Origin: Bacteroidaceae bacterium
Lineage (GTDB): Bacteria; Bacteroidota; Bacteroidia; Bacteroidales; Bacteroidaceae
Assembly: GCA_017933995.1 (NCBI GenBank)
Contig: JAGBKI010000011.1
Coordinates: 1 to 37,769, forward strand
DNA: 37,769 nt
Direction: 5' to 3'
This document shows positions 1 to 37,769 of this stretch, piece after piece. The stretch's first letter is position 1. Each line of letters begins with the position of its first letter. Below the pieces are notes generated by a model. The model was not told where the DNA came from, made no database searches, and saw nothing but the letters and a program-made list of their open reading frames with translations. The position numbers were made by a program, and so were the translations under genes.

Positions 1-615
1 AGGGCTTCACCCAACGGCGGCGCGCAGGGGAGGACGCACCCCGGTCAAGGGTGCAACTGTTTAGGGAAGTGACGCCACAAGGGCGCACAGCATCATAGCG
101 GGAGTCGTGTTTCATCTCTCTTTGTATCTCTATAATTTGTTATAAGTCCTCTGGAAACGCCTTCGCAGAAAAAGGAAGGCCCGTGTTCTTAGCGCAAGGA
201 ACTGCCGGAACACGGGTGCAAAATTAATGTACGCAAAAACTTAAAAACAACAAAACCGCATACAAACAAGCGTGTTTTCCGATTTTACCCCCCCCCATTT
301 TGCTATATAGAGATAGCAAAAGAAGGGGTAAAAGTACGGGGAAGGTGTGCAAGCGGGGGCGGGAGCGCCCCTGCACGGAGCGCGCAGCAGGCACGGCGGG
401 GGCGAGTGCGGAAAGAGGGGGAATGGGGGACAAGGAGGGCGAAAGTAAGAGGGAGGGAGAGCGAGGGAGTAACAAAGGGAGTGAGGGAAGGAGAATAGAA
501 GTCCGCACTCCGTTTTATATATACGCGCGCGCGAGAAGAAAGAAGGAAAGGCCGCAGCGGTGCAGCGGCAAACGCAACGGGGCGGGGCGGTCAGTATGCC
601 GTCTTGTCGGCCAAA
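1..615. other. Left-edge region without a confident gene
   Basis: No convincing protein is seen here. The stretch from about 400 to 560 is strongly purine-rich on the plus strand (runs of g and a), and there is a run of nine C at about 288-296. The open frames across it are low-complexity (Pro/Ser/Leu or Arg/Gly/Glu) and look like composition artefacts. A minus-strand frame from an ATG at 115 runs open to the left edge (about 38 codons, starting MKHDSRYDAV) with an AG-rich stretch upstream; it could be the 5' end of a gene outside the window, but 38 codons are too few to judge. Confidence 0.4.
165..216 (-). terminator. Possible hairpin terminator (minus-strand direction)
   Basis: A 9-bp perfect stem (cccgtgttc at 180-188 pairing with gaacacggg at 208-216) is followed, reading on the minus strand, by a pyrimidine/T-rich run at about 165-179. 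It lies about 400 nt beyond the end of the channel gene of the RND operon, so it may end that transcript. The long distance and imperfect U-tract make the call weak. Confidence 0.3.
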
Positions 616-1947
616 TCACCGCCCGACGGTGGCCTGCCGGTATTGCAGCAGGCGGGTGTGGTAGGTGGCGCGGGCGTCGGTGTGGCGGTCGAGCGCCTGG
701 CGGTGGAGGAGTTGGGCCTGTAGCAGGTCGGACATTGTGGAGAGGCCGGCGTGGTAGTAGTCGCGGCTGAGGCGCAGGTTCTCAGTGGCCTCGGCGATGG
801 CCTCGCGGGCCAGGTCGAGCTGGGCGGCGGCTTCGCGCACATCGTTCCAGGCTTTCTGGCGGCGTATCTCCAGCAGGCTGGCGTTGTCGTCGCGCTGCCA
901 CTGCGCCACTTGCAAGGCGGTGCGCTTGCGGCGCACGGCGTAGCTGCCGCCCCACCAGTTGCTGATGGGGATGCTGAGCGTGGCGAAGACCATACCGAAC
1001 GTGCGGTCGTTCTGCAACAGGTTGTGGTAGTTCAGCCCCGCTCCTATGGCGAGCGTGGGCAGCAGTTTGCCGCGCTCCAGGCGGAGATTGAGGTCGGCGG
1101 CTTCTACTTGTTTCTCTAATAGACGGAACTCGGGCAGTGCGGCCACGGTGCCCGTGGGCGGCAGCACGTCGGCGGGGGCGTCGGCTTCGGGGGCGAGGGT
1201 GAAGAGCGTGTCGGCGAGGCCGCAGTACTGCGCTAACAGCAACTTTACAAGGCCGATGCCGTTTTCCAGTTGCAGCGCCTGACTTTGCAGCTCGTTGCGG
1301 CGCAAGTTCACTTGCAGCAGGTCGTTACGCATTGTCACGCCCGCTTCGACGGCCAGGCTGACGTCCTTGTGCAGGCTGTCGACGGTGCGCTGCGCCTCCC
1401 AGAGCGTCTGCCGCTTTTCGAGCAGGCAGACAAGTTGCCAGTAGTATTGCTCGGTCTGCAGTTCCACGTCGTTTTCGGCCACTTCGAGTTGCAGACGGCT
1501 CACGTCCTCGCCGACGCGCGCCAGTCGGTTGCCGTTCACAATCTGCCCGCCCATAAAGACGGGCTGCACGGCGTTGACGCCCGCCACCACGCCGTCCTTC
1601 ATCATTGAGAAACCCACGGGGTTGCCCAGCCCCGACAGGATTTCGGCTGGGAGCAGGCCGCCCAGCACGTTTGACAGTTCCGAGGGCAGCAGTTCGGAGG
1701 GGTTCACCTCCATGTGTGCCATTCCCCGGTTGGCCTCGAAAGCGAAGGCCGTGGCGCCCACCTGCGGGTAATAGGCGGTGCGCGCCTCGCTGCGCTGCAG
1801 GGCCGACTGCGCCACCGCGCTGCGTGCCGAGCGAACGGCGAAGTTGTTCAGCAGTGCCGAGTCCTTGAATTGTTGCAACGTGTAGAGCGGCTGCGCCGTG
1901 GCGGTGAGGGTGCAGAGTGTGAGTATGTATAATATATTCTTCATCAT
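616..1947 (-). CDS. TolC-family outer-membrane channel protein of an RND efflux pump
   Basis: This 443-residue protein is an outer-membrane factor that would form the exit duct of the RND pump encoded upstream. It starts with a signal peptide (MMKNILYILTLCTLTATAQ). The two halves each hold a long helical coiled-coil segment rich in Leu, Gln, Arg and Ala, interrupted by short beta-strand stretches (for example ATLSIPISNWWGG), as in TolC/OprM relatives; the length is normal for the family. I chose the ATG at 1947 (or the adjacent one at 1944) because the longer open frame from 1998 has no signal peptide and runs into the repeat at 1972-2163. It is the third gene of the operon and is separated from the pump gene by 281 nt, most of it that repeat. 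Substrate cannot be told from sequence. Confidence 0.93.
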   Translation of the reverse strand: MMKNILYILTLCTLTATAQPLYTLQQFKDSALLNNFAVRSARSAVAQSALQRSEARTAYYPQVGATAFAFEANRGMAHMEVNPSELLPSELSNVLGGLLPAEILSGLGNPVGFSMMKDGVVAGVNAVQPVFMGGQIVNGNRLARVGEDVSRLQLEVAENDVELQTEQYYWQLVCLLEKRQTLWEAQRTVDSLHKDVSLAVEAGVTMRNDLLQVNLRRNELQSQALQLENGIGLVKLLLAQYCGLADTLFTLAPEADAPADVLPPTGTVAALPEFRLLEKQVEAADLNLRLERGKLLPTLAIGAGLNYHNLLQNDRTFGMVFATLSIPISNWWGGSYAVRRKRTALQVAQWQRDDNASLLEIRRQKAWNDVREAAAQLDLAREAIAEATENLRLSRDYYHAGLSTMSDLLQAQLLHRQALDRHTDARATYHTRLLQYRQATVGR

Positions 1948-1971
1948 AAATATGTTTGTAGAGATGCGGCA

Positions 1972-2163
1972 AAACGGCCTAAAAGGCCAACAAACCATCA
2001 GCCCAGGGCAACGCCCTGGGTAATGAGCGGCGTTAGCCCTCGCCCTGTAAGGGCAAAAGCATTATGATTTGAACGCTTTTGCCCTTTCAGGGCGGATTTT
2101 GTGTGTGGCGCTTTCCCAGGGCGTTGCCCTGGGCTGATGGCTTGTTGGCCTTTCAGGCCGTTT
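1972..2163. repeat. 192-bp palindromic, MITE-like intergenic repeat
   Basis: Positions 1972-2020 and 2115-2163 are inverted copies of each other: 49 nt each with two mismatches. Each arm itself holds the small palindrome cccagggcaacgccctggg. A second nested pair lies inside (gccctgtaagggcaaaagc at about 2042-2060 against gcttttgccctttcagggc at about 2074-2092). No transposase is present. It lies inside the RND operon between pump and channel genes. The open frame 1998-2195 on the minus strand lies largely within it and is probably not a gene. As RNA it would fold into one long hairpin and could lower channel expression relative to the pump. Confidence 0.75.
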
Positions 2164-2197
2164 GTTGTCGAAACACACATAGTCAATTCAGCCATAA

Positions 2198-2222
2198 AGG
2201 TCTAAAGGCCGATTTGGGTTAA
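2198..2222. repeat. 25-nt repeat, copy 1, next to the pump gene 3' end
   Basis: The sequence aggtctaaaggccgatttgg followed by gttaa matches positions 36496-36520 at 23 of 25 bases. It lies 6 nt beyond the stop codon of the RND pump gene; the other copy lies just beyond the stop codon of radA, in the same orientation to the gene. Its role is unknown. Confidence 0.6.
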
Positions 2223-2228
2223 ACTTTT

Positions 2229-5200
2229 TCACTTCAGATTGACTTTCCAATAAACCACGGGCAGCATGGTCACGACGAGCAGCAGCGAGCCTATGCCGCC
2301 CGCGAAGATGGTGACGCCGACGGGCATCCAGAAACTTGACTGCGCCAGTATCATCGGTACGACGCCCACGGCGGTTGTGGCGGTGGTCAGGAAAATGGGC
2401 ACCATACGTCGGCTGCCCGCGTCGATGGCTGCGCGGCGCACGGCCTCGTTGTAGGCCGCGCGGTCGTGCGTCCAGTCGCCGTGCTCGGCCACGTGGCGTG
2501 CCACGAGTTCGTTGGCGTGCTCGAAGATGAGGATTTCGTTGCGCATAATCATACCCATCAGCGTGATGAAGCCCATCACGGAGGTGAGGCCCAGCGTGCG
2601 GTTCATCAGCCCCAGGCCGAGCAGTGCGCCGGGCAGCATCAGCGCGAGGGCGGTCATGCAGACGCTCGTGATGCCGTATTTCTTGAAGTTGAACAGCAGG
2701 AAGAAGAAGATGAGCACCAGCGAGATGGCCATTCCGCCCGCAATCTGCGGGATGGCCTCGGCGTCGTACTCGATTTCGCCGCCCACTTCGGTGCGCACGC
2801 CATGCGGCAGTTGCAGGTCGTTCTCCATCACCTCGGCGATGCGCTGTTCAACGGGGGCGGCGTAGACGCCCTGGCGGAACTGCGCCGTGACGGTCATGCA
2901 CCGCTCGCCGCCCCGGTGCTGTATGCGGCTCTCGCTCCACGCCGGGCTGACGTCGGCCAGGGCACGCAGGGGTACGGTGGCCGTGGGGCCGCCCTGCAAG
3001 GCCGATGCGGCGAGCGAGGCGGGCGTGGTGATGCCGAGGTTCTCGACGTCGGAGAAGTCGAGGTCGCGGTCGGCCTTTACGAGGATGGGCACCTCGTAGT
3101 CGCCCTCCCAAATCTGCCCCACGGGCAGGTCGGACGTGCCGGCGGCCAGCGCCAGGGCGGCGGTGGTGCGGTCGATGCCCAGCCAGGCCGACGCCACGGG
3201 GTCGAGGCGCACGTCGATGATGGGGTAGGGTTGCAGGAAATCGGTGTGTACCCACTCGATTTCGGGCATATCGCGCATCCGCGCCATCAGCCGCTCGGCG
3301 GCGGTGTGGAGCGAGTCGAGGTCGTCGCCGTAGAAGCGGTATTCCAGTTCCGCCACTTCGAGGAAGTCCAGCCGCTTGAAGCGCACGTATGCCTCGGGAA
3401 ACGCCTCGCTCCAGGCGGGCTGGTACTCGGCCAGCAGTTCCAGCGTGGCGTCCTGCGAGGCGGTGTTCACGATGAACTGTGCGAAGTTCTTGCCTGCCAT
3501 CTGCGGAGCGTAGCAGGCCATGAAGCGGGGCGAGGAGCAGCCCATAAAGGCCGTGACGCCCTTGACGCGCTTGTCGGCTCGCAGCACGCGGCCCAGCGAG
3601 TCGGCCACGTGGCGCGTGTCGGCCAGCCCCTTGCCCTCGGGCAGAAACACCTCGACGGCGAACTGGTCGCGGTCGGCATAGGGGAACAGGCGCACCTTCA
3701 GCGTGGGCACGATGAGCAGCGAGAGGGCCACCAGCGCCACGCCGCCGCCGATGGTGAGCCACGGGTGGCGGAACGTCAGGCGCAGCACGCGGTCGTAGAC
3801 GGCCTGCACCACGTCGGTGATGGAGCGGCGGCGTTTGCGCCGCTGGAGCGTGCCGGGCTTGATGATTTTCACTTCAAGGAAGGGGATGACCATCACGGCC
3901 AGCAGCAGCGAGACCATCAGGTTGATGGTGATGGTCCACGGGAAGTCGTGCATCGCGTCGTTGAACGCCCCGCGCAGCGTGTAGAGCAGGGGGAAGAAGA
4001 TGATGCAGATGCAGGCAGTGGCCAGCAGCATGGGCATGAAGTACTGGCGTGCCGAGTCGATGGCGGCGCGGCGCGGCTCGTAGCCCTTGCCAAGGTACTC
4101 CAAGTAGCCGTCGATGACCACGATGCTGTTGTCGACCACCATGCCCAGCACGACGATGAGGCCGGCCAGCGTCACGATGTTGAGTTCGATGCCCACCAGG
4201 TACATGATGCCCACGGAGATGAACGTGCTCAGGGGTATGGTGATGGCGGCCACGATGGCCGAGCGCAGTGGGAAGAGCACCATCATCACCAGAATGATGA
4301 TGGCCATGGAGATGAGCAGGTCGCGCAGGAAACTGCTGACGCTCGCGCCCACCACCTTGGGCTGGTCGGCTATGCGCGTGACGTTCACGTCGTCGGGCAG
4401 TTCGTCGGTGCGGAAGCGTGCCAGCACGTCGTCGACGTCCTTGCCGAAGCTGACGATGTTTTCGCCCGCCGTCATTTCGAGCGAAAGCAACAGGCACGGG
4501 TGGCCGTCCTGTTCGATGTAGCTGGCGTCGCTGTCGTATTCGCGCACGACGCGCGCCACGTCGCCCACGCGCACCGTCTTGCCGGTGAGCGGGTCGCTGT
4601 AGATGATTTGGCTGGCAATCTCGGCCTCGGTGTCGGTGGTGGGGGCGATGTGGATGGGTGTCTGCTGGTTGTCGTTGCAGATGGCGCCGCTGAGGGTGGT
4701 CAGCCCCTGCGCCTGCAGTTTGGCCAAGAGCGTCTGTTGGCCGATGCCGTAGGCTTGTAGCCGCTCGCGGTCGATGTAGAGGCTTATCTGCTCCTGCCGC
4801 TCGCCGTAGGTCTTCACCGCCGAGGCCGCCGGGATGCGGCGCAGGCGGTCGCTGAGGCGGTCGGCGTAGCCGTGGAGCTCGCGGTAGCTGCGCTCCGGGC
4901 TGTCAATGGCCACGAGCAGCGCGCTCGTGTTGCCGAAGTCGTCGTTGGCCACCAGCGCCAGCACGCCCTGCGGCAGGCTCTGTTTGAACAGCGCGAGGCC
5001 GTGCTTGATTTTGCTCCACACCTCGTCCTTGTTGTTCACCTCGTCGCCCAGGCGCACCATGACGATGCACATACCGTTCTGCGCCGTGGCCGTGGTCTTC
5101 TCGCGGTTCACCTCCTCGTAGGTGAACAGGAAGCGTTCCAGCGGGCGCGCCACCTGCTCCTCCACCTCCTCGGCGGTGGCGCCGGGGTACACGGCCACGA

Positions 5201-5354
5201 CGACGCCCTGGCGTATAGTGAACTGCGGGAACTCGTCCTTGGGCATCACGTCCATGCCGACGAGGCCCAGCACGAAGAGCAGTCCGATGATGAGCAGCGA
5301 AATGGAATAGTGCTCCAATGGCCAGCGCAGCCAGTCCGTCTTGTTGTTTTCCAT
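2229..5354 (-). CDS. RND-family efflux transporter, inner-membrane pump subunit (AcrB/HAE1-like)
   Basis: A 1041-residue proton-driven efflux pump of the RND superfamily. It has the family layout: a first membrane helix near residues 15-35, a large periplasmic loop, a block of helices around residues 340-540, a second large loop, and a final helix block ending at the C-terminus. The TM4 segment reads LGMVVDNSIVVIDG, so one acidic residue (Asp) is present where AcrB has an Asp pair. The start at 5354 (MENNKTDWLRW) was chosen over the longer frame because the extension has no family character and an AAAGGAAA-like ribosome site precedes 5354. It follows the membrane-fusion gene by 91 nt. The gene is very GC-rich (a sampled 60-nt line is 70% GC). 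Substrate unknown. Confidence 0.95.
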   Translation of the reverse strand: MENNKTDWLRWPLEHYSISLLIIGLLFVLGLVGMDVMPKDEFPQFTIRQGVVVAVYPGATAEEVEEQVARPLERFLFTYEEVNREKTTATAQNGMCIVMVRLGDEVNNKDEVWSKIKHGLALFKQSLPQGVLALVANDDFGNTSALLVAIDSPERSYRELHGYADRLSDRLRRIPAASAVKTYGERQEQISLYIDRERLQAYGIGQQTLLAKLQAQGLTTLSGAICNDNQQTPIHIAPTTDTEAEIASQIIYSDPLTGKTVRVGDVARVVREYDSDASYIEQDGHPCLLLSLEMTAGENIVSFGKDVDDVLARFRTDELPDDVNVTRIADQPKVVGASVSSFLRDLLISMAIIILVMMVLFPLRSAIVAAITIPLSTFISVGIMYLVGIELNIVTLAGLIVVLGMVVDNSIVVIDGYLEYLGKGYEPRRAAIDSARQYFMPMLLATACICIIFFPLLYTLRGAFNDAMHDFPWTITINLMVSLLLAVMVIPFLEVKIIKPGTLQRRKRRRSITDVVQAVYDRVLRLTFRHPWLTIGGGVALVALSLLIVPTLKVRLFPYADRDQFAVEVFLPEGKGLADTRHVADSLGRVLRADKRVKGVTAFMGCSSPRFMACYAPQMAGKNFAQFIVNTASQDATLELLAEYQPAWSEAFPEAYVRFKRLDFLEVAELEYRFYGDDLDSLHTAAERLMARMRDMPEIEWVHTDFLQPYPIIDVRLDPVASAWLGIDRTTAALALAAGTSDLPVGQIWEGDYEVPILVKADRDLDFSDVENLGITTPASLAASALQGGPTATVPLRALADVSPAWSESRIQHRGGERCMTVTAQFRQGVYAAPVEQRIAEVMENDLQLPHGVRTEVGGEIEYDAEAIPQIAGGMAISLVLIFFFLLFNFKKYGITSVCMTALALMLPGALLGLGLMNRTLGLTSVMGFITLMGMIMRNEILIFEHANELVARHVAEHGDWTHDRAAYNEAVRRAAIDAGSRRMVPIFLTTATTAVGVVPMILAQSSFWMPVGVTIFAGGIGSLLLVVTMLPVVYWKVNLK

Positions 5355-5445
5355 CGTTAGTTTCCTTTGGCGCGGGGGCTGTTGCACTCTGGCAGCAAAC
5401 ACAACCCGGCGCGCGGTATGTGGGCGCAGCCCCAACGTTTATTGT

Positions 5446-6645
5446 CTATTGTCGATTGCTTATTGTTTGCGTGCCTTCGCTCAACTTCTGGTAGCCCTCG
5501 GTCACGACGTGCTGCCCCTGCGCGAGGCCGCCCGTGATGGCGATGCGGTTGCCAATGGTCTGGCCGGTGGTGACGGACGTGCGGTGGGCGCGCCCCGCGT
5601 TGTCTACTGTCCACACGAAGAGCGAGCCGTCGGCTCGGCACTGCACGCTGGTGACGGGCAGTGTGATCTGCCCCGTGGGCGCGGCATCCGTGCCGAACGT
5701 CACCGAGGCCACCATGCCCGGCAGCAGGCGGCGGTCGGTGTTGGCCACATGTACGCGCACGTCGTAGGTGTGGGTCAGGGCGTCGGCCTGCACGCCTTTC
5801 TCAATGCGCCCGCCCTCGGCCCTGACATTGGCCGCCTCGACGCTCACTATTGACGACGTCGTGGGGCGGATGGCGCCCATCTCGGCCTCCGGCACGGCCA
5901 CCTTCACCTTGACGCTGCTGATGTCGAGAATGGTCACCACGGCCTGCGAGGGCAGCGCGGTTTCGCCCGTGCCGACGAACTTGCGCCCGATGACGCCGCC
6001 CACGGGGGCCACCAACCGTGTGTCGGCCAGCCCCTTGCGGGCAATGCGCTCCGTGGCCGAGGCGGTGCGCACGCCCGTCTGCGCCGTGCGGACGCCCGTC
6101 TGCGCGCTGCGCACGTTGGTCTGCGCCGTGCGCAGCGCGGTCTCGGCCTGCTGTAGGCGCGTCTCGGCCTCTATCCACTTGATTTCGGGCAGCGAACCGC
6201 CGTCGTGCAGCAGTTTCATGCGGTCGTAGGCGTCCTTGGCCTGGTTGTAGCTGGCCTGCGCCTGCGCCACGAGGTCTTCGGCCTGTGCCACGCGGTCCTC
6301 GGCCTGCGTCACGAGGTCGCCCGCCTGGCTTGTCGACGCCTCGGCGGCCTCGACGGTGTTGGTCATCGTGGTGGGGTCCATTTCGGCCAGCAACTGGCCC
6401 TGGCTCACGCGCTCGCCCTCTTCCACCCACAAGCGGCGCACCACGCCCATACTGGTGAAACTCACGGCGGTGGCCTCGTTCTCCTCGACCACGCCCACAT
6501 ACGAGCGGCCCGCGCCGCCCACGGTCTGGCCCGCCACCTCGACGGTGACGCGCACGGGGGCTTTACGCCCGGCCTCCTCTTTTTCCTTGCACCCTGCCAG
6601 CGCGGCGGCCACGCACACAGCGGCGGCGAAAACAATACGGTTCAT
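5446..6645 (-). CDS. RND periplasmic adaptor (membrane fusion) lipoprotein
   Basis: A 399-residue HlyD/AcrA-type adaptor that would link the pump to the TolC-type channel. Residues 1-19 are a lipoprotein signal with lipobox LAGC (Cys19), so it should be anchored in the inner membrane. A lipoyl/barrel-sandwich region (about 35-85 and 215-250) flanks a long alpha-hairpin (about 85-205), followed by beta-barrel and membrane-proximal domains (SSVKVKVAVPEAEMG; LPGMVASVTFG). The hairpin arms are made of near-identical heptads such as AQTGVRTAQTGVRTA, visible in DNA as 21-nt repeats. The start at 6645 gives the signal peptide; the longer frame from 6741 is translated intergenic repeat. It is the first gene of the operon and faces the AraC-type regulator. 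Confidence 0.94.
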   Translation of the reverse strand: MNRIVFAAAVCVAAALAGCKEKEEAGRKAPVRVTVEVAGQTVGGAGRSYVGVVEENEATAVSFTSMGVVRRLWVEEGERVSQGQLLAEMDPTTMTNTVEAAEASTSQAGDLVTQAEDRVAQAEDLVAQAQASYNQAKDAYDRMKLLHDGGSLPEIKWIEAETRLQQAETALRTAQTNVRSAQTGVRTAQTGVRTASATERIARKGLADTRLVAPVGGVIGRKFVGTGETALPSQAVVTILDISSVKVKVAVPEAEMGAIRPTTSSIVSVEAANVRAEGGRIEKGVQADALTHTYDVRVHVANTDRRLLPGMVASVTFGTDAAPTGQITLPVTSVQCRADGSLFVWTVDNAGRAHRTSVTTGQTIGNRIAITGGLAQGQHVVTEGYQKLSEGTQTISNRQ

Positions 6646-6670
6646 ATTTTGATATAACTTGTTTATTGAA

Positions 6671-6776
6671 GTAGTAAAGTAGTCAGTAGTGAAGTAGTTA
6701 AGCCAGTACGATAATGCCTTGTTTGTCGCTTGTCTTGACATTCGGCTTTACTACTTAACTACATAACTACTTCTTA
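6671..6776. repeat. Imperfect inverted repeat of gtagt/actac units
   Basis: The segment 6686-6704 (gtagtgaagtagttaagcc) pairs with 6744-6762 (ggctttactacttaactac) with two mismatches out of 19. Around both arms lie further short gtagt or actac units. It sits just upstream of the adaptor gene in the space between that operon and the divergent regulator, so it would be in the 5' leader of the pump mRNA or overlap its promoter. Confidence 0.55.
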
Positions 6777-7009
6777 CAACGTATAAAACTTCCGAAACTT
6801 GAGTCTTTATATACACGCGCACGAAACGCGGCGCAAAGTTCCGCACATCCGTGCTTTGTGGCGTGTCCTATTGGGACAGCAATATGGCCGTTCGTGGCCA
6901 AAACGGACATATAGGACACAAAAATGTCGCAAAAGGCTTCTTTTTTGCCGCAGAATGGCCGAACTTTGCGGCGTAGCCATTGGCCATTGACTACTGACCA
7001 TTTTATTTT

Positions 7010-7100
7010 ATTGACCATTGAACATAGACCATTGACCATTGGCTTCGCGACGAGACCAAGCCGGACGGCAATGGTCAATGGTCTATGTTCAATGGTCAAT
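7010..7100. repeat. Perfect 32-bp inverted repeat with a 27-nt loop
   Basis: Positions 7010-7041 and 7069-7100 are exact reverse complements; the arms are built from the unit ttgaccattg and its variants (accattgacc). The loop is 7042-7068. A related half-unit (ccattggccattgactactg) precedes it at about 6978-6997. It ends 14 nt before the start codon of the AraC-type regulator, so it lies in that gene's leader, where a stem of this length could block or pause ribosomes. It could also be a mobile intergenic repeat. Confidence 0.8.
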
Positions 7101-7114
7101 TCCCCTAAAAAACT

Positions 7115-7999
7115 ATGCCCGCCTCCATCCACGACATCAGCACACTGGCTTCCGAACTCGACATACCCGTCGACTACAGCGACGAAGACCTTGTAATCAT
7201 TGACAACGTGCGCCGCATCGCCACCGACGTGGAGCACGCCCGGTTGCCGATGAACATCCTCGTGGTTTGCATTGCCGGGCGCGTGCGTTTCGACCTCAGC
7301 GGTGTGCCCACGGAGCTTACCGAGAACCAGGTGCTCGTCTGCCCGCCCGGCACGATGCTCACCAATCCGCTTTTCAGCCCCGACTTCGAGTTCAAACTGC
7401 TGCTGGTCACCAACCGCCTCGTGCAAAGTTTCCTGCGCGGCAAGATGGACGTGTGGAACCGCACGCTCTACGTCCACAAGTTCCGCGTGCTGCAACTTGG
7501 GAGCGACGACATCCGTTTCTTCGAGTGCTTCTACACGATGCTGCGGCTCTACATCGACAGCCCCAACGAGCGTGTGCCATACCGTGGCGACCTCATCCGC
7601 TCGCTGCTGCGCGCCGGTTTCCTCGGCCTCTGCGGCACGATAAGCCAGATGCCCGCCCCGTCGGCCCCGGCGCATACGGCCGAGAGCCTCTTCGCCCGCT
7701 TCCTCGACCTGTTGCAGACCACCGAGCGCAAGCACCGCCCCATCGACTATTTCGCCGACCGCCTGTGCGTCACGCCCAAGTACCTCAGCCAGGTCTGCAA
7801 GCGCGCCACGGGAAAGACCGCCGCGCAGTGGATTACCGAATACACCCTTGACGACATCCGCCACTACCTCCGCGCCACCGACCTCCCCGTCAAGCAGGTG
7901 TGCGACCGCCTGGGCTTCCCCAACGCCTCCTTCTTTGGCCGCTACGTCCGCACCCACTTCGGCCAGACACCGTTAGAGTATCGCGCCAGCAAGGTTTGA
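7115..7999 (+). CDS. AraC-family transcriptional regulator
   Basis: A 294-residue regulator with a C-terminal AraC/XylS DNA-binding domain at about residues 200-294: two helix-turn-helix units, the first in IDYFADRLCVTPKYLSQVCK and the second in DLPVKQVCDRLGFPNASFFG, followed by the usual FGQTPLEYR ending. The N-terminal 180 residues look like a cupin-type sensing domain (for example VCIAGRVRFDLSGVPTE), though the ligand cannot be read from sequence. The gene faces the RND operon across a 469-nt region with two inverted repeats, the usual arrangement for a regulator of the adjacent pump; that role is an inference. The start at 7115 directly follows the 32-bp inverted repeat. Confidence 0.9.
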   Translation: MPASIHDISTLASELDIPVDYSDEDLVIIDNVRRIATDVEHARLPMNILVVCIAGRVRFDLSGVPTELTENQVLVCPPGTMLTNPLFSPDFEFKLLLVTNRLVQSFLRGKMDVWNRTLYVHKFRVLQLGSDDIRFFECFYTMLRLYIDSPNERVPYRGDLIRSLLRAGFLGLCGTISQMPAPSAPAHTAESLFARFLDLLQTTERKHRPIDYFADRLCVTPKYLSQVCKRATGKTAAQWITEYTLDDIRHYLRATDLPVKQVCDRLGFPNASFFGRYVRTHFGQTPLEYRASKV

Positions 8000-8001
8000 C
8001 G

Positions 8002-8040
8002 CCTCCTGTCCCCGCCTCTGTGGCAGCGCGGAGGTTTTTT
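8002..8040 (+). terminator. Possible terminator after the AraC-type regulator
   Basis: Just after the stop codon of the regulator, cctcc (8002-8006) pairs with ggagg (8030-8034), with a smaller inner pairing gcc/ggc, and is followed by six T. The stem is short and the loop long, so this is only a candidate. The 52-bp palindrome at 8062-8113 downstream could also stop transcription in both directions. Confidence 0.4.
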
Positions 8041-8061
8041 CAAGGTTTTTTATGGCTTGTG

Positions 8062-8113
8062 GAAAAAATTATTTAGGCCAAAGAAAATTTTCTTTGGCCT
8101 AAATAATTTTTTC
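8062..8113. repeat. Perfect 52-bp palindrome
   Basis: The 26 bases 8062-8087 are the exact reverse complement of 8088-8113, with no loop. The core reads aggccaaagaaaattttctt and the ends are A- or T-runs. A diverged partial copy follows at about 8111-8133 (ttctttggctcaaagaaatt). It may act as a bidirectional terminator between the regulator and the downstream secreted-protein gene, or be a protein-binding or mobile repeat. Confidence 0.85.
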
Positions 8114-8633
8114 TTTGGCTCAAAGAAATTTTCTGCAGCCCGTTCCAGATCATTCGGTTGTGGCTCTCATTTTTTTTATGTTCTTTTAAGATTTTTCTTC
8201 TTGGTTTTGAAAAAACATTTAATTTTGCACTTGATTTAGGAAAATCCACTTCGCCACCTGCCGCTGTGCTGGTGTGCGGAACTAACAATAACTTGATATA
8301 AACTGAAGCAACCCCACGCTGAGTTCTTCGCAAGCCGAAATCTCGCAAGTTTCCTTTCCTGCAAGAACGTAGTGGACTAAGCATTCTTCATCCTTGGCGG
8401 CGCGTTAGCGTCCGCCCGCAGCGGGTCGTTCCCGATGCGTGTCAATGTGGCAGGAAGTGCTGGCCCGTCGGGTCGGCGCAGTCCATCGTTTTTTCGGCGA
8501 GGGCTTTGTGTGGCCCAAAGGTTTGCGGCGGCCGACAGCGCGGGCGGCCCGGGGCTTCGTTGTGTCGAGCGAGACGAATCCAAAACCATCGGCGGGTGGG
8601 GCCGGCCCGGTGCATTTACATCTTAATCCCGTT
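8114..8633. other. Long leader/intergenic region before the SUMF1-domain gene
   Basis: The first part (8114-8230) is AT-rich and carries a promoter-like box; the second part (about 8395-8630) is GC-rich and open in more than one frame, which explains a longer reading frame beginning at 8439. The translated GC-rich part has no signal peptide or recognisable domain and ends right before a well-formed secreted-protein start at 8634. It may be a dispersed repeat or a long leader; nothing more can be supported. Confidence 0.4.
8205..8227 (+). promoter_or_regulatory. Candidate Bacteroidetes-type promoter
   Basis: The bases taattttg at 8220-8227 match the Bacteroidetes -7 consensus TAnnTTTG, and a ttttg occurs at 8205-8209 upstream, though closer than the usual -33 spacing. 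The region is AT-rich between GC-rich genes. If used, it would give the SUMF1-domain gene a leader of about 400 nt. Confidence 0.3.
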
Positions 8634-10283
8634 ATGAAAAGATTTCTTATGCCGCTGGCGGCGCTGCTCCTTGTTTTGCCGCTCGCCGCGCGCGACGGCG
8701 ACCAACTGACCCTCGAGGCCGGTACGGCCAATGTCTTTTGGACAATTCCGTCGGCCTATTTCGAGAGCGACTTTTCCCAGACCACGGTGGAGGGGAAGAC
8801 CTATGACGAATGGCTTGCCTCGCGTGGCGACGACTTTGTGCGCGACTGGCCGGAAGACAAAAGGAAAGTGGACGATTATTTCATAAACCGCTTCAATCGG
8901 AAGACCAAGAAAAAAAGCGGCTTGCACTTACAAAACGACAACCCGTCGGATGCCTACCATTTTGTGGTGCATCCGCTCGAGATGGATATGGGCAGCGTAG
9001 GCGGCGGTGTGGTTGCCACTGTCTTTTTGGGCGCTTTTGCCAAAAAAGCGGGCGGCTGCGTTATCAAGACGGGCTATGTGGACGTGACGGAAGCCGCCAC
9101 GGGGAAAATTGTCTGCCGTCTTTCGATTAAGGATGTGCGTGGTGACAATAGCATAAGCGTCACCAATATGCTGATGATGCTTTTTGAAGACTTGCGCAAC
9201 GAGATTATCGGTTTCTCTGAGCGTTTCGGCGACCAGCGCAAGCCCGAAATTATGGCCGACGGTGCGCTGGCGGCTCCCGCTGCCGTCCCCGCGCCTGCTG
9301 CGCAGCCCGCACAGGCTGCGCCCGTAGCGGCGCAGGCCGCTCCCGTAGCCGCAAAGCCCGCCCCGCTTTCGGTGAAGACGGCTGCGGCACCCTCTACGCC
9401 CGTACCCATCGAGCAGCAGGTCATTGTCAAACTGAAGAGCGGCGCGAGCATACAGGGAACGATGGTGCGTTTCGACCCGCTGGAGGAGATTGTGATGCTC
9501 GTCGGCGGCAATGAAACCACCATTCCGATGACCAAGGTGGAGAGCGTCGAGATGCTCAACTCGCCAGCCACGCCGCAACCCGCTGCGCGTCCTGCCGTGG
9601 CCGCGCAGCAGCCCGCGCGTACCCTCTCGAACACGCAGGTGTCGCTGGGCAGCCGCAAACTGCTCGTCACCGAAACGGCCACCTACCCCGAGCGCTTGGC
9701 CATTGAGGCCGGCGGCGAGGAAATCGTGATGGTGCTCGTCAAAGGAGGCCGCATGAACATGGGCTTCGACGGCAGCAACAGTCGCTCAATGAAGAGTGAA
9801 CCCGTCCACGAGGTCGAGGTGACATCCTTCTATATGAGCGAGGGCGCACTGACTTGCAAACAGGTGCGCGCCTTCACCTCCGACTACAAGAATTCGGGCG
9901 ACGAACCCGCGCTGATTCCCAACTGGAAGGCCGCCAACGCGCTTGCAGAAGCTATCGCGCAGGCCACCGGGCGAAAGTTCCGCCTGCCCACGGAGGCCGA
10001 GTGGGAGTATGCGGCCTGCAGCAACGAGCAGAACGACATCTTCCACGACATCGCTTCGCGCGACAAGGCTGCCATGGACTGGTGCTGGGACTATCACGAC
10101 GAGTTTCAGCGCACGGGCGGCGTCGTGACCGACCCTACGGGCCCCGTGCGTGGCGACGACCACGTGGTGCGTGCCTTCAACGCGCCCAAGGGTAAGTTCG
10201 ACCGCAGCAACAAGGTGTCCTTCGGCAAGACCGAACTGGGCTACGTGCGCCTCACCATCAAGGCCGCCGACCTTGTGAACTGA
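8634..10283 (+). CDS. Secreted protein with a C-terminal SUMF1/FGE-like domain
   Basis: A 549-residue exported protein. Residues 1-20 form a signal peptide (MKRFLMPLAALLLVLPLAAR). Residues 20-200 are an uncharacterised domain; residues about 210-260 are an Ala/Pro-rich linker; residues about 260-310 form a small beta-rich stretch (VIVKLKSGASIQGTMVRF) like an Sm or SH3-type barrel. Residues about 345-549 resemble the formylglycine-generating enzyme/SUMF1 fold, with the diagnostic FRLPTEAEWEYAA. The C-terminal part lacks the usual RGGSW block and the paired active-site cysteines of true FGE, so it is probably a non-catalytic structural or binding version. The start at 8634 was preferred over 8439 because it gives the signal peptide. 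Confidence 0.8.
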   Translation: MKRFLMPLAALLLVLPLAARDGDQLTLEAGTANVFWTIPSAYFESDFSQTTVEGKTYDEWLASRGDDFVRDWPEDKRKVDDYFINRFNRKTKKKSGLHLQNDNPSDAYHFVVHPLEMDMGSVGGGVVATVFLGAFAKKAGGCVIKTGYVDVTEAATGKIVCRLSIKDVRGDNSISVTNMLMMLFEDLRNEIIGFSERFGDQRKPEIMADGALAAPAAVPAPAAQPAQAAPVAAQAAPVAAKPAPLSVKTAAAPSTPVPIEQQVIVKLKSGASIQGTMVRFDPLEEIVMLVGGNETTIPMTKVESVEMLNSPATPQPAARPAVAAQQPARTLSNTQVSLGSRKLLVTETATYPERLAIEAGGEEIVMVLVKGGRMNMGFDGSNSRSMKSEPVHEVEVTSFYMSEGALTCKQVRAFTSDYKNSGDEPALIPNWKAANALAEAIAQATGRKFRLPTEAEWEYAACSNEQNDIFHDIASRDKAAMDWCWDYHDEFQRTGGVVTDPTGPVRGDDHVVRAFNAPKGKFDRSNKVSFGKTELGYVRLTIKAADLVN

Positions 10284-10339
10284 ACAAGCAACAGCGAATC
10301 CCAAACCCAACATTTTCCAACCCACTAAAACCAACAGCA

Positions 10340-10918
10340 ATGAAGACACGTTTCTTCGCACTGGCGCTTCTCTTCGCCGGTCTGACGCTCGGCGCGAGCG
10401 CGCAGAGCTACAAGTACCCCTCCTTCCACATGGGATTGCGAGGCGGCTTCTCCACCAACAGTTTCTCCGAAAACGGCAAGTCGCTTCTCTTCCCCCAAGG
10501 CGGTATCGCTGCCGACTTCCGCGTCGCCCCCATCCCCCTCTACTTCGAGACGGGTGCCTACTACATGAACAAGGGTGCCAAGGATTACGAGAAAGTTAGC
10601 TACAGTTATTATTCTCTCGTCCCCGAGAAGGAGGATGTCGATGACCACACGGTTTATGCCCCCGTGCTGCTCAGCTACCACCTCTACCTGAACGATAACA
10701 TGGCAGTACAGCCTTTCGCTGGTGCCACCGTGGGCTACGGTTTCGACAGCGAGGACGTCGAGGCCGCCATTCGCATCGGCTGCGGCTTCAACCTCGGTCG
10801 CCTCTATGCCAACCTGGGCTACGACATCGGCATGACAAAGCACGATGGCTGGCCTAAGAAGTACAAGAACAACACTTTCTTCATGACCATCGGCTTCAAT
10901 TGGGCCGGCGGACGCTAA
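10340..10918 (+). CDS. Small outer-membrane beta-barrel protein
   Basis: A 192-residue protein with a signal peptide (MKTRFFALALLFAGLTLGASAQ) and alternating hydrophobic/aromatic strands typical of an eight-stranded OMP_b-brl barrel (FHMGLRGGFSTNSF, LYFETGAYYMNKGAK, VQPFAGATVGYGF, LGRLYANLGYDIGM), ending in a strand with aromatic residues (FMTIGFNWAGGR). It follows the SUMF1-domain gene by 56 nt and may share its transcript. A strong hairpin terminator follows, separating it from the polyketide cluster. Function unknown. Confidence 0.85.
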   Translation: MKTRFFALALLFAGLTLGASAQSYKYPSFHMGLRGGFSTNSFSENGKSLLFPQGGIAADFRVAPIPLYFETGAYYMNKGAKDYEKVSYSYYSLVPEKEDVDDHTVYAPVLLSYHLYLNDNMAVQPFAGATVGYGFDSEDVEAAIRIGCGFNLGRLYANLGYDIGMTKHDGWPKKYKNNTFFMTIGFNWAGGR

Positions 10919-10939
10919 ACAAGGAACCCTGGACAGGGG

Positions 10940-10998
10940 AGGGGCACCCGCCGAAAACGCCACAGGCGGGTGTCCCTGCCTCTTTCCTCTTGGCTTTA
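10940..10998 (+). terminator. Rho-independent terminator after the beta-barrel gene
   Basis: The 13-nt arms 10940-10952 (aggggcacccgcc) and 10965-10977 (ggcgggtgtccct) pair along their whole length with one G-T pair and a 12-nt loop, followed by a pyrimidine-rich run (gcctctttcctcttgg). It begins 22 nt after the stop codon at 10918 and lies between the upstream pair of genes and the 26-gene cluster, so the cluster probably has its own promoter in 10978-11017, where ttta-tcca is repeated at 10995 and 11011. Confidence 0.65.
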
Positions 10999-11017
10999 TC
11001 CACACAACGGTTTATCC

Positions 11018-11749
11018 ATGAAGTATGCATTAGTGACTGGCGCGTCGAGAGGCATTGGGAAGTCCGTCGCCCTGCGCCTCGCCCGCGAAGGCTGGCCTGT
11101 GCTCATCAACTACTTGAGCAACCGCAGTGCCGCGCAGGAGGTGCTCGATGCTATTACCGCCGAAGGCGGCAAGGCCGAACTGCTGCCGTTCGACGTGGCC
11201 GACGGGTCGCAAGTGGAGGCTGCGCTCGACGGCTGGGAAACCGCCCATCCCGACGACTATGTGGGCGTGCTGGTCAACAACGCGGGCATAAGGCGAGACA
11301 ACGCGCTATTTATGATGTCGGACGGCGAGTGGGACGGGGTACTCTCGACCACGCTTGGCGGCTTCTTCTACATCACGCGGCGCATTCTCAAGCACATGCT
11401 TCCCCGCAAGCGCACGGGCAGAATCGTGAACGTCTCGTCATTGTCGGGCGTAAAAGGACTGGCTGGGCAAACCAACTACAGTGCCGCAAAAGCAGGACTT
11501 ATCGGCGCCACCAAAGCCTTGGCCTTGGAGGTGGCGGCGCGCGGTGTGACCGTGAACGCCGTCGCGCCGGGCTTTATAGAGACTGATATGACAAAAGAAC
11601 TACCCCGCGAACAGCTTTCCGCCCTCGTGCCAATGCAGCGCTTCGGCACGCCTGACGAGGTGGCCGGAACGGTGGCTTTCCTCGTTTCGGACGATGCGGC
11701 CTACATCACCGGCCAGGTTGTCGGTGTGAACGGCGGGCTGTACACGTAG
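11018..11749 (+). CDS. 3-oxoacyl-ACP reductase (FabG-like ketoreductase of the APE cluster)
   Basis: A 243-residue short-chain dehydrogenase that would reduce the beta-keto group after each chain extension, using NADPH. The Rossmann motif TGASRGIG is at residues 7-14, NNAG at 87-90, and the catalytic Ser141, Tyr154 and Lys158 are present (NVSSLSG, YSAAK). The Asn of the SDR tetrad is replaced (VLSTTLGGFF, Thr). The C-terminus has the usual VNGG. Start 11018 is chosen because the Rossmann motif begins right after it; an upstream ATG at 10970 overlaps the terminator hairpin. It is the first gene of the 26-gene run and corresponds in role to ApeQ of the Gram-negative APE pathway. It is the only ketoreductase in the cluster. 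Confidence 0.93.
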   Translation: MKYALVTGASRGIGKSVALRLAREGWPVLINYLSNRSAAQEVLDAITAEGGKAELLPFDVADGSQVEAALDGWETAHPDDYVGVLVNNAGIRRDNALFMMSDGEWDGVLSTTLGGFFYITRRILKHMLPRKRTGRIVNVSSLSGVKGLAGQTNYSAAKAGLIGATKALALEVAARGVTVNAVAPGFIETDMTKELPREQLSALVPMQRFGTPDEVAGTVAFLVSDDAAYITGQVVGVNGGLYT

Positions 11750-11785
11750 AAGCCTCGCGGACTGACTGAAAAAGAACACAAAGCA

Positions 11786-13015
11786 ATGCAAAAAAGAGTC
11801 GTGATAACGGGAGTGGGCATCTGGTCGTGCCTGGGAACCGACGTGGAAGCGGTGCGCGCGTCGCTCTATGCGGGCAAGTCCGGCATAGGGTTGCAGAAGG
11901 AGCGCCTGACGTACGGATACCGCTCCGGGCTGACGGGCATCGTGGAAGAGCCTGTTATTACAAAACAGATGCTCGACCGACACACCCGTGCTGGAATGCC
12001 CGAAGAAGCGCGCTACGCCTATATGGCCAGCCGCCAGGCCTTTGCGCAGGCGGGCGTCACGGACGAGTATCTCTGCAAGAACGAGGTGGGCTGTATCTTC
12101 GGCAACGACTCGTCGGCCAAGCCCGTCATAGAAGCGTCCAAAATCATGGACGAGAAGCACGACTCGGCGATGCTCGGCTACGGACTCATCTTCCAATCGA
12201 TGAACTCGACCGTGAATATGAACCTTAGCACAATATTCCACCTGCGCGGCGTGAACTTCACCATCAGCGCGGCCTGCGCCAGCGGCAGCCACAGCATAGG
12301 GCTGGGCTACATGCTCATACGCCAGGGTTTGCAGGAAATGGTGCTCTGCGGCGGGGCGCAGGAGACGAACCACTACTCGATGGCCTCGTTCGACGCGCTC
12401 GGCGCCTTCTCCGTCCGTATGGACGAGCCGACGAAGGCCAGCCGTCCGTTCGACCGCGACCGCGACGGTCTGATACCGAGCGGCGGCGCGGCGGCCTTGG
12501 TGCTGGAGGACTACGAACATGCCGTGAAGCGCGGCGCCACCATAGTGGCCGAGGTGGTGGGCTACGGCTTTTCCAGCAACGGCGGGGGCATTTCGGAACC
12601 CAGCGATGAGGGCAGCGTAATCGCGATGTCGCGCGCGCTGGCCGATGCCGGGGCACGGCTCGACGACATCGACTACATCAACGCTCACGCCACGTCCACC
12701 CACCAGGGCGACATGTACGAGGCCATTGCGCTGAACCGACTTTTCCACGGCCAGCGCGCTCTGATAAGCAGCACAAAGTCGATGACAGGACACGAGTGCT
12801 GGATGGCCGGGGCCAGCGAGGTGGTGTACAGTATCATCATGATGCAGCACAACTTCGTGGCGCCGAACATCAATTTCGAGAACCCCGACGAGCATTCCGA
12901 GAAGCTGCGCCTCGCCACGCGGACGGTCGATGTGGAAGTCAATACTGTGCTGAGCAACAGCTTCGGCTTCGGCGGCACCAACTCGGCGCTTGTGATAAAG
13001 AAACTGAAAGGTTAA
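11786..13015 (+). CDS. Beta-ketoacyl-ACP synthase (type II, FabF-like)
   Basis: A 409-residue ketosynthase with a complete catalytic set: Cys164 (SAACASGSHS), His301 (NAHATSTHQGD), Lys331 and His336 (STKSMTGHECW), and the C-terminal NSFGFGGTNSAL. It would catalyse decarboxylative condensation of malonyl-ACP in the cytoplasm. It starts 36 nt after the ketoreductase gene. Three ketosynthases are present in the cluster; which one pairs with the chain-length-factor-like protein and which one starts the chain cannot be settled from sequence, although 17058 is adjacent to the latter. NAHATSTHQGD instead of the more common NAHGTGT marks it as a separate ketosynthase branch. Confidence 0.93.
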   Translation: MQKRVVITGVGIWSCLGTDVEAVRASLYAGKSGIGLQKERLTYGYRSGLTGIVEEPVITKQMLDRHTRAGMPEEARYAYMASRQAFAQAGVTDEYLCKNEVGCIFGNDSSAKPVIEASKIMDEKHDSAMLGYGLIFQSMNSTVNMNLSTIFHLRGVNFTISAACASGSHSIGLGYMLIRQGLQEMVLCGGAQETNHYSMASFDALGAFSVRMDEPTKASRPFDRDRDGLIPSGGAAALVLEDYEHAVKRGATIVAEVVGYGFSSNGGGISEPSDEGSVIAMSRALADAGARLDDIDYINAHATSTHQGDMYEAIALNRLFHGQRALISSTKSMTGHECWMAGASEVVYSIIMMQHNFVAPNINFENPDEHSEKLRLATRTVDVEVNTVLSNSFGFGGTNSALVIKKLKG

Positions 13016-13034
13016 AAGATAAAGACTACGCACT

Positions 13035-13541
13035 ATGAAAAACATCGTATTGGCCGCCCTGCTGTGCTGCATAGCCACCTGCACCTGGGCGCAGGCCATC
13101 AAGAAGGACTCGCTCGCGGCCATAAAGCCCGGAACCCGCATCAACGTTGTGGTGGACTTCGCGGAAGCTGCCATCATGGGGATGGACGAAAAGGCTTTCG
13201 CCGCCTACGAGACGGACTGGAAAGCCGACAAGGGCACCGTGGTCGCCAACCTTGTGAACGGAATCAACAACAGGCTTGACGGTGTGCTGACCGTGGGCGA
13301 TTTCAGCGATTCCCCGTACACCTTAAAGGTAGACGTGAAGGACATCAGTGCGAAAAGCAAAATGGTGTGCGATGCGCGCCTGACCGGGCAGGACGGCAAG
13401 TTGTACTTATACGTGAAGCAGGTGAACGGTGGAAAGATTCCGCCGTTGCCGGGAACGAAACTGGCCCGAATTAAGTACTGGGCCACGTTTACCGGGCGCA
13501 GCCTGGGCAGCACCATCAGAAAACAGTATCTCAGCCAATAG
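13035..13541 (+). CDS. Secreted hypothetical protein in the APE cluster
   Basis: A 168-residue protein with a clear signal peptide (MKNIVLAALLCCIATCTWAQ) and no family I can name. The mature part alternates beta strands (INVVVDFAEAAI, YTLKVDVKDI, GKLYLYVKQVNGG). It has the same general order of elements as residues 20-200 of the SUMF1-domain protein at 8634: a strand, a segment with a D-W-x-x-D-K-like motif, a short helix with N-x-R-L or N-R-F, then a strand of the form Y-x-L/F-x-V. This suggests a shared domain, though only weakly. It is 19 nt after the ketosynthase gene and 11 nt before the methyltransferase gene, so it is co-transcribed; a role in envelope handling of the pigment is possible. 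Confidence 0.75.
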   Translation: MKNIVLAALLCCIATCTWAQAIKKDSLAAIKPGTRINVVVDFAEAAIMGMDEKAFAAYETDWKADKGTVVANLVNGINNRLDGVLTVGDFSDSPYTLKVDVKDISAKSKMVCDARLTGQDGKLYLYVKQVNGGKIPPLPGTKLARIKYWATFTGRSLGSTIRKQYLSQ

Positions 13542-13552
13542 CAACCGAAGCC

Positions 13553-14656
13553 ATGCACCTATCCACAGCATTACAAGAGAAGTACACCCGCGAAAGACTC
13601 ACGGCGCGCGAAGCCCAGCGGCTTGCGGAGTTTATCGCTTGGGGGCCAGTGGTGTTCCAAGCGTCACGGCTCATGGTGAAGTTTGGAATCCTGGACCTGC
13701 TGCGCGATTCCACAGACGGACTGACGCGCAAGGAGGTGTGCGACGCCACGGGGCTGGGCGACTACGCCGTGAAGTGTCTGCTGGAAGCCTCTTTGAGCAT
13801 CGGCACCGTGCTCGTCGATCCAGAGACGGAGCGTTACACGATATCCAAGACCGGCTGGTTCCTTCTCAACGATCCCGCCACGCGCGTCAATATGGACTTC
13901 ACTCACGACGTGAACTACTTGGGCTGGTTCGCTCTGGAAGAATCACTGAAAAGCGGCAAGCCCGAGGGACTAAAGCGCTTTGGCAACTGGCCGACGGTTT
14001 ACGAGGGCCTTTCACAACTGCCAGAGCAGGTGCAGAAAAGCTGGTTTGCCTTTGACCATTTTTACAGCGACTCGTCGTTTCCCGAGGCGTTGAGTATAAT
14101 CTTCGACGAGCGGCAGGTGCGTTCGCTCTACGACGTGGGCGGGAATACGGGCAAGTGGGCCTTGCAGTGCGTGGCCTATGACAAGGACGTGGAAGTCACC
14201 GTCCTTGACCTCCCGCAGCAGATAAGGATGATGCAAGAGCACATCAGGGACAAGGAAGGAGCGGCACGTATCAGCGGATACGGCATAGACCTCCTTGACA
14301 GCGCGGCGGCTTTCCCCCGACGCGCCGACGGGCCGGACGCCATCTGGATGAGCCAGTTCCTGGATTGTTTCAGCATGGAGCAGATTGTCGGCATCTTGAC
14401 GCGAGCCAAGGCCGCAATGGCCGACAATACACGTATATATATAATGGAGACCCTCTGGGACCGCCAGCGCTTTGAGCCGGCGGCGCTGTGTCTGACCATG
14501 ACAAGCCTCTATTTCACTGCAATCGCAAACGGGAACTCGAAGATGTATAACACCGAGGATATGGAGGCGTGCATCGGCGAGGCCGGTCTGGAGGTGGAGC
14601 GCATCTATGACAACCTGGGACAAGGGCACTCCATCATCGTGTGCAAGAAGAAATAA
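13553..14656 (+). CDS. SAM-dependent methyltransferase (O-methyltransferase type with winged-helix N-terminus)
   Basis: A 367-residue class I methyltransferase. Residues about 35-105 look like the dimerisation/winged-helix domain of plant-type O-methyltransferases (FGILDLLRD, LTRKEVCDATGL, YTISKTGWFLL). The SAM-binding motif I is DVGGNTGKW at 194-202, followed by the acidic post-motif VTVLDLP. The region that is usually H-x-W-x-D is replaced by WMSQFLDCFSMEQ. It probably methylates the aryl head group hydroxyl or another oxygen or carbon of the polyene; methylated aryl heads are known in aryl polyenes. The gene sits between the secreted protein and the first carrier protein gene. Confidence 0.88.
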   Translation: MHLSTALQEKYTRERLTAREAQRLAEFIAWGPVVFQASRLMVKFGILDLLRDSTDGLTRKEVCDATGLGDYAVKCLLEASLSIGTVLVDPETERYTISKTGWFLLNDPATRVNMDFTHDVNYLGWFALEESLKSGKPEGLKRFGNWPTVYEGLSQLPEQVQKSWFAFDHFYSDSSFPEALSIIFDERQVRSLYDVGGNTGKWALQCVAYDKDVEVTVLDLPQQIRMMQEHIRDKEGAARISGYGIDLLDSAAAFPRRADGPDAIWMSQFLDCFSMEQIVGILTRAKAAMADNTRIYIMETLWDRQRFEPAALCLTMTSLYFTAIANGNSKMYNTEDMEACIGEAGLEVERIYDNLGQGHSIIVCKKK

Positions 14657-14685
14657 TCCCCCTAATACAATTAAGCGTAAAGACC

Positions 14686-14937
14686 ATGACAAGAAAAGAA
14701 ATTGAAGAGAAAGTAAGAGCTTTCCTGACCGAGGACCTCGAAATAGAGGAGGACAAGATGGCCGATGATGCCAAACTGAAAGAAGACCTGGGCATCGATA
14801 GCCTGGACTTCGTGGACATCGTGGTAATCGTGGAAAAGACCTTCGGCTTCAAGATCAAGCCTGAAGAGATGACCGAGGTGCGCACCCTCGGCCAGTTCTG
14901 CGATTACATCGAAACGCAGGTGGGCGAAAAGGAGTAG
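14686..14937 (+). CDS. Acyl carrier protein 1
   Basis: An 83-residue carrier protein. The phosphopantetheine attachment site is Ser39 in LGIDSLDFVDIV, and the acidic helices typical of type II ACPs are present. It would carry the growing chain as a thioester. I took the ATG at 14686 rather than the one at 14641, because the latter overlaps the end of the methyltransferase gene and adds residues not typical of ACPs. It is one of three carriers in the cluster, which suggests separate starter and extension carriers. Confidence 0.93.
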   Translation: MTRKEIEEKVRAFLTEDLEIEEDKMADDAKLKEDLGIDSLDFVDIVVIVEKTFGFKIKPEEMTEVRTLGQFCDYIETQVGEKE

Positions 14938-14999
14938 CCCAAGCCCGCCGCGCGCTCCCCAAAAACCTGGCGGAAAGCACCTTAAAGAAACAGCCCCCA

Positions 15000-15902
15000 A
15001 TGCCGAAGCACGAAGATTGGAAAGGCAATACGGACGGTACGCCTTGGATGCACCGTGTCCTCATACGCCTGCTGCGCAGCGTGAACTTGCGCTGGGCTTA
15101 TGCCGTGATGGGCGTGTGCGTCGTGCCGCCCTACCTGCTGTTCTCGCGCAAGGGCTATCGGGCGATTTACCGTTACTTCCGCCGTCGGCACCTCATGGGT
15201 CGCTGGGAGGCTTTCCGACACACTTGTCTGAACCACTACCGTTTCGGGCAGGTAATCCTTGACCGCTTTGCGGCCTACGGTGGGCGGCAGTTCCATTTCG
15301 AGATTGACGGCAACGAGACTTTTCAGCACCTGCTGGGTAGCGAGGGTGGCTTTATAGTCCTGAGCTGCCACGTGGGTAACTATGAGCTGGCAGGCTATAC
15401 GTTCCGCTCGTCCGGGAAGCGCTACAACGCGCTTGTGTTTCCCAAGGAGGCGGCTGTGGTGATGAAGAACAGGCAGCGCCTGCTGTCAGGAAACAACATC
15501 CGCATGATTCCCGTGCGGGACGACATGGAGTACGTTTTCCAAGTGAGCAACGCCCTTGCGGACGGCGAGGTTGTGAGCGTTCCTTGCGACCGCTTGTTCG
15601 GCTCTCCGCGCTTTGTGGAGTGCGACGTGCTGGGCGGAAGGGCGCGGTTGCCGCTGGGGCCGTTTGCCATGGCCATACAGCGGGGTGTCCCGGCTGTGAG
15701 TGTTTTTGTGATGAAAGAAACGGTGTACAGTTACAAGGTCTTCGTGAGGCCATTGGAGCTTCAGTACGACGCTTCGGTCTTGCGACCGAGGGAAAAGGCC
15801 GCCGTCTTGGCACAGTGCTTCGCTGATGAACTTGGCAGGATTCTGGGCCAGTACAAAGAGCAGTGGTTTAACTATTACGACTTTTGGAACGATGAAAAAT
15901 AG
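15000..15902 (+). CDS. LpxL/HtrB-like acyltransferase
   Basis: A 300-residue acyltransferase of the LpxL/lysophospholipid acyltransferase superfamily, the type that transfers acyl chains from ACP to a lipid at the inner membrane. The catalytic H-x4-E motif is HVGNYE at 124-129. A hydrophobic N-terminal segment (about 35-48) may anchor it, and a second conserved block VSVPCDRLFG lies at about 193-202, where LpxL proteins have a D-Q-x-x-G-like stretch. In the cluster it could move the finished polyene from ACP to a lipid acceptor. Its stop codon overlaps the next start by 11 nt. It is one of four acyltransferase domains in this operon. Confidence 0.88.
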   Translation: MPKHEDWKGNTDGTPWMHRVLIRLLRSVNLRWAYAVMGVCVVPPYLLFSRKGYRAIYRYFRRRHLMGRWEAFRHTCLNHYRFGQVILDRFAAYGGRQFHFEIDGNETFQHLLGSEGGFIVLSCHVGNYELAGYTFRSSGKRYNALVFPKEAAVVMKNRQRLLSGNNIRMIPVRDDMEYVFQVSNALADGEVVSVPCDRLFGSPRFVECDVLGGRARLPLGPFAMAIQRGVPAVSVFVMKETVYSYKVFVRPLELQYDASVLRPREKAAVLAQCFADELGRILGQYKEQWFNYYDFWNDEK

Positions 15903-16335
15903 CGACTTCAGGGACGTGGACGTGCTGGACTTGCTTCCGCAGCAGCCACCGTTCGTGATGGTTGACAGGCTGGTCTTCCTGGACGGGAAGGTTACTGTCA
16001 CGGAGACGGACGTGCGCCCAGACAACCTTTTTATGGAGGACTACGGCCTGAACCCTTGCGGCTTGATTGAGAACATTGCCCAGACCTGCGCCGCGCGCAT
16101 GGGATACATCAACAAGTACGTCTATCGCGAAGGCGTGAAGCTCGGTTTCATCGGCGCCATCAAAGACCTCTGTGTTTTCCGCACGGTGCGTGCGGGGGAA
16201 CGGCTCACCACGCGTTTCGAGGTGTTGCAGGAGGTGATGCAGCTGACGCTCGGGCGGGCGGAGGTCAAGGTGGGTGACGAAATGGTGGTGACGGCGGAGA
16301 TAAAGATAGCTTTGAGCGACATCGATGCAAAATGA
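15892..16335 (+). CDS. Hotdog-fold dehydratase-like protein (ApeP-like)
   Basis: A 147-residue FabZ/FabA-related hotdog protein. The N-terminus has LLPQQPPFVMVDRL, matching the LLPHR-PFLLVD element of FabZ, and the central helix reads LNPCGLIENIAQTCAARMGY with the conserved Glu and Gln. The HFPG segment carrying the catalytic His of FabZ is not present; the aligned stretch is LFMEDYGLNPCG. This layout fits the ApeP-like branch found in APE clusters better than canonical FabZ. The start at 15892 overlaps the acyltransferase stop. Likely role: one half of a dehydratase pair with the 19290 product, or a ketide-binding partner. Confidence 0.82.
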   Translation: MKNSDFRDVDVLDLLPQQPPFVMVDRLVFLDGKVTVTETDVRPDNLFMEDYGLNPCGLIENIAQTCAARMGYINKYVYREGVKLGFIGAIKDLCVFRTVRAGERLTTRFEVLQEVMQLTLGRAEVKVGDEMVVTAEIKIALSDIDAK

Positions 16336-16341
16336 ACGCGA

Positions 16342-16767
16342 ATGGAAACGAACGTACTGAAAGCCTCCAAAGTGTTTGATGTGAGGTTCAGCGAGGTGGA
16401 CTCGATGAACGTGGTGTGGCACGGTGCCTACCCGCTTTATTTCGAGGACGCGCGCGAAGAGTTTGGGCGCAAGTACAAGCTGGAGTACTTGCGCATAGCC
16501 GAATTCGGCTACTACGCCCCGCTCGTGGATTTGGAGTTCCACTACCGCCGTCCGCTGACCTACAAGATGCGCCCCCGCATAGATATCACCTTCCATCCCA
16601 CGGAGGCAGCCAAGATTGTATTCGACTATGAAATTCACGAGGGAGCCGACGACGAGATTGCGGCCACAGGTCGGAGCGTGCAGGTCTTTATGGACAAGGA
16701 CTACCGGCTGGTGTGGACGACGCCCCAGTTCTTTCTGGAGTGGAAACGTATGTGGCACCTTATTTAA
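16342..16767 (+). CDS. Acyl-ACP/acyl-CoA thioesterase (4HBT hotdog family)
   Basis: A 141-residue YbgC/4-hydroxybenzoyl-CoA thioesterase-like protein. The family signature is clear at residues 16-39: FSEVDSMNVVWHGAYPLYFE, with Asp20 and His27 in the active-site positions and the following D-A-R. Length is normal. It could release the chain or an aromatic starter from a thioester, or hydrolyse stalled intermediates. The gene is 6 nt after the dehydratase-like gene and 20 nt before the second carrier protein. Confidence 0.9.
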   Translation: METNVLKASKVFDVRFSEVDSMNVVWHGAYPLYFEDAREEFGRKYKLEYLRIAEFGYYAPLVDLEFHYRRPLTYKMRPRIDITFHPTEAAKIVFDYEIHEGADDEIAATGRSVQVFMDKDYRLVWTTPQFFLEWKRMWHLI

Positions 16768-16787
16768 CACACTAAAATAAAATCACT

Positions 16788-17045
16788 ATGAAGGACCTGG
16801 TAACAGAGTTAAAGGAGAAAACGATCGCTGTGTTGAACTTGGATGAAATGAAGCCCGAGGACATCGGAAACGATGACCCGCTGTTTGGTGACGGGCTGGG
16901 CCTGGACTCGATTGACGCCCTTGAGCTGATTGTGATGCTGGAGAAGGAGTACGGCATTAAGATCAAGGACACGTCGGCGGGCAAGGACATCTTCAAGTCG
17001 ATGAACACAATGGCCTCCTTTGTCGAGGCGAACCGCGTGAAGTGA
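16788..17045 (+). CDS. Acyl carrier protein 2
   Basis: An 85-residue carrier protein with the attachment Ser41 in GLGLDSIDALELIV. The DSID form and the following EKEYGIKIKD are typical of carriers in APE/flexirubin clusters. It lies directly upstream of the second ketosynthase and the chain-length-factor-like gene, so it is the likeliest carrier for chain extension. Confidence 0.93.
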   Translation: MKDLVTELKEKTIAVLNLDEMKPEDIGNDDPLFGDGLGLDSIDALELIVMLEKEYGIKIKDTSAGKDIFKSMNTMASFVEANRVK

Positions 17046-17057
17046 GCACAGCGCCGT

Positions 17058-18251
17058 ATGGAGGAGCCTATCGTTATCACGGGCGCGGGCATCGTTTCTG
17101 CCATCGGACTGGGCAAGGCCGCTACCTTGACCTCGCTGCTCGGCGGACGCACGGGTGTCGGGCCGGTGAAGTACTTGCGGACGGCGCACACGGAGTTTCC
17201 CGTGGGCGAGGTGAAACTGAGCGACGACGAGATGAAGTCGATGCTCGGCATTGACCGTGAGCCTACGACGCGGGCGGCGCTGATGGGTATGCTTGCGCTC
17301 CGTGAGGCGCTCGATGAAGCGGATCTATTATATAATACGGAGTGCGGGCGCCGCGCCCTGCTTTCGGGTATCACCGTGGGCGGGATGGACAAGAGCGAGC
17401 AGCACTATTTGGATTACATAGAGAACGACACGGCGAACGAGTACATCCTGACGCACGACTGCGGGGCGACGACCGAGATGATGGCCGATCGTTTCAGCGG
17501 ATTCGGCATGGTGACGAGCATCTCCACGGCTTGTTCCTCGGCGGCCAACGCCATTATTATGGGGGCGGAACTGATTAAGAGTGGGCGGACAGACATCGCG
17601 GTGGCGGGCGGAACAGAGTGCATCACAAAGTTCCACTTGAACGGCTTCAACTCCCTGATGATACTCTCTCGCGAGCAGTGCCGCCCGTTCGACCGGCGGC
17701 GTGCGGGACTGAATCTTGGCGAGGGCGCTGCGTTCCTGGTGCTTGAGACAGCCTCGTCGGCCCGCCGTAGGGGTGTCCGGGCACTTGCAGCACTATGCGG
17801 CTACGGCAACGCCTGCGATGCCTTCCATCAGACGGCCTCGAGCGAAGACGGCGAGGGTTCCTTCCTTGCGATGCGCAAGGCTCTGGCCTCGGCCGGCCTG
17901 GAACCTGCGGACATAGGCTATGTGAACGCCCACGGCACGGGTACGCCAAACAATGACCTAAGCGAGAGCCGTGCACTAAGGCGCGTCTTCGGTGCAGCCA
18001 TGCCGCCTGTATCGTCCACGAAGGGGCTCACCGGCCACACAACAAGCGCCTCGGGCGCAGTCGAGGCCACTATCTGTCTGCTGGCACTGCGCCACGGTTT
18101 CCTTCCCGCCAACTATGGCTGGAGGGAGCCGATGGAGGAGGGTGTACGTCCAGTTGTGACGGTGACACCAGCGCAGCTCCGCCATGTGATGTGCAACTCG
18201 TTTGGTTTCGGCGGTAACGACTCCTGCCTCATACTTTCGGAAAACGTTTAG
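17058..18251 (+). CDS. Beta-ketoacyl-ACP synthase (partner of the chain-length-factor-like protein)
   Basis: A 397-residue ketosynthase with Cys159 (STACSSAANAI), His292 (NAHGTGTPNND), Lys322 and His327 (STKGLTGHTTS), and the closing NSFGFGGNDSCL. All catalytic residues are in place. It is followed after 3 nt by the cysteine-less ketosynthase-like gene, the same pairing as ApeO/ApeC in the characterised APE system, where the two form a heterodimer that extends the polyene. The proposed pairing here is by gene order and family. Confidence 0.93.
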   Translation: MEEPIVITGAGIVSAIGLGKAATLTSLLGGRTGVGPVKYLRTAHTEFPVGEVKLSDDEMKSMLGIDREPTTRAALMGMLALREALDEADLLYNTECGRRALLSGITVGGMDKSEQHYLDYIENDTANEYILTHDCGATTEMMADRFSGFGMVTSISTACSSAANAIIMGAELIKSGRTDIAVAGGTECITKFHLNGFNSLMILSREQCRPFDRRRAGLNLGEGAAFLVLETASSARRRGVRALAALCGYGNACDAFHQTASSEDGEGSFLAMRKALASAGLEPADIGYVNAHGTGTPNNDLSESRALRRVFGAAMPPVSSTKGLTGHTTSASGAVEATICLLALRHGFLPANYGWREPMEEGVRPVVTVTPAQLRHVMCNSFGFGGNDSCLILSENV

Positions 18252-18254
18252 CGC

Positions 18255-19268
18255 ATGGAACAGCACAGGAACGTCTACATCAAGTCGGCGACACAGATTT
18301 CTCTTCAGGAACCACTCTCGGAGCGGTGGCTGGAGAGCCCCGTCTGGCCAAAGGATCGATACGTGCGTAGCCAGAATCCAGACTTCCGTTCGTGGCTTTC
18401 GCCGCTGGAATCGCGGCGGATGGGCAACCTTATGCGCCGAGCGCTGGCCACGTCGCTCAGCGCGCTCGCGGCCGCCACTATTGAAATGCCTGGCGCTATT
18501 GTCACGGGTACGGGACTGGGGGCGATCGAGAACACGGAGATTTTTCTCGACCAGTTGTGCCGCGAGGGTGAGGAATGCCGCCGCCCAACCCACTTCATGC
18601 AGTCGACCCACAACACCGTCGGCTCGCTCGTTGCCATCCACACGAAGTGTCACGCTTACAACACGACCTACAGCCACAAGAGCGTGTCGTTCGACAGCGC
18701 GCTGCTCGATGCCTTCCTCCAGTTGCGCCGAGGCATCACCTCTACCGCGCTTGTCATGGGTAACGATGAGCTGACACCCTCTTATTTCAACATCCTCACG
18801 AAGGCCGGATACGTTGGCCTGCCAGGGCAGGTGCCCGCTGCCGAAGCATCGGTGGCGATGGTGCTGGCTGCGGAAGACCCGCAGGAGGCCTTGTGCCGCA
18901 TCGACGATGTGGGGTTGGCCTACGGTGCGCTCCGCATAGATGCTCTGCCTTCCGAGTTCGATGCCGTCATGGTCGGCTACAACGGTGCTCTGGCCAACGA
19001 TACTGCCTACGACCGCCTGCTCGCTGCGCTGCCTACCAAACGGCCCGTGCTTCACTACAAACACCTTTTTGGCGAGTGCTACTCGGCTTCCGCCCTCGGC
19101 CTCTACGCCTCGGCGCACGTCCTCGCCCAGGGAGTGGCTCCCGCCATGCTGCGCAGAGACGATGGAGACGGCGCCTTGGAGGTGCGACGCCTGCTGTTTC
19201 TGAACCACAGTGGTGCAAAGAACTTCAGCTGGGTGCTGATGTCGAGACCTGAAAATAAAGAACTATAG
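18255..19268 (+). CDS. Ketosynthase-like chain-length factor (ApeC-like)
   Basis: A 337-residue protein with a weak thiolase-fold character but without the ketosynthase active site. The place where a ketosynthase has its Cys reads NTTYSHKSVSFDSALLDA (residues about 136-153). The preceding THFMQSTHNTVGS is typical of the chain-length-factor-like subunits of APE and DAR clusters. The C-terminal NHSGAKNFSWVLM replaces the NSFGFGGTN element. It is about 60 residues shorter than a full ketosynthase. It would set chain length as a non-catalytic partner of the ketosynthase encoded just upstream. Confidence 0.87.
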   Translation: MEQHRNVYIKSATQISLQEPLSERWLESPVWPKDRYVRSQNPDFRSWLSPLESRRMGNLMRRALATSLSALAAATIEMPGAIVTGTGLGAIENTEIFLDQLCREGEECRRPTHFMQSTHNTVGSLVAIHTKCHAYNTTYSHKSVSFDSALLDAFLQLRRGITSTALVMGNDELTPSYFNILTKAGYVGLPGQVPAAEASVAMVLAAEDPQEALCRIDDVGLAYGALRIDALPSEFDAVMVGYNGALANDTAYDRLLAALPTKRPVLHYKHLFGECYSASALGLYASAHVLAQGVAPAMLRRDDGDGALEVRRLLFLNHSGAKNFSWVLMSRPENKEL

Positions 19269-19289
19269 ACAAAATCAAGAAGCACATCT

Positions 19290-19868
19290 ATGACACTGCA
19301 AGGCAGCATGTTCACCATACTTTCCGAAGCGGACGGGCACACCTGCGTCCGCCTCAACCCCCTCCACCCCATATACAAAGCCCATTTCCCTGGCCACCCG
19401 CTCACGCCCGGCGTGTGCCTCGTCCAGATGGTGTCCGAAATCCTCGAGCGGCGGGTCGGCGCGCGTCTGCGGGTGGAAAGGGTCGTCAACCTGAAATTCA
19501 TCGCTCCCGTCGCCCCCCCGCCTGGATCGCTTGCGGAAGACTCCACGGAGGACGCGAAAATGTCCATTTCCGACGCTTCGCGAACGATGGCCCATACGGC
19601 AAAAACCACGTCCGATAGAGCAAAAACCGTATCCGATATAAAAAGCTCTATGTCCGACATAGTTAGTAGGAAAACACCTCCACAGACCCCCATTCCCGTC
19701 ACGGGTCATCCCACTTCTCCAGCCGACGCGGAAAAAAGCACTTTCTTCACACTTGATTTCCTTTTCACCGCCATTACTGACGAGGGCGGCAAAGTGAAAG
19801 CCAAGGGCAGTATCGAGCAGCAGGGAATGGCCGTGACTAAGTTCTCGCTGGTGCTAGCCAGAACCTAA
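19290..19868 (+). CDS. FabZ-like dehydratase (ApeI-like) interrupted by a heptapeptide-repeat insertion
   Basis: A 192-residue hotdog protein. Residues 1-76 match the first half of a FabZ fold, with the catalytic-His motif HFPGHPLTPG (His32), but the usual Glu of FabZ is Gln46 (CLVQMVSE). Residues 150-192 give the last strands (FTLDFLFTAI, GKVKAKGSIE, AVTKFSLVLA). Between them, residues about 77-149 are a hydrophilic insertion with heptapeptide units TAKTTSD, RAKTVSD, IKSSMSD; in DNA these are three consecutive 21-nt units at 19596-19658. The frame is kept throughout, so the gene may still work with a long loop. A related protein without the insertion would be about 120-130 residues. Expected role: dehydration of the 3-hydroxyacyl-ACP. 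Confidence 0.85.
   Translation: MTLQGSMFTILSEADGHTCVRLNPLHPIYKAHFPGHPLTPGVCLVQMVSEILERRVGARLRVERVVNLKFIAPVAPPPGSLAEDSTEDAKMSISDASRTMAHTAKTTSDRAKTVSDIKSSMSDIVSRKTPPQTPIPVTGHPTSPADAEKSTFFTLDFLFTAITDEGGKVKAKGSIEQQGMAVTKFSLVLART
19596..19658 (+). repeat. Three 21-nt tandem units inside the dehydratase gene
   Basis: The units are 19596-19616 (acggcaaaaaccacgtccga t), 19617-19637 (agagcaaaaaccgtatccga t) and 19638-19658 (ataaaaagctctatgtccga c). Each ends in tccgat or tccgac, and weaker units extend to the left, ending in cgac and cgat. They encode T-A-K-T-T-S-D, R-A-K-T-V-S-D and I-K-S-S-M-S-D. Confidence 0.75.
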
Positions 19869-19893
19869 CTCCGACAAACCGATAAGACAGATT

Positions 19894-21189
19894 ATGGAAA
19901 GCATAAAGATGAAACTCATATACCCGAAGTGGAAGAAACTTCCGGGGCAGACAACGTTCAACTTGCCGCCTCACGGACCCGTGGCTTTTGCGGGCACACT
20001 GCCCCCTTACGTCGACATTTCCTTCACCGACGAGAACGTCGAACCCGTCGACTTTGATGAGCCGTGCGACATCGTCGCGCTATCCATGATGCTCTCCACG
20101 CAGGTTAAACGTGGATGGCAGATAGCCGCAGCCTACCGCAAGCGTGGCATACCCGTCATGGCTGGAGGCATCGCCTCGATGCTCCACGCCGAAGAGATGG
20201 TTGATCACGTCGACTGCCTCTTCCTTGGTGAAAGCGAAGGGCGCACCGAGCAACTCATGCAGGATTTTCTGCAAGGCCGCCTCAGGAAAGTCTACAACTA
20301 CATGGGCCAGCTGCCGCCTATCGAAAGCGTTGGCAAATGCCGCCGAGACCTCTATAAACGCCATCTGTACAACCACAAAGGCGTCCAGATGGTCGATCTT
20401 TTCCACGCCTCGCGTGGTTGCCGTTTCAGTTGCTACCCATGCGCCGTCAGCTACCTCGGCGGGCGCCGCTTCCGTCCGCGGCCCATTGACACCGTAGTTG
20501 AGGACATGGCTTCGATCGACAACAACCGCCTTTTCATCGTCGACAACTCCCTCGCACAAGATAAAGAGTGGGAGAAAGAACTCTTCCGCGCCATCGCCCC
20601 GCTAAAGAAAAAATGGATAAGCCACACCATCGATGACGACGACGAAGTCCTTTCGCTCGCTTACGACGCAGGAGCTTGGTACGTCTATCAAGCCATTTAC
20701 GACACCAGCGACTACATCAAACAGCGCGTCAAGCGCTACCATGACCACGGCATAGGTGTCGAAGGTACCATTCTGCTCGGCCTTGACAACCAGACGGAAG
20801 ACGACTGCAAGCGCCTCATCGACTTCCTCGGCGAGATAGACCTCGACCTCGCCGAGTTCACAGTCCTCACACCCTTCCCTCACACCAAAACTTACGACGA
20901 CATGTTGCGGCAGGGTCGAATCTTTGACTTTGACTGGGATCACTACAACGCCGGGCAGGTCGTCTTCCAGCCCAAACACATGACACCTGCGGCTCTGCAA
21001 AACATCTATGACTACGCCTGGAAGTCCTTCTATAGCAGCGAAACACAGGAGCAGAAGATGTTCAACCTATTCTGCAAAGTAGCCCTGCGCGAAATGCAGG
21101 AAGGCACCTACCGCCCCCGCGACCGCCGCCTGATGAGCCAGAGTTTCGGTCGGCAGGTGGACAGAGCCAAGCGCAACGTCAACGCATAA
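19894..21189 (+). CDS. Cobalamin-binding-domain radical SAM protein
   Basis: A 431-residue protein (the second ATG, 19909, is also possible). Residues about 30-130 look like a B12-binding Rossmann domain (DIVALSMMLSTQV, GIPVMAGGIASM, CLFLGESE), as in class B radical SAM enzymes, though the DXHXXG motif is not seen. The radical SAM cluster motif is C176-x3-C180-x2-C183 in SRGCRFSCYPC, followed by TIM-barrel elements (EGTILLGLDNQTEDD, LAEFTVLTPFPHT). Enzymes of this type methylate unactivated carbon, or do other radical chemistry on lipids and polyketides. In this operon it could C-methylate the aryl ring or polyene; that is inference. The gene is transcribed together with the flanking polyketide genes. 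Confidence 0.88.
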   Translation: MESIKMKLIYPKWKKLPGQTTFNLPPHGPVAFAGTLPPYVDISFTDENVEPVDFDEPCDIVALSMMLSTQVKRGWQIAAAYRKRGIPVMAGGIASMLHAEEMVDHVDCLFLGESEGRTEQLMQDFLQGRLRKVYNYMGQLPPIESVGKCRRDLYKRHLYNHKGVQMVDLFHASRGCRFSCYPCAVSYLGGRRFRPRPIDTVVEDMASIDNNRLFIVDNSLAQDKEWEKELFRAIAPLKKKWISHTIDDDDEVLSLAYDAGAWYVYQAIYDTSDYIKQRVKRYHDHGIGVEGTILLGLDNQTEDDCKRLIDFLGEIDLDLAEFTVLTPFPHTKTYDDMLRQGRIFDFDWDHYNAGQVVFQPKHMTPAALQNIYDYAWKSFYSSETQEQKMFNLFCKVALREMQEGTYRPRDRRLMSQSFGRQVDRAKRNVNA

Positions 21190-21203
21190 ACACACCGGGA
21201 ATC

Positions 21204-21566
21204 ATGAAAGTACCAAGAGAATACTACGACGAGATCTTCCCCTTCGCCGACCGCTGGGGGCTTCCCTCTGCCTGCGGCCTAAAGATTCGCCGCCATGGGG
21301 GCACCACCTATGTCATCGTAACGGAACTCTATCAGGAAAATCCCGGCAACAGCATCACTTATGCCTCCGAGCAGCTCGCCGAACAAATATGTCTCGCCAA
21401 AGGGCTGAACCCCGCTAGCATCGTCTACATCGAGTGCGCCCCCGACACGGATTCGAAGCTCTCCTTCTACGACGAAGCCTACTACCAAGTAAACCTCGGC
21501 GCCGACCTACAGCATAAGTACACACGCCTGTCGCCAGAACGGATAAAACAAATCCTGTCCGCATGA
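21204..21566 (+). CDS. Conserved-looking hypothetical protein
   Basis: A 120-residue soluble protein without signal peptide or membrane segment. I do not recognise a named family. The central stretch TYVIVTELYQENPGNSITYA followed by SEQLAEQIC and P-A-S-I-V-Y-I-E resembles uncharacterised proteins I associate with plasmid or mobile regions in Gram-negative bacteria, but this is memory, not a search. It lies 14 nt after the radical SAM gene and overlaps the next ketosynthase start by 4 nt (ATGA), so it is translationally coupled to polyketide genes. Confidence 0.75.
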   Translation: MKVPREYYDEIFPFADRWGLPSACGLKIRRHGGTTYVIVTELYQENPGNSITYASEQLAEQICLAKGLNPASIVYIECAPDTDSKLSFYDEAYYQVNLGADLQHKYTRLSPERIKQILSA

Positions 21567-23263
21567 TAAGCGTAATAGCAGACAACATCACCTCTCCCCT
21601 AGGATGCTGCACGTCGGAGAACCTCGTCGCGCTGAAAAGCGAGCGCAGCTCGCTTGCTGGCCTCACCGACGCTTGGGGTACGAGATGCCGAGCCACCGTC
21701 TCTCTGTTCCCCGAAACCATAGCCGCCGCAATGCAGGCCGACGGGCTGAGCCGCTTCGAGGGGTTCGTCGCAAACTCTGCCTTTGAAGCCATCTCCAAAG
21801 CAGGCATTGACATCACGGCCAGCGACACCCTTTTCGTCCTGAGCACCACGAAAGGGAACATCGCCTCGCTGGAGCAAGGCACGTGGAGTAGCCGTGATTA
21901 TCTCGGTGCCAGTGCCGTGCGGATAGCCAAGGCTCTTGGTGTCACCACGATGCCGCTCGTGGCTTGCAACGCCTGCATATCTGGTCTCTCGGCCCTGATA
22001 ACCGCAGAAAGGCTTCTCAGCTCCGGCCAATACCGCTATGCCATCGTCAGCGGCGCCGACCTCGTGGGCAAGTTCGTCTTCACAGGCTTCAATTCCCTCA
22101 AGGCCCTGTCCCCCGATGAGTGTCGCCCGTTCGACATGGAACGCCAGGGGCTCAACCTCGGTGAAGCCGCCGCCACTATTGTCCTCGCCCGGGAAGAGGA
22201 GGGCACCGGCTGCTGGAAAATCCGCGCAGCCGCCGTCAGGAATGACGCCCACCACATCAGCACGCCTGCCCCGGACGGCGAAGGGCTGTATCTCGCCCTG
22301 CGGTCGGTGCTCGAAGGCGTGGATACCCATGGTATGGCCTTCGTGAACGCCCACGGCACTGCCACCATGTTCAACGACCAGTCCGAAGCCGTTGCATTCG
22401 GACGTGCAGGTCTCACGGACGTGCAGGTGAACAGCCTCAAAGGCTATTACGGTCACACGTTAGGGGCGGCGGGCCTTGTAGAGACAATCATCTCGATGCA
22501 CGCCGCTGACATCGGCATCGCCCCTGGCACGCGCGGATTTCGTGAACTGGGTGTTTCCGAAAAGATACGCCTCTCTCCCCATCACCAGCCCGTTGCAAGC
22601 AGAACATTCGTCAAAACCCTCGCCGGATTTGGTGGCGGAAACGCCGCAGTCGTGATGACAAGGGACAACGTCGCGGCGACATCCGTCAAAGCCGTGTCGC
22701 TGCGCACCAAGAGCCGCGTCGTGATAACCCCCGCTAAGGCCGTAATAAACAGCGTCTCTTTGCAACTCGGCAGTACTGGGAAAGAACTTATCACCGAACT
22801 TTACATGAAAGAGATAGGCAATTATCCAAGATTTTACAAAATGGATATGCTCAGCAGGCTCGGCTTCGTCGCTTCCGAACTCCTTTTGCAGACGGAAAGC
22901 GGAAGGCACTTCAGGAAGCGGCATGACCGGAGCGTGATACTCTTCAACCGCACGTCCTCTATTGATGCCGACAAGCACTATTGGGCTACCGTTACGGACG
23001 CAGGCGGTGCCTTCCCCAGCCCCTCTTGGTTCGTCTGCACCCTTCCCAACATCGTCGTCGGAGAGATCGCCATTAGGAACGGATACTGCGGAGAAACCTC
23101 TTTCTACATTCTGCCCTTCCGCGACGAAGAAATAATGGACAAAGTCCTTCACGCCTCATGCCGCGACAGCACCGTAGGGAGCGTTCTCTGCGGCTGGCTT
23201 GACTATGAGGACGAAAACCACTTTTCTGCCGACCTCTGCCTGAAAGAGGTTCTGCGCCAATAG
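21563..23263 (+). CDS. Beta-ketoacyl-ACP synthase fused to a partial ketosynthase-like domain
   Basis: A 566-residue protein. Residues 1-368 are a ketosynthase with Cys138 (CNACISGLSAL), His264 (VNAHGTATMFND), Lys293 and His298 (LKGYYGHTLGA), and the closing KTLAGFGGGNAAV. Residues about 390-566 form a second domain (VINSVSLQLGSTG; LFNRTSSIDADKHY; FPSPSWFVCTLPNIVVGEIA; CGETSFYI) that resembles the small ketosynthase-like '3-oxoacyl-ACP synthase' proteins found in Bacteroidetes APE clusters; it has no catalytic triad of its own. The fusion could tether a catalytic subunit and a non-catalytic half-subunit. It overlaps the preceding gene by 4 nt. The N-terminal domain may be the starter or a second extension ketosynthase (ApeR-like role). 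Confidence 0.88.
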   Translation: MISVIADNITSPLGCCTSENLVALKSERSSLAGLTDAWGTRCRATVSLFPETIAAAMQADGLSRFEGFVANSAFEAISKAGIDITASDTLFVLSTTKGNIASLEQGTWSSRDYLGASAVRIAKALGVTTMPLVACNACISGLSALITAERLLSSGQYRYAIVSGADLVGKFVFTGFNSLKALSPDECRPFDMERQGLNLGEAAATIVLAREEEGTGCWKIRAAAVRNDAHHISTPAPDGEGLYLALRSVLEGVDTHGMAFVNAHGTATMFNDQSEAVAFGRAGLTDVQVNSLKGYYGHTLGAAGLVETIISMHAADIGIAPGTRGFRELGVSEKIRLSPHHQPVASRTFVKTLAGFGGGNAAVVMTRDNVAATSVKAVSLRTKSRVVITPAKAVINSVSLQLGSTGKELITELYMKEIGNYPRFYKMDMLSRLGFVASELLLQTESGRHFRKRHDRSVILFNRTSSIDADKHYWATVTDAGGAFPSPSWFVCTLPNIVVGEIAIRNGYCGETSFYILPFRDEEIMDKVLHASCRDSTVGSVLCGWLDYEDENHFSADLCLKEVLRQ

Positions 23264-23275
23264 CAATTTTGAGCT

Positions 23276-23626
23276 ATGTGGAAGTTCATCCTTTGTGTGC
23301 TGCAAAGCGCGATGCTGGCCGGTGGGCAGGTCTTCTTGAAGTTCGCCCTCCAGAGAATGCCCGCGTTCAGCTGGAGTCGCGCCTTCTTCCTCTCCGTCTT
23401 TCAGAACTGGCACTTCGCCGCCTGTGGGCTGCTTTTCGCCTCGGCTTCCCTCCTATGGATGTACATTGTGAAGGCATTCCCTTTGAGCGTCGCCTACCCC
23501 ATGATAAGCCTCAGCTACGTCTTCGGCATCCTGGCCGCAATCTTCTTCTTCAAAGAGGAGGTCACCTTGTCCCAATGGCTGGGCGTGGCGTTGATAATAA
23601 TAGGTTGTATGTTGATTGTAAAATAA
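23276..23626 (+). CDS. Four-helix EamA/SMR-type membrane protein (ArnE/ArnF-like)
   Basis: A 116-residue integral membrane protein with four predicted helices (about 3-22, 42-65, 70-90, 97-115). The features SASLLWMYIVKAFPLSVAYP, a Glu in FFFKEEVTLSQW, and the final GVALIIIGCMLIVK fit the ArnE/ArnF-like branch of the drug/metabolite transporter superfamily. ArnE and ArnF help flip a polyprenyl-linked sugar. Beside a GT2 glycosyltransferase gene this makes a lipid-linked-sugar or glycolipid flippase plausible; export of something else cannot be excluded. It lies 12 nt from each neighbour. Confidence 0.82.
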   Translation: MWKFILCVLQSAMLAGGQVFLKFALQRMPAFSWSRAFFLSVFQNWHFAACGLLFASASLLWMYIVKAFPLSVAYPMISLSYVFGILAAIFFFKEEVTLSQWLGVALIIIGCMLIVK

Positions 23627-23638
23627 AGACACAGAAAC

Positions 23639-24262
23639 ATGAAAAAGTTGTTCCTACTTCTCGCGCTTGCCGTCGCTTCCCACTTCCCCGCCGTCGCGCA
23701 GCAGGGAGCCGCAGAGCTTGCGAGGAAGGAAATAAACCAGACGGCATCTCGGATAAAGAGCTTGCAGTGCGATTTCGTGCAGACCAAGCACCTAAAGATG
23801 CTTAGCGACAAGTTCGTATCAAGGGGGCGCATGTATTACCAGCAAGGAAACAAGCTGCGCTGGGAGTACACCGCGCCGTATACATATACGTTCGTGCTCG
23901 ACGGTACGAAGGTCGTGTTAAGGAACGCCCAGCGCCGTGATGTCATCGACGTAAACCGAAACAAGATGTTCCGCGAAATCGTGCGCATCATGATGAACAG
24001 CGTCGTGGGCAAGTGCCTATCCGACGACAAGAGCTTCAAGACCTCGATAGCGGTGTCTTCCACAGAATATGTCGCTACGATGCTCCCGCTGCGCAAGGAC
24101 CTGTCGCAGATGTTTCAGAAGATTGTCCTGCGCTTCAACAGGAAGCAGGCTGTTGTCTCTCAAGTGGAACTGTACGAGAAGAACGGCGACAAGACCATAA
24201 TTGAACTGAAAAATGTTAAGACCAATGTGCCGCTTCCAGCGAGCGTGTTTAGCGTGCGTTAG
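23639..24262 (+). CDS. LolA-like outer-membrane lipoprotein carrier protein
   Basis: A 207-residue periplasmic protein with a signal peptide (MKKLFLLLALAVASHFPAVA) and the LolA pattern: a helix, then SLQCDFVQTKHLKMLSDKFV, GRMYYQQGNKLRWEYTAPY, TFVLDGTKVVL, and later strands (ELYEKNGDKTIIEL). LolA binds lipoproteins in a half-barrel. LolA-like proteins recur in APE clusters, where they are thought to carry the polyene lipid across the periplasm. The last 50 nt overlap the next open frame. Confidence 0.88.
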   Translation: MKKLFLLLALAVASHFPAVAQQGAAELARKEINQTASRIKSLQCDFVQTKHLKMLSDKFVSRGRMYYQQGNKLRWEYTAPYTYTFVLDGTKVVLRNAQRRDVIDVNRNKMFREIVRIMMNSVVGKCLSDDKSFKTSIAVSSTEYVATMLPLRKDLSQMFQKIVLRFNRKQAVVSQVELYEKNGDKTIIELKNVKTNVPLPASVFSVR

Positions 24263-24683
24263 TTTGCTTTTTCTTTCCCTTTCCCCCAGAGAGGGATCTG
24301 CACAGGAGTTGTTCCCTGCGGAAGAGGGGGATAACGTCCGGCTGTCGACCTTGATAGAAACCCCAAGGCTCTCTGTGAGCGGTATACTCATCCTTTTTCA
24401 CGGTGCGGACGGCTTGGTAAAAGGCAGCCTCATCAATGAGTTCGGTCTATCGTTCCTTGATTTCGTTTTCGACACGCGGAAAGAAAGAGTGAAGTTGCTA
24501 CACATGGCAAAGATGGCAGACAAGTGGTATATCCGCAAGGTGCTGAAGCGCGATTTGCGGACGCTTATGGGTTTGCTGGCAAGTAGATGCGATGTCTACA
24601 AGAACGAACGCTTTGATATAAGTTACAAGTTCCAACCGCTCATGGATAAGGAGACCGACAGCCCCGACGGAGAACAGAAATGA
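24213..24683 (+). CDS. Small secreted hypothetical protein downstream of the LolA-like gene
   Basis: A protein of up to 156 residues with an N-terminal hydrophobic stretch ending in an export-like site (CVSLLFLSLSPREGSAQ). The real start could be 24213 or the second ATG at 24225; both lie inside the LolA-like gene in another frame. The remainder (VSGILILFHGADGLVKGSLI; YIRKVLKRDLRTLM; FDISYKFQPL) has no domain I can name. By position it could match the small outer-membrane lipoprotein (DUF3261-type) that follows LolA-like and MMPL genes in other APE clusters, but no lipobox is obvious. Its stop overlaps the next start (ATGA). Confidence 0.7.
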   Translation: MLRPMCRFQRACLACVSLLFLSLSPREGSAQELFPAEEGDNVRLSTLIETPRLSVSGILILFHGADGLVKGSLINEFGLSFLDFVFDTRKERVKLLHMAKMADKWYIRKVLKRDLRTLMGLLASRCDVYKNERFDISYKFQPLMDKETDSPDGEQK

Positions 24684-26182
24684 TGCAGAACACAACAGCA
24701 CAGAAAGAATGCCTCCGTGCAAGAGGCATCTGCGTAATAATACCTGTATACAACAATGCAGGAACTATCCGTCGCGTCATAGAAGAAACCCTTGTTCAAT
24801 GCAGTGACGTTATTGTCGTGAATGACGGGAGTACAGACGGTACGGCCCAAATTCTCCGCCAGATGGAAGGGATATGCTTGGTGGAATACGGACGTAACCG
24901 GGGTAAAGGCCATGCCTTGAAAGTAGGTTTCAGAAAAGCGTTGGATATGGGCTTCTCGTTTGCAATAACATTAGATGCCGACGCGCAGCACTTCCCGTCC
25001 GACATACCACGTTTTCTGGAGGCTAACAGAAAGCACCCTTCAGCGCTTATTGTGGGCGAAAGGAGTCTTGAAGGCGTTAAGAGGAGCAAAGGGAGCAGTT
25101 TTGCCAATAAATTCTCAAACTTCTGGTTTTGTCTACAGACTGGGAAAAGGCTGCGGGACACGCAGACGGGTTTCCGCCTCTATCCTTTGCGGCGGATACC
25201 GTGGCTCTCTTTCCTTACATCACAGTATGAAGCGGAACTGGAATTGCTTGTATTCTCCTCGTGGCACGGCATAGAGATACATGCCGTGCCGATAAAGGTC
25301 TATTATCCCCCTACGGAGGAGCGCGTGTCCCATTTCCGTCCGTTCAGGGACTTTATGCGCATTTCGCTGTTGAACGTCGTCTTGTGTTTCCTTGCCGTTG
25401 TGTATGGTTTGCCTTTGCGGATATGTCGGGGCGCTTTGCGCCTGTTGCGCACGGGGCTGTCTTTGTTGTTTTTCTTGTTCTTTATGTGCATGGTGATAAC
25501 GCCATTCGTTTGGATCTATGTAAAGACTGCAAGAGCCTCCGAGCGCAGGACTTATAATGTTCACAGGGTTATTTATTACGTATCCCGGTTTATCATGTTC
25601 TGTACGGGAATTCCGGGTACGGACTTTATGTATAAGGTTTCACCAAAGGTGGACTTTAGCCGTCCGTGTGTTATCGTCTGCAACCACCAGTCACACTTGG
25701 ATCTTATTTGCCAATTGGTTTTTACTCCCCGTATAGTATTCCTTACGAACGATTGGGTCTGGAAAAATCCTTTCTATGGTTTCTTGATAAGATCGGCAGA
25801 ATATCTTCCCGTCCGTGACGGCATTGAGCGTCTGATGCCCCAACTGTCGGAACTCGTAAAGCGTGGCTATAGCATCGCCGTATACCCAGAAGGAACGCGG
25901 TCGGAGACTTGCGAGATAGGCCGCTTCCATAAAGGTGCGTTTTATATCGCGCAGGAGCTGGGAATAGACATCCTGCCGATGGTCGTTTATGGCACGGGGC
26001 GTGTCTTGCCAAAGAAAGCGCATCTGTTGAACAAGGGTGTGCTTTACACAGAAGTAGCCGCCCCGCTTCCTTACGATGAATTGCTGCGGATGGGCAACAA
26101 CGGAAAGCAGGCCTCTGCGCTGCGAAAATGGTATATAAATAGGTATGAAGAGATCAGCAACAGGATAGAGCGCTATGCATAG
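24680..26182 (+). CDS. GT2 glycosyltransferase fused to a PlsC-type acyltransferase
   Basis: A 500-residue membrane-associated fusion. Residues about 17-230 are a GT-A glycosyltransferase family 2 domain of the dolichol-phosphate-mannose-synthase kind: CVIIPVYNNAGTI, VNDGSTDGT (Asp49, Asp53), and the metal motif LDADAQH (Asp99, Asp101). Hydrophobic helices occupy about 228-246 and 258-280. Residues about 295-495 are a lysophosphatidic-acid-type acyltransferase with N335-H336-x4-D341 (CNHQSHLDL) and YPEGTRSE (403-409). One protein could thus glycosylate and acylate a lipid acceptor. Base composition is visibly lower in GC than in the flanks. It overlaps both neighbours. Confidence 0.92.
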   Translation: MMQNTTAQKECLRARGICVIIPVYNNAGTIRRVIEETLVQCSDVIVVNDGSTDGTAQILRQMEGICLVEYGRNRGKGHALKVGFRKALDMGFSFAITLDADAQHFPSDIPRFLEANRKHPSALIVGERSLEGVKRSKGSSFANKFSNFWFCLQTGKRLRDTQTGFRLYPLRRIPWLSFLTSQYEAELELLVFSSWHGIEIHAVPIKVYYPPTEERVSHFRPFRDFMRISLLNVVLCFLAVVYGLPLRICRGALRLLRTGLSLLFFLFFMCMVITPFVWIYVKTARASERRTYNVHRVIYYVSRFIMFCTGIPGTDFMYKVSPKVDFSRPCVIVCNHQSHLDLICQLVFTPRIVFLTNDWVWKNPFYGFLIRSAEYLPVRDGIERLMPQLSELVKRGYSIAVYPEGTRSETCEIGRFHKGAFYIAQELGIDILPMVVYGTGRVLPKKAHLLNKGVLYTEVAAPLPYDELLRMGNNGKQASALRKWYINRYEEISNRIERYA

Positions 26183-27683
26183 GAAGAAGGTCGTAATCAT
26201 TGGGAGCGGTTTGGGTGGTCTCTCTTGTGGCGTAATTTTGGCCAAGAACGGTTTTCACGTCACGGTTCTTGAGAAAGAGTCGCAAATAGGAGGGTGCCTG
26301 CAATGCTTCACCCGCTGTGGTGCCAAGTTCGAGACAGGTATGCACTTTATCGGCAGTGCAAGGAAAGGCCAGACTTTACACCGCTTCTTGAACTATTTGG
26401 AGGTTTTCGATGACATCCGTTTGTCTCCGCTGGACGCCTCTGGGTATGATGTGGTGTCTCTTGGTGGGGAAAAATATCGCTTTGCAAATGGCAGGGAAGG
26501 CTTTATCGACCAGATGTCTGCATATTTCCCTCGCCAGCGTGACAACCTGTGCAAGTATTTTGATTTAGTGGGGCAGGTCGCCCATGCGTCTTCCTTGCAT
26601 TCCCTAAACGACGTTGAGTCCGACGCTGTGATAAACACGAAGTATCAAATGCGTTCCATCAACGCCGTTATTGAGGAGGTCATCAGCGACCCGCTACTGG
26701 CAAAGGTTCTGGTGGGCAACCTGCCCTTATATGCGGCAGAGCGCGACAAGACGCCTTTCTCCACTCACGCGTTTATCATGGACTTCTACAACCAGAGCGC
26801 GTTCCGCATTGTCGGGGGCAGTGACGCTGTAGCAGTGTCTATGAGGAAGACGATAGAACGGTATGGGGGTAGCGTCTTTACGCGCAGGAAGGCGACCCGT
26901 ATTGTTTGCGTTGAAACAAATGCCGTCGGGGTCGAAGTGGGTGGCGGAGACTTTCTGCCTGCGGATTATGTCATATCCGACGCACATCCGTTGCGGACGT
27001 TAGAACTCATAGAATCTCCCATAATCCGTCCCGCATACCGCCGTCGGTTGCAGGCTATCCCACAGACAGTCGGCGGTTTCTCCGTTTATTTGGATTTCAA
27101 GGCCGACACGTTGCCGTATATGAACTATAATTATTACGGTTATAGCGGGAACACCCCATGGGGTTGCGAAAACTATGACGGAAAGAGCTGGCCGCAGGGT
27201 TTTTTGTATATGCATTTTTGTGACAGGATGCCAATGCGTTATGCGAACTCTGGCGTAATCCTATCCTATATGCGTATGGAGGAGCTGAAGCCATGGTTCG
27301 GAACGTCTGTTGGCCATCGGGGCGATAGTTATAACAAGTTCAAAGAAGAGAAAGCGGAGTCACTCCTGGATTCCTTGGAACGCCATTTTCCTGGAACGAG
27401 GTCTTGCATCAATACCTACTACACGTCTACACCTTTGACGTATTTGGATTATACGGGAACAGAAGGCGGTTCTTTGTATGGCGTTGTTAAGGATGTCACG
27501 GCCGGACCGGCCTACCGCGTGTCCCACAGGACAAGAATCCCCAACGTCCTTCAAGCCGGGCAGAACATAAATTCCCATGGAATGTTAGGCGTTTTGGTCG
27601 GTACGATAGTGGCTTGCAGCGAGATACTCACGGCTCAAAAGATTTTAAATCAGATTGCAGAAGCAAACGAAGAGAATGGCTAA
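26175..27683 (+). CDS. CrtI/CrtISO-like FAD-dependent oxidoreductase 1
   Basis: A 502-residue flavoprotein of the phytoene desaturase/carotenoid isomerase/retinol saturase group. The dinucleotide-binding motif is VVIIGSGLGGLSCG (GxGxxG at 10-15), followed by the E-K-E-S-Q-I-G-G block and GMHFIGS, and it ends with a FAD-binding segment (NVLQAGQNINSHGMLGVLVG). Members act on conjugated polyenes: desaturation, cis/trans isomerisation or saturation. In an APE operon the obvious substrate is the aryl polyene, but no reaction can be assigned. It overlaps the previous gene by 8 nt and is followed by a paralogue; the two are recognisably similar along their length but clearly diverged. Confidence 0.88.
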   Translation: MHRKKVVIIGSGLGGLSCGVILAKNGFHVTVLEKESQIGGCLQCFTRCGAKFETGMHFIGSARKGQTLHRFLNYLEVFDDIRLSPLDASGYDVVSLGGEKYRFANGREGFIDQMSAYFPRQRDNLCKYFDLVGQVAHASSLHSLNDVESDAVINTKYQMRSINAVIEEVISDPLLAKVLVGNLPLYAAERDKTPFSTHAFIMDFYNQSAFRIVGGSDAVAVSMRKTIERYGGSVFTRRKATRIVCVETNAVGVEVGGGDFLPADYVISDAHPLRTLELIESPIIRPAYRRRLQAIPQTVGGFSVYLDFKADTLPYMNYNYYGYSGNTPWGCENYDGKSWPQGFLYMHFCDRMPMRYANSGVILSYMRMEELKPWFGTSVGHRGDSYNKFKEEKAESLLDSLERHFPGTRSCINTYYTSTPLTYLDYTGTEGGSLYGVVKDVTAGPAYRVSHRTRIPNVLQAGQNINSHGMLGVLVGTIVACSEILTAQKILNQIAEANEENG

Positions 27684-29187
27684 AAAAGTTGTCATAATAG
27701 GAGCGGGGCTCGGCGGCCTCTTCACTGGAGCTATACTGGCGAAAGAGGGTTTCGAGGTGACGCTGTTAGAAAAGAACTCGACAATAGGCGGAGGTCTACA
27801 AACCTTTAGCCGTTTTGGAGAGGACTTCGATACAGGTATGCACATCATAGGAGGGATGGCTGAAGGCGGCACTGTGAACCGCATCTGCAAGTATTTAGGC
27901 ATTCTTGACCAGATAAAGTTGCAGGAGGTTGATGACGGATGCACGGCGCGGCTTTATTATCTGGAGGACAATGCATCCTATGAGGTGGCGAAAGGCAAGG
28001 AGGGGTTCGTCGTTTCGCTGGCGCGCTATTTCCCTGACGAGCAGGAGGCACTGCAAAACTATGTGGAGGCAATCTTCAACCTTGCTGGGCAAGTAGACTT
28101 GTTCAACCTTCGTCCTTCTGACGGTCGGCTGACCCTCTACACCCATTCCGAGGAATTCCTGATGGCGGCGGACGAGTTTATCGCGAAGTATGTCGGCAAT
28201 GCCAAGTTGCGCAGCATTCTTGCTTATATGAATCCGCTTTACGGCGGCTACGCTGGGCGAACACCCGCATACATCCATGCGATAATCAGCGCGCTTTATA
28301 TTAACGGAACAAGCCGTTTCGTGGGGGGGAGTTCTCGTTTTGCGGAAGTATTAAAGGACTTCATACAGAGCCGTGGTGGGCGTGTTCTTGCCAGTGAGAG
28401 GGTTGAATGGGTCGAGGTTCGGGAACGCAACGTGGAATATGTCCAGACATCCAAGGGACGGTGCTTCCAGGCCGACTATTATATCTCGGCAATCCATCCT
28501 TGCGCCTTGCTGGGATTAACGGACGAGAAGGCGTTTCCCAAGATATACCGCAACCGCCTTAACAGCATTCCCAACGCTTATTCGGCGTTCTCTTTGTTTA
28601 TCAAGCTCAAGGCCGATACATTTCCGTATATGAACTATTCGGAGTTCTACATGACACGTTATTCGGACGTATGGAGCTTCGGCGATGTTGGTAAACCCTG
28701 GCCGTTGGGCTTCCTCTTGATGACTCCTCCTGTTGAAGGGCAGGGCGCTTTTAGCAGTAAAGTCCTTGTGATGGCTCCGATGCCTTTCGAGTTCGTCCGG
28801 CAATGGGAGAACACGACCGTCGGCAAGCGCGGCGAGGGTTATCTACACTGGAAGGAACAGCAGGCTGCCGAACTGCTGCAACATATCGAGCATATCCATC
28901 CAGGTTTCAGCGCGTGCGTCGAGCGCATTAACACGGCCTCGCCGCTCACTATCCGTGACTTCTATGCGGTCAAGGAGGGTAGCATTTCCGGTTTCAGCAA
29001 AGATTGCCGCAACATCACGCTGTCGCAACTTCCGGTGGCCACAAAAGCCCGCAACTTGCTGCTGACCGGGCAGAATAACCAACTGCACGGATTTTGTGGC
29101 GTTCCGCTGACGGCTATCACGACTTGCGAAGCCATTTTGGGCGCTAATTATGTCATAAACAAGATAAACGGATGTACAGATTTTTAA
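27676..29187 (+). CDS. CrtI/CrtISO-like FAD-dependent oxidoreductase 2
   Basis: A 503-residue paralogue of the preceding gene product. It has VVIIGAGLGGLFTGAIL, LLEKNSTIGGGLQTFSRFGE, DTGMHIIGGMAEG and the C-terminal FAD motif NLLLTGQNNQLHGFCGVPLT. I chose the ATG at 27676, which overlaps the previous stop by 8 nt and puts the dinucleotide motif at the usual distance from the N-terminus; the ATG at 27655 is less likely. Two adjacent members of this family may act one after the other or as a heteromer on the polyene chain. Confidence 0.88.
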   Translation: MAKKVVIIGAGLGGLFTGAILAKEGFEVTLLEKNSTIGGGLQTFSRFGEDFDTGMHIIGGMAEGGTVNRICKYLGILDQIKLQEVDDGCTARLYYLEDNASYEVAKGKEGFVVSLARYFPDEQEALQNYVEAIFNLAGQVDLFNLRPSDGRLTLYTHSEEFLMAADEFIAKYVGNAKLRSILAYMNPLYGGYAGRTPAYIHAIISALYINGTSRFVGGSSRFAEVLKDFIQSRGGRVLASERVEWVEVRERNVEYVQTSKGRCFQADYYISAIHPCALLGLTDEKAFPKIYRNRLNSIPNAYSAFSLFIKLKADTFPYMNYSEFYMTRYSDVWSFGDVGKPWPLGFLLMTPPVEGQGAFSSKVLVMAPMPFEFVRQWENTTVGKRGEGYLHWKEQQAAELLQHIEHIHPGFSACVERINTASPLTIRDFYAVKEGSISGFSKDCRNITLSQLPVATKARNLLLTGQNNQLHGFCGVPLTAITTCEAILGANYVINKINGCTDF

Positions 29188-30020
29188 TAAAAGTCTTTTT
29201 ATTCTTGGGCTTTTGGCCCTTGGCTGTCTTCCCGCAGATAAACATCTGGAGCGGGACGGAGACAAGGAAAAACGTCGAGCTTACCCCCTATCTGGTGTCC
29301 GACTCTGGCGCAAAGGCTGTCATCGTCTGCCCAGGAGGCAGCTACTTTTGGCATGATATTGAGACTGAAGGACACGGTGTAGCCAGGTGGCTCCAGTCCG
29401 AGGGCATTGCGGCTTTTGTGCTCAATTACCGCACGGCCTATGTCCCGGCCTATGTATCCCGCTTCCGCTTGCTGTTCAGGGGAAACCGATACCCCGATCC
29501 GCAGGACGACCTCCGTCAGGCGCTACGCTACGTGAGACAGCATGCCGATGTCTTCCGCATTGACCCGGAAAAGGTCGGGGCGATGGGTTTTTCGGCAGGA
29601 GGGCACCTGGTGATGTCGGTGGTAGAACTTTTCGGGCAGGAGGACTGGCCTGCGTTTGTCGTGCCAGTTTACCCCGTGGTAACGATGAGCGCCGATTGCG
29701 TCCATAAGCGTTCCCGGCGTGGGTTGCTGGGCGACTCGCGGGTAAAGAACCGCGATTTGCGCGACCTCCTTTCTCTGGAAAAGCACGTCAGGAGCGGTTT
29801 TCCGCCGGTTTTTTTGATAAACTGCAAGGACGACCCGGTCGTAGACTATTGTAATTCCGTTTTGCTGGACGCTGCACTAACGGCTGCCGCTGTACCCCAT
29901 AAATATTTCCTATACGACACGGGTGGCCACGGCTTTGGCGCGAGCGATGAAAAAGGAACAAAGGAAAGCCGCCAATGGAAAAAAGAATTCTTGGCATGGC
30001 TTGACGAATTATATAAATAA
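29172..30020 (+). CDS. Exported alpha/beta-hydrolase (esterase)
   Basis: A 282-residue serine hydrolase of the acetyl-esterase/BD-FAE type. An N-terminal hydrophobic stretch (MYRFLIKVFLFLGFWPLAVF) is a signal peptide or anchor, so it acts in the envelope. The oxyanion region is VIVCPGGSYFW, the nucleophile elbow is GFSAGGH (Ser141), and the acid and His are in INCKDDPVVDY (Asp221) and GGHGFG (His253). It could trim or transfer an acyl group on the exported polyene lipid. It overlaps the previous gene by 16 nt. The preferred substrate is unknown. Confidence 0.88.
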   Translation: MYRFLIKVFLFLGFWPLAVFPQINIWSGTETRKNVELTPYLVSDSGAKAVIVCPGGSYFWHDIETEGHGVARWLQSEGIAAFVLNYRTAYVPAYVSRFRLLFRGNRYPDPQDDLRQALRYVRQHADVFRIDPEKVGAMGFSAGGHLVMSVVELFGQEDWPAFVVPVYPVVTMSADCVHKRSRRGLLGDSRVKNRDLRDLLSLEKHVRSGFPPVFLINCKDDPVVDYCNSVLLDAALTAAAVPHKYFLYDTGGHGFGASDEKGTKESRQWKKEFLAWLDELYK

Positions 30021-30026
30021 AAACTG

Positions 30027-31172
30027 ATGAGCAACAGCCGTTTTGACGACATCCGGCCATACCGCGACGACGAAATCCCGTCAGCGATGTGCCGCATTGC
30101 GGAGAGCGAGAGTTTTCCGCTAATAGCCTCTTACGTTTTTCCCGACATGCCCCTGGAGTCGGCGGCGCGGACGGTAAAGGGATATGCCACGATACGCGAG
30201 TTCCAGCACGATGCCATGCGGCGCGTGAACGAACAAGTCATAGCCCGCAGCATCTCCGAACTGTCGTATTCTGGCGTGGATGCTCTCTCGCCGGGAGTGC
30301 CTTACCTTTTTGTCTCCAACCATCGCGACATAGTATTGGACTCTTGCCTGCTACAGTATATCCTTGTGGAGAACGGGCTTGAGACCACCGAAATTACTTT
30401 CGGTGCGAACTTGATGATGAACCCGCTGGTCATTGACATCGGCAAGGCCAACAAGATGTTCCGTGTGGAGCGCCCGAGTGCGAATATAAAGGAATTCTAC
30501 CGCTCGTCGCTGCATCTGTCGGAATACATCAGGGAGAGTGTGACGCAGCGCGGGGAGTCTGTATGGATTGCTCAACGAAACGGACGGACGAAGGACGGTA
30601 AGGACCTGACAGACCAGGGGCTGATAAAAATGTTTTGCCTAAGCGAGCGCAAGGATAAGGTTAAAGCGCTTGCAGATCTGAACATCGTGCCCGTCTCCGT
30701 GTCCTATGAGTGGGAGCCTTGCGACGTGCTGAAGGCGCTCGAACGCTATGATTCGCTTGCCGGCCCCTATGTGAAGAAACCCGGCGAAGATCTCAACAGT
30801 ATCCTTACGGGTATTCTGTCCGAGAAGGGACGGGTGCATTTCCACGTTTGCAAGCCGCTGTCCGCCACCGAACTGTCCGCGCTCGGCAGTGAGGCGGACA
30901 GCGAATACCACCGTTTGGTGGCAGCTTTGATTGATAAGAGGATAAACGCGACCTACCGCCTCTACCCGAACAACTACATCGCCCACGATTTGCTCTATGG
31001 CGATGCGGCTTTCAAGTCCATGTACAACGAGGGGCAGCGCGCCCGCTTCCTCGCTCACATGGAAACGCTTGCGGGAAGTGGGCGGACGGACGGAAAGCGG
31101 CAGCGGGACATCTTCCTCGGCATTTACGCCAACCCCATAGAGAGCAAAGGGCTTACAGAATCCATAAAATAA
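30027..31172 (+). CDS. Glycerophospholipid-type acyltransferase, divergent motif
   Basis: A 381-residue acyltransferase of the PlsC/PlsB superfamily. The core is YLFVSNHRDIVLDSCLLQYI, where the usual N-H-x4-D has one extra residue between His99 and Asp105. The segment normally reading E-G-T-R appears as WIAQRNGRTKDGKD. Such variants are known to me in uncharacterised Bacteroidetes proteins. No signal peptide; it is probably peripheral to the inner membrane. It follows the esterase gene by 6 nt and precedes the large exporter fusion by 10 nt. Confidence 0.8.
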   Translation: MSNSRFDDIRPYRDDEIPSAMCRIAESESFPLIASYVFPDMPLESAARTVKGYATIREFQHDAMRRVNEQVIARSISELSYSGVDALSPGVPYLFVSNHRDIVLDSCLLQYILVENGLETTEITFGANLMMNPLVIDIGKANKMFRVERPSANIKEFYRSSLHLSEYIRESVTQRGESVWIAQRNGRTKDGKDLTDQGLIKMFCLSERKDKVKALADLNIVPVSVSYEWEPCDVLKALERYDSLAGPYVKKPGEDLNSILTGILSEKGRVHFHVCKPLSATELSALGSEADSEYHRLVAALIDKRINATYRLYPNNYIAHDLLYGDAAFKSMYNEGQRARFLAHMETLAGSGRTDGKRQRDIFLGIYANPIESKGLTESIK

Positions 31173-31182
31173 TGCGTTCGGG

Positions 31183-34100
31183 ATGAGTGCGCTTTTCATA
31201 AACATATACGGCTACCTGCGCGGGCGTCCTCTGTTGAGGGTGCTTTCGCTGCTCGTGGTTACAGTCCTAATGGTGTTGCTGCTGTTCAAGCAGAACTACC
31301 GGGAGGATATTTCCGAGTTCCTGCCGCTGTCGGGCAAATACCGGGATGCGCTGAACGTGTATCAAGGCATATCCGGCGCAGACCGCATCATCATTATGTT
31401 CCAGCAAGATGGCTCTTCCGCCTCCTCGGCCGACACTGTCGTGAAAGCGATGGAGCTGTTCGAGTCGCGTTTTCCCGCTGTCTGCGGGGAGGAGGCCGCC
31501 TGTCGGCTGACAGCGCAGGTGGACCTTGAGCGCTACTCCAGACTTGCCGGGTTTGTGTACGGGCATATCCCGTATTTCTTGGAGGAGGCGGACTATGCGC
31601 GGCTCGATTCTTTATTGGCCGATGCGGACTACATACCCAGGCGGCTGGCCAACGACAAGCAGATGTTGATGTCGCCTACCTCGGGGCTGTTTGCCGCAAA
31701 CGTCGGGCGCGACCCGCTCGAAGCCTTTACGCCAGTGGTGGCCGCCCTACAGCCGATGGCCGACGGGCTTGACTATGAACTTTACGACGGCTACGTGTTT
31801 TCGCCGGATATGGAGCATGGACTGCTGATGTTCTCCTCGCCCTACGGGGCAAGTGAAACGGAGGAGAACGCGAAGCTGCTGGAACAGCTGGAGGCACTGG
31901 CGGGCGAGGTCGGGCAGGTTTTCCCGAATGTCAGCGTGCGTTTTGTCGGCGCGCCAGTCATTGCCGTGGGAAATTCCTTGCAAATAAAGAAGGACAGCCT
32001 CGTTTCGGTTTCTCTGGCTGTACTGCTTATTGTTGTTTTGCTGTTCGCCGTCTTCAGGAATGTCCGAAACATCCTGCTTATCGTGGTTTCGATTGCCTGG
32101 GGGTGGCTGTTTGCAATGGGCGCTCTGGCTTTGTTGCGCGACAATGTTTCTGTAATCGTTGTCGGAATCTCATCCGTGATTATCGGCATTGCCATCAACT
32201 ACCCGCTACACCTCATTGCGCATTTGAGCCACACGCCCGACGTGAAGTCCGCGCTGAAGGAAATAGTTTCTCCCCTGCTCATCGGAAACATCACCACCGT
32301 AGGCGCGTTCTTGGCGTTGGTGCCGCTAAAGTCTGTAGCCTTGCAGGACTTGGGCCTATTCAGTTCTTTCCTTTTGATAGGAACGATTTTGTTCGTTCTT
32401 TTATATCTTCCCCATCTTGTCAGGGCCACCCGAAAACAGGAGGAGGGCGGTGTGGCGTTTTCCCGCATAGCCGACAAGTCTTTTGAGGGCAGCCGCGCTT
32501 TGGTGTGGCTGGTGCTTGTTCTAACATGCGTCTTCGGATATTTCAGCTTCTCCACGTCTTTCGATGCCAACATCAACCACATCAACTACATGACTGCCGA
32601 ACAGCGTGCGGACATGGCTTATCTGCAAGAGACCATGACGAATGCGCGCGATCAGCAAACGGTTTACGTCGTGTCCAGCGATACCTCGTTCGACGCTGCC
32701 GTGGCGCGGAGCGAGGGCATGCAGCCCTTGCTCCGGGCAATGGTGGACGAGCGGCGCGCCTCCGAGGTCAAGTGCTGCCACCGCTTTGTCCTTTCCGCGC
32801 AGGAACAAGGGCGCAGGCTCCTCCGCTGGCGCTCGTTTGTTGATCGCTATGGGGAGCGGCTGGAGCGGGAAGTGCGCAGTGCTGCCTTGGCAGAGGGCTT
32901 CGCCGAGTCTTCCTTTGACGACTTTTATGCCCTGCTTGGAAGGGACTTTGAGGTGATGCCACCCGACTCTTTCGCGTCGTTATATGCTTCGGCCTTTTCG
33001 AATTTTGTCGTAGCTGATTCGGCCAACGGGCGGTTCCACATCGTGACGCAGCTACAAGCCGCCCCGTCCGCCCTCCTTTCGCTGGAGCAGCGCGTGGACA
33101 CGGCGTCGGCAGGCGTGTACGCTTTCGACGTGGCAGGAATGAACTCCTCCATCGCAGCGAGCATTTCCGACGATTTCAATTACATCGGCTGGGCTTGCGG
33201 CTTGATTGTGTTCCTTTTCCTGTGGTTCTCCTTCGGCAACATAGAGCTGGTCATGCTGTCTTTTCTGCCTATGGCTGTCAGCTGGGTGTGGATCCTGGGC
33301 ATTATGGCGCTGTTCCATATTCAGTTCAACGTGGTTAATGTCATTCTGGCTACGTTCATTTTCGGTCAGGGCGACGACTATACCATTTTCATGACCGAGG
33401 GCAGCCAGTATGAGTATGCCTATCAGCGCAAGATGCTGACCTCTTATCGGAGCAGCATTTTCGTGTCGGCCTTGATCATGTTCATCGGAATGGGCACGCT
33501 CATTCTTGCCCGCCACCCTGCGCTCCACTCCTTGGGCGAAGTGACCATCGTCGGTATGTTCTCGGTCGTGCTGATGGCTTTCCTGTTCCCGCCGCTCATC
33601 TTCAAGTGGCTGGTATACAGGCGCGGGGAGGAACGACGACGCCCGCTCACGTTGTCGGCCTTTGCCAATACCGTCTTCTGTGGCTTCGTGTTCTTTTTGC
33701 AATTGGCTTTAGCTTATATTGTTGGCTTCGCCCTTTTGGGCGTGTTGCGCCCCACCGTCGCGCGGCGCAGGAAGTTTCGCCGCTTGGTGAACCGCTGCTT
33801 CCGTCTGGATATGGCCAGCACGCCACGCATAAGGTTCTGCTTACAGAACGAGTACGCCGAGAACTTTTCCCGCCCAGCGGTAGTCATCTGTAACCACCAG
33901 TCGTTCCTGGACACAGCCTATCTGATGGCCCTCTCGCCCAACATCGCGATCGTGGCCAATGAGGGTGCGGGCAACAACGTCTTTATTCGGCAAATCTTCA
34001 AGTGGCTGGACTATTACATCATCCCCAAAGACGGCGTGCCCGCAGACAGTCCGCTTGACGCGCTAAGCCCTGAAGGGCGCTGCGTGGTGTTCTTTCCTGA

Positions 34101-34806
34101 GGGCAGACGCAATCCTGGCTCGTCGGTACTCCGCTTCCACAAAGGGGCGTTCCTTTTCGCGGAGGAGCACGGGCTTGACATCATACCCGTGTTTCTGCAC
34201 GGGGCGAACGACGTCTTCCCGCGCGGTTCGCTTTGCGCTTATCCCGGCAGTGTTTCGGTGATTGTGGGACGGCGCATACCGTTTGCAGAGTGGCGGGCGG
34301 CCAGCGGAGATTATGCCGAGGCTACGCGCGCTTTCCATCGGTTCTATGTAGAAACATTCCGTGCGTTGAAGGCCGAAAAAGAGGATGCGAATTATTTCGC
34401 CGGATGGGTAAAGGACACATACCGTTATAGAGGCGCGGACATCCGCCGTGCGGTGAACAAGAACCTCAATCGTTTCTGCAACTACGCCGCGTGGACACAG
34501 TGCGACGCGGACGCGGGCGGGACGCTGGCCGTCGTGAACGCTGGGTGGGGCGAGTTCCCCATACTTCTCGCCTTGACCCATCCTGAGATCAAGGTCGTCG
34601 CCTTTGAAGCCGACGCCGACAAGTTCCGGGTCGCTGCAAACTGTGCTGCGCACCTCTGCCAGAACCTCACCATAATCGCCAAACCGCCTGCGGAGGAACT
34701 CCTTTCGCAGCTCGGCGAAGCTAAGGCCGACAAGGTGTTCCTGCTTTCGCCCGCCGACGGCGACGAGGCGCTCTTGCGTCCATTCTCCCCAACGGTGGTA
34801 AACTGA
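31183..34806 (+). CDS. Trifunctional fusion: MMPL exporter, lysophospholipid acyltransferase, methyltransferase-like domain
   Basis: A 1207-residue protein. Residues 1 to about 870 are an RND/MMPL-type exporter with two sets of helices (about 15-35 and 265-425, then 445-460, 670-805 and 840-860) around two periplasmic loops. Residues about 880-1080 are a PlsC-type acyltransferase with N904-H905-x4-D910 (CNHQSFLDT) and PEGRRNPG (Glu973). Residues about 1110-1207 resemble the start of a class I methyltransferase (VVNAGWGEFP, KVVAFEADADKF) but are short, without a clear second half. Such a three-part fusion is a known annotation class in Bacteroidetes. It would acylate and export the polyene lipid. 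The 116 nt after the stop include coding-like sequence in other frames. Confidence 0.9.
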   Translation: MSALFINIYGYLRGRPLLRVLSLLVVTVLMVLLLFKQNYREDISEFLPLSGKYRDALNVYQGISGADRIIIMFQQDGSSASSADTVVKAMELFESRFPAVCGEEAACRLTAQVDLERYSRLAGFVYGHIPYFLEEADYARLDSLLADADYIPRRLANDKQMLMSPTSGLFAANVGRDPLEAFTPVVAALQPMADGLDYELYDGYVFSPDMEHGLLMFSSPYGASETEENAKLLEQLEALAGEVGQVFPNVSVRFVGAPVIAVGNSLQIKKDSLVSVSLAVLLIVVLLFAVFRNVRNILLIVVSIAWGWLFAMGALALLRDNVSVIVVGISSVIIGIAINYPLHLIAHLSHTPDVKSALKEIVSPLLIGNITTVGAFLALVPLKSVALQDLGLFSSFLLIGTILFVLLYLPHLVRATRKQEEGGVAFSRIADKSFEGSRALVWLVLVLTCVFGYFSFSTSFDANINHINYMTAEQRADMAYLQETMTNARDQQTVYVVSSDTSFDAAVARSEGMQPLLRAMVDERRASEVKCCHRFVLSAQEQGRRLLRWRSFVDRYGERLEREVRSAALAEGFAESSFDDFYALLGRDFEVMPPDSFASLYASAFSNFVVADSANGRFHIVTQLQAAPSALLSLEQRVDTASAGVYAFDVAGMNSSIAASISDDFNYIGWACGLIVFLFLWFSFGNIELVMLSFLPMAVSWVWILGIMALFHIQFNVVNVILATFIFGQGDDYTIFMTEGSQYEYAYQRKMLTSYRSSIFVSALIMFIGMGTLILARHPALHSLGEVTIVGMFSVVLMAFLFPPLIFKWLVYRRGEERRRPLTLSAFANTVFCGFVFFLQLALAYIVGFALLGVLRPTVARRRKFRRLVNRCFRLDMASTPRIRFCLQNEYAENFSRPAVVICNHQSFLDTAYLMALSPNIAIVANEGAGNNVFIRQIFKWLDYYIIPKDGVPADSPLDALSPEGRCVVFFPEGRRNPGSSVLRFHKGAFLFAEEHGLDIIPVFLHGANDVFPRGSLCAYPGSVSVIVGRRIPFAEWRAASGDYAEATRAFHRFYVETFRALKAEKEDANYFAGWVKDTYRYRGADIRRAVNKNLNRFCNYAAWTQCDADAGGTLAVVNAGWGEFPILLALTHPEIKVVAFEADADKFRVAANCAAHLCQNLTIIAKPPAEELLSQLGEAKADKVFLLSPADGDEALLRPFSPTVVN

Positions 34807-34922
34807 AAAACGCTGTGGAATAAAGCCGCCAGAAATAAGTTTTGAAATGTGTAATCGGCGGGGACAACTACGGCCAGGCGGTGGTCAAGCTTTTGTCCTC
34901 CCCCCCAAAAACGGATAAAACC
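34807..34922 (+). other. 116-nt gap with coding-like remnant
   Basis: This is by far the largest gap in the cluster. A frame beginning with TTG at 34842 (KCVIGGDNYGQAVVKLLSS) is open into the following carrier-protein gene, and reads like a protein segment rather than random sequence. It may be the displaced C-terminal end of the methyltransferase-like domain of the upstream fusion after a frameshift, or simply an alternative extension of the carrier protein. Confidence 0.35.
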
Positions 34923-35150
34923 ATGAAAGAAAGAATCAGAGCGCTTGTAGAGGACGCAGCCCCGCTGGCTAACGTGGATGCTGACTTCCTTTTTGCCGAA
35001 CTCGACTCCTTGGGCGTTACAGCTATCCTGATGACGCTGGCTTCGGAGTACGGCATAGAATTGGAGGCATCGGATGCCACGCCGAGGAACTTCAAGAACC
35101 TTGACAGCATCGTGGCAATGGTAGAGAAGAAATTGCGGGAGAAACAATGA
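34923..35150 (+). CDS. Acyl carrier protein 3
   Basis: A 75-residue carrier protein with attachment Ser29 in FAELDSLGVTAILM, followed by ASEYGIELEASDAT and the usual last helix (SIVAMVEKKL). I take the ATG at 34923 because it gives a normal carrier length; a longer frame from a TTG at 34842 is less likely. Its stop overlaps the start of the ligase gene (ATGA), suggesting it is the carrier that the ligase loads with the aromatic starter. Confidence 0.9.
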   Translation: MKERIRALVEDAAPLANVDADFLFAELDSLGVTAILMTLASEYGIELEASDATPRNFKNLDSIVAMVEKKLREKQ

Positions 35151-36463
35151 GACTTGTTGATTACCTCAAAGAGCATGCAGCCCGGCAACCCCAGAAGGTC
35201 GCTGTCGTGTCGCAAGGTGCTGAAACGACCTACGCCTGCCTGTGGCAACTTGTCCAGGCCAAGGCCCAGGCGTTGCGCGCCGATGGGGTGGGGCAGGGTA
35301 GGGTGGTCGTGTTCCGCACGACGCAAGATTTAGAATTCCTTGTCACCTACTTCGCCATACACTTATGCGGCGCAGTGGCTATGCCTTTGGAACAGGCCAT
35401 GCCTACCGCGCGCTTCTCGGACATCGAGCGGCGTTACACGGCTTTTAGTCCTCCGCCTGGGGTGGCCGACATCCTTTTCACCACCGGCACAACAGGCGAT
35501 TCGAAAGGCGTGATGGTAGGCCACGGAGCGATTATGGCCAATGCAGAGAACCTTGTCTTGGCGCAGGGATTCACTGACGAGCTTGTTTTCATCATTTGCG
35601 GTCCGCTCAACCACATCGGCAGCCTTTCAAAAATATTCCCCGTCGTAATGACTGGCGGCACGCTATATCTGCTGGAGGGACTGAAGGACTTGAACCGTTT
35701 TTACGAGGCTCTCGGCTACCCCTGTGCCAAGATGGCCACCTTCATGGTGCCAGCCAGCATCCGCATCTTGTTGCAACTGAGCGGCAAACGCCTCTCGGGC
35801 TATTCCGATAAGGTTGATTTCATTGAGACAGGCGGCGCGCCGATTTCCCAGGCCGATATGCAGGCGTTGTGCAAAGCTTTGCCGTACAGCCGTCTCTACA
35901 GCACGTATGCTTCGACCGAGACAGGCATAGTGTCCACTTACAATTTCAACGACGGCAGGTGTGTGGCCGGGTGTTTGGGACACCACATGAAAAACACCTT
36001 TCCCTTCATTACGCCTGAGGGGCGTGTCGCTGTACGCGGCCTGACCCTAATGAGCGGCTACGCCGACGACGTGGCGCAGACGGCTAAGGTGCTGAGGGAC
36101 GGGGCGGTCTACACCGCCGACAATGGCACTTTGGATGCCGACGGGCGCCTGTTCCTCACGGGGCGTAACGACGACGTGATAAACATTGGCGGGTTCAAGG
36201 TGTCGCCGTCGGAGGTAGAGGACGTCGCGCTCTCGTTTCCCAGCGTGAAGGACTGCATCTGCGTCTGTGCGCATTCCGAACAATTGGGTAATATCCTGAA
36301 ACTGCTTGTGGTGACCGACGGGGGAACCGCGATTGACAAGCAGCGCCTCGCGCGCCACCTCGCGCAGACGCTGGAGCGCTACAAAGTTCCCCAACTTTAT
36401 GAGCAGGTGGGCAGCATCCGCCGCACCTACAACGGAAAGCTCGACCGCAAGGCATACCGATAG
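35147..36463 (+). CDS. Acyl/aryl-ACP ligase of the AMP-forming (ANL) family
   Basis: A 438-residue adenylate-forming ligase. Motif A3 is LFTTGTTGDSKG (110-121), A5 is YSTYASTETG, A8 is GRNDDVINIGGFKV, and the catalytic Lys431 is in RTYNGKLDRKAYR at the C-terminus. It is compact compared with usual acyl-CoA synthetases. By family and by coupling to a carrier protein gene it would activate an aromatic acid with ATP and load it on ACP, as ApeH does with 4-hydroxybenzoate in Gram-negative APE pathways. The actual acid is unknown. It is the last gene of the cluster. Confidence 0.9.
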   Translation: MRLVDYLKEHAARQPQKVAVVSQGAETTYACLWQLVQAKAQALRADGVGQGRVVVFRTTQDLEFLVTYFAIHLCGAVAMPLEQAMPTARFSDIERRYTAFSPPPGVADILFTTGTTGDSKGVMVGHGAIMANAENLVLAQGFTDELVFIICGPLNHIGSLSKIFPVVMTGGTLYLLEGLKDLNRFYEALGYPCAKMATFMVPASIRILLQLSGKRLSGYSDKVDFIETGGAPISQADMQALCKALPYSRLYSTYASTETGIVSTYNFNDGRCVAGCLGHHMKNTFPFITPEGRVAVRGLTLMSGYADDVAQTAKVLRDGAVYTADNGTLDADGRLFLTGRNDDVINIGGFKVSPSEVEDVALSFPSVKDCICVCAHSEQLGNILKLLVVTDGGTAIDKQRLARHLAQTLERYKVPQLYEQVGSIRRTYNGKLDRKAYR

Positions 36464-36495
36464 TCCCGCGCCGAACTGCAAAGACAGTTTTGCCC

Positions 36496-36520
36496 AGGTC
36501 TAATGACCGATTTGGGTTAA
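36496..36520. repeat. 25-nt repeat, copy 2, next to the radA 3' end
   Basis: The sequence aggtctaatgaccgatttgg followed by gttaa matches 2198-2222 at 23 of 25 bases. It lies 30 nt beyond the stop codon of radA, between the convergent ends of the cluster and radA. No clear terminator hairpin is seen in 36464-36550. Confidence 0.6.
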
Positions 36521-36550
36521 TTATATACGGAGTGTCCTCACGGACTTTGT

Positions 36551-37769
36551 CTACCCGAAGAGTGCGCGCAGGGCGTCTTCGACGCGGGCAGCGGGTACGA
36601 TTTCTATCTTGGGGGGGCGCGTCTCGACTGCGCCGAGGTTGGCCTTGGGCACAACGATGCGCTGGAAACCCATCTTGGCGGCCTCGGCCACGCGCTGCGT
36701 GATGCGGGTGACGGGGCGCAGTTCGCCGCTCAGCCCCACTTCGCCCGTGAGGCAGGTGCCGGCCTCGACGGGGGTGTCGACGTTGCTGGAGAGCACGGCG
36801 CTGATGACGCTGAGGTCGATGGCGGGGTCGCTGACGCGCAGGCCGCCCGCGATGTTGAGGAAGACGTCCTTCTGCGCCAGCTTGAAGCCCACGCGCTTTT
36901 CCAGCACGGCCAGCAGCATGTTGAGGCGGCGGCTGTCGAAGCCGGTGGAGGAGCGCTGCGCGGTGCCGTAGGCGGCGGTGGAGACGAGAGCCTGTGTCTC
37001 GATGAGGAAGGGGCGCACGCCTTCCATGGCGGCGGCCACGGCGATGCCGCTCAGCCCTTCCTGCTCGGGCGTGCGGAGCAGCTGCGAGGGGTTGTCGACG
37101 GGGTGCAGACCGTCGCCGCGCATTTCGTAGATGCCGATTTCGTTGGTGCTGCCGAAGCGGTTCTTTCCGGCGCGCAGGATGCGGTAGAAGTAGTGGCGGT
37201 CGCCCTCGAACTGCAGCACGGTGTCGACGATGTGCTCCAGCACCTTGGGGCCGGCTATGGTGCCGTCTTTGGTGATGTGGCCGATGAGGATGACGGGCGT
37301 GCCGCTCTCCTTGGCGAAGCGCAGCAGCTGCGTGGTGCATTCGCGTATCTGCGACACGCTGCCGGGCGCGGCGTCGAGGGCGGTGGAGAAGACGGTCTGC
37401 ACGCTGTCGACGACGAGCAGGGCGGGGCGCAGTTCTCGGATGTAGGCGAAGACGCGCTCCATCTCGGTTTCGCAGACGAGGTAGCAGCCTGTGGGCGATG
37501 CCTCGCCCACAGCATCCTGCGTGGCGAGGCGGTCGGCGCGCAGTTTGATTTGCCGCTCGCTCTCCTCGCCGCTGACGTAGAGCACTGTGCGGTCGGGGGG
37601 AAGGCGCAGGATGGTCTGCAGCAGGAGGGTGCTCTTGCCGATGCCCGGTTCGCCGCCCAGCAGGGTGAGCGACCCCGGCACGAGACCGCCGCCCAGCACG
37701 CGCGTCAGTTCGGCATCAGCGAAGGCGATGCGCGGCTCTTCGTCGGCGCGTATGTCGCTGAGGCGCACG
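36551..37769 (-). CDS. radA: DNA repair protein RadA (5' end outside the window)
   Basis: About 405 residues of RadA/Sms, a RecA-related ATPase that promotes branch migration in recombinational repair. Visible are Walker A GGEPGIGKST, the RadA-specific KNRFG motif (RAGKNRFGSTNEIG), and the C-terminal Lon-protease-like domain (VFLNIAGGLRVSDPAIDLSV; LSGELRPVTRI). The N-terminal zinc finger is missing because the gene runs off the right edge, so the first Met seen in the window is internal. The gene converges on the polyketide cluster and is a chromosomal housekeeping gene. Confidence 0.96.
   Translation of the reverse strand, partial: VRLSDIRADEEPRIAFADAELTRVLGGGLVPGSLTLLGGEPGIGKSTLLLQTILRLPPDRTVLYVSGEESERQIKLRADRLATQDAVGEASPTGCYLVCETEMERVFAYIRELRPALLVVDSVQTVFSTALDAAPGSVSQIRECTTQLLRFAKESGTPVILIGHITKDGTIAGPKVLEHIVDTVLQFEGDRHYFYRILRAGKNRFGSTNEIGIYEMRGDGLHPVDNPSQLLRTPEQEGLSGIAVAAAMEGVRPFLIETQALVSTAAYGTAQRSSTGFDSRRLNMLLAVLEKRVGFKLAQKDVFLNIAGGLRVSDPAIDLSVISAVLSSNVDTPVEAGTCLTGEVGLSGELRPVTRITQRVAEAAKMGFQRIVVPKANLGAVETRPPKIEIVPAARVEDALRALFG

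Follow-up and report, generated by a model that had tools for sequence, protein, structure and literature searches.

What does a gene cluster of the aryl-polyene (APE) type produce, and from which acid does it start, when the genes that usually supply the starter are exchanged for others? This question is raised by the window, the whole stretch of 37,769 nucleotides analysed here, from contig JAGBKI010000011.1 of a Bacteroidaceae bacterium whose genome is 84% complete. The ORF list, translations and Pfam scans gave a run of 26 plus-strand CDSs at 11018-36463, just as a preliminary description had claimed. Judged from its sequences, the cluster is a gut-Bacteroidales version of the APE/flexirubin pigment cluster, and its product is probably a related polyene lipid not yet described. 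Its special trait is a swapped starter module, a stronger feature than those put forward in that description. The genes are as follows.

11018..11749, +, ketoreductase, FlxB/ApeQ type (NCBIfam NF053542 FlxB 368.9, cut-off 340; 45% to E. coli ApeQ)
11786..13015, +, ketosynthase KS1, ApeR-like (Pfam; 36% to ApeR; catalytic C-H-K-H)
13035..13541, +, exported protein of no known family (no Pfam match; in 0/60 full-flank loci; one weak match in G254, 25%)
13553..14656, +, SAM methyltransferase, FlxJ/ApeB family (NF053543 592.5, cut-off 560; 46% to ApeB)
14686..14937, +, ACP1 (PF00550; ApeF-like, 39%; ORF opens at 14641, start inferred)
15000..15902, +, LpxL-like acyltransferase matching the acyltransferase half of ApeJ (PF03279; comparison with E. 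coli APE proteins)
15892..16335, +, hotdog dehydratase-like protein, ApeP-like, start inferred (FabZ models below cut-off; ApeP by phmmer, weak)
16342..16767, +, 4HBT thioesterase, ApeK-like (PF13279; 34% to ApeK)
16788..17045, +, ACP2, ApeE-like (PF00550; 49% to ApeE)
17058..18251, +, ketosynthase KS2, ApeO-like (Pfam; 32% to ApeO; C-H-K-H)
18255..19268, +, Cys-less KS partner or chain-length factor, weakly ApeC-like (PF13723; Ser at the Cys column; 23% to ApeC)
19290..19868, +, hotdog dehydratase, weakly ApeI-like, with a low-complexity insert of ~70 aa (comparison with E. coli APE proteins)
19894..21189, +, B12-type radical SAM protein (CxxxCxxC at residues 176-183)
21204..21566, +, 120-aa partner of the radical SAM protein, no family (no Pfam match; adjoins the radical SAM gene in 80/80 kept loci)
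21563..23263, +, ketosynthase KS3 with a conserved C-terminal domain without family match (a separate ORF in G322 and G567)
23276..23626, +, ArnE/EamA-like small membrane protein (PF00892)
23639..24262, +, LolA2-type carrier (NF053544 LolA2_flexi 227.3, cut-off 125)
24213..24683, +, LolB2-like exported protein (NF053540 20.9 bits, below the cut-off of 60)
24680..26182, +, GT2-PlsC fusion of an ApeJ GT2 half and an ApeD-like acyltransferase (sequence comparison, active-site check)
26175..27683, +, CrtISO/CrtD-like FAD oxidoreductase A (family models below cut-offs)
27676..29187, +, CrtISO/CrtD-like FAD oxidoreductase B, start inferred (models below cut-offs; 35% to copy A)
29172..30020, +, BD-FAE-type alpha/beta-hydrolase esterase with a signal-like N-terminus (PF20434; GFSAG)
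30027..31172, +, PlsC-like protein (PF01553 29.1, cut-off 23)
31183..34806, +, MMPL exporter with a PlsC acyltransferase and a C-terminal methyltransferase-like part (CbiT-like 19.6 bits, below cut-off)
34923..35150, +, ACP3, partner of the ligase, start inferred (PF00550; directly upstream of the ligase in 10/10 loci including the window's own)
35147..36463, +, AMP ligase of the alternative starter module (PF00501; ortholog in 15/27 genomes tested, own included)

With the ORF starts chosen, intergenic gaps range from -50 to +62 bp, and about +116 bp lie before ACP3 if its inferred start is right. As far as the flanks reach, the gene order is repeated in five related loci (L092, L093, L094, L097 and L098) except for the 13035-13541 gene, and therefore the layout is not a matter of chance. 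The inventory given in the preliminary description, that is, ketoreductase, three ketosynthases with a Cys-less partner, three ACPs, two hotdog dehydratase-like proteins, 4HBT thioesterase, LolA and MMPL, was confirmed by Pfam and the active-site check, and the additions listed there, namely the B12-type radical SAM protein, two CrtISO-like flavoproteins, the GT2-PlsC fusion, the ArnE/EamA-like protein and the esterase with its signal-like N-terminus, are all present. Several parts had been passed over: the ApeB/FlxJ-type methyltransferase (13553-14656), the LpxL-like acyltransferase (15000-15902), the second PlsC-like protein (30027-31172), the PlsC and methyltransferase-like portions fused to MMPL, the LolB2-like protein (24213-24683), the 120-aa protein beside the radical SAM gene, and the exported protein at 13035-13541.

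To which family does this core belong? Three proteins exceed the curated NCBIfam flexirubin cut-offs (FlxB, FlxJ and LolA2_flexi), and for 15 of the 26 a comparison with the E. coli APE cluster gave a match (ApeQ, R, B, F, E, K, O, C, I, P, L, M, J or D), so that the assignment to an APE/flexirubin-type core stands. All three ketosynthases have complete Cys-His-Lys-His sites, the partner lacks the cysteine, and every ACP has the DSL/DSI serine. Shared with the characterised apeA-R cluster of E. coli CFT073 are the ketoreductase, a ketosynthase with its Cys-less partner, a second ketosynthase, two dehydratases, two ACPs, the thioesterase, LolA and MMPL for transport, the GT2 and acyltransferase genes for lipid attachment, and the head-group methyltransferase, which is 78-80% identical across the five loci of the same gene order; some of these matches, such as those to ApeC, ApeI and ApeP, are weak. 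The flexirubin clusters of Chitinophaga pinensis (flxA-Y) and Flavobacterium johnsoniae hold the same general kinds of genes, with Flx functions as given in passages of PMC3992019. DarB, for dialkylresorcinol, was not found in a search of the window.

No E. coli counterpart was detected for the radical SAM protein, the 120-aa protein, the CrtISO-like, ArnE-like and LolB2-like proteins, the esterase, the second PlsC-like protein, ACP3, the ligase and the 13035-13541 protein. The idea of an unusual gene set can thus be kept in part: the radical SAM protein, its 120-aa partner, the CrtISO-like proteins, the esterase and the PlsC-like protein are additions, and the gene set exceeds both the E. coli cluster and G567, the one flexirubin-type cluster compared, in the latter case by the radical SAM and CrtISO-like genes, but the GT2-acyltransferase fusion is an ordinary component. 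E. coli ApeJ, to which the GT2 half is 32% identical, is already listed as a glycosyltransferase/acyltransferase (PMC8253772 Table 1); it is the fusion partner that differs, being ApeD-like in the window. The synteny check proposed with the preliminary description was favourable, since the extra genes stay with the core in 58-60 of the 60 full-flank loci (those of 80 with 9 kb or more of flank on each side): the 120-aa protein in 60, and the esterase, the PlsC-like protein, GT2-PlsC, MMPL and at least one CrtISO-like protein in 58 each. It is to be noted that genomes and loci are related, so that these and the following counts are not independent. The other Bacteroidales radical SAM clusters (G322, L092-L171) share the radical SAM protein, 120-aa protein, esterase, CrtISO-like, GT2-PlsC and MMPL set, and differ in carrying FlxY in 62 of 80 loci.

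Among 393 Bacteroidales genomes drawn, 36 besides the window's have an ortholog of the radical SAM protein (62-83% identity). The CxxxCxxC cysteines of this protein are invariant in 21 alignment rows and its best structure match is AprD4 (E 5e-5); PF02310 and PF04055 stay below their gathering scores, and hence the B12-type assignment is a putative one. The 120-aa protein adjoins it in every kept locus, including 60/60 with full flanks, and no such neighbour was detected in G388 and G165. At L160 and L163 the gene occurs without KS2, CLF, LolA, GT2 and MMPL in the stretch covered. In G442, of the same genus, the cluster combines lyase, FlxY and two CrtISO-like genes, and the contig stretch covered shows no radical SAM gene, which makes the latter look like tailoring rather than core. 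Membership in TIGR04072 (rSAM_ladder_B12) was considered and rejected: at 42.3 bits against a cut-off of 360, the protein belongs to another subfamily. One protein of a flexirubin-like cluster in G133 does exceed this cut-off.

How is the chain started? In relatives, the usual module consists of an aromatic-amino-acid lyase and the ligase FlxY, and the window has instead ACP3 and a different AMP ligase. Among the 80 loci, FlxY occurs in 62, ACP3 with this ligase in six, neither in the stretch covered in 12, and both in none. A genome-wide search of 27 genomes detected the ligase ortholog in 15, namely the window's own and 14 others of its type. A lyase of the cluster class was seen in none of these 15 genomes versus 11 of the 12 ligase-free ones, and in 5/5 FlxY-type genomes scanned in one set, where cluster class means a match below 560 bits, the split into two score classes is our reading, with identity checked for one high-scoring match (L183), and only seven of the 28 genomes of one lyase scan were also put to the ligase search. 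G214, 99% complete, has FlxY and no lyase-family match, so the co-occurrence of the two is imperfect. On the radical SAM tree the starter-module label needs five changes, at least four of them forced by well-supported branches, with 10 of the 17 ligase labels coming from the genome-wide search instead of the radical SAM locus itself.

The name aryl ligase, given to this enzyme before, finds no support. A search at E up to 0.1 gave no match to E. coli ApeH, and the match to FlxY (E 0.35) is of a strength expected by chance. The lyase family PF00221, and with it the FlxA tyrosine ammonia-lyase that together with FlxY marks flexirubin clusters, was not found in the 84%-complete genome, and UbiC (chorismate lyase) was found in none of the 19 genomes searched, the window's included; E. 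coli APE is predicted in PMC8253772 to start from 4-hydroxybenzoate. Because neither known aryl source was found, the aryl nature of the product can only be inferred, mainly from the retained ApeB/FlxJ-type methyltransferase sequence, and the replacement itself suggests that the starter comes from a source other than that lyase.

By homology with E. coli APE, we consider it likely that this operon-like cluster of gut Bacteroidales encodes a polyene lipid pathway with a swapped starter module. The ligase would adenylate a carboxylic-acid starter and load it onto the adjacent ACP3; KS2 and its Cys-less partner, with the aid of KS1 and KS3, would extend it with malonyl units, and the ketoreductase and two hotdog dehydratases would leave a conjugated polyene. 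The FlxJ/ApeB-type methyltransferase would methylate the head group, the GT2 and acyltransferases would place the chain on a lipid, and MMPL, LolA and LolB2 would carry it to the outer membrane. The radical SAM protein with its partner and the CrtISO-like flavoproteins may tailor the polyene or head group without oxygen. A glycosylated, acylated polyene lipid, as proposed before, is plausible from the GT2 and acyltransferases, though equally so for characterised APE clusters. That the B12-type radical SAM protein of these anaerobes changes the skeleton itself without oxygen, by methylation or cyclisation up to a ladderane-like form, in combination with an exchangeable loading module for the starter acid, is a speculative extension which we regard as quite improbable.

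Does the swap alter the product class at all? It may concern supply only, the cluster being a plain APE cluster whose aryl acid is scavenged or made by another route; plant p-coumarate, ferulate and 4-hydroxybenzoate are examples, and the exported esterase may release acids of this kind from the walls of plant cells. We take this as a serious possibility, somewhat short of even: the methyltransferase is conserved in the same-order loci, feruloyl-CoA synthetase and 4-coumarate ligase structures are among those matched by the ligase, the esterase resembles BD-FAE (over the cut-off) and acetylxylan esterases (below it), and a ruminant is named in the record titles of 35 of the 80 best relatives. 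However, the esterase is present with both starter types and so does not follow the swap, and among known structures the ligase matches peptide synthetase chains best. If ACP3 and the ligase load an aliphatic or other acid, the product would be a non-aryl polyene lipid; the failure to find aromatic lyase and UbiC in the genome and a ligase not detectably FlxY- or ApeH-like fit this, but a methyltransferase family linked to aryl heads is retained, and we think it rather unlikely.

Dialkylresorcinol genes are also part of the flexirubin pathway. This bears on G388, where the radical SAM ortholog lies away from APE genes and near DarB- and DarH-family genes, one FabG-like match (41%) being the only APE gene seen in the fetched stretch. 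It could thus be a neighbour with its own function, merely riding with APE clusters; given that pathway link, and GT2-PlsC and MMPL within the locus on the same strand in 58/60, this seems very unlikely. Hardly credible, finally, is a reading on the lines suggested for anammox clusters, in which the radical SAM and CrtISO-like enzymes would close rings in the polyene to give a carbocyclic lipid, ladderane-like or other. In the account of PMC2649909, Kuenenia and Desulfotalea do have fatty-acid clusters that combine radical SAM and phytoene-dehydrogenase-like proteins with divergent ketosynthase paralogues, one Kuenenia radical SAM enzyme having a B12-binding domain, a likeness by kinds of genes only; the G133 protein may be counted on the same side. 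In contrast, the window's protein lies outside TIGR04072, MMPL/Lol export and the ApeB-like methyltransferase speak for APE lipids, and CrtISO-like genes also occur in the G442 cluster, whose stretch shows no radical SAM gene.

A search of the literature, full texts aside, turned up no description of this gut Bacteroidales cluster in its radical-SAM-bearing version. Caecibacteroides pullorum AN421 (L110) carries the window's ligase type and, as it bears a strain name, may be in culture. A direct test of head-group change in these pathways is offered by the starter module, which has switched four times or more on the tree, genomes with the alternative ligase showing no lyase. For oxygen-free lipid tailoring, the radical SAM protein, with its 36 orthologs, presents a defined target.

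The 26 genes of 11018-36463 follow each other on one strand in a genome of 2.48 Mb that consists of 66 contigs and is 84% complete; for the ORF starts chosen, the spacing between neighbours ranges from -50 to +62 bp. Their product is most likely a polyene lipid of the outer membrane, assembled by an aryl polyene (APE)-type type II system in which an acid is loaded by an AMP ligase (35147-36463) together with ACP3 (34923-35150). Pfam recognizes in the window a ketoreductase (KR), three ketosynthases (KS1-KS3), three ACPs, 4HBT, an LpxL-like protein, LolA and GT2+PlsC, and further two amine-oxidase/CrtISO-type proteins, BD-FAE, two more PlsC domains, MMPL and the AMP ligase. Three proteins pass NCBIfam flexirubin equivalog models: KR passes FlxB (368.9 bits, cut-off 340), the methyltransferase FlxJ (592.5, cut-off 560), and LolA LolA2_flexi (227.3, cut-off 125); the match in the window to the LolB2 model is below its cut-off (20.9 against 60). 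When the FlxJ model was run on a phylum draw of 148 genomes, three matched and only the genome of the window was above the cut-off, with Bacteroides ihuae as a named control besides. The Cys-His-Lys-His residues are retained in KS1, KS2 and KS3, and Ser replaces Cys at that column in the ketosynthase partner (CLF, 18255-19268).

Matches to the APE cluster of E. coli CFT073 (L201; 18 proteins, to which the E-values refer) were found for 15 of the 26 window proteins. The likeness is 45% for KR and ApeQ, 46% for the methyltransferase and ApeB, 49% for ACP2 and ApeE, 39% for ACP1 and ApeF, 36% for KS1 and ApeR, 35% and 32% for KS3 and KS2 with ApeO, and 34% for the thioesterase and ApeK, and weaker matches pair MMPL with ApeM, LolA with ApeL, CLF with ApeC, the second hotdog dehydratase (hotdog2, 19290-19868) with ApeI and the FabZ-like protein with ApeP. 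GT2-PlsC matches both ApeJ (GT2 half, 32%) and ApeD, and the LpxL-like protein matches the acyltransferase half of ApeJ. The preliminary description had counted the GT2-acyltransferase fusion among the unusual genes, but a fusion of this type, ApeJ, is a standard APE component as far as Table 1 of PMC8253772 goes. What differs from E. coli is the fusion partner: the window fuses the ApeD-like acyltransferase, and the ApeJ-like one stands separate. As for individual proteins, hotdog2 is interrupted by some 70 aa of low complexity that are missing from all 13 relatives aligned, 31183-34806 is a fusion in which an MMPL exporter is joined to PlsC and, at the C-terminus, to a methyltransferase-like part, and the PlsC-like protein at 30027-31172 gave no HX4D in a pattern search and has, by eye, H-X5-D at the expected place.

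The following neighbours were excluded from the parts of the cluster.

616-6741, minus strand: upstream; presumably an RND-type efflux set, read from translations
Upstream: an FGE-like protein and a beta-barrel protein
36551-37768, minus strand: downstream; named from its domains, a gene which we take to be radA

Promoter and terminator scans of the window gave nothing exceeding shuffles; these scans are not known to cover Bacteroidales promoters. That the contig was placed in a wrong bin is not supported, as the flanking radA shares 69-75% identity with its counterparts in 13 same-genus genomes. In other genomes it is 54-73% in the 16 with a match, and two have none (31 genomes queried in all). 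Still, radA is only mild evidence for correct binning, because G840 and G841 also reach 73%. Horizontal transfer of the cluster is a possibility.

Two starter modules were seen in clusters of this kind, a lyase with FlxY, the flexirubin type, and ACP3 with the ligase as in the window. A GTDB contig scan yielded at least 579 confirmed relatives, the best 80 of which were kept and represent the closest ones rather than the whole family. Among these 80 loci, 62 have FlxY, six ACP3 and the ligase, 12 neither, and none both. FlxY, which in G322 passes its model (703.4, cut-off 520), has the esterase there on one side and the PlsC-like gene on the other. Of the 12 loci with neither (again among the best 80 of at least 579), two stop short (L118 and L170), and for the other ten a genome-wide search detected the ligase in the respective genome; in three of the ten (L193, L194, L197) MMPL precedes ACP3 and the ligase, an order shared with the window. 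This search detected the ligase in the genome of the window and in 14 others (G839-G849, G851-G853), but not in 12 further genomes queried. In all 10 loci retrieved, that of the window included, ACP3 lies directly upstream of the ligase. Caecibacteroides pullorum AN421 (L110) is a carrier of rSAM with the ACP3-ligase module. A quick DNA tree covers 81 genes for the B12-type radical SAM protein (rSAM, 19894-21189), of which 79 were labelled by starter (62 FlxY; 17 ligase, seven from within the locus and ten from the genome-wide search). The labels require five changes on it, at least four of them forced by well-supported branches, and the mean for shuffled labels is 15.7. The idea that the esterase is a feeder linked to this swap is not supported, since it is present with both starter types.

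Where, then, would an aryl group come from? Scores for the lyase family PF00221 fall into two groups, at least 610 bits and below 560 bits, and all hits seen inside clusters (G442, G437, G014, G322, G133, G165) are in the lower group. The one high-group protein fetched (L183) is 34% to a cluster lyase, the value for cluster lyases being at least 46%. The lower group was found in 25 of the 28 genomes in the lyase scan, in 11 of 12 genomes without the ligase (the exception is G214) and in none of 15 with it; two of the ligase genomes, G844 and G846, have a high-group match. UbiC was found in none of 19 genomes. The label "aryl" of the preliminary description had to be corrected, as neither UbiC nor a lower-group lyase was found in the genome of the window, but an aryl head group is likely because the methyltransferase is present.

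A draw of 393 Bacteroidales genomes contained rSAM orthologs (at least 62% identity) in 37, that of the window included, and the next matches fall to 36%. None was found in 36 other same-genus genomes, and a phylum draw of 395 genomes gave only the genome of the window at E 1e-90. CLF was found in seven of 58 same-genus genomes, again including that of the window. Six of the 37 ortholog rows bear at least one in-frame stop flag (G335, G193, G075, G282, G192, G082). Among the best 80 of at least 579 relatives, the records are labelled Bacteroidales in 75 cases, not placed to order in four and Eubacteriales in one (L150). A ruminant is named in 35 of the titles, and another 24 have RUG names, which we take to be rumen genomes. 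Conservation was counted in the 60 of these best 80 loci whose two flanks each reach at least 9 kb: the 120-aa partner of rSAM (21204-21566) is present in 60, the esterase, PlsC-like protein, GT2-PlsC and MMPL in 58 each, hotdog2 in 54, LolA in 49, the ArnE-like protein in 47, CLF in 46 and KS2 in 38, and low counts such as four for KR arise because the flank is 10 kb. Two distinct CrtISO-like genes are found in 36 of the 60, one in 22 and none in two; therefore, the pair is not universal. The gene order of the window is kept as far as the loci reach in L092, L093, L094, L097 and L098. Within the genus of the window, shortened APE remnants are seen in G432 (L071), where a single reading frame holds KS2 and a truncated partner, and on contig C6 of G033, where the partner match is only about 105 aa, which suggests decay of the cluster.

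rSAM also occurs outside APE clusters. Its surroundings in G388 include a DarB-family gene (524.7, above the cut-off of 450 for StlD/DarB, and 542.9, just under the DarB cut-off of 550) and DarH (398.5, cut-off 300), and the 120-aa gene was not found beside it; a flavodoxin-like protein there, with no NCBIfam match, is presumably DarA. The flexirubin-like cluster of G133 has an rSAM ortholog and a second B12-type radical SAM protein (L055:13339-14694) which passes TIGR04072, "rSAM_ladder_B12" (427, cut-off 360), and has relatives of 49-75% in L087, L089 and L090, so that the ladderane label of this model may be too narrow. The window rSAM fails the same model (42.3 against 360), and in a profile search of PDB its sole match at E 0.01 is AprD4. 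A replacement of the lyase by rSAM was rejected, since the two lie about 1-20 kb apart on the same contig in eight genomes (G322, G377, G137, G335, G133, G382, G319, G165). In searches of open-licence papers, we found neither a pairing of flexirubin with radical SAM nor a description of this rSAM-bearing cluster.

A comparison cluster is found in G567, of the same class. It is of flexirubin type, with FlxJ at 394 bits, below cut-off, and contains lyase, KR, LpxL-like protein, dehydratases, thioesterase, KS, methyltransferase, ACP, partner, LolA, GT2 and MMPL. A FlxY-like gene, 50% to that of G322, lies close by; genes for rSAM, CrtISO-like, 120-aa, ArnE-like and esterase proteins were not found among its listed ORFs. 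Judged by this one cluster, these genes look like additions. The general idea of an APE-type cluster with an unusual gene set thus holds in part, without the fusion and with the aryl label corrected. FAD-dependent monooxygenase/halogenase-like proteins adjoin the methyltransferase in G466 (L188:3-1217) and the lyase in G567 (L185:7821-9050), two genomes where rSAM was not seen, and possibly they do with oxygen what rSAM does in the other clusters. For rSAM, its 120-aa partner and the CrtISO-like proteins, whose reactions we infer, the most plausible role is tailoring of a kind that fits an anaerobic host.
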